Of a stretch of 64,000 nucleotides of DNA, positions 1-64,000 are shown one piece after another. The notes under the pieces are model-generated. The model was not told where the DNA came from, searched no databases, and saw only the letters and a list, made by a program, of their open reading frames with translations. The translations under genes were made by a program, and so were the position numbers. Source of the stretch: Owenia fusiformis (lineage: Eukaryota; Annelida; Polychaeta; Sabellida; Oweniidae); the NCBI GenBank assembly GCA_903813345.2, contig CAIIXF020000008.1, forward strand, positions 34,310,867 through 34,374,866, written 5' to 3'. Positions within the stretch are counted from its first letter, which is position 1. Every line of letters starts with the position of its first letter.

Positions 1-714
1 TAACTACAATGAAATCATTGTAGAAGTTTGAAGTGCCATTTGTGGTTGCTAGAGAAATCACTAGAGAACTTATAATTAGCATTGGTATTATCTAAAATAT
101 TTGTCTGCCTGTTGAAAATCAAATTCTACATTTTATACAAAAAAGTAATTTTATCTATTTTTTCTGAAAGATCATATTTTTTGCTTTAAGATGGTGTGTT
201 TTTGAAAAATATAGTGCAATTATTAAAGAATTTAGAAGTGTTTTTAGATATAATTGTCATAACTATTTCACCTTTCCAATAGTTTTAAACTAGAGAAATT
301 ATAATTAGCCCTGGTATTATCTAAAATATTTGGCTGACTGTTGAAAGTCAACTCCTAGATTTTATAAAATGTTTTCATTTCATCTATCTATTTTGCAAGA
401 TTATATTTTTTGCTTTAAAATGGTGTGTTTTTGAAAATTCTAGCACAATTATTGATAAAGTTACAAGTGTTTTTTGAAGTTTTAATCGCTTCTCATAAAT
501 GTAAGATACAATTGTGGTAACACTCAAAATGCCAAAGTATTTCAGCTCAATAATCAAGAAAGCAATTGACATTTTGAGATATGTCATTTTATAAGACAAG
601 GCATTAATATCTAATTATTGAAATAAAACCTTGAACCTTATACAATTGAGCCAATCAGAAGCAATATTATATTGCTATAATAGGAAAAAATAAAATGGCA
701 TTGTTGAGCGCCAG

Positions 715-1255
715 ATGAGCGCAAGTAAGCACAAGATGAAGAGACAAAGAATAGATTTAGAGAGTGATGATGAAGTAGATTTAGTTGACAATCTGACATC
801 TTTGAAAGATGAATCCCTGTATAGAGGCAGTCAAATATCCACACTGGAGAGTATCCTTCTCATCATAGACCACAGTCTTAAATTCAATACTACGTATACA
901 TTATTTTATAAAAAATCTAATAGAAATAGTTTGACTTCACCTTCAAACAACATCCAATCCTGTACATCTTCAGTCACTTCATCATTTACATAAGGCCTTC
1001 CTTATTGGAGGACATACCCACATACGATTACATCATGTGTGTGAGACCTGCAGCCAGGGTTTTGAAAATGAAGTAAGAGTTTTGTGTACTCACTGCAACA
1101 TACCCTGCCTGACTGACAAGGGCCAGCCCAGGGCTTTTTTCATTGAGATAGATGTAGAGAAACAGATACAGGAATATTGGATAACATTATTAAGACAATA
1201 TTTCCGACATTTCATTTTCCGAACTTGGCAAAAATTAGAAAGTAAGCATATTTAA
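715..1255 (+). pseudogene. Transposase-like zinc-finger fragment (copy A)
   Basis: Two open segments lie in different frames. 715-993 encodes a charged N-terminal peptide starting MSASKHKMKRQRIDLESDDE. The second frame, open from about 985 to 1255, contains GHTHIRLHHVCETC, then a second Cys pair (CTHC) and FFIEIDVEKQIQ. A paired-Cys finger followed by a hydrophobic helix resembles the N-terminus of CMC-type transposases in animals; that is inference from family knowledge. The two parts may be joined by splicing or by an old frameshift. No catalytic domain follows before the element ends at 1833, so the fragment cannot transpose by itself. The identical protein in copy B (12596-13136) suggests a recent common source. 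Confidence 0.45.
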
Positions 1256-1539
1256 TGATTGGCAAAATTACCACTTATACAGTATTTACTTGGTTTTTAG
1301 AATTATGTGTAATAAAATGTAATAAATCATTTTTATGTTTTCATTTCTATGATATTATCAAAATACTTGTTAAGCCATTTCTAATTGTGTTATTGTTATC
1401 ATAAAGAACAGATGTATGTAATTTACCTATGTTAAGCACAAGAAACATGTTTTGCTTTATAATAGATATATCTAGACATTCTTATTCTTACCATCAAACT
1501 AGTATTTTTTTATAAATACTAGAGAAATACTAGAGAAAA

Positions 1540-1800
1540 TATATGGAGGTAGCAAATAGAGAAAACTAGAGACTGCTAGAGAAGTCTCTAGTAGTGACAA
1601 GAGAACTCACTAGTGACTTCTCTAGTAACATTCTCTAGTGAATCACTAGAGACATCTCTAGTGATTCTGTAGTATTTCACTAGTTAATCGCTAGATTTCT
1701 CTAGACATCTCTACTTCACTAGTGACAGGGCTAGAGACACATATTTCACTAGTGAATGACTAGAGATTCTCTAGTTTTTAGCTATGATTTCACTAGTGAT
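1540..1800. repeat. CTAG-rich subterminal repeat block (copy A)
   Basis: The block is dense in the tetramer CTAG, arranged as ACTAGTGA, CTAGAGA and TCTCTAG in both orientations, so it can fold back on itself many times. The same block occurs at 11290-11590 and, in diverged form, at 17340-17515, always just inside the CCCTCACC terminus. Clustered short subterminal repeats are a common transposase-binding arrangement in CMC and hAT elements. That role is inferred. Confidence 0.7.
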
Positions 1801-1833
1801 TCCTGGTAGAGATAGAGACATTTTTGGTGAGGG

Positions 1834-2284
1834 TTTCCATTCTCAATATTTTATACATATCAATTATGTAATATAACTGACTTCTTGATAAGCCTAATAT
1901 GCAACAAACTAGAATATAGAGGTTATAGGTAGATGTTTGAGATATTCCCAAGAATTCTTTCGAAATTAGGATTAGATAAAGTCTATTTTTGTTTGGAGAC
2001 TGATAGTACAATGACATCATGAACCACGCTAATATTCTGGATTCTTTTATTGGAAGGTCTCTGTGAAATGTTATACACTGAAAATATAACTGTATAGTGT
2101 TTCTAAAAATGGAATTTTAGTTCTAATCATCCATGTCAGTGATTTATTCGACTTCATTATGAGACAAGGAATCATTTACAGTTAACGATTTGCATTTACT
2201 GTCTGAGTCACTATGTCATATATCACAAATTGTATCCAATTTTATAAATTTGATTTTACTAATTTACTTAAAGTGATGATATGA
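1834..2284. other. UGT copy 1 downstream flank
   Basis: This is AT-rich sequence between the transposon edge and the stop codon of the first glycosyltransferase gene. It probably holds that gene's 3' UTR. I see no other gene or repeat in it. Confidence 0.5.
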
Positions 2285-3889
2285 TTACATGACCTTTTTA
2301 TCTGTTAAATTATTGTTAACCTTGGGCTCTTTCCTTGAAAAACATTTCATAATCATAAACATAAATATCAAAATAACTGAAACAGAAAGTCCTAATATGG
2401 AAAATATAATGTCCAACAAATAATATTGGAAAAAGTTTAGCTCCTGTGAAGGAATTGACTTCAAGTGATCTGCTCCGTTGTGCTTCATGACGTATTCAGC
2501 CCAGTATTTGATAGTTTGTGAAGCACTCATTGGCTGATCTCTGACCAATGCCTGGGTTTTTAAAGCATTCTGTTTATACACCGGGTTCTTAAGGACATCA
2601 TCTAAAGCGTCTGAAAGTAGTTCCGTATTCACTTCATCAAAGATGACAACTCGCCCCATTTTGTGACGATGGGTGAGGATCGTGCAATGCTGACGTTGGT
2701 CATAAAACAAAGGGATGCCAATGACAGGGACTCCATTATACACTGCTTCGGCAGATCCAGATGCCCCACAATGTGTCATAAACACTCTTAGGTTACGATG
2801 ACTAAGGAGGTCATTTTGTGGAATCCATTTCACAAGCATTGTATTATTACCGAGTGCCTTAGGTGTGGGGCCCCCATATCGCCAGATCACTCGCTGTTTT
2901 AGTTTCGCAAATACTGACGCAAATATTTCACGCCTTTTTGCATCCATTCCTGTTGGCATCGATCCAAATGTTAGAATGATAAATCCATGTTCAGCGCCAT
3001 CGACAAACTCTTTAAATGGAGAAATTAATGGGTATGCTTTCCGATCTTTCAAGCCAAGTACTGGAATGACATTTGGTAGAAGGGGTCTTGGGTAATAATA
3101 AGCAAAGTTTGATTGAACGAATAACAAATCAGCGTCAAACAGATATTTTTCTTTGGTATAATTAAGTCCAATTTTTGGTGCATATATTTTATGATAGTGT
3201 TCCTTCATTTCAATCATATGTCTTATGTAGTATTGTTCATTTATGTAAAAGTATACATTATACATCCTTTCCATGAAAGTCATTTCGTTTGAATATCCAG
3301 TAAATATAGTTGGCACTGATGATAGGGAGAGCGGAACTAACCAATCAGTGCAGTGGAATTCAAATCCAGCGTTCGACCATAAAATAGTCGGAGCATTCAA
3401 ATACCTTTTTATTAATGCACCCAAAACTAAATCGATTGAATCAAAAATTGATAAATCAAATTTAGTTTCCTTTAATCTTGTCATTATCTCTGCGGTGAAG
3501 ACATTTTCCATGTTATGTGATATGTATGCTTCTGTGACAGAACTGCGAGCCATAATTAATTTCATTTCGCCAATGATAGACATCGATATGAAATCTTGAA
3601 TTAGATCTTCTGGTGGAACGTACATTATTTTATCACTCGGGTACTGGTACTTCACGACATGTATCCCTGCAGTTGCAAAATCATCAGGGACTTTATATTC
3701 CGTATGTGCCAAATATGTTATGTTGTGTCCAGCATCGGCCATAATCATGGCAATTTTCTCCATGGCAGCAATACGGGAGTTTTTTCCCATAGCCGGGGGC
3801 TGTAGGAACACATTACCAGCATTGGCATTATTTCTCAGGCAAAAACACAGCAAAAAGCTGCTCCATATAAACAGGTTAGAAAGGGCCAT
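2285..3889 (-). CDS. UDP-glycosyltransferase, copy 1 (534 aa)
   Basis: Full-length, intronless UDP-glycosyltransferase of the animal UGT type (GT1). This family transfers a sugar from a UDP-sugar to small lipophilic acceptors in the ER lumen. A signal peptide (about residues 1-25) precedes the N-terminal acceptor half, with the GH pair holding the likely catalytic His at about residue 55. The UGT signature spans about 355-398 (WIPQNDLLSHRNLRVF, then MTHCG, ending in DQ). A C-terminal membrane segment (about 491-513) is followed by a short basic tail ending KKVM, a KKXX dilysine ER-retrieval signal. Length is normal for the family. The start is the MALSNLF methionine; the upstream ATG used by copy 2 has been lost here. 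The acceptor substrate cannot be predicted. It forms a tandem pair with 7366-8979. Confidence 0.93.
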   Translation of the reverse strand: MALSNLFIWSSFLLCFCLRNNANAGNVFLQPPAMGKNSRIAAMEKIAMIMADAGHNITYLAHTEYKVPDDFATAGIHVVKYQYPSDKIMYVPPEDLIQDFISMSIIGEMKLIMARSSVTEAYISHNMENVFTAEIMTRLKETKFDLSIFDSIDLVLGALIKRYLNAPTILWSNAGFEFHCTDWLVPLSLSSVPTIFTGYSNEMTFMERMYNVYFYINEQYYIRHMIEMKEHYHKIYAPKIGLNYTKEKYLFDADLLFVQSNFAYYYPRPLLPNVIPVLGLKDRKAYPLISPFKEFVDGAEHGFIILTFGSMPTGMDAKRREIFASVFAKLKQRVIWRYGGPTPKALGNNTMLVKWIPQNDLLSHRNLRVFMTHCGASGSAEAVYNGVPVIGIPLFYDQRQHCTILTHRHKMGRVVIFDEVNTELLSDALDDVLKNPVYKQNALKTQALVRDQPMSASQTIKYWAEYVMKHNGADHLKSIPSQELNFFQYYLLDIIFSILGLSVSVILIFMFMIMKCFSRKEPKVNNNLTDKKVM

Positions 3890-5932
3890 GCTCTCCTCTT
3901 AACTTGTAAAATGAAAGACAAACATAAGATGTCTCAATACATGGTACTTTAAACCAGTTAAATTTGCATTTATTTCATTTTGGGGTTCGATTATAATTTA
4001 ACAAAATTATTGATTACATAGAAAAACATTTATTTTGGAGCTTTATCTGTAAAAAAATTCACAAATTCAAAGAGCCCAGAGTAGTTTTTTTTTTAAATCT
4101 ACAAAATTAAATTGAAGGAAAATGAACCATAATTACAGTATATATGCAGTTCATCGAGGTTGATATTTCACAATGACAAATCAAATATAAACCCATATAT
4201 TGATCTACAGTAAGTGATCAAGAGACTCTTACAATAAATTGCAAGAGTTGACATCAGTGGTACTCTTACAACAAATTGTGATGTTGACATACACAGTATC
4301 CCATTTGATGAAAACATTGATTGAAGATTTAAGTACATTCAAATGGGTATATCTCCATGACATTGTACACATACAAATTTGAACATATTTCTAGCACCCA
4401 GGCTTTATTTTTTTATTTCAAAGATTGATGCAGGTGATTTATTTGAAAGGTATATCAAATGAAGGTGAAGATAAAGGGGCTTTAGATAAAACTTTTATCA
4501 GTTAACATATTCTGTTCATGTTGAACTTTTAGCTACTCTTCTTGTGTGGACATAATCATTGATAACCACAAATATATGGGATCAATTTGGTATCAAAATG
4601 GTATTATTCAGTGTACTTAAATGATGGTGAAATATCTTAGCACAAATGACAAAAGGAAAGGACTAAAAACCGTAAAGAATCCAAGGAGGAAGAGAAGTTT
4701 ATTCTTCCAAAATGAGTGAGAAAAGAAATAACAAGGAGTAATGTAGTCTAATCTACCAGTATAAATTCCACCCAAAATTGTTGCATTTACATGAATCATG
4801 ATTGTGAAATAAGAACTAATGTCACTTGTGTATATCAATAGAAATTAAACCTTCAATTGCACCGCCAATCTTACTCAAGACATTTGTAATCTTTTTGCTA
4901 CAAGTTAGGTATGTGCCAAGTCAGATTTTGTCTACTTAGTTAGGATCATATAATTTACTGTTTACTGTTTCCATTTGGTAAGAGTAGAAAAAACAGATCG
5001 TGATTATTTATAATTAAATTTAGGGGCCTTATTTGATTTGTTGTGTTGATTGATCATTTTCCTAACTTACTGAGTTCAATTCTCCACTCTATTTCTATTT
5101 GGGAGAATTTCAAAAGATCAATGTCGGAAAATTACTGCATTTGCACAGTTAGGGGGAGGGGATTCATAACCTTAAAAGTTAGGTTACCGACATTGAATAA
5201 TGATAATTATAATATATATACTAAGTAGTATGGCCAACGAAATCAACATTTCTTAAACACAATTATAAGGGGGAGGGGGGGGGAGGGTCACAAATTTACT
5301 TTGCAAATACAGTTCATAATCCAAAATTGAACTTTTGAGATGCTTGCTTATTATTGTTTAAATTAGCGTTAATAGCTTTTATCACTTTTTAAATGAGGAG
5401 CACCTCAAAGTTTATTTCATTGTCAAGTATTCAATCATACTCTCAACTCAGATTTGATTCACATTTTTGCTATGGCCATTTAGCTTAACACACTACATCT
5501 AAGTTGCTTGTCTGACCTTGTTTGTTTTTACATGTTGCTTTGTTGTATTTATTAATTGATTGATTGGGCAACACGTATGTGGCAGTTTCGGGATTGATGT
5601 CATGGGCCATGCATCATCTGAGCAAAGATATGACCAACTTACTGTTATTAGAGATCCATAATTCTGACCAAGATGGATTTCTTTTTTTATTTCATCTATT
5701 TTATTCATCTATTCTAACATCTCATACTGGTACATATAAAATAATGTAAAGCCATTCATTTCTTGATGGGTCAAATTCACAAGCTAAGATATACACAATG
5801 AAGGCTTCATGGATGTTAAGGATTGTAGATATTTTCAAGAAGTTATTTCGAAATTTTTGTTTCTACATGGCTACAACTTATGGGATCACCAATCTTGTTT
5901 TTTGATGTGGTAAAAACTTTATTGGTAAGGAT
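3890..5932. other. Intergenic region upstream of UGT copy 1
   Basis: No gene is seen. The first roughly 700 bases (3890-4600) are recognisably homologous to 8980-10400 upstream of UGT copy 2, so the tandem duplication included the 5' flank and presumably the promoter. A G-rich purine run lies near 5268-5288. The remainder is AT-rich single-copy sequence. Confidence 0.5.
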
Positions 5933-6632
5933 TACTGTATAACATGAAATATTGCCGTGGATATAAAGTTGCCGATTGCCGAATGTAAAACAGAAACGGC
6001 AACATAAAATTCGGAAAAATAATGAAGCAATTGAAGATCGATCTTAGTGGGCGATAATATGGTAGTTGTCTAATGTGTGTCAACTAACTGTAATAGGGCA
6101 ATTTTCTAACGAGTATCAACTTACTATACTTTAACAAAAATCATAAATAAAATACGATAAAACCGAAGCTTTATTCCCGAGCATAAAATTACAATAAAAA
6201 GTTAATAAAAATGTTGCAGTTAAAATGCATGCAGTTAATTCTAAACAATATTAAATGGATAGTCATGTTAAAAAGTTAAAATGTCAAAAGATCTAATTGT
6301 ATCCAAGAGCTTTGGAAATCCCAGTATTAAAAGTTTTTAATCCCCATATTAAAAGTTTTTAATCCTGGTATTAATTGTCCTGAGTCATTCAAATGCGGGT
6401 AATCACTCAAATTGTCACTCATAATGTCAGGATGTCAGGTTTTCTGAGTCAGTCAAGTGAAGGTGATTAAAATTCAGTTGTGCATCAAAATTATATTAGG
6501 GGTGTCAGCTTAGCAATATTTTATTTGGCTTTACATTTAGGGGTGTCAGGTCGGCAAACTTTTATTCGGCAATAACAATTTTAATCCAATTCGGAAAATA
6601 AAGCACCCGGATTTAATACATGTTATACAGTA
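5933..6632. mobile_element. Mariner-like MITE, 700 bp
   Basis: The ends are inverted: CTGTATAACATG at 5935-5946 and CATGTTATACAG at 6619-6630. A TA dinucleotide lies outside each end (5933-5934 and 6631-6632). Weaker pairing of 'gccgaat'-rich sequence continues inward. No coding capacity is visible. TA target sites with short terminal repeats fit a Tc1/mariner-type non-autonomous element. Confidence 0.65.
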
Positions 6633-7365
6633 TTGAAAATATAACTCTTCCAATACTGTCAATCAATATACATTAAATACTGAAAGAATTGGTATCGATA
6701 TGGTGAACTTTTTGAACACACGTTTCTCATAAACCAGTCATCAAAAAATTCTGGAAATTTTACAAATTGTCAACTTAATGGTCATCTTTTGAATGGTAAC
6801 AATATAATTTGGAATAGATATATGTACTTTTCTCTATATTGTTTTAGAAAACACATCGGACACTTCTTTTGTTCTTGGTATCATATGTTCGGAATGAAAT
6901 GAAACATCTATCCGAACCTCATTGGAACTAAATGACATAAACACAACGTGCTTATGTCTCTCCATATTGTAATTATACAAAGGAAAGTTTGGTTGTTTTA
7001 AAAAAGTATCTTGTTAATGAAATCAAAGGTTTATCTTAGTTTTTATCTATTTCAGGGTTTTTTGTTTTAATGTTAATGTTAAATCAACCAAAATTTCCTT
7101 TGTACAACTATAATATTGGGAAGTCCAAGAAAATGTTGTATATGTTATTTTGTTCAAACAAGCTTAGGAAAGATATTTTATTTCATTCTCAAAAAATGGT
7201 AAAAAGGAACAAAAAACAATTGTACTAAAAAACAAAAATTTTTTTGTATCAATTTGATTTAATCAATTTATTCCACATGTGACAAATTAGATGTAGCCCT
7301 TTCACTGATTCACTGTAAATATCAATATCAACTTTATATTTTGGAATGCTTTATGGGTGATATGA
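6633..7365. other. Intergenic, downstream of UGT copy 2
   Basis: AT-rich sequence with no recognisable gene. It contains a short inverted pair around 6930-7110 ('acaaaggaaa' and 'tttcctttgt'), which may be the remains of a small foldback element. Confidence 0.4.
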
Positions 7366-8979
7366 TTACTTAACTTTTTTATCTGTTAAAACGTTGTTAC
7401 CCTTGGGTTTATTCCTTGAAAAACATTTCCTTATCATAGACATAAACATGACAATAACTAAAACAGCAAACCCTAATATGGAAAATAAAATGTCCAACAA
7501 ATAATACTGGAAAAAGTTTAATTCCTGCGTAGGAACTGACTTCAAGTGATCCGCACCGTTATGCTTCATGACATATTCAGCCCAGTATTTGATAGTTTGT
7601 GAAGCACTCATTGGTTGATCTCTGGCCAATGCCTGGGCTTTTAGAGCATTCTGTTTATACACTGGGTTCTTTAGGACATCATCTAAAGCATCTGAAAGTA
7701 GTTCTGTATTCACTTCATCAAAGATGACAAGTCGCCCCATTTTGTGACGATGGGTGAGGATCCCGCAATGCTGACGTTGGTCATAAAACAAAGGGATGCC
7801 AATGATAGGGACTCCATTATACACTGCTTCGGCAGATCCAGATGCCCCACAATGTGTCATAAACACTCGTAGGTTACGATGACTTAGGAGGTCATTTTGT
7901 GGAATCCATTTCACAAGCATTGTATTATTACCAAGTGTCTTAGGTGTGGGGCCCCCATATCGCCAGATCACTCGCTGTTTTAGATTCGCAAAAACTGACG
8001 CAAATATTTCACGCCTTTTTACGTCCATTCCTGTTGGCATCGATCCAAATGTTAGAATGATAAATCCATGTTCAGCGCCATCTACAAACTCTTTAAATGG
8101 AGAAGCTAATGGGTTTGCTTTTCGATCTTTCAAGCCAAGTACTGGAATGACATTTGGTAGAAGGGGTCTTGGGTAATAATAAGCAAAGTTTGATTGAACT
8201 AATAACAAATCAGCGTCAAACAAATATTTTTCTTTTGTATAATTAAGTCCAATTTTTGGTGCATATACCTTATGATAGTGTTCCTTCATTTCTATCCAAT
8301 CTCTCATGTAGTATCGTTCATTTATGTAATAGTATACATTATACATTCTCTCCGTGAAAGTCATTTCGTTTGAATATCCAGTAAATATATTTGGCACCGA
8401 TGATAGGGAGAGTGGAACTAACCAATCAGCGCAGTGGAATTCAAATCCAGCATTAGACCATAAAACAGTTGGAGCATCTAAATATTTTTTCATTAATGTA
8501 CCCAAAACAAAATCAACTGAATCAAAAATTGATAAATCAAATTTAGTTTCTTTCAATCTTGTAATTAAATCTGATGTGTAAAGATTTTCCATATTATTTG
8601 AAATGTACGCTTCTGTAACAGAACCACGTTCCATAAATGCTTTCATCTCATCTATGATAGACATCGATATATACTCTTGAACCATATCATCAGGTGGAAC
8701 ATACATTACTTTATCATTTGGGTACTGGTACTTCATGACATGTATCCCTGCAGTTGCGAAATCATCAGGGACTTTATATTCCGTATGTGCCAAATATGTT
8801 ATGTTGTGTCCAGCATCGGCCATAATCATGGCAATTTTTTCCATGGCAGCCATACGAGAATTTTTTGCTATCGAGGGAGGCTGTATGAATATATTTCCAG
8901 CATTAGCATTATTGCTCAGGCAAAAACACAGCAAAAAGCTGCTCCATATAAACAGGTTAGAAAGTGCCATGCTCTCCAT
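7366..8979 (-). CDS. UDP-glycosyltransferase, copy 2 (537 aa)
   Basis: Tandem paralogue of the gene at 2285-3889, same strand, about 5.08 kb upstream. It is also intronless, with the same order of parts: signal peptide, GH with the catalytic His (about residue 58), UGT signature ending DQ (about 358-401), C-terminal membrane helix and a KKVK dilysine tail. It starts MESMALSNL, three residues before the copy 1 start. Substitutions are scattered, with clusters in the acceptor-binding half (for example around residues 100-135 and 210-230), while the UDP-sugar half is nearly unchanged. The two copies may therefore differ in acceptor preference (inference). There is no frameshift or stop; both look functional. 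Confidence 0.93.
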   Translation of the reverse strand: MESMALSNLFIWSSFLLCFCLSNNANAGNIFIQPPSIAKNSRMAAMEKIAMIMADAGHNITYLAHTEYKVPDDFATAGIHVMKYQYPNDKVMYVPPDDMVQEYISMSIIDEMKAFMERGSVTEAYISNNMENLYTSDLITRLKETKFDLSIFDSVDFVLGTLMKKYLDAPTVLWSNAGFEFHCADWLVPLSLSSVPNIFTGYSNEMTFTERMYNVYYYINERYYMRDWIEMKEHYHKVYAPKIGLNYTKEKYLFDADLLLVQSNFAYYYPRPLLPNVIPVLGLKDRKANPLASPFKEFVDGAEHGFIILTFGSMPTGMDVKRREIFASVFANLKQRVIWRYGGPTPKTLGNNTMLVKWIPQNDLLSHRNLRVFMTHCGASGSAEAVYNGVPIIGIPLFYDQRQHCGILTHRHKMGRLVIFDEVNTELLSDALDDVLKNPVYKQNALKAQALARDQPMSASQTIKYWAEYVMKHNGADHLKSVPTQELNFFQYYLLDILFSILGFAVLVIVMFMSMIRKCFSRNKPKGNNVLTDKKVK

Positions 8980-9529
8980 TTAAACTCCAATACAGTAGAC
9001 AATACTTGAGATGTCTTAATGCATGGTACTTTAAAACAATCAAATTTGCACTTCTTTTATTTTTGGGACTGGATATAAGTTGAACAAAGTTGCTGAATTG
9101 AAAAGTAGCATTTTGCTTTTGTAGCTTTAAATATGAAAATTTTCACAAAATTAAAGAGCCCAAAGCAGCAGATTTTCAAAAATCTGTAAAATTAAATTGC
9201 AGGAAAATGAACCATATTTACAGTAAAGATGCAGTTCATCAAGGTCGATATTTCACAATTGCAAATCAAATATAAACCGTACCTATACAATCAATGTATA
9301 TTGATCCAAGTGATTGAGATACCCTTTCAATAAAATGGGTAGATAACATACTTTGTACTCTAACAAAAATTGCAGAGTTGACAAACAACACATCCCATGT
9401 ATAACTCTGATGGTAATATTGAATTTAGAATTTAGTACAATCCAATAGGTATATACTCGTATCTTTAAGAAATTAACATATTTCAAGCACTCAAACTTTT
9501 TTTTATTTCAAAGACTGATGCAGGATATT
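8980..9529. other. Upstream flank of UGT copy 2
   Basis: Homologous to 3890-4440 upstream of copy 1, with shared blocks such as 'gaaaatgaaccata' and 'gcagttcatc'. The common 5' flank should carry the promoter. I could not identify a confident TATA box. Confidence 0.5.
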
Positions 9530-10254
9530 AAGGAGCACGTAGGTTATCGCAAACAATTTCAAACGATTCTAACTTGAATTATAAATATTTTCTGATCATG
9601 AACATGGGTGTATTTTTTAGATCCATTCATTATCTTCAAGAAAAGTATATATAATGATAATTTAATTAATCAGACCTTAGTGATATTGAAGGGGCAATGG
9701 ACCGATCAACATACTTTTTCAAAAATGTTGACCTAATTTTCACCAAAAATGCAACCTATTATTATATTGTTGAATGCATAATTAGAATGTGCTTTGAGAC
9801 ATGTTCAATTTCCTAAAAGGAAAATGTGATTGCTCCAGGGACTTTAAAGATATTCAATTTGGATGACCAAAATGAACTGAAACCAATGGATAGCATGAGA
9901 TTTTTCAATGGAGAAATAACATGGGGAACACTTATCTTAATGCAATTAAGTTTTTCTTTCAAGAACTATTTGATACATCAAAATAAAGAATAGTAATGCA
10001 TTAAACATTGTAAAAAATGATTGCATTTTTGGTGAAAATGGGGTCAACATCTTCAAAATGGGGTCAAAAAGTGTGTTGATGGGTTAATTGCTAGTTAAAT
10101 ATCACCGAGTTTGTTTGAATTTATTATTACTGTGCATAATTTTCTTTGAGATAATGAATTGATCTAAAAGATAAACTTGTCTTCATTGTCAGAAAATAGT
10201 CATAATCCAAGATATAACCTTCTGAAATTGTTTGTGATAACCCACGTGCTCCTT
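9530..10254. mobile_element. Foldback element with long inverted ends, 725 bp
   Basis: It begins AAGGAGCACGTAGGTTATCG, and its right end reads the same inverted (AAAGGAGCACGTGGGTTATC on the other strand). Imperfect pairing continues for roughly 170 bases from each end, and an inner pair ('caccaaaaatgcaacc' and 'gcatttttggtg') extends the fold. The matching position upstream of UGT copy 1 (about 4435-4460) lacks it, so it inserted after the UGT duplication. No coding capacity. Confidence 0.7.
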
Positions 10255-11269
10255 TGAGAGGTAAACCAAATGAGGGCTTTAGATGATAAAAAGGTTAATC
10301 ATATCAGTAAACATATTCTGTTCATTCTGAACTTTCAGCTATTCTTGTATGGACACAATCACTGATAACCAGAAATGTATGGGATCTATATGTAATACAT
10401 CAAGGATACCAGTTCTGTGGGCCACCATGGTGAAAAAGTTGACAGAGAAGTCGACTTTTTCACCATGAGGAAATAAGAAGGCGAAACCATTAAGGTACAT
10501 ATTACATATCCTTTGTTGACAGTTTTTTCAATGAGTAATTGATTTAAGGAAAAGTGGATATGACTGGTCAAAAGTGATACCATTGATAAAAATGCATATA
10601 ACATCAGCACATAATTAGATCATGTGATTCAGTTTAAGTAGGCACTTCCTCATTGGATATAGCACGGGAAGAAGGAGGTACGGATTCTGGACTCCTGCTT
10701 AGGTGACTGATATTACAAGCATGAACTTCCATGATAAAATGGATGTGTCAAAAAATGATACAATATTTGCACTCTACTTTAAAATGCCTTGCATTTGAAT
10801 ATAATAAAGCTTTACTTCAGAAAGATATCAAAATTGACAAACATTCCTGTTTTCCCAACCATCCTACATAGCCTATGGGAGTTGTGGCGGATAACACAGA
10901 ACATATATGAAATATATAAATTTTTTGAATAAACAAACAAAATTAAAAAACAAAATGAAAAAATTGGTAATTGCAAAAAGTTCTACAGTTTTCAAAAGTG
11001 AGGGCCATCTTTAAAAAAATTTGGCTTAAAACTATTTTACAATGATCGCCATCTTTCAGCAAAATAGTCCACTAGTATTCAAGTTATTTTCATGACAGAT
11101 GGGCCGACTGAAGAATGGACAATGGGATACGCATTATCCTTTGTATGGATAATAACTGGATATTTGAGCTATCAACAATTACACTTTTACAAAGTTGTAA
11201 ACTCCAGTTGACCAAAGACAAAGATGTTGTATACTCCTATATTATCATCTTTGGATTAATTTAAATGTA
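10255..11269. other. Intergenic region between UGT copy 2 and transposon B
   Basis: No gene is seen. It includes the last part of the UGT upstream homology (to about 10390), a strong short hairpin at 10426-10467, and mixed AT-rich sequence that resembles dispersed repeat around 10840-11200. Confidence 0.45.
10426..10467. repeat. Short strong hairpin, 18-bp stem
   Basis: CATGGTGAAAAAGTTGAC and its near-perfect inverse GTCGACTTTTTCACCATG are separated by six bases (AGAGAA). The single difference would be a G-U pair in RNA. No function is known to me. It could be a small inverted duplication or a structured RNA element. Confidence 0.6.
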
Positions 11270-11289
11270 CCCTCACCAAAAATGTCTCT

Positions 11290-11590
11290 ATCTCTACCAG
11301 GAATCACTAGTGAAATCATAGCTAAAAACTAGAGAATCTCTAGTCATTCACTAGTGAAATATGTGTCTCTAGCTCTGTCACTAGTGAAGTAGAGATGTCT
11401 AGAGAAATCTAGCGATTAACTAGTGAAATACTAGAGAATCACTAGAGATGTCTCTAGTGATTCACTAGAGAATGTTACTAGAGAAGTCACTAGTAAGTTC
11501 TCTAGTCACTACTAGAGACTTCTCTAGCAGTCTCTAGTTTTCTCTATTTGCTACCTCCATATATTTTCTCTAGTATTTCTCTAGTATTTA
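11290..11590. repeat. CTAG-rich subterminal repeat block (copy B, left end)
   Basis: Inverse copy of the block at 1540-1800, differing at only a handful of bases. It is dense in ACTAGTGA and CTAGAGA words just inside the element terminus. Confidence 0.7.
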
Positions 11591-11729
11591 TAAAAAAATA
11601 CTAGTTTGATGGTAAGAATAAGAATGTCTAGATATATCTATTATAAAGCAAAACATGTTTCTTGTGCTTAACATAGGTAAATTACATACATCTGTTCTTT
11701 ATGATAACAATAACACAATTAGAAATGGC

Positions 11730-12481
11730 TTAAAGTGTCTCACATATTCGATCAAAATTTGCCATGCAAACATGTTAGTCTACTTAACTGGCCCCCCTTG
11801 CTGTAACAAGGAACACAAAACACATTGAAACGTAAACATAAACCAATTAGTCAGACGATCACTTCACTATGAAAGTTAGGGGTGTTCAAGGCAAATGTGT
11901 ATTAGCAGAATACGCTGTGTGCATGGACTAACACAATGTCAGTGGTCATTTACTGTGTCAACTTAGTAACCCTTGCATATCGTGCTCACTCGAGTATTGA
12001 ATAATTTTTTTTATGATCTAAATGTTTGTGGTTTATAAAAAATTGTGATATATTTTAGTTGGAAATACATTAATAAATATATTCATTCAAACAGCACTAG
12101 AATGCGGGAAGAAAGAGCAATGGTGACAAAATGCAGACAGAATTTTCCGTAAGGGTTTCAAACATTTCTGGACACAATCATACACGTAGTTCATGTGTAC
12201 TGTTATTTTTAGTGATGTATTTATAGATATAATTTCACGTATTAAAATCATATTTTCCAGCAATGACTTCAAATTCGGAACCACCCTCATATCACATTTT
12301 CTTCAATAACTCCAAACATGTGTAAACATTGACCATGTGCATATGAATTCAGATTTCACGAGCTCTTTTCTATTCGAGTACCTCATACACCCCTGCATGG
12401 ATTTGAGTTGGATTCGCCTTTTATACGTGAGTCGGTACACATCGCAAACGCTGATTGGATAAAGATTGCGAGAATCTTTAA
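11730..12481. mobile_element. Nested TTAA-flanked insertion, 744 bp
   Basis: TTAA occurs at 11730-11733 and again at 12478-12481. The equivalent site in copy A has a single TTAA (1370-1373) with the same flanks on both sides, so this is a clean filled/empty pair. Reading outward to inward, the ends are AGTGTCTCACA and, inverted, AGATTCTCGCA: short imperfect terminal repeats. TTAA duplication is the hallmark of piggyBac-type (and some Kolobok) insertion. No transposase is visible, so it is non-autonomous. Confidence 0.82.
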
Positions 12482-12595
12482 CAAGTATTTTGATAATATC
12501 ATAGAAATGAAAACATAAAAATGATTTATTACATTTTATTACACATAATTCTAAAAACCAAGTAAATACTGTATAAATGGTAATTTTGCCAATCA

Positions 12596-13136
12596 TTAAA
12601 TATGCTTACTTTCTAATTTTTGCCAAGTTCGGAAAATGAAATGTCGGAAATATTGTCTTAATAATGTTATCCAATATTCCTGTATCTGTTTCTCTACATC
12701 TATCTCAATGAAAAAAGCCCTGGGCTGGCCCTTGTCAGTCAGGCAGGGTATGTTGCAGTGAGTACACAAAACTCTTACTTCATTTTCAAAACCCTGGCTG
12801 CAGGTCTCACACACATGATGTAATCGTATGTGGGTATGTCCTCCAATAAGGAAGGCCTTATGTAAATGATGAAGTGACTGAAGATGTACAGGATTGGATG
12901 TTGTTTGAAGGTGAAGTCAAACTATTTCTATTAGATTTTTTATAAAATAATGTATACGTAGTATTGAATTTAAGACTGTGGTCTATGATGAGAAGGATAC
13001 TCTCCAGTGTGGATATTTGACTGCCTCTATACAGGGATTCATCTTTCAAAGATGTCAGATTGTCAACTAAATCTACTTCATCATCACTCTCTAAATCTAT
13101 TCTTTGTCTCTTCATCTTGTGCTTACTTGCGCTCAT
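12596..13136 (-). pseudogene. Transposase-like zinc-finger fragment (copy B)
   Basis: The predicted peptides are identical to those in copy A (715-1255): a charged N-terminal segment (12858-13136) and a His/Cys segment with CETC and CTHC pairs (12596 to about 12866). No downstream catalytic region is present between it and the left terminus at 11270. Copies A and B conserve the peptide exactly. That is explained equally well by recent divergence and by selection. Confidence 0.45.
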
Positions 13137-13249
13137 CTGGCGCTCAACAATGCCATTTTATTTTTTCCTATTATAGCAATATAATATTGCTTCTGATTGG
13201 CTCAATTGTATAAGGTTCAAGGTTTTATTTCAATAATTAGATATTAATG

Positions 13250-15240
13250 CCTTGTCTTATAAAATGACATATCTCAAAATGTCAATTGCTTTCTTGATTA
13301 TTGAGCTGAAATACTTTGGCATTTTGAGTGTTACCACAATTGTATCTTACATTTATGAGAAGCGATTAAAACTTCAAAAAACACTTGTAACTTTATCAAT
13401 AATTGTGCTAGAATTTTCAAAAACACACCATTTTAAAGCAAAAAATATAATCTTGCAAAATAGATAGATAAAATGAAAACATTTTATAAAATCTAGGAGT
13501 TGACTTTCAACAGTCAGCCAAATATTTTAGATAATACCAGGGCTAATTATAATTTCTCTAGTTTAAAACTATTGGAAAGGTGAAATAGTTATGACAATTA
13601 TATCTAAAAACACTTCTAAATTCTTTAATAATTGCACTATATTTTTCAAAAACACACCATCTTAAAGCAAAAAATATGATCTTTCAGAAAAAATAGATAA
13701 AATTACTTTTTTGTATAAAATGTAGAATTTGATTTTCAACAGGCAGACAAATATTTTAGATAATACCAATGCTAATTATAAGTTCTCTAGTGATTTCTCT
13801 AGCAACCACAAATGGCACTTCAAACTTCTGCAATGATTTCATTGTAGTTATCAAATAAATACTATTTTAAAGAAGAAGATATTATTTTTAGATTAAATAA
13901 GACATTTTATGACTTGTAAAAGTTAATTTCAACAGTTATTAGACATTTGCTGGAATTACACCACAAAATCCGCTAAAACGTTTTAGTGGAAGGCGCTTTA
14001 CAAAATCGCCATTCTGATTACACCAACATTTCTAAAGCGTCTTAGGAATTATATATTGGAATTACACCTGTTTTTTCTAAAACGCCTTTCGTGCACTTTT
14101 AATGATGTAGTTATGGATAATATCCAGCATACATATATGAGTACATCTCCTGTAAATATATTCTTTTTGCATCTAAGACAAAACTGATCTTCCATAATTT
14201 GATTAAAAATGCATGACATTGCATTATTTTTATTTATCTTTATCATAATAAAAAAGGTAAAAGAAAAACATGTACATATTCTCTGAAGATAACACTTGAT
14301 TTCGATGTGAACTGGCGACCATCATCCATTTTTCAATTTAGATATAGCCAGATAGCAGCGTGACCACACGTGGTGACCGGATGTCTCATCATGTATCAAA
14401 TGTTTCAAATGTATCAAATATTTCGTTTAGGACAAATGTTAAAAACTAGTAGAAACCCGGGTAAGGCTTCTTACAAAAACCGATCGGTATTACACTGCAC
14501 ACTTAAAACGCCTAACGACTTATGCCGTTTACTAGTGACAAGGGTTCTTGGAGTTTTAGAAAAGCGCTTTTGTAAAACCGCAATCGTGATTACACCTAAT
14601 TCTTAAACCTGGTTAAAACCGAAGAAGCTTTTGTAAAACGCCATGTGTAATTCCAGCAATTGTCTTCCATGAAACCAACTTGTAAATGTCTCTCATATTA
14701 AACTAGACATTAAGCTAGAATATGTATGGCATTTTTCATTTTAATACATTTCTAAATAATTTTTGCAATTATTGCACAATGCTTTTCAAATAAATACCAT
14801 TTTGAAGCAGAAAATATTATCTTGCACAGTAAAAATATATATAGAAATATTTTAGAAAATGCACAAGTTGACTTTGAATAGTCAGAAAAAGTGTGAAAAT
14901 ACCTACAAGGCTAATTGTAATGTCTCTAGTTTCAAACTCGGTGAAATAGGTTTGACAGTTATTTTTCAAAAACCTTCTAAATCATCCAATGATTACACTA
15001 GAAATGTCAGAAATTCTCTAGTTTAGAACTTTTGGAAAGGCAAATAATTATGAAAATTATTCTTAAAGACACTTCTAAATTATCCAATAATTTCACTAGA
15101 AATGTCAGAAACATACCATTTTAAAGCAGAAAATATGATCTTTCAGAATAAGTAAATGAAATGAAAATATTCTATAAAGTATAGAAGTTGATTTTCAACA
15201 GTCAGACAAATATTATAGATAATACCAAGGCTAATTATAA
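13250..15240. repeat. ~250-bp internal modules of transposon B
   Basis: Five or six diverged copies of a module are recognised by 'gctaattataa', 'cacttctaaatt', 'aacacaccattttaaagca' and 'tgattttcaacagtcagacaaat'. The array continues on both sides of the nested insertion at 13947-14659. Copy A carries the first modules at 1-600. Non-coding. Confidence 0.65.
13947..14659. mobile_element. Nested TIR element, 713 bp
   Basis: Perfect inverted ends TTGCTGGAATTACAC (13947-13961) and GTGTAATTCCAGCAA (14645-14659) interrupt the module array of the host transposon. The interior repeats the pair 'attacac' plus 'taaaacgcc' several times in both orientations, as in foldback MITEs. No target duplication is certain and no coding capacity is seen. 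Confidence 0.65.
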
Positions 15241-15249
15241 TGATGGTGA

Positions 15250-16508
15250 TGATTTTAATCAAGAAAGTTTTATTTTGCTCACATGAGTACCATGATGGTA
15301 CTCATATTTGCATCTTTTAATCAGGAAAATTGTATTTTGCTCAAATGAGTACCATGACGGTACTCATATTTGCATCTTTTAATCAGGAAAATTGTATTTT
15401 GCTCAAATGAGTACCATGATGCTACTCATATTTGTATCTTTTAATTAGGAATGTTTTATTTTGCACAGATGAGTACCAAAAATGGTACTCATATTCGCAT
15501 CTTTGAATCAGGCAAGCTCTAGTGTGCCCAAATGGGTACCAAGATTGGCACTCATATTTGCATCGTTTAATCAGTAAAGTATTATTGTGCTCAAATGAGT
15601 ACCATAGTGGTACTCATATTTGCATCTTTTAATCAGGAAAGTTTTATTTTGCTCAAATGAGTACCATGATGGTACTCATATTTGCATCTTTTAATCAGGA
15701 AGGATTTATTTTGCTCAAATGAGTACCATGATGCCGCTAATATTTGTATCTTTTAATCAGGAAAGCTTTATTTTGCACAAATGAGTACCATGATGGTACT
15801 CATATTTGTATCTTTTAATCTGGAAAGTTTTATTGTGCTCAAATAAGTACCATGATGGTACTCATATTTGCATCTTTTAATCGGAAAGTTTTATTTTGCT
15901 CAAATGAGTACCATGATGGTACTCATATTTGCATCGTTTAATCAGGAAAGTTTTATTTTGCTCACATGAGTACCATGATGGTACTCATACTGTATTTGCA
16001 TCTTTTAATCAGGAAAGTTTTATTTTGCTCAAATGAGTACCACAATGGTACTCATATTTGCATCTTTTAATCAGAAAAATTCTATTTTGCTCAAATGAGT
16101 ACCATGATGCTACTCATATTTGTATCTTTTAATCAGGAAAGTTTTATTTTGCACAAATGAGTACCAAGATTGGTACTCATATTTGCATCTTTTAATCGGG
16201 AAAGTTTTATTGTGCTCAAATGAGTACCATGATGGTACTCATATTTGCATCTTTTAATCGAGAAAGTTTTATTGTGCTCAAATGAGTACCATGATGGTAC
16301 TCATATTTGCATCTTTTAATCAGGAAAGTTTTATTTTGCTTAAATGAGTACCATGATGGTACTCATATTTGCATCTTTTAATCAGGAAAGTTTTATTTTG
16401 CACAAATGAGTACCAAGAACGGTACTCATATTCTCATCTTTGAATCAGGCAAGCTCTATTATGCCCAAATGGGTACCAAGATTGGTACTCATATTTGCAT
16501 CTTTTAAA
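15250..16508. repeat. ~62-bp satellite with a palindrome in every unit (~20 units)
   Basis: The unit runs 'tttgcatcttttaatcagg', 'aaagttttattttgctcaaa', then the palindrome ATGAGTACCATGATGGTACTCAT (given here only as its arms ATGAGTACCAT and ATGGTACTCAT). In several variant units both arms change together (for example 'gtaccaagattggtac' and 'gtaccaaaaatggtac' replace the loop), so the stem is kept. It lies wholly inside transposon B. Confidence 0.88.
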
Positions 16509-17339
16509 CTAAATTTTGTATCTAAATATAACCCAATGACAAGCGGTTTAAATTACAGTTACATATCAATGTCAAAATAAGAAATATTTTCGAAGTGAAA
16601 CTTGCATGCTACCTGTACGTTAATAAATTTACTGAAATGCATCTTGTATTACTTTCGAGTTTTGCTTCACTGCGCCGACTATTATCTATCTTTGCCTATA
16701 GTGGGTTTTTGCCAACAATATTCTACAAACTGCTTGATGAATCTATTATATGTTTGGTAGATCACTAGAAATAAATGTAAAATGTATTTTACGTTCAGAA
16801 ATATGGAATTAAACCCACGTCCTCCATTTGCAGCTTAACTGTACCCTATTTCCCTTTTAAATGTGGTCACATGGTAGGGTAGTGTGAAAATGGCCACCAT
16901 TTTTAAACGATCTGCAATTTTGAAAGTTGGGTTTTGAACAGAACTTCTACCCCCATAGGCTATATGTTTACAAAATATGAACAAAATCGGGCCAAATGTA
17001 TTTGAGTTATCTCCCAGATGTGCAAACGGCTGTATGTACAGACGTGTAGATGGATGGAGGCGTTCGCTATATTCCTCAGGATTTCATTTGATTGGGTAAT
17101 AAATATATAAACCAAATATATTGCATTGCTACAAGTGTATGAGACGTTATCCTTAATAAAAGTTCAAATCAAGATCATAACTCATTTATAATATCAGCAT
17201 TTTAACATGTTTACCAAGATAAAAAATACAATAGATTCTGAAGTAGTAATTTTGCAATTAATATTTTGGATTATATCTTTGCATATAATACTGCCACCCT
17301 TTGGCAAATAAGTGAACTAATGGTAAATGTACTGAATTA
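16509..17339. other. Unique-looking interior of transposon B
   Basis: AT-rich sequence between the satellite and the right CTAG-rich end. I see no reading frame or repeat that I recognise. 16860-17060 contains words typical of dispersed invertebrate repeats ('gggccaaatgtatttgagttat'-like), but I cannot assign a family. Confidence 0.4.
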
Positions 17340-17515
17340 AGAATGCTAGAGAAATACTAGAGATTTACTAGAGAGAGCTATTCACTAGTTAAAGTAGAGA
17401 TTACTAGAGAACTAAGAAATGTCACTAGTGATTCTCTAGTGAATTACTAGAGACACTGAACTAGAGAAATCACTAGTGAAACACTAGCTACTAGAGAGTT
17501 CTCTAGAGATAGAGA
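17340..17515. repeat. CTAG-rich subterminal block (copy B, right end)
   Basis: Same word composition as 1540-1800 (CTAGAGA, CACTAGTGA, TCTCTAG) but diverged in order. It sits just inside the right terminus at 17530. Its presence at both ends confirms the element boundaries. Confidence 0.7.
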
Positions 17516-17533
17516 AATTTTTGGTGAGGGTAG

Positions 17534-17655
17534 CTGAATACCTCAGTTGACCAATCAAAGTGCAGCTGTATACTTCAGTTAACCAATCAGAGTGCACTTG
17601 TATACTTCAATTGACCAATCAGAATACAGTTGCATACACCTTTTGACCAATTAGA
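17534..17655. repeat. ~38-bp minisatellite, 3-4 units
   Basis: Units read 'ttgaccaatcagagtgcact' then 'tgtatacttcag'. The array lies between the transposon edge and the last PSME4 exon in the window. It carries a CCAAT word in every unit, but nothing indicates a promoter here. Confidence 0.7.
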
Positions 17656-17677
17656 AAGAAGATTTTAAATTACTCAC

Positions 17678-17832
17678 CCTTAACCTGATGGTTATTGGTG
17701 TTTGTTGTCTGGACATCTTTAAGCATTGTTAGACTAGGCATGAGTTGTTCTATAAATTCTTCACGTTTTGGTGCAGTTAAGTTCTCTCCAGATGGAACAT
17801 GGAAGTCGTACATTAAAATGCTGGTTAAAACA
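17678..17832 (-). CDS. PSME4: PSME4 exon 21 (last in window)
   Basis: Follows acceptor ...TTTCAG and encodes [20 protein letters not shown] onward, matching the VLTYIFM region of PA200. It ends one base into a codon at a GTGAGT donor (17676-17677 on the opposite strand), so a further exon is expected. None was found downstream in the window. Confidence 0.85.
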
Positions 17833-20800
17833 CTGAAACAACAACATTCAGAGAGACTTGATTTCTTGCAATTAAATTACATTCTGATTTCTAAACTTTT
17901 GATTCACTGCATCAGATTAATTGTTTCAAAGATCAATCATCAGTCAGATTAAGTTATATGAAAAAATTAGAAATTATTTTTATTTTACAAGACAAAAAAA
18001 TTCACATTATTTCCTTAGACATTTATTCATCACAATTATTATCAGAAAGAATCCTGGGAAACCCTTACCTGCCCAATCTGTCTCTGACGTTCTTATAGGC
18101 ATGAGTGAGATATGGTTGAAGATACTGCAAAAGTCTGTGGAGCAACTGGTTCACACGCCACTCCTGTTGAGCTAGGACACCCTGTAGTACATAAAGTCGG
18201 CTGAAATATAATACAGAGTGAGTCACATGTTCAGAACATCCTGTAGTAAACAGAGTCGGTTGAAATACAAAACAAAGTGTGTCACATATACAGAACACCA
18301 TGTACAGTAGAACAGAGTCGGCTGAAATACGATAAGTCAGTCACAAATACAGGACACCCTGTAGGACAATGAGTCGGCTGAAATACAATATGCAGTTTTC
18401 ATGATATGTTTATACACCAGGTGATATTATATATAATAACGAGGGAAAATTTTGATATCAATAATGGGGTTGTTATTACTGATTTATTCCATGATTACCA
18501 ATACCATCCTGATACCTGTCCTGGTTTGTAATATATGTAAGTTATTGTATTTACTGTAGCAATCACTGGTTAAATTTCACCCACCTTGCATCATTAAAAG
18601 AGCCACCAACTCCTCTCAGTGGATCCTCCATAAGAAGTTCAAACAATGGATGAAACTGTCTAGGGTCCCGATCCTGGGACATAGTCGCGAAACATGTCCC
18701 CCAATCCTCGACAGTTTCCACTGTCATATTATTCAGAGCAGTTCGTAAAACTGGACACAGCCACTCCCACATGGCCGTCACTTTTTCATAAGGCCAGTTT
18801 TTTGATCCGCGGACAAGACCCGCGATTATCTCAGCACCGACACGTTGGCTATAGTCATGTGTGTCGTGAGCTGTGTCTGCGACCAGTCTTTCTACATGGG
18901 GCTTATACACAGGCAGGAATGTATCTCCAAAATTCCTGAATAGTCCCTGAAAGTGTAAAAGTTAGAACATTTTGATATCCTAGACCTTATTAATTGTCAT
19001 CCATCTCTCCACAATTTAGATAGTACACTGTAAGTAAAATTCATGAAGATCCTGTAAACAGCAATTTTTGCAACTAAACTAGCATATCTAAATGAATATT
19101 TATGATGGTATATGATTTAGCTGACAAAACTTTTCAACATGTAAACATTTCATACATGAATCTGAAAACCAATAAAAACATGCACTATAAACTACATGTA
19201 TGTATGCTTACTTTGAATAGTAAAAAGTTCTTTGAGTTGAATTTGTCGCGTCCTTTCTGGTCCTCTAGAGTTAGATAATGCACAAACTTTGCCACATAGT
19301 CTGCATCTGAGAAACTTTCAAATATTGGCTTCTCTTCCTCTGATAAATCCTCCAGTTTTCTATCTAATCTTGGCTGTTGTGCTGCAGGGGCATAGGTGTA
19401 CATGTGCCTAAAATAAGAGAGTGTAGGTGTACATGTGCCTAAAATAAGAGGGCATAGGTGTACATGTGCCTTAAATAAGAGGGCATATGTGTACATGTGC
19501 CTTAAATAAGAGGGCATAGGTGTACATGTGCCTAAGATAAGGGAGAATATGTGTAGATATGCCTAAAATAACAGGGCATATGTGTACAGGTTCCTAAAAT
19601 AAGAGGGCATAGGTGTACAGGTTCCTAAAATAAGATATTTGGTGTACATGTGCCTAAAATAAGAGGGCATAGGTGTATATGTGCCTAAAATAAGAGGGCA
19701 TAGGTGTACATGTGCCTTAAATAAGAGGGCATAGGTATACATGTGCCTAAGATAAGGGAGAATAGGTGTACATATGCCTAAAATAACAGAGCCTTTGTGT
19801 ACAGGTTCCTAAAATAAGAGGGCATAGGTGTACAGGTTCCTAAAATAAGAAGGCATAGGTGTAAATGTGCCTAAAATAAGAGGGCATAGGTGTACATGTG
19901 CCTAATAAGAGGGCATAGGTGTAAATGTGCCTAATAAGAGAGAATAGTTGTACAATATGTCTCTAAAATAAGATGGCATAGAAATATTAATACAAAGGTA
20001 ACAGTTGTTTCTGAACTGTGAGGGCATATGCGAATATGAAACATGAGGGAAGAGGTGTACAAAAGTCTGATATATGAAGATATAGGCAAATAAAATTAAA
20101 GCAGAGCTGTACAATGTACATAGGGCTGAAAGATAGGGCTAATGCCTCCATAAATATAAAAAATGCTCAATTTAAAATCTTACTTTGGCCATGCGTAGTA
20201 GCCCCAAAAGGTTTTGTGAATCAAGGTGGTTTTATCAAAGTCTTCCTTTGTAGTTGGCACTGTGTCTTTGTTGTAAACATGCCATTGGTTGTCAGCCCGA
20301 TCACCAGGCCTCATTGGGGCTGTCGCCAGGGGGCGCTGTGTACCACTAAGGGCATACGGGTCTATCTCTACTTTCTTGAATTTTTGTTTTTGCTGCTGTA
20401 GTATAGCAGCCACTGAACTAACACATAGCTGAAAAAATATAATTTTTCAAATTATTGTTTCATAAATCAATGTGTTGTTCTTATACCATCCCTTATAAAG
20501 TGCAAATGCACAACTCCATTTTCTCCATATTATTTATCAGATAAATTATTACTTCTTGTTACTTCTTGTTTCAGAAAATAAATGAAAAACTTTATAAAGA
20601 AAACATTGGCATGTCTTTAGAAAGGATAACTTAACACAGAATAAAATTCTGGCTAATGACTCATTCTCCTAAATCTTGCAACTTGAAAAATGATTTAGCA
20701 ATCTAACCTACCTTTCTGACTGTGAGAGTTTCACTGATAAGGTTTTTCATGAATAACCTGACGCCATTTACAGGCATCCTGACATCAAAGCGTAACATCA

Positions 20801-23800
20801 GTGACACCAATTCCATTGACATCTCACTGAACTTCCAACGACTGAAAAATTTCATATCAAATAATACAGATTTTAGCTTTATATCCATATCAGTTATGTT
20901 TGGCTTATATAAGCTATGCAAAAAATGACGTTTTCTAGATCAATTTTTGATGAAATGAATATTTCCCTGATATTTGATTCTTTATTACAAGGCTTTTTCT
21001 CATGACTTATTGAGTGACCTGGTATATTGAATGTATCTTGGGATATAATACCACATTATTCTTAATAAACCCTTAATAAATACAACTACTTACAGTTTTC
21101 CACTGTTTATGAGGGATATCAGAGTCTCTACTAGGTTTAAGTACCCCCTGGAATACAACAGAATTAATTAATAAATGTATTGTTCCAATACGGATCAAGG
21201 TAACTTCTGCATGCTTAACTTTGAAAGTTTACTTTTCCAAAGTTAATAGGTATTTTCCAAAATGAAGGTTGAAAAGTAATTAAATCAGACAAAATATTTA
21301 TCAATATATAAAGGCATTTAAACTACATGTACAATCACTTGCAAACAAAATATTTTAACCCATAAAAAATGAATGAATGAAATATATACTCACTGAATCC
21401 ATTGAACAGTGTTCCTATTTATTTCCTCTTGTTTCCCTTCCTCTATCTCGGTCTGTGTAGCACTAGATACACTTGGGTTTGGTTGACTTGTGCATGTAAA
21501 TACAGCATTGGCTGCTTCTATACTGGACTGGGATGTCTAGAATATGCAGGGGATTATATTGTTATACATGTATGAACACCTGTAGGGGAAACAGTCCTAA
21601 CCCTGTGTTAATAACACCAGTTCAACACCATTACTCCCAATCTTCATGATTTATTAATATATTTAGAAATATCTCTCCATTTTAAAAAAAATTATTTACT
21701 TCCGCTATTGTCATAAATGCGATTGCGCAAGAAGTGAAATTCGTCTGACAAAGTTTGACCCCCTCCAAATATAAAGTAACTGAATTGTAGATTTTGTGGA
21801 TAGTTTACACTAAAACTGATAGAAAAATGATTATAGCATATGTATACATCTATTATTAACAGTGAAATGTATCCAGTATCATGAAATAACACTCAAAACA
21901 CAACCATGCGATAATTAGGATGACTGTGCGACAATTAGGACCACCACACATGCAAGTCTAAGGGGTCTTAAAGTGTTAGCATTCAAAGATTGAGAAATGT
22001 CAAACACAATTCAAATTATAGAAGAAAGGTTGATCTTTCGTTCCATACCCTCAAAATAAGTTTAAATTATCAAATTTGAAACAGTCAGTAGCTTTCCAGA
22101 GTACCCATGCGATGATAGGACCATTTCCCCTAATTCACTGTTTTGACTTGGCCTCACTCTCATTCTTAAAACGAACCCTAAACTATGGTTCTGTCAATAT
22201 TGCACCAACCAATTGTTTCCCTCATGCAAACAAGAAATTGATCAGGGATGAGAATAAAATGGGTTTCCACCTTTGACCCCCAAATGTACACAACAATATT
22301 GAATTGACATCATTTACTGAAAAGGACATCTTTAACAGGCCTTAATCATCCTCTTCCTTAACCTTAATGAGCATGCATTAGGTTGATCAGAATATGTGTT
22401 TATTTTATCTGAGGCACTTACTTCAATATTCACAGCACACGTCTCAACATTTTTGTGTATTTTATCACTTACTTCAATATTCACAGCACACGTCTCAGCA
22501 TTCTTGTGTATTTTATCACTTACTTCAATATTCACAGCACAAGTCTCAGCATTCTTGTGTATTTTATCACTTACTTCAATATTCACAGCACAAGTCTCAG
22601 CATTCTTGTGTATTTTATCACTTACTTCAATATTCACAGCACACGTCTCAGCATTCTTGTGTATTTTATCACTTACTTCAATATTCACAGCACACGTCTC
22701 AGCATTTTTGTGTATTTTATCACTTACTTCAATATTCACAGCACACGTCTCAGCATTCTTGTGTATTTTATCACTTACTTCAATATTCACAGCACACGTC
22801 TCAGCATTCTTGTGTATTTTATCACTTACTTCAATATTCACAGCACACGTCTCAGCATTCTTGTGTATTTTATCACTTACTTCAATATTCACAGCACACG
22901 TCTCAGCATTTTTGTGTATTTTATCACTTCAATATTCACAGCACAAGTTTCAGCATTCTTGTGTATTTTATCACTTACTTCAATATTCACAGCACACGTC
23001 TCAGCATTCTTGTGTATACGTATTTTACCACTTACTTCAATATTCGCAGCACACGTCTCAGCATTCGTGTATATTTTATCACTTACTTCGATATTCACAG
23101 CACACGTCTTAGCATTCTTGTGTATTTTATCACTTACTTCAATATTCACAGCACACGTCTCAGCATTCTTATGTATTTTATCAGCCATTTCATCAATAAT
23201 CTTCAATATGGATGGTTTCTCAGAGTGCTGGGCTTGACAGAGCTCTGGCCAGACCTGCTCCATGACCTCCCAGTTACGCTTGCATATAAGACTTCGCTGC
23301 TTTGTACCATTTAAAACATAAAGCGCCCCCTAGAAAAAAGATGTGTCTCAAAAAGCAATTTCTCCCAAAACTATGTTAAATATTAAAATATTGCAGATTA
23401 TGGTACTTTTTGACTCCGCTGTTTTGTACCATTCAAAACATATAGCGCTCCCTAGAAAAAAAGATGTCTCGATAAGCAGTGTGATGCCAGGTTAAATATA
23501 ACAAGGCATTAACATACAAAATGTCACAGCAACAGCCATTTGTTATAGACACCAAATGCCCAACACCAACCATCAAACACCAACTGCTGAACACTGTCCA
23601 CAAAAAGCTAGAGACCATAACAATGTTACCACTTGTGGTGATGACATAAAAACAGTTACACTTTAAGTCACAATTCAAAACAAAATTTCCTACTAGGATA
23701 TTATATAAGGCCTTTAAATCTAATTTATTGTAGATACATGTAAGCCTCAAATTAAATGAAAGATTCTTGACTGATAAAAGTTAATCTAGCAATTAGCTAT

Positions 23801-26800
23801 TGCATGCAGGCTCATTAATATTTGAGCATCAAATTATTAAATAAAATGGATTTTTTTGGATAAGCCTCAAATCCGTGAAAAATTCTTGACTGCTAAAAAT
23901 TAATCTAGAAATGAGCTAGGATCATTAACATTACCTTGAATTGCACATGGGCCTTTTCTTCATCCATGTCTGGTTTCACCTTGAGATGAGACATGATCTC
24001 AGGTAGTAGTTTCCTATAGGAGTAAGCAAACAGATGGAAACCTGTTGACAGCACTGACTGGGCCTGTTTACGAACCTTAAAGGAAAATTATAAGGACATT
24101 ATAATACAAGAAGGGAAAACCTGTTGCCTGCACTGACTGGGCCTGTTTACGAACCTAAAAGGAAAATTATAAGGATGATATAATACAAGAAGGGAAAACC
24201 TGTTGATAGCACTGACTGGGCCTGTTTACGAACCTAAAAGGAAAATTATAAGGACATTATAATACAAGAAGGGAAAACCTGTTGCCTGCACTGACTGGGC
24301 CTGTTTACGAACCTAAAAGGAAAATTATAAGGACACTATAATACAAGAAGGGAAAACCTGTTGACAGCACTGACTAAGCTTGGTTACGAACCTAAAAGGA
24401 AAACATATGAAGTAAAAAGTAAGGAAGCTATTATACATTGTAGGGAACAGGAAAACCTATGCTCCCCCATTATTATGGTTTAACAATTCCTTACCTAAAA
24501 AAGTCATGATTATTTTAAAAGTAGAAGAAGGGAGCTATTAAACATGTAGGAGATGGTGCAGGGTAACGCCAATTATGGGATCATTGCTATTCCTAATATT
24601 TAAACTTATTTCTTCACCATATTGAAGTATTTATTGTTGATACAGCATAGGTAGGGGTAATATTTTGTGGGGAAGGGATTTCTTACCTCACTGTAGTGGC
24701 TCAGAGATAACCTGAGAAGGTCTTCAAACAGACTTAGATGAAGTGGCGTGAAAGACTTGTTACTTTTTTGTACGACTCGCAGTTCATGCTGCAATTGGCA
24801 CCTGTCGACAATCAGAGCTCTCATGTGACGCTTTCCTCCTCGTAACTGCAAAATCACAAACAATACTATATTATACAAAAGTCTGTCCAAAATCACTGAG
24901 CTTGAATCAGGCCAATAAAAAAGAATTTTGATTTCCATTCTCTTGCAAGTTAACATTTTTCTAAGGATATATCTACCACCTGGCTTTGAACACTTCACAC
25001 TTGTAAACTATCTAGTCTCAGTTCAAAAAATATGTGACAACAAAAAATGATAAACTAGATAAGAAATATCAGAATCATTAAGAGTTTTAGAGAGTTTAGA
25101 ACAAGCACACTGACCTTATCCTCTGTTGTGGTCTTGACCATTTGGAAGCTTCTCCACCTGCCATCAAAGTCGGATTTGTCAGTACCATAGAAGTACATGA
25201 CAACATTGTAGAGCTTCAATATGTGAATCAGAGATTTGGTGTCATCTTCTGTGGTTGTTAATACATGACCTAGAAATGGGGTAACCCAGTTATTAGACCA
25301 CTAAGTGCTCAATGTAAGATTTCAATTGCCCATTGAAGTACATGACAACATTGTATAGCTTCAATATATGGATCAGAGATTTTGTGTCATCCTCTGTGTT
25401 TGTTAATACATGACCTAGAAATGAGGTAACCCAGTTATTAGACCACTAAGTGCTCAATGTAAGATTTCAATTGCCCATTGAAGTACATGACAACATTGTA
25501 TAGCTTCAATATATGGATCAGAGATTTGGTGTCATCCTCTGTGTTTGTTAATACATGACCTAGAAATGAGGTAACCCAGTTATTAGACTACAAAGTGCTC
25601 AATGTATGAACAATGTAAGATAAAAATTGCAGTTTCTCATTCTATCACGCTATGCTTCATTCCAGTTTTTACTGTTTAACACTTTGACGCAGGAATTTTT
25701 TCATTTATTGAAAATTTTAATTCTTTACTACAGCCTCAGTTTGGTATGCAAGCTAGTTCTCAGAAGCAAAAACTTTGTACTAGCAATGTAAAATGGTTTG
25801 ACATCTATAAATCAAAACAACACTTCTAATGGGTGTTTCATGTCAATAAGACATGGGTGCAAAGCCTATAATGTTAAATTTCTCTTAAATAGAAACACTC
25901 TTTTTACACCAAAAAGGCATTTATTCTCAAAATATTTCTGAAGATACCCAGAGTTGGCAAGACTCTGAATAGAACAGGGTGTCAAATAAATATGTACTCC
26001 CCCTCAACTTTAACATCCACAAAATGTCGCTTAACTTTTTTTGCCAGTATGATATCTGAATTGTTCTTTAGCAGATTAAAACTAGGCTTCATGGAGCAAC
26101 TCCACAAGAAGTTTTGGATGACTAGCTCACCTTTGTGCACTTTAATGCACAAAAGTTCATACTCTTGAAATCAAGGAGAGAACATATTTATTTGACACCC
26201 TGTATAGAAATACCAAATACAAGAGACTTACTTAGTAGCGGCTGCATGGTTTCTGCTATCCTACGCCGTACATGTTTCCCCTGAGCTGTTAATTGTGATG
26301 TTCCAATATTACATATATGACTACACCTGCCTAAAGGCACCATGCTGTCAATGCTGAAACACAAGGAAAAGAAAATACACAATACGTAAGATGAAATTCG
26401 AACCAATCAATCAAGTTCATTTGCCTAGATGAAAAATTGAAAGTTTTTAACAAAATATTGTACAATGTAATTAAAAATTGTAATCAAATGCTTTATACTT
26501 GTTTATCCAAAAAGATATCAAACTGAATATTACATTGTATCAAATGTAAGTAATATTACTACTGAATAAAAAAAAATTTCCTGACACTGCTGTGGATTTG
26601 AAAAATATTCACGAAAATTAATTGTATATTACGACATGTACAGTATATGTTATCAAGAACAATACGTACAAAGAAAATACATACTCTGTTGACTAAATAT
26701 AACACATTTGCTTCTCAGTTCAAATACTTTTTTTGAGGATCGTTTCTTATTTCTTAAACATGTAAGCACTGTTGCAAGAAGTTGGATGACAAAAATAACA

Positions 26801-29800
26801 AAAAACACTTAAAAAATGACAATTTCATCGTTAAATCAGTCATAATAAAATACCAGGCTCTGAGATGTCAAATACAAAGTGAGAGTGTTTACAGTTAGAC
26901 TTAAGATGTTTGGGTTCTCTTTCTTATCATACATAGAGACTTACAGGTGTACAGCTTCTCCTTCTATCATCGGCAGTTCATTGCCAGCTCCTATTACAAT
27001 GTTGAGTATTACTCCCAGCCTTGCTTTTAGATCATCCCTATAATAAACAACACATATTTAGCACTGAGTTCTCCAAACTACTATTAATAATTCTTGAAAA
27101 ATAGAATGCCAATTTTTAATGTTATAGATCATCAATTTATAAATATCTTATGTCACTGGGAACTAATCAATCTGAAAACTTTTAACAAGGCACAGGACGT
27201 GAACGAGATCACACCATCAAATAGGCAGACACTATGAACCAGGAAAACTGTTCTGCTATTATGTTTACAAATTTCAAGAACAAGAAAACAAGATGGCCGC
27301 CCAATCAGCTCTAGTACTTGATATCCTCAATCATTTGTGTAGATTTGAAGGAAATCCGATGAGCGGTTTTCCTGAAATGGCGATGACAAGATTTTTCAAA
27401 AAACCTTCAAAATGGCCACCAGAAAACAAGATGGCCGCCCAAAAGTTAATCAGCTCTAGTACTTGATATCCTCTATCATGTGTGTAAATTTGAAGGAAAT
27501 CCGATGAGCGGATTTTCTGAAATGGCGATGACAAGATTTTTCGAAAAATCTTCAAAATGGCTGCCAGAAAACAAGATGGCCGCCCAAAAGTTATTCAGCT
27601 CTAGTACTTGATATCCTCTATCATTTGTGTAAATTTGAAAGAAATCCAATGAGCGGTTTTCCTGAAATGGCAATGACAAGATTTTTCGAAAAACCTTCAA
27701 AATGGACGCCAAAAAACAAGATGGCCACCCAAAAGTTTTCCTTAAACGGCGATGACAAAAAGCGGGACGATCACGATCACGATCACGACCACGATCACGA
27801 CCAGTATGACGACTATATCCCACCGATGGTGTGATAAAAAAAAGAATGGGAAATGTTACATATCAACTTATCAATAACTCATGCATATCACTCCACCAAT
27901 AAAGATGAACTTATGTCAAATCAGCTATATCAATCAACTCACCACAATAGATCAACTCACCACAATAGATCAACTCAGTACAATAGATCAACTCAGCACA
28001 ATTGATCAACTCACCACAATAGATCAACTCACCACAATTGATCAACTCACCACAATAGATCAACTCAGCACAATAGATCAACTCACCACAGTAGATCAAC
28101 TCACCACAATAGATCAACTCAGCACAATAGATCAACTCACCACAATTGATCAACTCACCACAATAGATCAACTCAGCACAATATATCAGCTCACCACAAT
28201 AGATCAACTCAGCACAATAGATCAACTCACCACAATAGATCAACTCACCAATTTCAATCAAATCACTTCTTTGAAATATGAAATAGCCAATATCAATTCA
28301 CTGTTATTAAATCATTAACTCACCTTGATAAAGGTTCACCTGCAACGAAACTGTCCATCACCTGTAGTTCGGGGACAAGAATAGCGTCTATAAGTTCCTG
28401 TACAAACTCTAGTTCACTGTCACTAGGTGTGTGCCAGACCATCTTCAAGTCATGGATGTCTGCAGATTTGCCCCAGTCCTAATTTGAAAAAAATTTTTTA
28501 AAATGTTTTATTACCCTGATTGGCAAATAATCCTTGAACGGTTGTGAGAAATCTTCAGGTATGCTCCTAAAGTCCAATGGATAGATCATCGTTAGCGCCT
28601 TAAGGAGGTGTTGCAGCAGAACATGTGAGAGCTCATAGCCCTGTTTACAGGTAAGGTGGATGGTTCTCTGCAGAACTACCTTAATGTCTTCTTTATATGG
28701 TAATATATCTGACCCATTGCACCTTAGTACCTACAAATAATTGAAAACTTTTTAAAATATGTTTATGTTTATGTTTTATTTATTTCCTAAATTCCAAATA
28801 ATACAAGTCGATCACAATAGTGGAAGACACCCCAAGGGGCATATGATCCATGTTATATTAAACAAAAATATTTACAAGTAGCAAAACACATACAAGAAAT
28901 CAGTGCTCATTAGAATTAAAGATCGACACTAAATATTTCACATTTGGTTGGTCCCATCCTCCTCTACCCACGCTATATAGTCAGTGTTAAAGAGTTAAAC
29001 ACGCACAATGATTTTTACATCAATGCATTATTAAAGACCAGACAACACCCAATTATTTCACTGGACTTACGAGATGGTACGAAATGAATCACAAACAGAC
29101 ATATTTATTATGTGCCAAAGATAAAATTCAGAGGAATATTGCTGAAGATTAACTAATGCTGAAGATTTCAGTAAAAACAACTTGAATGTGCAGTACTCAT
29201 TTGAACTGACATTTAAACGTCATCCTCCAAACGCAGGGTTCAAGACCTCATCCATTAGGTTCCTTCATTGAGTTCTGGAGGCCTGTGTTTGGAGATCTGT
29301 TTAAACCTATATACTCTTCCATGTTTGTTAATGGAGATATATCCCTTGGGATTAATCCTATAGCCGAAACCTCCCAGTACATAAACCCTATATCCGAAAC
29401 CTTCAACCACCTAACCCTCATATATCCCTCAGTATAAAACCTATATCAAAAACCATCTTTCCAGTACCCTTATATGCTCTTCTAGTTTTCTAAACAGAGT
29501 TTCATATTTCTTCCATTCTCTCACCTCTGACATCATTTGCATGTTCCAAAGTAACTCATCATCTAAATGCTCCTCTTTCTGGACATCTTCATTCTCAGTC
29601 AACTGTTTAATAACTCTTGTACAGTGAGGTATAAACAGCTTCAAGGCTTCTGGAGGGTTTGTCTTAGCTGCAGCACGACACATATCTGCACACAGTCGAC
29701 CTGACACCTTTAGTTCAAATACTGTACTACTGGCAAACCGGAACAGCTTGTTCAGTGCAACCTAGAATATGAGAGTTCAAAAATGTTTGTTCAAGAATGG

Positions 29801-32800
29801 AGACCTGATTGCGCTTTAATAGACAATTTTGGCAAGTTGTGCTAAAGAACAACATATTTGGAATATTACAGAATATAGATATTATACCAAGCCCCAAATA
29901 AAGCTCAAATCAGATGCAGTGTATGGAAATAAATGAAGTGAGTTCAAAAGATGTCAAAGTTTTAAAATAAATTGTGAAGTAGTTTTGCGGACTCAAATTT
30001 TAACATTTGACTTCAAAATCAGCCTCATCTGTATATACCCTAAAGTTATTCCTGAAAACATATTTGAACTTTTAAGAAAATCAATTATTTAAATTTTGGA
30101 CCATTAGAAGGTACAATAAACCTAGAACCTTGGTATGGGATATATCTGTTATGTATGGTTATTTAGTAACACATATTTCCCATACAATGACATTCTGCTA
30201 TTGAACTTGACTGAATCTAGTTTTACCCTATTATCACCCATATATTTACTTTTGAAATTCCCTGGGGATTTTGTAATTTGAGACATATCCTATAGGAGAA
30301 TTTGGGAGATGCCCTGTGTGTTTAATGGAGGGAATATGGTATATGAATGTAGTAATCAATTCAAAAAACATGAATTCTCCAAGGTATAGCACAGGAGCAT
30401 TGATTTACAAGTGTTCAGCTTAGGACATAAATTTTGTGATATCACACTTTTGAAAAATGATTTTTTAAACTTTATATTGATAAATTATTTTGATGGACTC
30501 AGTAATGACATTTTTAACATATTTTTGTTGTTATGAAGCAATTGACCCTTTTCCATATAAATGGAAAAAATAGATGGCATCATGAGTATTGGTAGGGCTA
30601 AATAACATGGTCACTTAATAGCAAGAGTCACTTAATTTCTTGATTTAACAAGTAATTTAATTTTGATCAACTTAAAACGCCATTGGAATGTAACTATATG
30701 ATATTATTGACATGTGGATTATGATTTCACATTTAAATTGTAATCCTTATAAGAGAAAATGACATTTTAAAGGGTTTTCAACATTGTGTCAATGGGGATT
30801 CATTATTAGAAAACTTAGAAAATCTCTAGAATTTGAATAAAGGTAGATAACAGTGCAAATCAAAGTTGTTTTGATACAAAATAACACATAGAATTCAAAT
30901 ATGCCATCAAATAGAAGAAAATGTTAGTCTTTAGTGGTTAAAAATGCAGATCTCCTAAAATCTCATTAGAAACGAGGCCTTAACGAGATTTCAAACCTAT
31001 ATGGAAAAGCCTCTATTACATCATGGTCATTTCAATATGAAAATATAAAATAAACATTTTATCATAAACATATTTTAGGCCTCACGTTGAACAACCACCT
31101 TAATTATATTGAGGATGGTAAACTTGACATTAAAGTTATTACAAGTACCTACAAACTGACTGGATATCCTAACATTTATGGTGTTTAATTGATAACTAAT
31201 TTTGGGCAGACTAAATTGTACAATGTGTATTTACATAACATTTCAATTTGATTGAAACTCTAGGGTATTTTTGTTGAAAGATATGGAACTGTTTGACAAA
31301 AAGAGAATTGAAGATTGCTTGATTGATGCTTGATTGTTGAAGCAAGACCATTAAGAATATTTTTCTAGATCTACTTCTGTTAATTAATTCAATTTTATAT
31401 CATTTTTCATTAATGTTCAAAGCATTATCCAGTCTACTTTTGATTTGAATCTAACTCAACTATTCTCGGGTGAGGTTGCTTTACTTTAACCTTTAGTTGC
31501 GTTAGATGAATCAATAGATAACTCCAATATTTAAACATTGTGTTTATATTTGCAAAGGATATTTACATTAGCATTGAAACAGCAGTATTCATAAGGAGCA
31601 GTATACAAGTTTTTTTGAGTTTTTTAAGCTGCGTCAGGCTTAACCTCCAAGTCTATGACCTAAGTTTGAATGTACTAAAATTTTAATATTGAATATAAGC
31701 CATGTCTCACTTGAAACACATTCACATCTAAAGGAACAGAGGAAACTAGGATGTGTGTGTAATCAAAGAAATTTTGAACAAGTTGTTTAAAGGACATAAA
31801 AATGATCCATTCAGGGCATCTTTTGGGTCACATAATAGTAATAGTGTCATCTTGTCACAATGTCATACTTGTATCTATTTTTGAAAAGAAACATAATTTT
31901 ATTGAATATATCTAGCTAAGACTTGTCTGTCACTAAAGAGGTATTGTTATTTTCTTATAGATAACACAGCCACTGACAAATTGAAAAAAACATGGCATCT
32001 GCAAGTCCCCAAACAGTTTTAGTCGATGATTACAAAGAACTTTTGATCTGTATTATCTGCTTCGGGACATTAACTGATCCTAAATCAATATCTTGTGGAC
32101 ATTCCTTTTGTAAGAGATGTATAGGGAAATGGATGGGAAAACATAAAGCAAAAGGGAATGATCGATATCCATGCCCTGTATGCAATAAGCAACTCAAGAT
32201 TCCAAAGAATGGTGCTGATGCATATGGCACAAACATAACTATCAAGTCTATGGTTGAGATCTTGGAGAACCAGCTGACCAAAGGACACAATCAGAATGTC
32301 AACTGTGATATTTGCATTCAAGAGGGTGAAGCTGTACCTGCCATGTCCCGTTGTGTCGAGTGTGCCGAACACATGTGCAAGCCTTGCAATAAAGCCCATC
32401 GGAGAATGAGAGCAACCCAATCCCACACAATCTATGACTTGACTGGAGATGCCGAGAAGGATGCTAGAGCTGCCCTGGATAATTATGTAAAGCGCAACAT
32501 AGAATGTCCAAAGCATCCCAATCAGCCTCTCAGATTCTTTTGCAAGCAAGATAAAGCTGTTATTTGCAGGGACTGCTCAATCACAGAACATCCTGGTCAC
32601 AACTGTCAAGCCATTGAAGAAGCAGCAAAAGGAGAAGAACGCAACATAGCTGCATTACTTGGTTTAGCCACTCAGAGGAAAGAAATATTTGATAAATTCA
32701 TCCAATCAGCCCATGATTCCATTCAATCATGTGAGAGAAACACACAAGCTCTACTCCGAGACATAGATGCTGACCATGCTGCTACGAAGAAACAATTGGA

Positions 32801-35800
32801 TGAACATTTTGATAAGCTCAGAAATAAAGCCAAAGCTGCTGCCAATGAGAAAAAGAAGAAGATCCAAGCAAACCAGGACCAGTTCCAACTTAACAAAGGG
32901 ATAACTGAGAGTACATTGCTTCAGTTGAATCACCTCAGAAAATATAACCATCCCGTAGATGTCCTCAACTACAGTGCTAATGTACTTAAGAAATTGGAAG
33001 AATGGTCCACTTTGCCTGAAGAGAATGTTGTACCTCTTGACCCCTACAAATATCAACCTGGCATCCTTGATACATCTAATTTGGGGAAACAGCTGAAGGT
33101 TCCAAAGTACTGTGATCCTAAGATATCCAAGGGGGTACATCTACCTGATAAGAACCCAGGAGTAGGAAACATTCTAGGCCTTGCAAGAGGATACAACAAC
33201 AACATTGTTGTATCTCATGGTTGGGATGGTCTTGCAATTTATACTGCTGATTTCTTTACCCTACAGCATAAAGCCCAGGGTAGGTTCTGGGATGCTGTAT
33301 GTATGTGTCTGTGTTGTATTCAGTCTCAATATTATGCAGCTGCTGATCGTAACAACAATTGCATAGCAGTACTTGATAAGAAGCTGGAGCATCAGAGGAA
33401 TATTGGGAAGTTTCAAGATCCCATTGGATTATGTGAGACAGCAGATGGTAAACTACTGGTTGTTGATGATGGTGCCAAGTGTGTCTACCTTATTGACTGT
33501 AATGATGGGAATGTATTGGCTACTATTGGTGAAGGCAAGCTCACAGACCCTCGCTATGTAACAATAAATCACAAAGGTATCATCTTTGTGTCTGATCTAA
33601 GTGAACATTGTGTGAAGAGATTTACCATGGAAGGTGAAGAGGTACCAGGTGCATATGGTTCTCGGGGTGTAGGGATAGGTCAGCTGAATTGTCCACTGGG
33701 AGTCTGCATTGACTCTCAGGACAATCTCATCATTGCTGATCATAACAACCACAGAGTCCATATGGTAGATCCTAATGGGACATTCATCAAGTACTTGTTG
33801 GTGGCTGAGGATGGTATGAAACCCTGGAGTGTTGCCATTGATCAACAAGGTGATCTTATTGTGGGGTCATATAACAGTGGAGATCTAACCATTATCAAGT
33901 ACATTGAGTAGAGATCAAGTACATTGAGTAAGAAGAACTACACAGTGAAACATGGACATGACAATGCATTGATATATGGATTATGATACATGCACTGTCA
34001 TTCTGAACATATGTAACATATTGTGGAACATAAACTTCAAACTTTAAATTTGTCATCAATATTGACTATGAATGTATTAACTGTATATATGTATATTAAT
34101 CCAAAAAGTTAAAATAGATAAGAGAATACACACAACTGTATAAAATGATGGACATTGATAAGGACTATATAAATGTTGAAACACTTCAACACATGCATAT
34201 CATTAATGAAAAGTATCATTGTAAGTACAATTTAATCACTGAAGCATTCTACAAATCATCAAGAATCATTTTTTTACAATAAAGTTTAAATCTGATTTAG
34301 TGCATTTTTGTATTCATTGGTGCGCATTAAAATTATATAAAACTATATATTTGCTGCCTTAAAATTAAATTCAATAGAAAATGCAAAAATGCTTTGTTAA
34401 GTGTAGGTGAAATTTATAGGTAGCCAAGAATGCACAGGGCAATTTTCTCCCCACATCAGGGCTCAGTTACTAAATGTTATTTGGGTATGAGGGTCTAGAT
34501 GGGGGGAGGGGTGGTGCTGATGTTAACTTTACCTCGTATATCTTATCAAGTCTGCTTCAGTATACAGTTGAATGTAGATAGCAGCCCTATGTCTAGCATT
34601 TGTTCCTCAGGGTTCATTTATGAAATGTTGTATGTGTAGGGGGAACTACATGATGAGGGGGGGTGAAGACCTTACCTTGTATATCTAAGTAGAACTCTGC
34701 TGCAATATAGAGTTGAATGTAGATAACAGCCTCATCTCTAACATTTGTACCTCAGGATTCATTTATGAAATGTTGTATGTGTAGGGGGAACTACATGATG
34801 AGGGGGGTGGTAAAGACCTTACCTTGTATATCTTAGTAGAACTCTGCTGCAGTATAGAGTTGAATGTAGATAACAGTCCCATTTCTAACATTTGTTCCTC
34901 AGGATTCATTTATGAAATGTTGTATGTGTTGGGGGAACTACATGATGAGGGGGGGGGGTAAAGACCTTACCTTGTATATCTTAGTAGAACTCTGCTGCAG
35001 TATAGAGTCGAATGTAGATAACAGCCCCATCTCTAACATTAGCTCCTCGGGGCTCATTTATGAAATGTTGTATGTGTGGGGGAACAACATGATGAGGGGG
35101 GGGGGTGTAGACCTTACCTTGTATATCACAGTTTCAATTTCAAAAGCGCCCCAGGCGCTTATTACAGCGAATATGGTATAGTGGTGAAAATATGGTCAAG
35201 AGAACAAAAACAAATGACAGAAAAATGTTTTGACTCATACAGATAGCTGATCATTAGCAGGGCATTCTTACCTACATGTTTGTAATGCAAGGTTAATCTA
35301 ACTTTTTAAATGCTGAATTGCTCTTTATGAGATGTTACCTATTGGAGATTAAAGTCACAAAATTACTTTAATATCATTGCTAAAATTATCATCAATGGAG
35401 GACTGTTCAAAGACAAAACAAGACACACAGTGATAAATATTGTACTTTGAACAACAAAATGGTCACCATGTAATTTACCCAGCATGGCCAAAACTTAATC
35501 AGATCTTTGCAGTAGTCTGCTCTTGCATCTAAAAAATTCAAGTTAAAAGTTGTTTTCCTGGAATTTTGATGACAAGAATTGATTTGTAATCTCGATCTTT
35601 GAGAAACTTAGAAAACATGACCCAGTTTGATGATCTTTACCTTCACTTGTCTAGATGTGGCAGTAGGTCTTTTGTAATAAAGCTGACCTAAAGAATCCAA
35701 AAAATTCAAAAGTCAATTTTTTGACCTTCCAAAGGTCACTGCAAGTCAACCCAAGGTCAAATCTCAAATGAATGTCAATTTTAAACTCCTGAGAACTTTT

Positions 35801-38800
35801 AGATAATTTAAAAAATTGGTCAATGTGAAGAAAGTTCAAAGATTTATCAATAAATTCCTATTCCAAATAGAATCAGATCTTGGCACTAGACTGTTCTTGC
35901 ATCTATAAAATTTTAAACAGGTAAGCGGTTTTCCTGGCATTTTGATGACAAGATTAATGTGGCGCCCGACTAAACGCCCACCAATCAGCACAAGACAATG
36001 ACAATACAGCAGTTTGAGATAATGATACACAAGTAAAGTACACAAGAATTCCTCTAAAATACCTCAATCGAATCATATCAAAAAGATTGCTTTTTGATCA
36101 TGTTTTCATCAAATACGAACAAAATAAGACAGACTTAACGCTTCTTTTATGTATTGGTCAGACATTTACATGAATCAAAAAGATTTTATCCTTATTATTG
36201 AAATGACACTGCCATGGTCCAAAAAGAAGAAATTCAAAGCAAGTGCGGTTGTACTGAGAAATCAGTAACACTCCACATCATACTTGATACACAACATCTA
36301 ATTGAACTTGAGACTGTGATATATCAACCAAAAATAGGGGCAAAAAGTAGATGATAAATGATTAACCTTGGCTTTGAATACTTTGAAAGAAAAAAATAAT
36401 TAGCAGGTTCGAAGAAATTCTTATCAGTTATAAAGTGTAAACAAATAAAAAATAATTTAACATAAATAACTTGAGTTAGATACTGATTGTATTATTCAGA
36501 CTTGCGATGATCCAGACAGACACTTCAACAACAATAATAAAAACCTTGTAACCATTTAGATTTCACATTGTCAAAAGTGACTCAAACCGACTACTAAAGC
36601 GAATCAAAAAAAGACAGAGCAAATGCTACCATACCCTTTGGTAGACCATCAACTGCATACACATTCAAGGTAAGTGAATTAAATTGACTTATGCCCTGGT
36701 CACATTTGCTACAAATTTCGCTACGGCGCCCAGCCGCTTGTGTATTTTGTTCAAACTTGAATACAATATTGAACAATGCATTCAATCAGCCTGGCACCGG
36801 CCGATGGATCAGAGCAAATGTGACCTTGCAGGCATTATAAATGGAAGACTAAATTTGGTAATATGTGCAAGTGTTACCAGATTTTCTAGTAATAATCCCA
36901 GGTAATTAAATAAAATATACTATATACTACACTACATTTACACTACATAAATAATGCTTGAATACAATATTGAACAAAACATTCAATTGGTCGGGCGCCG
37001 GCTGATGGATCGGAGCAAATGTGACCCTGCAGGCATTATAAATGGAAGACTAAATTTGGTAATATGTGCAAGTGTTACCAGATTTTCTAGTAATAATCCC
37101 AGGTAATTAAATAAAATATACTATATACTACACTACATTTACACTACATAAATAATGCTTGAATACAATATTGAACAAAACATTGAATCGGTCGGGCGCC
37201 GGCTGATGGATCGGAGCAAATGTGACCCTGCAGGCATTATAAATGGAAGACTAAATTTGGTAATATGTGCAAGTGTTACCAGATTTTCTAGTAATTATCC
37301 CAGGTAATTAAATAAAAAATACTATATACTACACTACATTATACTACATGAATAATGCCCATGGTTGTTGTTCTGAAGGTATAGTAAAACCTGTATAAGT
37401 CGAATACCACTGATTGTGTTAAGTGTTCATCTTAGGAGGTGTTCCACTTAGATGGTTCATTTATACAAGTTTGATTAACATGAAGTCAATGGATCACGGG
37501 ACTCTAAGGTCTTATAATGGTGAACTACTTAAAGAGGTGTCTTATTGTCAAATTTTGGCTCATTATTTTATTGTACTTCATGAACAGAAAAATGAAAATA
37601 CCTGGTATAGTGGAATCCTTTTTCTGCTGTCCAAATCCAAAAAGATGGTATGTTTGAATATTATATTAGGACTAAGAACTACCAAAGTGTCATAAGACAG
37701 TGTGCCATACTTTTGAGTATTCACATATTATCTGATATGGACAAAATCGCTCCACTGCTTTCCAGTTACAGCAAAAATCATAAAATAGCATGTGAAGGCT
37801 GCCTTTTTCAAGATGAACACCACATACATATGTACCTACATACATATGTATGGATGGAGCCGATTCTATATCCCCCTGAACTATCGTTTGATGGGATAAA
37901 AAAGCACTGACATTACAACATCCAGCATTTTAATCTTAGTTCACATTCATAAAAGGGAGGGTTACAAAATTATTGTCAAACTGAGAATTTCTTTTGCTAT
38001 AATTCCAAGTTTATTTCTATGCATTGACCGCAACCATTAAAAAGTCCGCAGGAGACCTTAATTCTAGAACAAGGGTTACAATATAAACAAACGAGACAAA
38101 AACTGTTTTAGAGATTTTACTGATGGGCTTTAATAATTGTTTTTAGGAATATTTCTTAATATAAAGAATTTTACAAAAAGATTGAACTTTTACTTCTTTC
38201 ACTAAAAGGTGATTAGTGTACAAGGTGCGTTCAGTGTACATTCAAGTGAGCAACTGATGATATAATTGTTCTAGGGTAACTTAAACACTTTTAACTAAAT
38301 GTAACATTAAAGCCCCCATATAAAGTTTAAACCACTTTGGCTTATATTGAAGTCTTACCAAATGCACTGTATAGTAGACAATTAGATGATTTAATTTTAA
38401 CTTTTATTTGAAAATGGCGGGAAATTTGAATATTTGAGGAATGGAAAAAGTTTTTTCTTCAAAATCTCAAAAATGACTTTTAAGGTCAAATAAAAACATA
38501 TTTTCAAACTCCCCATGGGGACTTTAAACAATTTTTTAAACAATTTTGAGACCCCCCTACTTAATTTGAAGTGTCTTCTTATCACAATGTCACTCTCATG
38601 TATTTTTGAAAAATTATGATTTTATTAGATAAATCTACTTGAAACTGATCCTGTCACCTTATGAGGTCTTCAATGTCATGTGTAATATATTTTTTTAGAT
38701 AACACAGACCCTGACAAGTTGAAAAGAAAAGAAATATGGCATCTTCAAGTCCCCAAACAGTTTTAGTCGATGATTACAAAGAACTTTTGATCTGTATTAT

Positions 38801-41800
38801 CTGCTTCGGGACATTGACTGATCCTAAATCGATATCTTGTGGGCATTCCTTTTGTAAGGGATGTATTGGGAAATGGATGGGAGAACATAAAGCAAAAGGG
38901 AATGATCGATATCCATGCCCTGTATGCAATGAGCAACTGAAGATTCCAAAGAATGGCGCTGATGCATATGGCACAAACATAACTATCAAGTCTATGGTAG
39001 AGATCCTGGAGAACCAGCTGACCAAAGGACAAAATTGGAATGTCAACTGTGATATTTGTATTCAAGATGGTGAAGCTGTACCTGCCATGTCCCGTTGTGT
39101 CGAGTGTGCCGAACACATGTGCAAGCCTTGCAATAAAGCCCATAGAAGATCCAGAGGGACACAATCCCACACAATCTATGACTTGACTGGAGATGCCGAG
39201 AAGGATGCTAGAGCTGCCCTGGATAACTACATAAAACGTAACATAGAATGTCCAAAGCATCCCGATCAGCCTCTCAGATTCTTTTGCAAGCAAGATAAAG
39301 CTGTCATTTGCAGGGATTGTTCAATCACTGAACATCCTGGTCACAACTGTCAAGCCATCGAAAAAGCAGCAAAAGGAGAGGAACGCAATATAGCAGCATT
39401 GCTCGGTTTAGCCACCCAGAGGAAAGAAATGCTTGATAAATTCATCCAAGCAGCCAATGATTCCATTCAATCATGTGAGAGAAACACACAAGCTATGCTC
39501 CGAGACATAGATGCCGACCATGTTGCTAAGAGGAAACAATTGGATGAACATTTTGATAAGCTCAGAAATAAAGCCAAAGCTGCTGCCAATGAGAAAAAGA
39601 AGAAAATCCAAGCAAACCAGGACCAATTCCAACTGAACAAAGGGATAACTGAGAGTACATTGCTTCAGTTGAATAATCTCAGAAAATATAACCATCCTGT
39701 AAATGTCCTCAACTATAGTGCTAATGTACTAAAGAAACTGGAAGAGTGGTCCACTATGCCTGAGGAGAATGTTGTACCTCTTGACCCCTACTTCTATCTA
39801 CCTGGAAGCCTAGATACATCTAGTGCAGGACAAGTTCAGCATCACTGTGATCCTAAGATATCCAGAAAGGTACATCTACCTGACAAGAACCAAGGAATAA
39901 ATTACATATATAGTATCACAAGAGGATACAACAACAACATTGTTGTATCTCATGGTGACAAAGGCCTTGCAACTTATACTGCTGACTCCTTTACCCCACA
40001 GTATAAAGCCCAGGGTAACTTCTGGGATGTGTGTTGTATTCAGTCTCAATATTATGCAGCTGCTGATCGTAACAACAAATGCATAGCAGTATTTGATAAG
40101 AAGCTGGAGCATCAGAGGAATATTGGGAAGTTCCAAGATCCCCGTGGATTATGTGAGACAGCAGATGGTAAACTACTGGTTGTTGATGATGATGCCAAGT
40201 GTGTCTACCTTATTGACTGCAATGATGGGAATGTATTGGCTTCTATTGGCAAAGGCAAGCTAACATCCCCTCGCTATGTAACAATAAATCATAAAGGTAT
40301 CATGTTTGTGTCTGATGTTAGTGAACATTGTGTGAAGAGGTTCACCATGCAAGGTGAAGAGGCACCGGGTGCATATGGCTCTATGGGTGCAGGAAAAGGT
40401 CAGTTGAATTATCCAGAGGGAGTCTGCATTGACTCTCAGGACAATCTCATCATTGCTGATTATAACAACCAAAGAATACACATGGTAGATCCTAATGGGA
40501 CATTCATCAAGTACTTGTTGCTGGCTGAGGATGATGTGAAGTACCCCAATTGTGTTGCCATTGATCAACAAGGTGATCTCATTGTGGGGTCAGCCTTTGG
40601 AGATCTAGCCATCATCAAGTACTTTGAGTAGAGGAACTACACAGTGAAACATGGACATGACAATGCATTGATATATGGAAGAGGCGCTACACAGTGAAAC
40701 ATGGACATGACAATGCATTGATATATGGAAGAGGCGCTACACAGTGAAACATGGACATGACAATGCATTGATACATAGGCACTACACAGTGAAACATGGA
40801 CATGACAATGCATTGATATATGGAAGAGGCACTACACAGTGAAACATGGACATGACAATGCATTGTTATATGGAAGAGGCGCTACACAGTGAAACATGGA
40901 CATGACAATGCATTGATACATAGGCACTACACAGTGAAACATGGACATGACAATGCATTGATATATGGAAGAAGCGCTACACAGTGAAACATGGACATGA
41001 CAATGCATTGATATATGGAAGAGGCACTACACAGTGAAACATGGACATGACAATGCATTGATATATGGACTATGATACATGGACTGTCATTCTGAACATA
41101 TGTAACATATTGTGGAACATAAACTTCAAACTTTGAATTTGTCATCAACTATCAAATCATGAAAATTAATATATTGACTATGAATGTATTAACTGTATAT
41201 ATGTATATTAATCCAAAAAGCTACAATAGATAAGAGAATACACACAAACAAACTGTACAAAACTGTACACATACAAACTGTATAAAATGATGGACATTGA
41301 TAAGGACTATATAAATGTTGAAACACTTCATAAGTACACATGCATATCATTAATGAAAAGTATCATTGTAAATACAATTTAATCACTGAAGCATTCTACA
41401 AATCATCAAGAATCATTTTTTTACAATAAAGTTTAAATCTGATTTAGTGCATTTTTGTATTCATTAGTGCGCATTAAAATTATATAAATATTTGCTGCCT
41501 TAAAATTCAATTCAATAGAAAATGCAAAAAATGTTTTGTTTAGAGTAGGTGAAATTTATAGGTAGCCAAGAACGCACAGGACAATTTTCTCCCCATATCA
41601 GGGCTCAGTTACTAAATGTTATTTGGGTATGAGGGTCTAGATGGGGGGGGGGGGAGGGGTGGTGTTGATGTTAACTTTACCTCATATATCTTATCAAGTC
41701 TGCTTCAGTATACAGTTGAATGTAGATAGCAGCCCTATCTCTAGCATTTGTTCCTCAGGGTTCATTTATGAAATGTTGTATGTGTAGGGGGAACTACATG

Positions 41801-44800
41801 ATGAGGGGGGGGGGGGTAAAGACCTTACCTTGTATATCTAAGTAGAACTCTGCTGCAGTATAGAGTCGAATGTAGATAACAGCCCCATCTCTAACATTAG
41901 CTCCTCGGGGCTCATTTATGAAATGTTGAATGTGTCGGGGAACAACATGATGAGGGGGGGGGTGTAGACCTTACCTTGTATATCACAGTTTCAATTTCAA
42001 AAGCGCCCCGGGCGCTTATTACAGCGAATATGGTATAGTGGTGAAAATATGGTCAAGAGAACAAAAACAAATGACAGAAAAATGTTTTGACTCATACAGA
42101 TAGCTGATCCTTAGCAGGGCATTCTTAACTACATGTTTGTAATGTAAGGTTAATCTAACCATTAAAATGCTGAATTGCTTTTTTATGAGATGTTAGCTAT
42201 TGAAGATTAAGGTCACAAAATTACTTAAATATCATTGCTAAAATTATCATCAATGGAGGACTGTTCAAAGACAAAACAAGACACACAGTGATAAATATTG
42301 TACTTTGAAGAGCAAAATGGTCACCATGTAATTTACCCAGCATGCCAAAAACTTAATCAGATCTTTGCAGTAGTCTGCTCTTGCATCTAAAAAATTCAAG
42401 TTAAAAGATAAGTTAAAAGATAAGTTTATTGTCTTTTATTTATATATTTATATACTCTCTTATTTATATTGACTTAACATATGTCTTCTCATATCCCTCT
42501 CCACACTACATGTACATGGAAAATTCCATGGGACACCATCACTGTACTGGGGCAGTGGCAGGCAGGTCGGGGCTTGGGACTGGGGCTTGGGTGATAAGAC
42601 AGGGGGTAGGATAGATCCCGTCCAACAGTAGAGGGTGACTATTGGTCTATTTAATTTGAGACACAAATTATCTTGCAGCACCTCAAACAGAGAAGCAACA
42701 TCTCCTGTCCCACCATTTTACCAAATCTATGAACAGATAATGCCTCCCCTGGCTCTATACATGAGTCTATATATCTTTTGGACTTTCGTATATCCATACA
42801 TGACTTTAGTGTTTTTACTCTTCTTCTATCTTATTGGCTTCATGACAACTTGCATTATTCCCCTGCTTGTGACTGTTTACCTTATTAGGTCCCACGTTAA
42901 ATCAATGATAAGTACCTATTCTATTATTCTGATTACCAAAATCCTGTTAACATCCCTTTTGATACCTGGATTGTGTATTGTAACTTTTATTCCAAATATG
43001 AATATGCTGTTACTCCTCATAGCAGGGGATGTTCATCCTAATCCAGGACAAAATAATTTGACATTTCTGTTCTCAAACATTAATAGCTTGACAGCCAATA
43101 ACGGCCTAAGATTTGAATCCCTAAAACTCAGGGTAAATGAAATTAACCCAAGTGTTGTCGGCCTCTGTGAGGCCGGTATCTCAAAAATAAGGATGGATTC
43201 TGGTGACTTTGACTTAAAGGGTGACGCATATCGTTTAGCAAATCGAACGCTCGTTTCTGGTGTTGCTCACCGTTTAGTATAAAAGGCCCGATCCCGGAAT
43301 AATACTCAAGGGTTCACAGGTTCGAGCTCGTTGTGTCAACACCTCTAACTGTTATATAGCATAAGTATATTATAGATCGTCACACATTTATAAAAGGGTG
43401 ATTTTTATTTTGACAAATCAATTCCACATTTATGGGTGAAGTTTCAGGATCTTCTATTTGTGTATAATAAGGAAAAATTGGCATCTAAATTTCCCCATAA
43501 CGTAATAGCACACAGCTTGGCATATGAAATATCCTACAAATGAAACAAAGCAAGACAAACCGGTTTCTAATACAAGGATTTATATTGGCTGTTGTACATG
43601 TATTCTTTGAACGCAATCACTTTTTGGATAACGTTTTCAAAATCGTTATAAACGGATTACTTTATCCCAAAGACAATTTCAATAAACTGGATTTTACAGA
43701 ACTCCCCTTATTTCTTAAAAATGGACTGATCCAGTTGATTCGCCTGGAGCCGCCATATTGTTTTTATACGGGATGCTAATCGGAACCCTTTAAATGATTA
43801 CAATACATTTTCTAGTGAACTTGGCAGGGGTCTGGTCCTTTATACCCATAACAGTATAGTGACCAAGACATTTAAACCTGGTGATCTTAATTTAAATGGG
43901 ATTGATGCCCTTCTTTTGACTATCATTGTGAACCATAAAAGAATCCTTATTGGCTCATGCTATAGATCACCGAGCCAGAATGCCACTGAAACGCGTAATT
44001 ATTTTTCTTCATTAAACAACTTACTTGAACAAATAGAAAGGTACCGACCATCCTTTGATCATGTTATTTTGATGGGTGACCTCAACGCTAAACATTCCAT
44101 ATGGTTTGACAACCAAGATACCAATCTTGCAGGGACAAAACTCTTGGAAACCTTAGATCTTAATGACTATGTTCAAATTATTAACGAACCAACTAGAATT
44201 ACTGACCATTCCAAATCATGCATAGATCATATTTTGACCAACTCACCTGATATATTTGACCATTTTGAAATATGTGACCCTATAGGCATGACCGACCACA
44301 GCACTATCACTGCACAAATAAAGATTGGAGTAACCAAATCCAAACCTATAAAAAAAACTATTTGGAAATACAACGAAGTCAACCTAGAAAATCTGAACAA
44401 CGCAATCAGGAACACAAACTGGTTACATATTTTAAATGAGAATATAGACTTAGATTTGGCTACCTCTAACTTTATGAATAAACTCATGGATATATACAAA
44501 TCCAGAATTCCAAATAAAATTATAACTGTTCGGTCAAATGATCAGCCATGGATCACCAGTACACTTAAAAAAGAACTATCGAAGAAGAAAACACTTTACA
44601 AGAAATTTTCCAAATCTCCCTCTCAACTGAATAAATTAATATATGACCAACAGGCAACTAAAGTTGCCCAACTTGTTGAACAAGCCAAAATAGATCACGA
44701 AAAAAAACCTTATCATCAATTGACCAGCTAAATAAGTCCGATAAAAATTATTGGAGAATCATCAAATCATTTTTAGGCACAAATTTGACGAAAAACAGCA

Positions 44801-47800
44801 TATCTAGCATTTATGATGAAATTACTGGACACGCACTTTCAAATAACCTTGATATTGCAAACAAATTCATGAACTATTTTGCTTCTAAAAACCATACAGA
44901 TGCCAGTTTTGACCATTTGCCTCTATTCCCTATGAGGACAAATTCTTTACTCATTTCTGCTAAGACTGACCAATTTGAAATTATGAAAATAATTCTCTCC
45001 TTAGATACCTCCAAAGCATGCGGGCCAGATAATATCACAAACAAAATGTTGAACCTTACAGCTCATACCATTTCAAAACCTCTTACCATATTATTTAATA
45101 AACTTCTAACTAAATGCACTTATCCAGATATTTGGAAAATAGGCAATGTTTGTCCAATCTTTAAAAAAAATGATAAATCAAATGTTAACAACTACAGACC
45201 TATCACCTTGCTAAGCTCCATATCCAAAGTTTTTGAAAAGGTTCTTGCTGACAGAATCAGAAAACACTTACTTGATAATGATCTTCTTTTTAAGTATCAG
45301 TCCGGATTTTTACCTGGTCATAGCACCATTCATCAACTTTTATCTATCGAGCATTTTCTTCAAACTACTTTTGAACAAGGACAAGCCTCCAAAACAATAT
45401 TTTTGGACGTAGCCGCCACTTTTGACCGGGTTCCGCACTCGTTACTCCTCCATAAACTCAAGGCGTATGGTTTTCAAGGTCAAATCCTTAAAATGATCAC
45501 ATCTTATCTTACCCCCCTATCACACCAAACTCGTTCTTACCCGTTCTTGCCAGTCCTACGAAAACGTCATAAAACGGGCTCAAACTGGCTGTGGTCGGGA
45601 AATATTTCTGAAATAATTAGCTTCTTCGTTCTTAAACAGTCTTCAATACGTCCATCTCGTTCGCAGTTCGTTCAGGTCGCACCACATCGGTGTGCAACGC
45701 CGTAGAACGCGTCCCTTAGTCTAGAAGGTCATCAGGACCTGATAACAGAACGGTATGGTCGCAATCGAATTTTGAATCGATTCAAAATTCTAAAATCACA
45801 TTCCCGTCTGAGAACGTTCATAAAGTTCTTAAATAGACCTTAGAAAGTTGCAGCTACGTTCATTCCGTTCGCTCACAGTTTTGAAGAACGCAGTGGCAAC
45901 TTGTTTGGTGTGATAGCTATATTTTTGCTAACTCGTTCATAAGCAGTGTTAAATACGTTCTTAATCAATTTAAACCCATTTGCAATGAGTTCTACCTCGT
46001 TCTCAACACGTCCTCAGACAGTTCGACTCGTTGTTAAAACGTCCCTAGTAGGATTGAAGTACGACGGTTCTGTTCGTAGTACGTTCAGCTCGTCGTTAGT
46101 ACGTTGTCACTCGTTCTAATTGTAGAACGTGACGACCACGAAAACATTTTGAGCATTGTCTAAGTTCTAGAGGACCTACCCGTTCGAGTACGTTCGATGA
46201 AGTTTGTAAATAGATCCCAAACGGTTCTTAGTACGCCCAGTCCGTTCGTACACAGTTGAAGTCCGTTTTCGAGAACGTAGTGAGAACTAGTTTGGTGTGA
46301 TAGTAGGGTTACCAACAGGAAAATTGCTGTTCAAATTTCTGGTGAGACCTCCAATTACTCAGAAACTAATTTTATAAACTGCGGTGTCCCACAGGGCTCA
46401 ATACTAGGGCCAATACTTTTTCTAATATATATTAATGACCTTCCAGACAATCTGGATGGTCATTGCTACATTTATGCAGATGATACCTCATTACACCATC
46501 CTTTTGACCCAAAACAACCACAACAAATAGAAGCAGTGGTAAAATCCAATCTAATTAAAGTAGAAGAATGGTCTAACACTTGGAAACTTGATTTTAAACC
46601 GGAGAAGAGTTCCGAGATGATTTTTCACTCACCTAGAAAAAAAACTGATAATGTGTCAACTTCAAAACTAAACATATAGAAATCAAAAGAGATACCGAGC
46701 ACAAACATTTAGGACTCATTTTTGACCCATGTTTATCTTATGATAAGCATATTGGTGATTTACTAGTCAAAATAAGAAAAATGTTAAACCCATTAAAGAA
46801 ACTCAAATTCAAGCTTGGGAGCAAGCACCTAGAAACAATCTTCAACTCATTCATTCTTCCTCACTTTGATTATGGTGCCATTTTATATGGCACAGCTTCT
46901 AAATTTCTTTTGCGAAGACTCGATAGTCTATATTACACAGCGGCACTCTATTGTTCTGGCTGCATCCAAGGGAGCAGTACAGAAAAGGTCCTAAGTCTCC
47001 TAAACTGGCCAACACTTGAATCTAGACGTAGAATACAATCAAATAATTTTATGTTCAAAGTTGGTAGGTACGAACAATTTCCAATGAACATGCGTGACAC
47101 ATACGGGATTCGCGTGACAAATCCGAACAAATTGCGTTCGGTTTTTCCCGGCGTTCGTATTTTTACCGTATCGTAAACATATTTCGAAAAAATTTCTACA
47201 GAAATATTTTTGCTTGACAATTACCAGGTAAAATGCGTATTTTGCGTGACATTTTCTGTCACGCAAAAAAAACTGGCGTGACTTCAAATTCTTCAGCAAA
47301 TGCGTGACAAATACGCAAATTGCGGGACAGTTGACAGGCCTGAGTAATGTTAGGAATAGAAACTTGAGATACATTGATCCATTCAAAATGCCCATAAGAT
47401 GCTCTGCTAGATTCTCATCCTCAGCAATACCTTCTGCAATCTCAAAATGGCTAGAGCTCCCCCCTTCTATTAAAACCAAGAAAACTCTTCATAATTTCAA
47501 AAAACACCAACGGCTTTTCCTCCAAAACCCCTCTAAAATTTTGACCACAAGTCAACTCAATCTTTCTAGACGGCATGAGATAGTGGTGAATAAAGTAAGA
47601 GCTGACTTATTTTTTAAAGCTCAATTTTATGCCCATAATTTTAACTCTGTTGACAGCCCTAATTGTGCTTGTGGCAGCTCTCAAACCTTAAAGCATATTC
47701 TTTTCCAGTGCTATCGCTTAACCTTAGTAAGACAGGATCTCTGGGATAAACTTGCTGAATTAGAACCTTCTCTCAATAATAATCTTCCCCAGTACGATTT

Positions 47801-50800
47801 TATCTCCATTTTGAAAACAGGAAGCCCAAACTTAAGCATAGATGTAAACTCTAAAGCCACTTCACTGATACTTGACTTCATTATAGACAATAGCTAATTC
47901 CCTCCCTCATGTCTCTCTTTCTGATATCCTGTTGTCCTGTCACACCTGCTCCGGTCCGGGACCCTGTCTGCCTGCCACCCCCAGCCTCTCACCATTCCTA
48001 TATAATGCCCTCTGGCGATTTAGGGATGCTATTGTAATTGTATTTTAAACTATATCAATGAAATAAATAAATAATAATAAAAAAATAAATAAAAGATAAG
48101 TTGTTTTCCTGGAATTTTGATGACTATAATTGATTTGTAATCTCAAACTTTGAGAAACTTAGATAACATCTTCCGTGACCCAGTTTGATGATCTTGACCT
48201 TAACTTGTCTAGATGTGGCAGTAGGTCTTTTGTAATAAAGCTGACCTAAATTTGAATCCCAAAAATTCAAAAATCAATTTTTTGACCTTTCAAAGGTCAC
48301 CGCAAGTCAACCAAAGGTCAAATCTGAAATGAGAGTCAATTTTGAACTCCTGAGAACTTTTAGATGATTTAAAAAATTAGTCAATTTGAAGCAAGTTCAA
48401 AACTTTATCAATAAATTCCAGGAATCAGATCTAGGCACTAGTCTGTTCTTGCATCTGTAAAATTTTAAACAGGTAACTGGTTTTCCTGGTATTTTGATGA
48501 CAAAATTAATGTGGTGCCCAACTAAACGCCCACCCATCAGCACAAGACAACGACATTACAGCAGTTTGAGATAATGATACACAAGTGAAGTACACAAGAA
48601 TTCCTCTAAAATACCTCCATTGAAATCATATCACAAAGATCGCTTTTTGATCATGTTTTCATCGAATACGAACAAAATAAGACAGACTAAACGCTACTTT
48701 ATGTTATTGGCCAGACATTTGCATGAATCAAAAAGATGATTTTATCCTAATTATTGAAATGACACTGCCATGGTCCAAAAAAGAAGAAATTCAAAGCAAG
48801 TGCGGTTGTACTGAGAAATCAGTAACACTCCACATCATACTTGATACACAACATCTAATTGAACTTGAGACTGTGATATATCAACCAAAAATAGGGGCAA
48901 AAAGTAGATGATAAATGATTAACCTTGGCTTTGAATACTAAGAAAATAATACACACAGTGAACAATATCGCACCCTTGAACAGAAATGGCTGTCTTAACA
49001 TTTATCCAGAATGTCGAAAAACTAATCAGTTCTAAACGTTCATAGGAAGACACATCCCTGAGAATTTCAAATGAATCCCTCAAACGGTTTGGCTGGAAAC
49101 CTGAAGACAAGTCTTGACAGACAAGGTTTTAGGAAGGAAAATCCAAAATTGCTGCCTTAACATTTACCCAAAGGCCGAAAAACTAATCAGTTCTAAACTT
49201 TCATAGGTAGAAACATCCCTGAGAATTTCAAATGAATCCCTCAAACGGTTTGGCTGGAAACCTGTAGACAAGCCTTGACAGACAAGATTTTAGGACGGAA
49301 AATCCAAAATGGCTGCCTTAACATTTACCCAGAATGCCGAAAAACTAATCAGTTCTAAACTTTCATGGGTAGAAACATCCCTGAGAGTTTCAAAAGAATC
49401 CCTCAAACGGTTTGGCTGGAAACCTGTAGACAAGCCTTTACAGAAAAGATTTTAGGACGGAAAATCCAAAATGGCCGCCTTAACATTTACCCAGAATGCC
49501 GAAAAACTAATCTGTTCTAAACTTTCATAGGTAGAAACATCCCTGAAAATTTCAAATGAATCCCTCAAACTGTTTGGCTGGAAACCTGTAGACAAGATTA
49601 TTCGGGACGCCCGCCTGCCCAACCGCCTGCCCGCCCGCTCGGCAAACTGATTACAATAAAGCACCTTAGGGTGCGATAAAAAATGATTAGCAGGTTCGAA
49701 GAAATTCTTATCAGGTATAAAGTGTAGACAAATAAAAAATAATTGAACATAAATAACTTGAGTTAGGTACTGACTGTATTACTCAGACTGGCAAGGATCC
49801 AGACAGACACTTCAACAACAATAAAAAACCTTGTAACAATTTAAGATTTTACATTTGTCAAAAGTGACTCAAGCCGACTACTAAAGCGAATCAAAGAGAG
49901 ACAGCAAAAGCTACCATACCATTGGGTTATGGTAGACCACCCACTGCATACACATTCAAGGTAAGTGAATTGAATTGACTTATGCCCTGGTCACATTTGC
50001 TATGATTTTCGCTACAGCGCCCAGCCAACTGATTATTTTGTTCAAACTTGTCAATACAATATTGAACAAAACATTCAATCGGCCGGGCGTCGGCCGATGG
50101 ATCGGAGCAAATGGGACCCTGCAGGCATTATAAATGGAAGACTAAATCTGGTTATATGTGCAAGTGTTACCAGATTTTCTAGTAATAATCCCAGGTAATT
50201 AAAAAAGGAAGGTTTTATTATTGACATGTTATATTACATGAATAATAAATGCCTATGGTCATTATTCTGAAGGTATAGTAGAACCAGTATAAGTTGAATA
50301 CCCCTGATTGTGTTAAGAGTTCATCTTAGAAGGTGTTCCACTTAAATGTTTCATTTATACAAGTTTGATTAACATGAAGTCAATGGATCACGGGACTCTA
50401 AGGTCTTATAATGGTGATCTACTTAAAGAGGTGTATTTTTGACTAATTGTCTTATTCTTTCATTGTACTTCATAAACAGAAAAATAAAACGACCTCGTAT
50501 AGTGGAATCCTTTTTCTGCTTTTAAATCCAAAAATATGGTATGTTTGAATATTATATTAGGACTAAGAACTGCCAAAGTGTCATAAGACAGTGTGCCATA
50601 CTTATGAGTATTCACATATTATCTGATATGAACAAAAACGCTCCACTGCTTTCCAGTTACAGCAAAAATCATAAAATAGCATGTGAAGGCTGCCTTTTTC
50701 AAGATGACCACATACATATGTGCCTACATTCATATGTATGGATGGAGCCAATTCTATATCTCCCTGAACTATCGTTTGATGGGATAAAAAAGCACTGACA

Positions 50801-53800
50801 TTACAACATCCAGCATTTTAATCATAGTTCACATTCATAAAAGCACGGGATGTCATCGCCTGATTTGGTCAATGTTAGGGAGCAGGTCGTTTTTACAATA
50901 AATTTCAATATTTTCACACAAAATATTTTTTTACTGAAAAACTGCTCATTCGCAGAGAAAATGTACTAGCACATGCAATGACAATGTCAATCACGCTTCT
51001 GTACTAAATTCGGCGGAAGTCTTTTATAATCTAATACGAAGTTACTAAAAAAGGCGCGAACGCCCTACACTCAAAATGATCGTTTTTCCATTATAACTTT
51101 TTAACGTAATTTAACGAAGGCTTCTAATTATTATCCAGGATAGTCTAAATACCGATTAAAATATTTCTTACTTCAAACAGATACGCCGTCTTTTATTCAA
51201 TTTTTTAAAAAATAATAAAAAATAACTCTTGTCAATGTTAGGGAGCAGTCAATGTTAGGGAGCAAAATGATTTTATCAGAATATTAAAAATGTAGCAAAT
51301 GGCCATTTAAAATATGTATGGCATTTATAAACTGAACAATTTTGTTTGTATGATTATTTGATACCCTTTGGGGAGGAAAGCGTTAAAATTGTAAGAAAAT
51401 CATTGAAAAGGTTATTTTGCATTTTTTATTTTCAGCTAAATCCTGTTTACGTTCGTTTTAGAAATATTTAGATGCGAACCATTCCTTCTTTATTCGTTGA
51501 CCTCTAACTGTAAATGAATGGATGTATCGTTATATACACTTTTTGATGATGTCATCAGTTCACAATCCTAAATTGTGGATGATAAATTATCTGAACTGAT
51601 ATATAGGCTTGAGAAATCTCCGACATCCTTCAGTTCTATGATTTGATATTTTCCTAGTATTAAAGTAAGAGAGTTAGTCTCGCACTTATCTTTACGACCG
51701 GGTATCACCTGATAGCTGGCACAAACGCTATGAAGGGCTCATTGCGCAGTTACATGTATGATAGTAGATTTTTACACGTATACTTCAATTTGTCAATACT
51801 CAGACAATGCAGTATATAACCGATCTCTGTTATATGTGTACCACTTGCTAATGATACTCTAAAGCCCGGTATACACCAATGGGACACCAATGGGACAAGT
51901 TGGGACATGTTTGTAAAGGCCAATTACTCTGATATTCTGATAAAACCATTTCGCCCCACTGCATTGTTTGCTCCGCCACATTGATCATACTTATTTTTTA
52001 TTATTTAAAAAAAATTAAAGAAAGGTGTACTTGTTTGAAGTAAGAAATATTTCAATATGTACTGAGATTATCCATGATAATAATTAACTTTCCTTCGTCA
52101 AAAATCTTTGAGAGTCCATTTTCTGAAGATAACAAAAATGCAAAACAATTTTTTTTATCGATTTTGTTAAATTTTGTTAAGGCAAGGGGTTTAAAATAAT
52201 CATTCAAACAATATTGTTTAGTTTATAAATGCCATACATATTTTAAATGGCCATTTGCTACATTTTTAATATTCTGATAAAATCATTTTGCTCCCTAACA
52301 TTGACTGCTCCCTAACATTGACAAGAGTTATTTTTTATTATTTTTTAAAAAATTGAATAAAAGACGGCGTATCTGTTTGAAGTAAGAAATATTTTAATCG
52401 GTATTTAGACTATCTTGGATAATAATTAGAAGCCTTCGTTAAATTACGTTAAAAAGTTATAATGGAAAAACGATCATTTTGAGTGTAGGGCGTTCGCGCC
52501 TTTTTTAGTAACTTCGTATTAGATTATAAAAGACTTCCGCCGAATTTCGTACAGAAGCGTGATTGACATTGTCATTGCATGTGCTAGTACATTTTCTCTG
52601 CGAATGAGCAGTTTTTCAGTAAAAAAATATTTTGTGTGAAAATATTGAAATTTATTGTAAAAACGACCTGCTCCCTAACATTGACCAAATCAGGCGATGA
52701 CATCCCGTGAAAAGGGAGGGTTACAAAATTATTGTCAATGTGAGAATTTCTTTTGCTATAATTCCAAGTTTATTTTTATGCATTGACCACAACCATTAAA
52801 AAGTCCGCATGAGACCTTAATTCTCAAACAAAGGTAATCAAACGAGACAAAAAGTGTTTAAGTGATTTTACTGATGGACTTTAATGAATGTTTCTAGGCA
52901 TATTTCTTAATATAAAGAATTTTACAAAAAGATTGAACTTTTACTTCTTTCATTAAAAAAATAAAGGTGTGTTCAGTGTACATTCAAGTGAGCAACTGAT
53001 AATATAATTGTTGTAGGGTAACGTAAACAAATGTAACATTAAAGCCCCCATCTAAAGTTTAAGCCACCTTGGCTTATATTGTAGTCTTACCAAATGCTAT
53101 AAAAGTGTGTGAAACTTTTTTCAATTTCAAGACTTGTTAAAAAAATGATGGATATATTTAGATGAATATATTTAAAACTAACTTTTAGAGGTCACACATA
53201 TCTTTCAATAAGTGATAATTCACACCAATGCATAGCATTCATCCTCACATATTTTGTGCTGAAATCTTTTTAAAAATTGGTTAAAAAACAAGCGAGAAAT
53301 GAACTCATCCATCCATGAAAAAGGTTCAGAGAAAAATGCAAACCAATGGTACAATAATGAAGTTTAGCATATTTAGAAAAGCTTAACATAAATTTTTTTT
53401 ATAAAAAGATTTTGCCAACTGAGTGATGTCACGATGAGGTCACTTATGTTGCAAAATATTTTTGACATGCTAAGAGATTGAAGTGGCACATTAGGTATGA
53501 CATTTTATCATTGAAATAGCGTGTCCTTTGTTCAATCTTTGCATTGGTGTTAAAAAGATAATGTTTTTTGCACTGTATAGTAGAATATTAGATGATTAAA
53601 TTTTAACTTTTATTTGAAAATGGCGGGAAATTTGAATATTTGAGAAATGAAAAATGTTTTTTCTTCAAAAATCTCAAAAATGACTTTTAAAGTCAAATAA
53701 AAACATATTTTCAAACTCTCCATGGGAACTTTAAACAATTTTGAGACCTCCTACTTAATTTGAAGTATCTTCTTATCACAATGTGACTCTTGTGTATTTT

Positions 53801-56800
53801 TGAAAAATTGTGATTTTATGAGATAAATCTACTTGAAACTGATCCTGTCACCTTATGAGGTCTTCAATGTTATGTGCAATATATTTTTTTAGATAACACA
53901 AACCCTGACAAGTTGAGAAGAAAAGAAATATGGCATCTTCAAGTCCCCAAACAGTTTTAGTTGATGATTACAAAGAACTCTTGATCTGTATTATCTGCTT
54001 CGGGACACTGACCGATCCAAAATCAATAACCTGTGGGCATTCCTTTTGTAAGGGATGTATTGGGAAATGGATGAGAGAACATAAAGCAAAAGGGAACAAT
54101 CGATATCCATGCCCTGTATGCAATGAGCGACTCGAGATTCCAAAGAATGGCGCAGATGCATATGGCACAAACATAACTATCAAGTCTATGGTAGAGATAT
54201 TGGAGAACCAGCTGACCAAAGGACAAAATCGAAATGTCAACTGTGATATTTGTATTCAAGAGGGTGAAGCTGTGCCTGCCATGTCCCGTTGTGTTGAGTG
54301 TGCCGAACACATGTGCAAGCCTTGCAATAAAGCACATCGAAGATCGAGAGCGACCCAATCCCACACAATCTATGACTTAACTGGAGATGCAGAGAAAGAT
54401 GCCAGAGCTGCCCTGGATAATTACATAAAACGTAACATAGAATGTCCAAAACATCCAGATCAGCCTCTCAGATTCTTTTGCAAGCAAGATAAAGCTGTTA
54501 TTTGCAGGGACTGTTCAATCACTGAACATCCTGGTCACAACTGTCAAGCCATCGAAGAAGCAGCAAAAGGAGAGGAACGCAACATAGCAGCATTACTCGG
54601 TTTAGCCACCCAGAGGAAAGAAATGTTTGATAAATTCATCCAAGCAGCCAATGATTCCATTCAATCATGTGAGAGAAACACACAAGCTCTACTCCAAGAC
54701 ATAGATGCCGATCATGCTGCTAAGAAGAAACAATTGGATGAACATTTTGATAAGCTCAGAAATAAAGCCAAAGCTGCTGCTAATGAGAAAAAGAAGAAGA
54801 TCCAAGCAAACCAGGACCAGTTCCAACTTAACAAAGGGATAACTGAGAGTACATTGCTTCAACTGAATAATCTCAGAAAATATAACCATCCTGTAGATGT
54901 CCTCAACTATAGTGCTAATGTACTAAAGAAACTTGAAGAGTGGTCCACTATGCCTGAGGAGAATGTTGTACCTATTGACCCCTACTTCTATCAACTTGGA
55001 AGCCTAGATACATCTAGTGCAGGAAAAGTTCAGCATCACTGTGATCCTAAGATATCCAGAAAGGTACATCTACCTGACCAGAACCCAGGGGTCAAATATA
55101 TATTTGGTATCACAAGAGGATTTAACAACAACATTGTTGTATCTCACTCTGGAAAAGGCCTTGCAACTTATACTGCTGATTCCTTTACCCTACAGCATAA
55201 AGCCCAGGGTAACTTCAATGATGTGTGTCGTATTCAGTCTCAATATTATGCAGCTGCTGATCAAAACAACGATTGCATAGCAGTATTTGATAAGAAGCTT
55301 GAGCATCAGAAGAATATTGGAAAGTTTGAAGATCCCCAAGGATTATGTGAGACAGCAGATGGTAAACTATTGGTTGTTGGTTATGATGCCAAATGTGTCT
55401 ACCTTATTGACTGTAATCATGGGAATGTATTGGCTACTATTGGTGAAGGCAAGCTAACATCCCCTCACTATGTAACAATAAATCACAAAGGTATCATATT
55501 TGTGTCTGATGTTAGTGACAATTGTGTGAAGAGATTTACCATGCAAGGGGAAGAGGCACCAGGTGCATATGGCTCTGAGGGTGCAGGAATAGGTCAGTTG
55601 AATTATCCAGAGGGAGTCTGCATAGACTCTCAGGACAATCTCATCATTGCTGATCATAACAACCACAGAGTTCACATGGTAGATCCTAATGGGACATTCA
55701 TCAAGTACTTGTTGGTGGCTGAGGATGATGTGAAGAAGCCCCAATGTGTTGCCATTGATCAACAAGGTGATCTCATTGTGGGGTCATACTATGGGGATCT
55801 GGCCATCATCAAGTACATTGAGTAGAGGCACTACACATTGAAACATGGACATGACCAATGCATTGATATATGGACTATGATACACGCACTGTCATTCTGA
55901 ACATATGTAACATATTGTGGAACATAAACTTCAAGCTTTGAATACATCATCAACAATCAAATCATGAAAATGAATACATTGACTGTGAATATATTAACTG
56001 TATATATGTATATTAATCCAAAAAGTTACAATAGAGAAGAGAATACACACAACTGTATAAAATGATGGACACTGATAAGGACTATATAAATGTTGAAACA
56101 TTTCATAAGTATACATGCATATCATTAATTCTACAAATCATCAAGAATCATTTTTATACAAAAAAGTTTAAATCTGATTTTAGTGTATTTTTGCATTCAT
56201 TAGTAGTCATTAAAATTATATAAAACAATATATTTGTCCATATCAGGACTCAGTTACTAAATGTTATTTGGGGATGAGGGTCTAGATGGGGGAGGGGTGG
56301 TGTTGATGCTAACTTTACCTTGTATATCTTATCAACTCTGCTGCAGTATACCAGTATACAGTTGAATGTAGATGGCAGCCTTATCTCTAGCATTTGTTCC
56401 TCAGGGTTCATTTATGAAATGTTGTATGTGTAGGGGGAACTACATGATAAGGGGGGGGGGGGTGTTTACCTTACCTTGTATATCTTAGTAGAATTATGTT
56501 GCAGTATAGAGTTGAATGTAGATAGCAGCCCTATCTCTAACATTTGTTCCTCAGGGTTCATTTATGAAATGTTGTATGTGTAGGGGGAACTACATGATGA
56601 GGGGGGGGGGGTGTTAACCTTACCTTGTATATCTTAGTAGAACTCTATTGCAGTATAGAGTTGAATGTAGATAGCAGCCCTATCTCTAGCATTTGTTCCT
56701 CAGGATTCATTTATGAAATGTTGTATGTGTAGGGGGAACTACATGATGAGGAGGGGGGGGTGGTAACCTTACCTTGTATATCTTAGAAGAACTCTGTTGC

Positions 56801-59172
56801 AGTATAGAGTTGAATGTAGATAGCAGCCCTATCTCTAGCATTTGTTCCTCAGGGCTCAGTTTGTAGCTATGTGTAGTGGTATCCATGCGACTGTTTGGTT
56901 CATGAGCACTGTTCTCTATGAGTGCAAACATCCTGAAATGAAAAAAATGATGCGAGGATGACAATATCTTATTTTGCGCTAAATAAGCAAAACTTTATGA
57001 TTTAATTAATCTAGTCTTGGAAGCATTTTGATTTGTGAAAATATCCTGAAATCAACAAAAGGAAGTATGGAATTGAAGATTGATATGGTCCAAGATTACG
57101 ATTATTCACTCCTCTCAGGTTTCAGTTTCCTAAGACCAAATCAAAATCAGCCTCGACCTGCACTAGTTGTAGAAACTTGACTCATTTTGACTTTATAGTG
57201 GACAAATTTTCATGATAAGCAGAGTATGATAAAATGTCTGCCTTAACTTGAAATTTCTTTATCTGTATATAAATGTTATACACCCTGGCCATATGATCTG
57301 TTTATCACTGTTATAACCATGTTGTAAAACTTGGACAAATGGACAAATGGTGGTATAACGGAGTGGTAACAAGCTCTATTTCATTAAGCTTTATTTACTT
57401 TTGTCAAAATCTCACCTATCCATGAACTGTAGTACATAATCCTCAAACTGAGCAGAGGCGGAACACAATTCTTTCTCGATCTCACTCAGATTGTCCAGTT
57501 CATAGGTGGCAGCACTGCAGTCGACAATCGGCACCAATGAAACAAGAGTGGAGATCATTTGAAAGGTTACCTGAAAAATGATTGGCCAGAAAATGATTAT
57601 GTGAGATAGATCGTAAAGGTAAATTTTATTTTCTTGCTATTTATTTTTGAACTTCCTTGTATTGACTGTTTCACCTAAATCCTCTTCTTATTTTCAAGGA
57701 AAATAAGTTATTGAAGATTTTAGAAGCAGAAATGTTCAAATTTATTACAGTTTTTGCCAGACAGCCTTAAAATCAAGTGATTATCCTAACCTACAGTGGA
57801 AATGGAAAGAATTTTGTAAAATAGATTTCATAAAATGATGAAGGAAAAAATATTTATATTCATAAAATTGTAAAAACTTTAACCTTAACTTTATAGAAAC
57901 TTACTCTCAACCTTCTCAGCAAAGCAGTAATTTCTATTAACATTTTTACATGTGAATAATAAAATTCAATAATTCAATTTAATCACATAAAACTATTTTT
58001 CATTTTCACCTCCAAATACCAATTGGTGAAAGCTTCATTTATATACAAGGCATCAACATGCTAAATGTCATCACCTGCCATTTGTTACAGATGCTGACCG
58101 CAAAACCCAAATTGGCATCCACAAAAAATGGAGACTTTAACAATATATCACCACTTGGGGTGATGACATAAAAACAGGTTTAAAGCTACTTACCAATGTT
58201 TTCCTAATGTCATTAGGGTCAAGTCCCGGAAGAGTGAGGTTGAGTAAGGGTAGGACGTGTGTAGGTCCTTCAGGGTACCATTTAGGGTTAGATAGCATGG
58301 ATCTAGCTGTAGATGTGGTACACAATAGACATGCCGTCAGTCTGTGAGGCTCTGTCAGTGTCTCTAAGGCTGGGTACATCCTTCATGAAAATTACATATA
58401 AAACATCATGAAGTCAGATTACATGTTGTCACATTACATGTTGTCACATTACATGAAGTCACATTACATGTTGTCACATTACATGAAGTCACATTACATG
58501 TTGTCATGTCACATTACCTCTTGTCACATTACATGAAGTCACATTGCATGTTGTCACATTACATGAAGTCACATTACATGTTGTCATGTCATATTACCTT
58601 TTGTCACATTACATGAAGTCACATTACATGTTGTCACATTACATGAAGTCACAGTACAAGTTGTCACATTACATGAAGTCACAGCACAAGTTGTCACATT
58701 ACATGAAGTCACATAACATGTTGTCACATTACATGAAGTCACATTACATGTTGTCACATAACATTACATGAAGTCACATTACATTTTGTCACATTACATG
58801 TTGATGTCAGAACTCAAATTTCAAATTGTGACACAAAGTTGAAATCAAACACTCTTCTTCCAAAATGTCATAAAATATAACTCTTCGCATTACAATAACA
58901 ATATAACATGACCATAAATTAACAAACATGACCAGATATTCGATTTTTCGATATTGGTACCTTACTTCTCAAGTAACGGTGGAATAATCAGCTCTGGCCT
59001 CAATGTTGCGAGATGATGGAACGTGACACATGCGTCACTGCTACCAAGTTTACTAAACATTCCGAGGAATACAACAGGCTTGATGCACTCCACGAATCGT
59101 GTGACGTCATCATCAGTTAGTAAGTGGGATTCTGGGATTTTAGGCTGCCATGTTTCCTTTTTGTATCTCTCT
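17678..59172 (-). CDS. PSME4: Proteasome activator PA200 (PSME4), 21 internal exons
   Basis: PA200 is a very large HEAT-repeat protein that caps the 20S proteasome in the nucleus and is linked to acetyl-histone turnover, DNA repair and spermatogenesis. Twenty-one exons in order from 59172 down to 17678 join without a frame conflict into about 1,198 codons. They match the central part of the roughly 1,840-residue animal proteins. Diagnostic strings include [50 protein letters not shown] and [16 protein letters not shown]. The 5' exons lie beyond 64000. The C-terminal exons (roughly 400 residues in relatives, including the bromodomain-like region) are not found between 17677 and 1. They may lie further left or have been lost. 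No exon has a stop. Introns are full of minisatellites, several built from the exon edges themselves. Confidence 0.93.
18069..18200 (-). CDS. PSME4: PSME4 exon 20
   Basis: Encodes [20 protein letters not shown] and then YKNVRDRLG, one of the best conserved stretches of PA200. Acceptor TATTTCAG, donor GTAAGG. Its first roughly 27 bases with the acceptor recur in the array at 18201-18385. Confidence 0.92.
18201..18385 (-). repeat. Exon-20 acceptor array (3 extra copies)
   Basis: Three further diverged copies, about 60 bp apart, of the start of exon 20 with its acceptor. On the sense strand each reads ATTTCAG-CCGACT or a one-base variant, followed by a diverged version of the TATGTACTACAGGGTG stretch. 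They lie directly upstream of the real exon in the transcript. Used as acceptors, they would add sequence to the mRNA; most would shift the frame. Confidence 0.8.
18585..18946 (-). CDS. PSME4: PSME4 exon 19 (largest)
   Basis: Encodes [20 protein letters not shown] through [19 protein letters not shown] and [17 protein letters not shown] to GGSFNDA. Long uninterrupted match to the HEAT-repeat core of PA200. Acceptor CTTTCAG, donor GTGGGT. Confidence 0.93.
19212..19407 (-). CDS. PSME4: PSME4 exon 18
   Basis: Begins [20 protein letters not shown] and continues [20 protein letters not shown]. Joins exon 17 through a split Lys codon (AA|G). Acceptor TATTTTAG. The first 20 exon bases and this acceptor are the unit of the array at 19408-19960. 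Confidence 0.92.
19408..19960 (-). repeat. Exon-18 acceptor array, ~31-bp unit, ~18 copies
   Basis: On the sense strand each unit is TCTTATTTTAG followed by GCACATGTACACCTATGCCC: the last 11 bases of the intron plus the first 20 of exon 18. Variants include units with altered spacing ('gttccta' for 'gtgccta'). All lie upstream of the true acceptor, so the splicing machinery meets about 18 near-identical acceptors in a row. Because 31 is not a multiple of three, choosing an earlier acceptor usually breaks the frame. Confidence 0.88.
19961..20183. other. PSME4 intron remainder
   Basis: Decaying edge of the exon-18 array followed by unremarkable AT-rich intron. Confidence 0.5.
20184..20428 (-). 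CDS. PSME4: PSME4 exon 17
   Basis: Encodes [20 protein letters not shown], then [13 protein letters not shown] and FWGYYAWPK, matching the PA200 GDRPDNHWLHY and HWGYYTWPK stretches. Ends in AA of a split Lys codon at donor GTAAG. Confidence 0.92.
20429..20711. other. PSME4 intron
   Basis: AT-rich intron with a direct 'acttcttgtt' duplication near 20545; nothing else seen. Confidence 0.5.
20712..20841 (-). CDS. PSME4: PSME4 exon 16
   Basis: Encodes [20 protein letters not shown] then [19 protein letters not shown], matching the PWKFEHIGIGLLSLLL region. Donor GTAGGT. Confidence 0.9.
21094..21147 (-). CDS. PSME4: PSME4 exon 15 (54 bp)
   Basis: Small exon encoding [17 protein letters not shown], corresponding to YENLVDTLLDGVEQ. 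Supported by phase on both sides (CA|G into it, CT|T out of it). Confidence 0.85.
21394..21536 (-). CDS. PSME4: PSME4 exon 14
   Basis: Encodes [20 protein letters not shown] through [17 protein letters not shown] low-conservation linker region, so the call rests mainly on splice sites, matching phase (0 in, CA out) and position. Confidence 0.78.
21537..22412. other. PSME4 intron between exons 14 and 13
   Basis: Apart from the donor array that follows, I see no repeat or gene here. It is AT-rich with short scattered open frames only. Confidence 0.5.
22413..23137 (-). repeat. Exon-13 donor array, 51-bp unit, ~14 units
   Basis: Each sense-strand unit is GTAAGT followed by the last 45 bases of exon 13 ([15 protein letters not shown]), so every unit ends GAA and runs into another GTAAGT. 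The unit encodes [17 protein letters not shown] (17 residues) in frame with exon 13. One unit carries an in-frame 6-bp insertion. One unit (about 22925) has lost 4 bp, which destroys its donor and the frame. Before that break four extra in-phase donors follow the first; beyond it about ten more units are open in their own frame. Either the array is intron with spare donors, or part is translated as a length-variable exon end. Confidence 0.93.
23138..23329 (-). CDS. PSME4: PSME4 exon 13
   Basis: Encodes [20 protein letters not shown], then [19 protein letters not shown] and AVNIE, matching the GALYCLLGN and EKPSIVRLFDDLAEKIH stretches. The lower boundary is the first GTAAGT; later identical donors in the array could extend it by multiples of 17 codons. 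Phase 0 at the donor fits exon 14. Confidence 0.9.
23330..23934. other. PSME4 intron
   Basis: Contains a partial second copy of the exon-13 start near 23413-23453 ('ctgttttgtaccattcaaaac', 'agcgctccctag'), so even this acceptor has one decayed duplicate. The rest is AT-rich intron. Confidence 0.6.
23935..24075 (-). CDS. PSME4: PSME4 exon 12
   Basis: Encodes [20 protein letters not shown] to [14 protein letters not shown], matching [20 protein letters not shown]. Phase 0 on both sides; acceptor TTTAAG, donor GTAATG. Confidence 0.9.
24076..24400 (-). repeat. Exon-12 acceptor array (~94-bp unit, 4 extra copies)
   Basis: Four tandem copies of the first roughly 38 bases of exon 12 (GTTCGTAAACAGGCCCAGTC and onward) plus its acceptor and about 50 bases of intron. 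The copies differ by few substitutions ('ttgcctgcactg' against 'ttgacagcactg', alternating). All lie upstream of the true exon in the transcript. Confidence 0.88.
24401..24686. other. PSME4 intron
   Basis: Unremarkable AT-rich intron. Confidence 0.4.
24687..24845 (-). CDS. PSME4: PSME4 exon 11
   Basis: Encodes [20 protein letters not shown], then [15 protein letters not shown], matching [20 protein letters not shown] and DLLRLSTSSYSQ. Acceptor TTGCAG, donor GTAAGA. Confidence 0.93.
25115..25269 (-). CDS. PSME4: PSME4 exon 10
   Basis: Encodes [20 protein letters not shown] to [19 protein letters not shown], matching EDDTKSLFLIIK and FDSRWKSFNLVK. Begins by completing an AG-T Ser codon; donor GTCAGT is a weak consensus. 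Confidence 0.92.
25270..25570 (-). repeat. Exon-10 acceptor array (2 extra half-exons, 143-bp unit)
   Basis: Two tandem copies (about 25337-25424 and 25480-25564) repeat the first half of exon 10 together with its acceptor and some 55 bases of intron. They encode the same [20 protein letters not shown]-like peptide, but the second half of the exon and its donor are missing. They lie upstream of the real exon in the transcript. Confidence 0.88.
25571..26231. other. PSME4 intron
   Basis: AT-rich intron; no gene or repeat recognised. Confidence 0.45.
26232..26353 (-). CDS. PSME4: PSME4 exon 9
   Basis: Encodes [20 protein letters not shown] to [12 protein letters not shown], aligned by position with the SMVSLEETKLYTG and VIATVIRKLLN region. 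Phases (CT|C in, A|GT out) fit both neighbours. Two overlapping GTAAGT-like donors are present; the upper one keeps the frame. Confidence 0.85.
26354..26944. other. PSME4 intron
   Basis: AT-rich intron; nothing recognised. Confidence 0.4.
26945..27037 (-). CDS. PSME4: PSME4 exon 8 (93 bp)
   Basis: Encodes [20 protein letters not shown] and [11 protein letters not shown], matching DDILQSLTIVHNCLIGSGN and LPPLKGE. Donor GTAAGT. Confidence 0.9.
27270..27760. repeat. ~150-bp tandem core repeat, 3-4 units
   Basis: Units share 'caagatggccgcccaaaag', 'cagctctagtacttgatatc', 'gaaatccgatgagcgg' and 'gaaatggcgatgacaagatt'. The monomer has the same layout as the ~165-bp core at 48990-49600 (AATCAGTTCTA-type start, ACGGTTT middle, AAAATGGC-type end), so both may belong to one superfamily of mollusc-type ~160-bp cores. 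Confidence 0.7.
27765..27812. repeat. GATCAC hexamer run
   Basis: Short microsatellite of GATCAC/GACCAC units next to the ~150-bp repeat. Microsatellites beside core repeats are typical of mollusc MITE-like elements (family knowledge). Confidence 0.8.
27935..28256. repeat. 18-bp minisatellite downstream of exon 7
   Basis: About 18 units of 'caactcaccacaatagat' with variants. On the PSME4 sense strand many units contain GGTGAGTTG, a donor-like word close to the real exon-7 donor (GGTGAGTTAAT). It may be a seventh junction-derived array, but the shared stretch is only 8-9 bases. Confidence 0.75.
28324..28478 (-). CDS. PSME4: PSME4 exon 7
   Basis: Encodes [20 protein letters not shown] to [18 protein letters not shown], matching the [20 protein letters not shown] stretch. 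Donor GTGAGT. Confidence 0.92.
28515..28730 (-). CDS. PSME4: PSME4 exon 6
   Basis: Encodes [20 protein letters not shown] and [20 protein letters not shown], matching [20 protein letters not shown]. The intron to exon 7 is only 36 bases, unusually short for this gene. Donor GTAATA. Confidence 0.92.
28731..29524. other. PSME4 intron
   Basis: AT-rich. 29330-29460 holds a short degenerate repeat ('aaaccctatatccgaaacc' variants). No gene seen. Confidence 0.5.
29525..29761 (-). CDS. PSME4: PSME4 exon 5
   Basis: Encodes [20 protein letters not shown] then [25 protein letters not shown] and [14 protein letters not shown], a clear match to the AGRMVADMCRAA and ELLWNLQLLSE stretch. It is separated from exon 4 by a 27-kb intron holding three TRIM genes. 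Donor GTGAGA. Confidence 0.93.
29762..31960. other. Start of the 27-kb PSME4 intron, upstream of TRIM 1
   Basis: AT-rich, no gene recognised. From about 31800 it matches the sequence just upstream of TRIM copies 2 and 3 ('tcacaatgtcata', 'tgtatctatttttgaaaa'), so the tandem unit, and presumably the TRIM first intron, starts at or before that point. The TRIM 5' exon and promoter were not identified. Confidence 0.5.
31961..34283 (+). other. TRIM 1 terminal exon with poly(A) signal
   Basis: A pyrimidine-rich acceptor ending TATAG (31956-31960) precedes the exon, 31 bases before the ATG. The 3' UTR runs to an AATAAA at 34278-34283. The acceptor is conserved at all three copies, so each TRIM has at least one upstream non-coding exon. 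Confidence 0.65.
31992..33911 (+). CDS. TRIM-NHL E3 ubiquitin ligase, copy 1 (639 aa)
   Basis: A C-I TRIM protein with TRIM2/3/56/71-like layout, expected to be an E3 ubiquitin ligase with an NHL-type substrate- or RNA-binding end. RING at residues 20-64 (C20, C23, C35, H37, C40, C43, C61, C64). B-box 1 about 105-137 (CDIC, CVEC, C-x2-C, H). B-box 2 about 172-203 (CPKH ... [12 protein letters not shown] ... HPGH). Coiled coil about 205-330, rich in Lys/Gln. NHL/beta-propeller repeats about 390-639 with [15 protein letters not shown] and [20 protein letters not shown]. One coding exon. It lies antisense within a PSME4 intron and is one of three tandem copies. It carries an extra CMCLC-containing insertion at about residues 436-441 relative to the other two. 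Confidence 0.93.
   Translation: MASASPQTVLVDDYKELLICIICFGTLTDPKSISCGHSFCKRCIGKWMGKHKAKGNDRYPCPVCNKQLKIPKNGADAYGTNITIKSMVEILENQLTKGHNQNVNCDICIQEGEAVPAMSRCVECAEHMCKPCNKAHRRMRATQSHTIYDLTGDAEKDARAALDNYVKRNIECPKHPNQPLRFFCKQDKAVICRDCSITEHPGHNCQAIEEAAKGEERNIAALLGLATQRKEIFDKFIQSAHDSIQSCERNTQALLRDIDADHAATKKQLDEHFDKLRNKAKAAANEKKKKIQANQDQFQLNKGITESTLLQLNHLRKYNHPVDVLNYSANVLKKLEEWSTLPEENVVPLDPYKYQPGILDTSNLGKQLKVPKYCDPKISKGVHLPDKNPGVGNILGLARGYNNNIVVSHGWDGLAIYTADFFTLQHKAQGRFWDAVCMCLCCIQSQYYAAADRNNNCIAVLDKKLEHQRNIGKFQDPIGLCETADGKLLVVDDGAKCVYLIDCNDGNVLATIGEGKLTDPRYVTINHKGIIFVSDLSEHCVKRFTMEGEEVPGAYGSRGVGIGQLNCPLGVCIDSQDNLIIADHNNHRVHMVDPNGTFIKYLLVAEDGMKPWSVAIDQQGDLIVGSYNSGDLTIIKYIE
34510..35125 (-). repeat. PSME4 exon-4 donor copies, set 1 (4-5 units)
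   Basis: Tandem units of about 145 bp, each with roughly 80 bases of the 3' part of PSME4 exon 4 (sense strand: CCTGAGGAACAAATG to AGATATACAAG) and an intact GTAAGG donor, followed by a C-rich run. They lie downstream of TRIM 1, as at the other two TRIM copies. No acceptor precedes them, so they are half-exons. They were carried here by the tandem duplication of the TRIM unit. Confidence 0.88.
35126..36740. other. TRIM unit 1 spacer, dispersed repeats
   Basis: No gene. Two related ~380-bp monomers (about 35490-35590 and 35865-35975 mark their shared ends) carry 'ttgcatctaaaaaattcaag' and 'ttttcctggaattttgatga'. The same spacer recurs at 41980-42410 plus 48100-49000 in unit 2. The site near 35545 is the empty version of the LINE insertion point. 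Confidence 0.65.
36741..37345. repeat. ~200-bp tandem repeat, 3 units
   Basis: Units share 'caatattgaacaaaacattc', 'ggtcgggcgccggctgatgg', 'gaccctgcaggcattataaa' and 'tgttaccagattttctagta'. Unit 2 has only one copy of it (50040-50200), so the amplification happened in unit 1 after the TRIM duplication. Confidence 0.85.
37346..38698. other. TRIM unit 1 spacer to TRIM 2
   Basis: No gene. It matches 50250-50843 plus 52710-53097 plus 53570-53892 in the next unit, with interruptions explained by later insertions there. The junction near 37955 ('cataaaagggaggg') is the empty site of the foldback element at 50844-52709. Confidence 0.65.
38736..40631 (+). CDS. TRIM-NHL E3 ubiquitin ligase, copy 2 (631 aa)
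   Basis: Same domain order as copy 1: RING with the full C3HC4 set (from C20), B-boxes 1 and 2, coiled coil, then NHL repeats to the end. No frameshift. The RING, B-boxes and coiled coil are nearly identical to the other copies, while the NHL half carries most substitutions (for example around residues 375-440). That suggests the recognition surface is the part that diverges (inference). Coding sequence begins 37 bases after a conserved acceptor (TTTTTTTAG, 38690-38698). Its 3' UTR carries a 50-bp minisatellite. Confidence 0.93.
   Translation: MASSSPQTVLVDDYKELLICIICFGTLTDPKSISCGHSFCKGCIGKWMGEHKAKGNDRYPCPVCNEQLKIPKNGADAYGTNITIKSMVEILENQLTKGQNWNVNCDICIQDGEAVPAMSRCVECAEHMCKPCNKAHRRSRGTQSHTIYDLTGDAEKDARAALDNYIKRNIECPKHPDQPLRFFCKQDKAVICRDCSITEHPGHNCQAIEKAAKGEERNIAALLGLATQRKEMLDKFIQAANDSIQSCERNTQAMLRDIDADHVAKRKQLDEHFDKLRNKAKAAANEKKKKIQANQDQFQLNKGITESTLLQLNNLRKYNHPVNVLNYSANVLKKLEEWSTMPEENVVPLDPYFYLPGSLDTSSAGQVQHHCDPKISRKVHLPDKNQGINYIYSITRGYNNNIVVSHGDKGLATYTADSFTPQYKAQGNFWDVCCIQSQYYAAADRNNKCIAVFDKKLEHQRNIGKFQDPRGLCETADGKLLVVDDDAKCVYLIDCNDGNVLASIGKGKLTSPRYVTINHKGIMFVSDVSEHCVKRFTMQGEEAPGAYGSMGAGKGQLNYPEGVCIDSQDNLIIADYNNQRIHMVDPNGTFIKYLLLAEDDVKYPNCVAIDQQGDLIVGSAFGDLAIIKYFE
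40632..41065 (+). repeat. 50-bp minisatellite in the TRIM 2 3' UTR (~9 units)
   Basis: The unit 'ctacacagtgaaacatggac', 'atgacaatgcattgatatat' plus 'ggaagaggcg' starts right after the stop codon. Copies 1 and 3 have only one unit at the same place, so the expansion is specific to this gene. It would lengthen the 3' UTR by about 430 bases. Confidence 0.92.
41425..41430 (+). terminator. TRIM 2 poly(A) signal AATAAA
   Basis: AATAAA in the context 'ttacaataaagtttaaatc', identical to TRIM 1 (34278-34283). In TRIM 3 the same position (about 56157-56162) reads ACAAAAAAG and the hexamer is lost. Confidence 0.7.
41665..41975 (-). repeat. PSME4 exon-4 donor copies, set 2 (2-3 units)
   Basis: Same half-exon plus GTAAGG arrangement as at 34510-35125, here with fewer units, on the minus strand downstream of TRIM 2. 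Long G runs (up to about 13) separate the units. Confidence 0.88.
41980..42424. other. TRIM unit 2 spacer up to the LINE
   Basis: Continues the unit 1 spacer homology (35130-35545) until it is interrupted by the LINE. The last 24 bases are a doubled 'ttaaaagataag', the target region of the insertion. Confidence 0.7.
42635..43235 (+). pseudogene. LINE ORF, N-terminal part with 2A-like motif
   Basis: Encodes several hydrophobic segments, then [14 protein letters not shown] (motif at 43025-43051), followed directly by the start of the endonuclease domain ([21 protein letters not shown]). GDxxxNPGP at this place is known in many APE-type LINEs as a 2A-like ribosome-skipping sequence. Here the final Pro is Gln, so skipping is not expected. 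The frame is lost at about 43236. Confidence 0.75.
43236..43770. mobile_element. Insertion inside the LINE endonuclease (~535 bp)
   Basis: The endonuclease frame stops at '...GDAYR' and resumes with '[15 protein letters not shown]' near 43771, so about 535 bases are extra. Near its start are words resembling a Pol III A box (TAGCAAATCG, 43238) and a B box (GGTTCGAGCTC, 43319), which would fit a tRNA-derived SINE. I see no clear tail or duplication. Confidence 0.4.
43771..44784 (+). pseudogene. LINE endonuclease domain
   Basis: AP-endonuclease motifs: [40 protein letters not shown] and the catalytic MTDHSTI. A run of eight A at about 44699-44706 marks a frameshift, after which the next frame continues [16 protein letters not shown]. 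Confidence 0.85.
44785..45511 (+). pseudogene. LINE reverse transcriptase, first part
   Basis: RT motifs: [46 protein letters not shown] and [20 protein letters not shown] (the usual catalytic D is here in FLDVAATFD, with the second A replacing K). Interrupted after [10 protein letters not shown] by the element at 45512-46308. Confidence 0.85.
45512..46308. mobile_element. PIF/Harbinger-like MITE within the LINE RT, 797 bp
   Basis: Starts CCCCCCTATCACACCAAACT and ends with its near-inverse (AGTTTGGTGTGATAGTAGGG), giving terminal repeats of about 27 bases. TTA flanks both sides (45509-45511 and 46309-46311), and removing the element plus one TTA restores the RT frame ([11 protein letters not shown]). 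The interior is rich in 'cgttc'/'gaacg' words. TTA duplication and TIRs fit PIF/Harbinger. Non-coding. Confidence 0.78.
46309..47090 (+). pseudogene. LINE reverse transcriptase, second part
   Basis: Continues [31 protein letters not shown] and the catalytic YADD (46473-46484). A frameshift near 46665 moves to the frame of [20 protein letters not shown] and [13 protein letters not shown]. Confidence 0.85.
47090..47335. other. Insertion in the LINE C-terminal region (~245 bp)
   Basis: The reading frame of the LINE is lost at about 47090 and resumes at about 47336 ([18 protein letters not shown]). The extra segment repeats GCGTGACA and 'caaatacgcaaattgcg'-type words in both orientations, as in a small foldback element. 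No certain boundaries. Confidence 0.45.
47336..47897 (+). pseudogene. LINE C-terminal segment
   Basis: Encodes [20 protein letters not shown] and later [17 protein letters not shown], a C-x-C-x7-H-x4-C segment common at the C-terminus of I/Jockey/CR1-type LINE polyproteins. Ends at a stop at 47895-47897, followed by about 190 bases of 3' UTR and an A/T-rich tail. Confidence 0.8.
48101..48965. other. TRIM unit 2 spacer after the LINE
   Basis: Resumes the unit 1 spacer (35546-36390) exactly where the LINE interrupted it. No gene. Confidence 0.7.
48966..49678. mobile_element. TIR element with ~165-bp core repeats (4-5 units)
   Basis: Inverted ends TATCGCACCCT (48966) and AGGGTGCGATA (ending 49678) enclose four to five tandem cores of about 165 bp. 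The cores share 'aaaaactaatcagttctaaa', 'aaatgaatccctcaaacggt' and 'ttggctggaaacctgtagac'. TRIM unit 1 lacks it at the matching place (about 36390). Short elements with tandem ~160-bp cores are known in bivalves (pearl/BIV160-type); assignment to that family is inference. Confidence 0.7.
49679..50843. other. TRIM unit 2 spacer
   Basis: Matches 36395-37950 of unit 1, with a single copy of the ~200-bp repeat that is tripled there. No gene. Confidence 0.65.
50844..52709. mobile_element. Long-TIR foldback element, 1.87 kb
   Basis: Arms of about 515 bases (50844-51362 and 52198-52709) are inverse copies with few differences. They begin CACGGGATGTCATCGCCTGA. AAAAG is duplicated at the edges, and unit 1 has the intact empty site (about 37955, 'cataaaagggaggg'). 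TCAATGTTAGGGAGCA occurs near each end and twice again about 400 bases further in. The 835-base centre holds a diverged third copy of part of an arm (about 51960-52130) and no long reading frame. Superfamily unknown. Confidence 0.85.
52710..53892. other. TRIM unit 2 spacer up to TRIM 3
   Basis: Matches the end of the unit 1 spacer, except for an extra segment of about 475 bases (53098-53569) absent there. The extra segment has no visible coding capacity or clear terminal repeats. The end (53885-53892) is the conserved TRIM acceptor. Confidence 0.6.
53930..55825 (+). CDS. TRIM-NHL E3 ubiquitin ligase, copy 3 (631 aa)
   Basis: Same architecture as the other two copies: RING (C3HC4 from C20), two B-boxes, coiled coil and C-terminal NHL repeats, no frameshift. 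Closest to copy 2 (same length, same SLDTSSAG and [14 protein letters not shown] stretch). Acceptor ...TTTTTTTAG at 53884-53892, then 37 bases of 5' UTR. The AATAAA that ends copies 1 and 2 is mutated here, so the transcript end may differ. Antisense to PSME4 and only about 0.95 kb from PSME4 exon 4. Confidence 0.93.
   Translation: MASSSPQTVLVDDYKELLICIICFGTLTDPKSITCGHSFCKGCIGKWMREHKAKGNNRYPCPVCNERLEIPKNGADAYGTNITIKSMVEILENQLTKGQNRNVNCDICIQEGEAVPAMSRCVECAEHMCKPCNKAHRRSRATQSHTIYDLTGDAEKDARAALDNYIKRNIECPKHPDQPLRFFCKQDKAVICRDCSITEHPGHNCQAIEEAAKGEERNIAALLGLATQRKEMFDKFIQAANDSIQSCERNTQALLQDIDADHAAKKKQLDEHFDKLRNKAKAAANEKKKKIQANQDQFQLNKGITESTLLQLNNLRKYNHPVDVLNYSANVLKKLEEWSTMPEENVVPIDPYFYQLGSLDTSSAGKVQHHCDPKISRKVHLPDQNPGVKYIFGITRGFNNNIVVSHSGKGLATYTADSFTLQHKAQGNFNDVCRIQSQYYAAADQNNDCIAVFDKKLEHQKNIGKFEDPQGLCETADGKLLVVGYDAKCVYLIDCNHGNVLATIGEGKLTSPHYVTINHKGIIFVSDVSDNCVKRFTMQGEEAPGAYGSEGAGIGQLNYPEGVCIDSQDNLIIADHNNHRVHMVDPNGTFIKYLLVAEDDVKKPQCVAIDQQGDLIVGSYYGDLAIIKYIE
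56280..56772 (-). repeat. PSME4 exon-4 donor array, set 3 (3 units next to the true exon)
   Basis: Three ~148-bp units directly downstream of exon 4 in the transcript. Each repeats about 80 bases of the exon 3' end with an intact (GTAAGG) or near-intact (GTAAAG) donor, then a C-run and filler ('catttcataaatgaaccctg'). This is the likely parent of the sets at 34510 and 41665, because only here does the complete exon adjoin the array. Confidence 0.9.
56773..56932 (-). CDS. PSME4: PSME4 exon 4
   Basis: Encodes [20 protein letters not shown] to [20 protein letters not shown], matching VELGLSSTFSTILTQCSKEI. Acceptor TTTCAG, donor GTAAGG, phase 0 out into exon 5, which lies 27 kb away. Confidence 0.9.
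56933..57415. other. PSME4 intron
   Basis: AT-rich intron with no repeat or gene recognised. Confidence 0.4.
57416..57570 (-). CDS. PSME4: PSME4 exon 3
   Basis: Encodes [20 protein letters not shown] and [20 protein letters not shown], matching ATFSTLVPLVDCSS and EDFVLQFMDRCF. Donor GTGAGA. Confidence 0.93.
57571..58193. other. PSME4 intron
   Basis: AT-rich intron. 58035-58170 resembles part of another PSME4 intron (23500-23650; shared 'aaatgtca', 'ccatttgttacaga', 'accacttg-ggtgatgacataaaaaca'), an old dispersed repeat. Confidence 0.5.
58194..58380 (-). CDS. PSME4: PSME4 exon 2 (in window)
   Basis: Encodes [20 protein letters not shown] then [20 protein letters not shown] and DPNDIRKTL, a near-identical match to the [18 protein letters not shown] and PEGPTHMLPLL region. 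A split Lys codon (AA|G) joins it to exon 1. Confidence 0.94.
58385..58805. repeat. ~30-bp minisatellite next to exon 2
   Basis: Alternating 'acatgaagtcacatt' and 'acatgttgtcacatt' halves, about 13-14 full units, starting five bases from the exon 2 acceptor. Unlike the junction arrays, its unit does not contain exon sequence. Confidence 0.88.
58966..59172 (-). CDS. PSME4: PSME4 exon 1 (first in window)
   Basis: Encodes [20 protein letters not shown] then [20 protein letters not shown] and [12 protein letters not shown], matching KTPVPDSHKLTDQDVTDFV and MRPELVIPPVLE. Earlier exons must lie beyond 64000. The acceptor (TTATAG) is preceded by a weak pyrimidine tract. Confidence 0.9.
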
Positions 59173-60134
59173 CTATAATGTAAAACCAATTTGTTTATCA
59201 CAAATATTTATTCAGAAGTTTTATGGAATTTGTTCTTAAAAGATTTACAGACTGTAATATGAATATGAAGAGATTCAATATTTAAACTGCTTAGAATCAG
59301 AGGTGTAGCCTTAAAATGGGATAAGACATTAAGACTTAATTTTCACAGTAGCAATTTCAAAATACAGATGAATTAACAGTTTTCTTTAAGTTCTGGCAAG
59401 AGAATTGCCAGTCTCCTCCTTGGCTACACCCGTGATCATAGAATTATATAACATTGAAATAGAAAATAAATACTTATTTTATTTTAATGAAGCATTCAAT
59501 TATACTGTTATGGTTGCCCAAAACGAAATCCACATGAATTGATGTTGATTTGGCAACCATGGAAACAAACTTGCATGAAGCTATCCCAGCATGCCCCATC
59601 ACAATATTTCCAATAGATCACAAAAGCTTCCAAAAATACAAGTCAAATTAATTTTACCAAAAGTTTAATTTCTCATATTTTAGTGGTCAGCAATCTTCAA
59701 TTTTGAATATCACCTCTGGGGCACCAGATTTCCCAAAACATCTGATAGATAATAAGATTATCCTTTCCACTTGTTTCATAATTTGACACCGAATCATATC
59801 ATATAAATGTAACCGTGACAAAGAATGAAAATGAAGAAAACAAACAAAAAGCCAAAAAAAATATGCGAAAAACAAACTTTTTTGGTGTAATTAATTTGAC
59901 CTATGCAAACACTTGCAGTGATCTTTAGAATAATGAAGAATACAAAAATATGAGAAAACAAACTTTTGGTGTTACTAATTTGACAACTTGCACATACCTA
60001 TTTAAACGCTTGCATAACTGAAGGGGAAGTCTCAACATCAGCTTAGCTAGTTTTGTCTTAAATACACATATTCAAATAACATAATCAGAAAGTGAGAAAG
60101 TTAAGGTGTAGAAGTTGTCACTGTGTACACATAT
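59173..60134. other. PSME4 intron, unique part
   Basis: AT-rich intron sequence; no gene. A mild internal repeat occurs around 59870-59990 ('aacaaacttttttggtgt' variants). Confidence 0.4.
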
Positions 60135-60665
60135 TACATTGATGTTTGGGTATATGACATGTCGTTTGGATTCTTTGGGTATATGACATGTCGTTCGGAT
60201 TCTTTGGGTAAATTGCATGTTGTTTTGATTATTTTGGTAAATTGCATGTTGTTTGGATTCTTTGGGTAAATTGCATGTTGTTTGGATTCTTTGGGTAAAT
60301 TGCATGTCGTTTGGATTCTTTGGGTAAATTGCATGTTATTTGGATTCTTTGGGTAAATTGCATGTCGTTTGGATTCTTTGGGTAAATTGCATGTTGTTTG
60401 GATTCTTTGGGTAAATTGCATGTCGTTTGGATTCTTTGGGTAAATTGCATGTTGTTTGGATTCTTTGGGTAAATTGCATGTTGTTTGGATTCTTTGGGTA
60501 AATTGCATGTTGTTTGAATTATTTGGGTAAATTGCATGTTGTTTGGATTCTTTGGGTAAATTGCATGTTGTTTGGATTCTTTTGGTAAATTGCATGTTGT
60601 TTGGATTCTTTGGGTGAATTGCATGTTGTTTGGATTCTTTGAGTAAATTACCTGCTGCATGGATA
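60135..60665. repeat. 29-bp minisatellite, ~18 units
   Basis: Unit 'ttgggtaaattgcatgttg' plus 'tttggattct', with TGT/CGT alternation at one position. Because 29 is not a multiple of three, all three frames stay open in turn, producing long spurious reading frames on the minus strand. Confidence 0.92.
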
Positions 60666-61084
60666 CTTTGGGTATAGCTAGGGTAAATCACATGTTGAGT
60701 GGGTTCTTTATGCATATTTCATGTTGTTTGGGTCTCATAGTGTATATTACATACATGTTGTTTTGATTCTTGAGTAAATTACTTTTTGTGCGGATTCTTT
60801 TAATATATTACATGTCATTTGGATTCCTTAGGTCGATCACACGTTGTTTGGAAACAGGACATGTCCTTTCTGTAAATCAAAAAGGTATATTTATCATATT
60901 GTTTGCCTCGTTTAGGTATAGCTTCTATTGTTAGCCTCATTGGAGTATGTCACATATATTTTGCCTCATATATATTTGCCTGATATTATACCTCATATAA
61001 ATGTATATTATTGTGTTTGCCTCATTTAGGTATGTGTTAATGTCATTGTGATGTATCACAAGTCATCAGACACATGTGTGCATT
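60666..61084. other. PSME4 intron
   Basis: Decayed edge of the 29-bp array, then a loose 'ttgcctcatttaggtat' repeat (60900-61030). No gene. Confidence 0.5.
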
Positions 61085-61119
61085 AGGATGGCACTCCAAG
61101 CCGTATCTGCTTGTATTGG

Positions 61120-62105
61120 GTGTCTACAAAACTAAGACCTAAGACCTAAGACCTACAAAACTAAGACCCCCCACGTTATAAAACTAAGACCCTGTTATAA
61201 AACTAAGACCCCCCATGTAATAAAACTAAGACCCTGTTATAAAACTAAGACCCCCCACGTTATAAAACTAAGACCCTGTTATAAAACTAAGACCCCCCAC
61301 GTAATAAAACTAAGACCCTGTTATAAAACCAAGACCCCCCACGTTATAAAACTAAGACCCTGTAATAAAACTAAGACCCCCCACGTAATAAAACTAAGAC
61401 CCTGTTATAAAACTAAGACCCCCCACGTTATAAAACTAAGACCCTGTTATAAAACTAAGACCCCCCACGTTATAAAACTAAGACCCCCCACGTTATAAAA
61501 CTAAGACCCTGTTATAAAACTAAGACCCCCCACGTTATAAAACTAAGACCCTGTTATAAAACTAAGACCCCCCACGTTATAAAACTAAGACCCTGTTATA
61601 AAACTAAGACCCCCCACGTTATAAAACTAAGACCCTGTTATAAAACTAAGACCCCCCACGTTATAAAACTAAGACCCTGTTATAAAACTAAGACCCCCCA
61701 CGTTATAAAACTAAGACCCTGTTATAAAACTAAGACCCCCCCACGTTATAAAACTAAGACCCTGTTATAAAACTAAGACCCCCCACGTTATAAAACTAAG
61801 ACCCTGTTATAAAACTAAGACCCCCCACGTTATAAAACTAAGACCCTGTTATAAAACTAAGACCCCCCACATAATAAAACTAAGACCCTGTTATAAAACT
61901 AAGACCTCCCACGTTATAAAACTAAGACCCTGTTATAAAACTAAGACCCCCCACGTTATAAAACTAAGACCCTGTTATAAAACTAAGACCCCCACGTAAT
62001 AAAACTAAGACCCTGTTATAAAACTAAGACCCCCCACGTTATAAAACTAAGACCCTGTTATAAAACTAAGACCTCCCACGTTATAAAACTAAGACCCTGT
62101 TATAA
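61120..62105. repeat. 42/43-bp satellite array, left flank of the palindrome
   Basis: About 23 near-perfect units of 'ttataaaactaagaccctg' plus 'ttataaaactaagacccccc' plus 'acg'. The same array in inverted orientation starts at 63721 and runs off the window. The two halves are themselves variants of one ~21-bp monomer (TTATAAAACTAAGACC). Confidence 0.95.
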
Positions 62106-63720
62106 GAATCAGTCACCGTGCCTTGCTCTGCTCGCCACAAGGTAGTCTTGCTTCTGGTCCTTGTGTTCCCTTCTAATATACAGATTCTCCCCACTAACAT
62201 AAAGATTCTATAAAAGGTAGTCTTGCTTCTGGTCCTTGTGTTCTCTTCTAATATACAGATTCTCCCCACTAACATAAAGATTCTACAAAAGGTAGTCTTG
62301 CTTCTGGTCCTTGTGTTCCCTTCTCACATACAGAATCTACACATGGTAGTCTTGCCTCTGGCCCTTGTTTACCCTAGTAACATACACATATGGTAGTCTT
62401 GCCACTGACCCTTGTTTTCCCTAGTAACATACACATATACATAATTTTAAGGTAGTCTCGGCTCTATCCCTCGAGTTCCCCAGTAACATACAGGTCTAAG
62501 ACCCTGTTATAAAAGGACCAGAAGCAAGACTATCTTTTGTAGAATCTGTATAACATCGGATTATATAAAAATGGACTGTAACAAATACCCGGATTTGTTG
62601 GTTTTTAAAAAAATATTTTTTTGATATCACTTTTTATGCCCAGCATAAAACGTGATGTCCCATTTTATGCTGGCATAAAATGTGATGTCCATTTTATGCT
62701 GGCATAAAAAGTGATGTCCCATTTCATGCATTTTATGCTGGCATAAAAAGTGATGTCCCATTTTATGCTGAGCATAAAAAGAGATACCCCATTTTCTGCT
62801 GGTATTATTTAGTAAGTGATGTTTAAAGGTGGTTCAAGATTTCAGACCCATCTTTCTCACATAGATTGCTGAACTTATTTTAGTTTTATTTTAGAATTAA
62901 GAATTAATAGCTGAAACTGTTCTGTTTGTCCTAGCAAACAATATCCCAATATGCATTTGAAATTCATTTTTATCTATATGTGTTGACAGTCTGTGATGTC
63001 ATCATCAATCATCACAATGGGAATTAGGTGAATTCTATCTGTGACAGTGAGATTATCTATGATGTCACATAGTAGTTTGATTTCTAAGAAATGTGGCAGA
63101 GTTCTATCTATGACAGAGATGCTTTGTGCTGTCATCATGAATTATCTAGTTTCCATTGTGATGATTGATGATGTCATCAGAGTACTTTGTGATGTCATCG
63201 TGAATTACCTCATGTCTATTGTGATGATTGATGATGACATCACAGACTGTCAACAAATAGACAGAAGAAGTTGAACTACAAGTTGGAAAATTGTTTGCCA
63301 GGGCAAAACAACTCAGTTTCAGCTAATAATTCTTAATTCTATTAGGAATTCTTAACTAACAATGGTTCAGCAATCTGTGCAAGAATGATGGGTCTTAAAT
63401 CTTGAACTACCATTAAACATCACTTCCAAAACAATACCAGCATAAAATCTCTTTTTATGCTCAGCATAAAATGGGACATCACTTTTTATGCCAGCATAAA
63501 ATGGGATATCACTTTTTATGCCAGCATAAAATGGGACAACACTTTTTATGCCGGGCATAAAAAGTGATATCAAAAAATTACTTTTTTTAAAAATCAATAA
63601 ATCCAGGTATTTGTTACAGTCCATTTTTATATAATCCGCTGTTGTATGTTACTGGGGAACACAAGGCCCAGAGGCAAGACTACCTTGTGGCGAGCAGAGC
63701 AAGGCACGGTGACTGATTCT
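62106..63720. repeat. Large imperfect palindrome (foldback)
   Basis: The left arm (62106 to about 63030) and right arm (about 63215-63720) are inverse copies. Outer ends 'aatcagtcaccgtgccttgc' and its inverse; middle 'aaaatggactgtaacaaata' and its inverse; inner 'ttgacagtctgtgatgtcat' and its inverse. The left arm carries an extra ~350 bp of tandem 'aaggtagtcttgcttctggt' units (62150-62500). Both arms hold 'agcataaaa'/'ttttatgct' blocks that can also fold locally. The loop is about 180 bases. Confidence 0.88.
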
Positions 63721-64000
63721 TATAACAGGGTCTTAGTTTTATTACGTGGGGGGTCTTAGTTTTATAACAGGGTCTTAGTTTTATAACGTGGGGGGTCTTA
63801 GTTTTATAACAGGGGGGGTCTTAGTTTTATAACAGGGTCTTAGTTTTATAACGTGGGGGGTCTTAGTTTTATAACAGGGTCTTAGTTTTATAACGTGGGG
63901 GGTCTTAGTTTTATAACAGGGTCTTAGTTTTATTACGTGGGGGGTCTTAGTTTTATAACAGGGCCTTAGTTTTATAACGTGGGGTGTCTTAGTTTTATAA
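63721..64000. repeat. Inverted satellite array, right flank of the palindrome
   Basis: Inverse copy of the 61120-62105 array ('ggtcttagttttataacagg' units), cut by the window end. Its presence on the far side makes the whole structure array - arm - loop - arm - array. Confidence 0.92.

Follow-up and report, generated by a model that had tools for sequence, protein, structure and literature searches.

We analyzed a window of 64,000 nucleotides from the polychaete Owenia fusiformis (GCA_903813345.2, contig CAIIXF020000008.1, positions 34,310,867 to 34,374,866 of the forward strand), in which the gene for proteasome activator subunit 4 (PSME4), identified by comparison with PSME4 chains of solved structure (E = 0), occupies 17678..59207 on the minus strand. 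Our splice model places 19 exons of this gene in the window, uses canonical splice sites and keeps the frame open across the joined exons; the start of exon 8 is the least certain call, and no acceptor was found for exon 1 in the model of the window. Judged by protein length, PSME4 should continue past both window ends. A sequence-only reading of the same DNA had proposed an exon map that agrees with this model in all but its numbering, so that the exons it called 4, 10, 12, 13, 18 and 20 are exons 4, 9, 11, 12, 16 and 18 here.

Each of these six exons has one edge covered by a tandem array, as that reading had described and as we confirmed with TRF, the splice model and a direct readout of the units. 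According to TRF and the splice model, four of the arrays cover acceptors and two cover donors, all in a minus-strand gene. The acceptor arrays lie at the start of exon 18 (edge at 18200; array 18177..18390, 59-bp unit, 3.6 copies), exon 16 (edge at 19407; 19388..19981, 31-bp unit, 19.3 copies), exon 11 (edge at 24075; 24038..24403, 79-bp unit, 4.6 copies) and exon 9 (edge at 25269; 25185..25606, 145-bp unit, 2.9 copies), and the donor arrays at the end of exon 12 (edge at 23138; 22415..23183, 51-bp unit, 15 copies) and exon 4 (edge at 56773; 56352..56858, 149-bp unit, 3.4 copies). Thus, the unit lengths of 31, 51 and ~60 bp (59 bp in our analysis) that had been reported were reproduced, while those of 94, 143 and ~148 bp had to be corrected to 79, 145 and 149 bp. 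When read out, the units proved to join a piece of the exon to its splice site and to a piece of the intron—e.g., the 51-bp donor unit of exon 12 is made of 44 exon and 7 intron bases—and the exon 12 array is interrupted by units with other lengths. The outermost unit of every array is formed by the intact exon edge. Acceptor arrays are indeed found upstream of the intact exon and donor arrays downstream of it, but this regularity has no value as evidence, since tandem copying of an edge can only place the copies on the intron side, with the intact exon left outside.

Copies of the exon 4 donor array were also found within intron 4, at 34529..35127 (minus strand; four stretches matching the exon 4 end at 87-89%) and at 41685..41984 (minus strand; two stretches, 88%). 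Overall, both show 86-89% identity with this exon end, and both sit within mutually similar intron blocks of 0.7-2.6 kb with 85-95% identity. Intron 4 itself (29762-56772) is 27 kb long, compared to about 5 kb in the PSME4 paralog described below. Outside the modelled exons, past their low-coordinate end, a tandem array of 62-bp units occurs at 15253-16507; it has 20 copies, and its core, GAGTACCATGATGGTACTC, is near-palindromic.

To compare the six arrays with chance, we collapsed every array to one unit and placed that unit at random relative to the 36 edges of the gene. Between 17600 and 59300, TRF yielded 13 non-redundant arrays with a period of at least 20 and a score of at least 80, of which 6 span an edge, compared to 1.21 expected (P = 4.5e-4); with a period of at least 12 and a score of at least 50, the result was 6 of 20 arrays against 1.26 expected (P = 6e-4). 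Since the PSME4 locus had been picked for its arrays, independent samples of gene families weigh more than this test.

We drew such samples from the genome (498 Mb searched; contigs C1 to C12, each 32 to 62 Mb, make up ~477 Mb together). The TCP1 and kinesin families were picked without regard to repeats and gave 53 stretches, and the ubiquitin hydrolases (UCH), with 34 stretches, were added as a replicate sample. Edge calls were based on 54 of 60 matches for TCP1, 97 of at least 144 for kinesin (122 of 218 candidates having been scored in that search) and 38 of 73 for UCH. Of the L061 array, which has 18 copies, 17 were left out of the TCP1 and kinesin samples, as were matches that were isolated or lacked introns, kinesin genes whose exons are widely spread, and some multi-stop matches, a few of these within fetched stretches; for UCH, the matches left out were 10 array copies, together with 25 that had at least two internal stops. 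As a result of these omissions, the sampled stretches are biased to exon-dense gene parts. The kinesin and UCH searches in themselves already revealed edge arrays, in the form of 18 and 11 evenly spaced matches to one domain end.

Across the three samples, arrays cover 20 of the 328 edges (95% CI 3.8-9.3%), corresponding to 6/95 for TCP1, 8/171 for kinesin and 6/62 for UCH. At least three further edge arrays, identified by reading the units, occur at exons outside the matched sets (L030, L042 and L103) and are uncounted. When PSME4 and the samples were pooled, 17 of 202 acceptors and 9 of 162 donors were spanned. The occurrence of edge arrays in TCP1, kinesin and UCH genes contradicts the earlier suggestion of a locus-specific process. 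PSME4 does have a somewhat higher share of edges in arrays than the other genes (6/36 vs. 20/328; one-sided Fisher P = 0.03), but this comparison ignores the choice of the locus, and we do not take the excess as special for a gene that had been picked on account of its arrays. A process peculiar to PSME4 is thus very improbable.

Several other features of the sampled loci deserve mention. One UCH exon (L094) has arrays at both edges, an 81-bp acceptor array and a 54-bp donor array, and at L078 (G000:C9:8170300-8174100) there is a 150-bp acceptor array of 11.2 copies, where the beginning of the UCH domain is matched eleven times along a single open frame of 666 amino acids. Some other, non-edge arrays consist of dispersed repeats. 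Three unrelated loci share a dispersed repeat that contains tandem units of ~136-149 bp (L021 5920-7035, L045 0-401 and L076 25-305, in gene orientation).

Coverage of edges at no more than chance level, which the sequence-only reading had named as evidence against it, is what a raw count gives: in the samples, 6.1% of edges and 10.2% of bases lie in arrays, with no excess at edges. A unit-based null, which reduces every array to a single unit and places this unit everywhere within its locus, gives a different result, since 20 of the 67 sampled arrays span an edge, ~2.5 times the expected 8.1 (P = 2.3e-5). We think the unit-based null is to be preferred over raw coverage, since an edge can be captured by the first duplication only, and the claim of an excess depends on this choice. 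Under it, arrays cover edges more often than seed placement predicts, in line with what had been proposed. By family, the excess was significant for TCP1 (P = 0.004) and kinesin (P = 0.006), and for UCH alone 6 of 20 arrays spanned an edge, with 3.25 expected (P = 0.07). Without the two loci revealed by the searches, 18 of 65 arrays spanned an edge (P = 1e-4), and when loci of doubtful edges were removed as well, the figure was 14 of 57 (P = 0.0014).

These counts come from an edge caller that was relaxed after it had missed UCH edges, at a point when the arrays were already known, and both samples were redone with it. The first, stricter caller gave 13 spanning arrays among 47 for TCP1 and kinesin (248 edges, 4.44 expected, P = 1.3e-4) and 3 among 20 for UCH (44 edges, 1.70 expected, P = 0.23). 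A core-overlap test, which is independent of edge calls, gave 21 of 67 arrays, compared to 6.8 expected (P = 1.3e-7), with at least two of the 21 hits (L019 2301 and L040) resembling an overrun of the model into the intron. The excess is confined to arrays that span an edge, as non-spanning arrays at most 60 bp from an edge were at expectation (9 vs. 8.3). No array in the samples lies wholly within a matched exon, where 7.3 were expected, which is as purifying selection demands. We also compared the match among copies within arrays, and found a median of 95% in spanning arrays vs. 90% in the others (P = 0.03).

One explanation for these results is that exon–intron junctions are birth hot spots for tandem duplications, via transcription, splicing or chromatin. 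Both the unit-placement and the core-overlap tests point to such hot spots, as does the ordinary number of arrays close to an edge, which makes the excess specific to spanning, and spanning arrays are more uniform, as if younger. However, the argument rests on the unit-placement model, given that raw coverage is without excess; the UCH sample by itself falls short of significance with either caller; and the units lack the G-rich skew that R-loops, the mechanism put forward earlier, would call for (mean unit skew 0.001, positive in 9 of 25). The excess over the placement null suggests that something may promote the birth of arrays at edges or their survival there, and we regard junction hot spots as a possibility worth keeping in view but not as the likelier outcome.

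The history of the arrays can be followed in a second PSME4 copy ~105 kb from the first, whose versions of the 19 exons have 94-100% identity; the two gene copies are recent. Five of the PSME4 edge arrays are common to both copies, with different copy numbers. The exon 18 array has 3.6 copies in the window and 5.5 in the paralog; the exon 11 array has 4.6 copies of a 79-bp unit vs. 7.7 copies of a 78-bp unit; the exon 4 array has 3.4 copies of a 149-bp unit vs. 2.6 copies of a 128-bp unit; and the exon 9 array has 2.9 copies of a 145-bp unit vs. 20.6 + 4.4 copies of a 160-bp unit, the paralog's array being split by an insert of ~11 kb (G000:C8:34489413-34500717; L015, L001). The exon 16 array is present as well, split there over several TRF rows. 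Conversely, the exon 12 donor array is represented in the paralog by a single unit; immediately after it comes the intron stretch that trails the array in the window. Of 134 aligned flank bases, 122 are identical between the two copies, and the ends of the 51-bp unit have only TG in common. The single unit indicates that this array was either born or fully lost after the gene duplication, and it could represent the full collapse of an older array. The paralog also has a diverged extra copy (90%) of the exon 12 acceptor edge at G000:C8:34485886-34485925 (L069), a place without a TRF array.

Since tandem arrays are error-prone in assemblies, we considered whether the arrays are assembly artefacts. 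The copies within them are diverged, units change along them, their sizes are specific to each paralog, and they occur in many unrelated genes. For comparable arrays in amphioxus, passages of the published accounts state that a globin array is backed by trace data and that resequencing of PGBD5 speaks against assembly errors (PMC3087553, PMC3902484). Of all the explanations we considered, artefact is the one we find hardest to credit.

We then examined the units themselves. Among 25 edge units compared, the only similarity was one 13-base match, which agrees with the earlier view of the arrays as separate events and rules out a common mobile element as their source. Unit lengths showed no preference for the reading frame (11 of 26 were multiples of 3, P = 0.41). 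In-frame exonisation was likewise rejected, as there is no frame bias and the 51-bp array is broken up by its units of other lengths. Mismatches per site among copies amounted to 0.022 in the exon parts and 0.028 in the intron parts; this similar variability suggests that the exon parts of the copies are unconstrained as protein.

In addition to exon sequence, each unit carries a splice site, and the sequence-only reading had offered selection for spare splice sites as one cause of the arrays. The splice dinucleotide varied in 1 of 25 arrays, compared to 5.4 expected (P = 0.01), and measured against the identical dinucleotide elsewhere in the units the result was 1 vs. 3.5 expected in 23 arrays (P = 0.04); an earlier set gave variation in 1 of 38 columns from 19 arrays (P = 0.04). 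When the site was centred in the alignment, however, it varied in 3 of 25 arrays, with 5.9 expected (P = 0.10). For all of these tests except the one on 19 arrays, we set one L100 edge by hand and omitted the L077 array, which was likewise absent from the unit comparison and the skew analysis. For the most part the array copies retain their splice sites, which leaves room for weak selection. That selection keeps the arrays as spare or competing splice sites is nevertheless unlikely: the retention depends on the alignment (P = 0.01 to 0.10), the units have no frame preference, the paralog has just one unit of one of the arrays, and copy numbers vary several-fold.

Together, these results make it probable that the arrays are tolerated, unstable minisatellites of the kind termed "mirages", derived from short tandem duplications over exon–intron boundaries. 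Each array would have been born from a small tandem duplication that covered a boundary and would have grown by slippage or unequal exchange, expanding and shrinking as other minisatellites do. Such arrays may be tolerated because the splice site chosen is the one beside the intact exon body (exon definition), so that the extra copies would remain intronic. Each array is then a natural experiment, with up to ~20 near-identical sites on offer, from which the splicing machinery must choose that of the intact exon, and if ~6% of edges carry arrays, Owenia offers many tests of splice-site choice.

Although the sequence-only reading knew of no description of such structures, boundary-spanning minisatellites had already been named mirages in amphioxus Adh. 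The passages of the amphioxus reports available to us describe them in Adh3, the globins BflGb6 and BflGb9, troponin C and PGBD5, with units of 10-160 bp on the donor or acceptor side and unstable copy number, and say that they leave regular splicing undisturbed (PMC3087553, PMC3902484). As far as those passages go, the Owenia arrays are alike in that their units span exon–intron boundaries (six in PSME4 and 20 in the samples), in that both donor and acceptor boundaries are repeated, and in their length instability, which in Owenia is seen between paralogs and not between alleles.

Where the Owenia arrays depart from the known mirages is the host, which is not a cephalochordate, as the homeodomains of this genome are of lophotrochozoan type. 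The assembly gave no match to mitochondrial COX1, and the affinity was read from Hox genes instead. Translation revealed eleven homeodomains at 17.97-18.47 Mb of contig 1, one of them cut short. We take these eleven, among which are Lox5-, Lox4-, Lox2- and Post-like types, to be the Hox set of a lophotrochozoan, and a twelfth homeodomain, 0.5 Mb off, is presumably Gbx-like. Since the host describes the known range of mirages and not their structure, the assignment by structure stands. For Owenia fusiformis, the Hox cluster has been placed on chromosome 1 with Post1 apart (PMC9977687), while two posterior-type homeodomains lie side by side here.

Other systems share some of these features. In human segmental duplications, variable internal tandem repeats occur in recently duplicated genes, some at exon–intron boundaries, and the passages concerned say that they yield novel introns and changed primate transcripts (PMC2812944), whereas the Owenia exon appears intact. 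A related idea is the Rogers model, in which introns are gained via tandem duplication of AG/GT (as cited in PMC3087553); the Owenia splice-site copies could in principle give new introns, and the arrays bear on this old idea. In earthworms, also annelids, metallothionein genes have large intron minisatellite arrays that vary between gene copies, and in one clone duplications of the fourth exon are missing from the transcript; the passages at hand mention no edge-spanning units, and the exon duplications might be related to the arrays described here (PMC12783039). This was the nearest case that our searches of open-licence papers turned up, and they found no report of mirages in annelids or other lophotrochozoans.

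As far as our searches show, and within the open-licence literature, the Owenia arrays are mirages in a new phylum and provide the first sample-based frequency for them. Compared to the amphioxus cases, which the passages present as gene-by-gene reports from a chordate, Owenia adds a lophotrochozoan host, counts from a gene sample, a test of array placement and a sister site with a single unit. With yet more reserve than for the hot spots themselves, we suggest that a mutational process coupled to junctions may operate in animals, amphioxus and this annelid included, and that here it has turned about 1 in 16 edges into a minisatellite of splice sites. Mirages in a lophotrochozoan may mean that such arrays are general in minisatellite-rich animals, and not a cephalochordate oddity.

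Follow-up and report, generated by a model that had tools for sequence, protein, structure and literature searches.

A donor-repeating 51-bp minisatellite at an exon-intron border of PSME4/PA200 that is probably neutral

Intron 7 of human F7 contains 37-bp repeats of an exon/intron donor region, with cryptic donors, and the minisatellite of human IFI6 (6-16) has a 12-bp unit. Our literature search for the factor VII intron 7 repeats gave no match. For IFI6, PMC4526556, which cites Turri et al. 1995, describes minisatellite units acting as splice donors, two downstream units being used to give three mRNA species. The mirage minisatellites of amphioxus, located in Adh3, the globin genes BflGb6 and BflGb9, TnC and PGBD5, consist of units that extend across an exon-intron border and carry the splice signal along in each repeat, on acceptor and donor sides alike; copy number differs among haplotypes in BflGb6, the PGBD5 repeats are called imperfect, and splicing is apparently undisturbed (PMC3902484). 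Human internal tandem repeats include variable minisatellites at exon borders, in recently duplicated genes and segmental duplications, and the genes treated in PMC2812944 are primate-specific, many having transcript support for altered structure. For protostomes, a limited full-text literature search returned no splice-site-spanning minisatellite in the portions of text it covered; the one protostome paper listed concerned prawn lectins, in which coding tandem repeats are combined with alternative splicing (PMC7536079), and we make no claim of priority.

The window, by which we mean the whole 64,000-nt stretch of DNA analysed here, carries on its minus strand a tandem array of 15 head-to-tail 51-bp units at about 22413-23183, within a PSME4/PA200 gene, and as a repeat this array is far beyond chance (TRF: 22415-23183, period 51, 15.0 copies, 93% match, score 1351). 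A 51-nt segment comprising the end of an exon and its splice donor is thereby present in 14 extra copies in the intron that follows (Table 1). Scans with Rfam and for tRNAs gave no matches. The exon in question begins behind an AG acceptor, ends in GCTGTGAATATTGAA/GTAAGT (slashes mark borders throughout), and corresponds to positions 1026-1092 of human PA200 (E 3e-6; 1026-1281 when the following exons are included, E 7e-41) and 1008-1075 of Lingula PSME4 (59%). In a protein search that scored 7992 candidates and gave 501 matches, of which the best 120 form our homologue alignment, Lingula PSME4 was the top match (47% identity), with molluscs next among those 120. Lingula residues 351-1534 were matched in the window by tblastn except for 536-585, 792-857 and 1076-1138; two exons placed by eye, with edge and alignment checks, and two from a separate comparison fill 792-857 and 1076-1138, and no exon for 536-585 was located in either of the two PSME4 copies considered below.

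Table 1. Features of the PSME4/PA200 locus in window positions; the last two columns compare repeat copy number at the same exon edge.
Feature	Position	Strand	Basis or remark	Window	Second gene copy
PSME4/PA200 exon bordering the array (exon 13 of the earlier note), 192 nt, end phase 0	23138-23329	minus	GALYVLNG...AETCAVNIE		
Unit 0: last 45 nt of exon + GTAAGT, donor D1 at 23137	23132-23182	minus			
Added units 1-4, in frame with exon	22926-23131	minus	unit-by-unit split		
Added units 5-14, frame shifted relative to exon	22416-22925	minus	near-identical among themselves; GTAAGT in 10/10		
Single-copy intron start	22380-22415	minus	GCCTCAGATAAAATAAACAC		
Next exon, acceptor TTCTAG/ACA, phase 0	21394-21536	minus	placed by eye, alignment		
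Sister array, 145-bp unit over acceptor 25269	25185-25606	minus	TRF, edges	2.9 copies	160 bp, 4.4 copies; +20.6 copies elsewhere there
Sister array, 79-bp unit over acceptor 24075 of upstream exon	24038-24403	minus	TRF, edges	4.6 copies	78 bp, 7.7 copies
Sister array, 31-bp unit over acceptor 19407	19388-19981	minus	TRF, edges	19 copies	~14 copies
Sister array, 59-bp unit over acceptor 18200	18177-18390	minus	TRF, edges	3.6 copies	5.5 copies

An earlier note on this DNA had described the unit as made up exactly of the final 45 exon nt and GTAAGT, and a unit-by-unit split (units 0-14) bears this out. All units measure 51 nt except unit 3 (57 nt, from a 6-bp insertion that is in frame, as had been claimed), unit 4 (47 nt, shortened by 4 bp through a deletion at 22926) and the final one, which merges into single-copy intron. 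Donors recur along the array because one boundary-crossing segment was copied, yet the claim that every unit ends in a perfect donor applies to 14 of the 15, which close with GAA/GTAAGT, and not to unit 4, which closes with GAA/GTGATA. Only D1 (23137), D2 (23086), D3 (23035) and D4 (22978) are intact, in frame and stop-free, an arrangement of the IFI6 type that is confined to these four; their first 7 intron bases are identical, and splicing at them would add 0, 17, 34 or 53 residues respectively. A fifth site, D5 (+70 residues), is GTGATA only, at 22927, and D6-D15 lie in a shifted frame with a stop ahead of each donor. The in-frame donor ladder that had been proposed for donors 1-5, with 0-4 extra repeats, is thus real but shorter, with perfect donors at D1-D4 for 0-3 added units, and the 4-bp deletion, previously put at about 22925, does remove a donor and close the frame but leaves three, not four, added units with perfect donors. 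With four intact, in-frame, stop-free donors so alike in sequence and a precedent in human IFI6, the array could be read as a multi-donor minisatellite giving PA200 isoforms that carry from none to three additional 17-residue repeats, with an allele-dependent length, a reading that we consider improbable on the evidence of homologues, of a second gene copy and of the substitutions within the array.

When D1 is joined to the next exon, which it meets without a gap relative to homologues, the alignment gives a 26-residue junction segment, and 115 of the 120 homologues (best 120 of 501 matches) have this length, with 5 shorter and none longer. Because its 26-residue segment matches homologues, D1 is the donor that gives PA200 of normal length, and a junction insertion found in 0 of these 120 counts against isoforms with added repeats. 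Taken with the single unit of the second copy, the homologue junction length points to D1 as the authentic donor. It is likely, although not certain, that D1 is also the donor mainly used; its exclusive use is not a given, because in human IFI6 repeat units further downstream also serve as donors.

A genome search spanning 498 Mb in 525 contigs, in which copy counts are lower bounds (at least one other copy), located a second copy of the exon at G000:C8:34485608-34485793, about 150 kb away, 98% identical and without the array. There, exactly one unit with one donor is joined straight to the intron (exon-GTAAGTGCCTCAGCTAAAATAAAC), and the last unit in the window reads GTAAGTGCCTCAGATAAAATAAAC; the sequence after the exon in the second copy is GTAAGTGCCTCAGCTAAAATAAACACATATTC, and that after the last unit in the window is GTAAGTGCCTCAGATAAAATAAACACATATTC. 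The single-copy intron start of the window recurs with 1 difference directly behind the sole donor of the second copy, whose only unit equals the consensus of the distal units. Since this single unit is continuous with the intron, the array occupies exactly the place where exon and intron meet. Expansion from one unit would be the simplest direction of change, although the single unit could also represent a contraction and not the ancestral state. Copy number accordingly varies, with 15 units in the window against 1 in the second copy, whether the two are alleles or paralogues, and the one donor of the other gene copy is a further point against the isoform reading.

Both PSME4 copies are under purifying selection in their exons. 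Over about 1,133 codons in 20 exons, with one approximate exon start shifted to 26325, 64 synonymous and 13 nonsynonymous substitutions separate them, and there are no stops and no gaps (dS 0.092, dN 0.0049, dN/dS 0.054), and on the strength of this ratio and of the lack of stops and gaps, a gene copy with five exon-edge arrays stays constrained. The exon bordering the 51-bp array is 192 nt long in both copies and shows 6 differences in a base-by-base comparison, used in place of a default alignment that had inserted one gap. In window-based positions, the other copy has N-terminal exons at 231334-211035, middle exons at 205199-164073 and C-terminal exons at 125254-122811; tblastn left Lingula residues 151-166, 264-302, 338-350, 536-585, 792-857, 1076-1138 and 1535-1592 uncovered there, 264-302 being partly recovered at a looser threshold. 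The window copy comprises middle exons, with C-terminal exons 3' of it that are 99.3% identical to those of the other copy. N-terminal exons (the first ~350 residues; Lingula 1-337) were matched with the other copy only, none being found between the window copy and the neighbouring gene. This would suit a window copy that is a decaying partial duplicate, making the array a pseudogene feature, which would be compatible with neutrality but which we hold to be unlikely: a dN/dS of 0.054 over 20 exons free of stops and gaps is unlike a long-dead pseudogene, C-terminal exons are present, and an alternative haplotype assembled in tandem fits too. The window copy would fit either a divergent haplotype that the assembly has put in tandem or a functional paralogue.

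Two further observations concern the architecture of this region. A third set of PSME4 C-terminal exons lies upstream of the window copy, at window-based positions 86684-78484. A 15.5-kb block (G000:C8 34290867-34306382) is 99.5% identical between the two PSME4 copies, its counterpart lying 153.5 kb away, which, set against the middle-exon dS of 0.09, may reflect recent conversion, recent duplication or a haplotype mosaic.

Within the array, changes in units 1-4, classed by hand, comprise, besides the insertion, 5 nonsynonymous and 3 synonymous substitutions, so that all unit-level tests involve few changes. The same exon shows 0 nonsynonymous and 6 synonymous differences between copies (Fisher p 0.031 against units 1-4), and the whole-gene count of 13 to 64 likewise differs from that of units 1-4 (p 0.009). 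The codon-level comparison that the earlier note had suggested, of units before and after the frameshift, finds no significant difference in kind of change, units 5-14 having 1 nonsynonymous and 2 synonymous distinct changes (p 0.55). Substitutions are denser in units 1-4 (8/204 positions) than in units 5-14 (6/510; p 0.031), the reverse of the pattern expected from selection on the coding part, but commonly seen where array ends escape homogenisation. We considered selection on the repeat peptide and rejected it, as the 5 to 3 ratio in units 1-4, few as the changes are, gives no sign of it, and the same ratio in added in-frame units speaks against the isoform reading. A functional length-variable exon end, which the earlier note had put forward as possible, is not supported: the second copy has one donor, D1 alone restores the homologue junction length, and the in-frame units, with their few changes, show no sign of purifying selection.

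Donors within the array are conserved no more than expected by chance, with 0 of 11 distinct substitutions falling in donor hexamers (P ~0.25). This bears on another reading, in which D6-D15 would occasionally be used and lead to nonsense-mediated decay, array length thereby tuning expression. Each exon extension to one of these ten GTAAGT donors does run into a stop, but the deletion and the copy number resemble ordinary repeat turnover and the donors are not conserved beyond chance, so that we regard such regulatory or noisy use as highly improbable.

We consider it probable, with good confidence, that the array is a neutral boundary-spanning minisatellite, a 'donor mirage', and that it is probably silent because D1 is used. 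It may have begun with a short tandem duplication across the PSME4 exon/intron border, possibly through ~2 bp of microhomology (TG), with which the unit-to-unit junction GTAAGTG/ATAAAA is consistent; alternatively, a longer duplication between GATAAAATA words of exon and intron could have been followed by a 6-bp loss. Slippage or unequal exchange would later have raised the count to 15 units, with the latest growth at the intron end. With D1 unchanged, splicing there would leave the added units intronic and the protein as before, hiding the array from selection, and the same would apply to the acceptor-side arrays of PSME4. A duplication that crosses a splice site is silent because its additions become intron as long as the exon-adjacent site stays in use, and this rule would account for these arrays without any function.

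The 51-bp array is one of five at exon edges in the window: 5 of the 40 edges of the 20 window exons lie inside arrays, namely the 51-bp donor and four acceptors. Tandem arrays account for 18.1% of the window, 15.8% of the gene span (both figures from main TRF rows merged by hand) and 16.0% of the surrounding 289 kb, and 5/40 shows no enrichment at exon edges, either against a circular-shift null (mean 5.9, P(>=5) 0.66) or against independent placement (mean 5.5, P 0.61). Edges 26340, 26203 and 17686 do not fall on AG/GT, so these exon ends are approximate; all five in-array edges do. Among 16 further terminal exon matches (8 N-terminal, and two sets of 4 C-terminal ones from different copies), an acceptor array of 80 bp and 23.3 copies lies near 213225, another of 105 bp and 30.7 copies lies near 125254 and is absent at the counterpart exon at 86684, and one array starts at a donor near 226580. 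Seven boundary-spanning arrays over the locus divide into 6 acceptor and 1 donor, an asymmetry that is not significant (p 0.125), and two of them (51 and 105) have unit lengths divisible by 3, as expected by chance (P(>=2) 0.74). Within the window the 51-bp unit is the sole such multiple among the five, and at 1/5 its frame compatibility is unremarkable; the 79-bp unit has itself become a multiple of 3, at 78 bp, in the second copy. Of the five window arrays, only the 51-bp one lacks a counterpart in the other copy; the remaining four have one at the corresponding exon edge, though of a different size.

Other repeats and coding sequences of the window were noted in passing. The 31-bp array, which precedes a PSME4 exon and is also present in the second copy, repeats an acceptor region ~19 times, with the consensus TCTTATTTTAG/GCACATGTACACC. 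An 18-bp array at 27933-28250, with a donor-like core GGTGAGTT, lies ~74 bp past an exon end, has 17.7 copies against 49.7 in the second copy, and contains long ORFs on both strands. A perfect inverted repeat (1-1373 and 12478-13850; 1373 nt, 100%, 11 kb apart), with a further 465-nt arm pair (1370-1834 and 11269-11733, 99%), encloses two similar long minus-strand ORFs at 2288-3895, which scores as a UDP-glycosyltransferase, and 7366-8979. Three similar long plus-strand ORFs (31977-33911, 38715-40631, 53909-55825), on the opposite strand to PSME4 and between its exons at 57416 and 29761, all match a single 60.8-63-kb stretch of the second copy; the one that was scanned is RING/B-box/NHL (TRIM-like). 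The same inter-exon stretch holds, at 42632-47897, pieces of a non-LTR-type retrotransposon, judged by eye from endonuclease- and reverse-transcriptase-like ORFs.

Even if silent, the array is a natural minigene, with 14 GTAAGT donors in a row and a one-donor gene copy nearby, and private base changes in units 0-4 would reveal the chosen donor in RNA, providing a natural test of how cells pick among identical splice sites. A very improbable outcome is an allele-length series, in which the spliceosome would spread its use over four in-frame donors of identical sequence, spaced at 51-57 nt, in a constrained housekeeping gene, adding 0-53 residues at a PA200 junction of conserved length; if true, the protein isoforms of an invertebrate would form a ladder set by minisatellite length. 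For one gene of an apparently protostome animal, the seven arrays at this locus, roughly the rate given by a local repeat density of about one-sixth of the 289 kb examined, indicate that minisatellites spanning exon borders can be frequent and that a gene under strong purifying selection tolerates them; such arrays provide raw material from which new introns and exon extensions can arise.

Compared with known systems, the PSME4 array resembles F7 intron 7 in repeating an exon/intron donor region, the F7 unit not being a multiple of 3. It resembles IFI6 in that its units carry splice donors, predicted here from sequence and used in mRNA in IFI6, and it shares an exon-border position with the human internal tandem repeats. 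As in the amphioxus mirages, the 51-bp unit, 45 exon nt plus GTAAGT, spans an exon-intron border together with its splice signal; unlike them, it has a host that is apparently not a lancelet (PSME4 being nearest to Lingula at 47%, then molluscs, among the best 120 of 501 matches) and donor units that happen to be in frame. The PSME4 array joins a kind known from amphioxus and human segmental duplications; a multi-donor minisatellite is known from IFI6.
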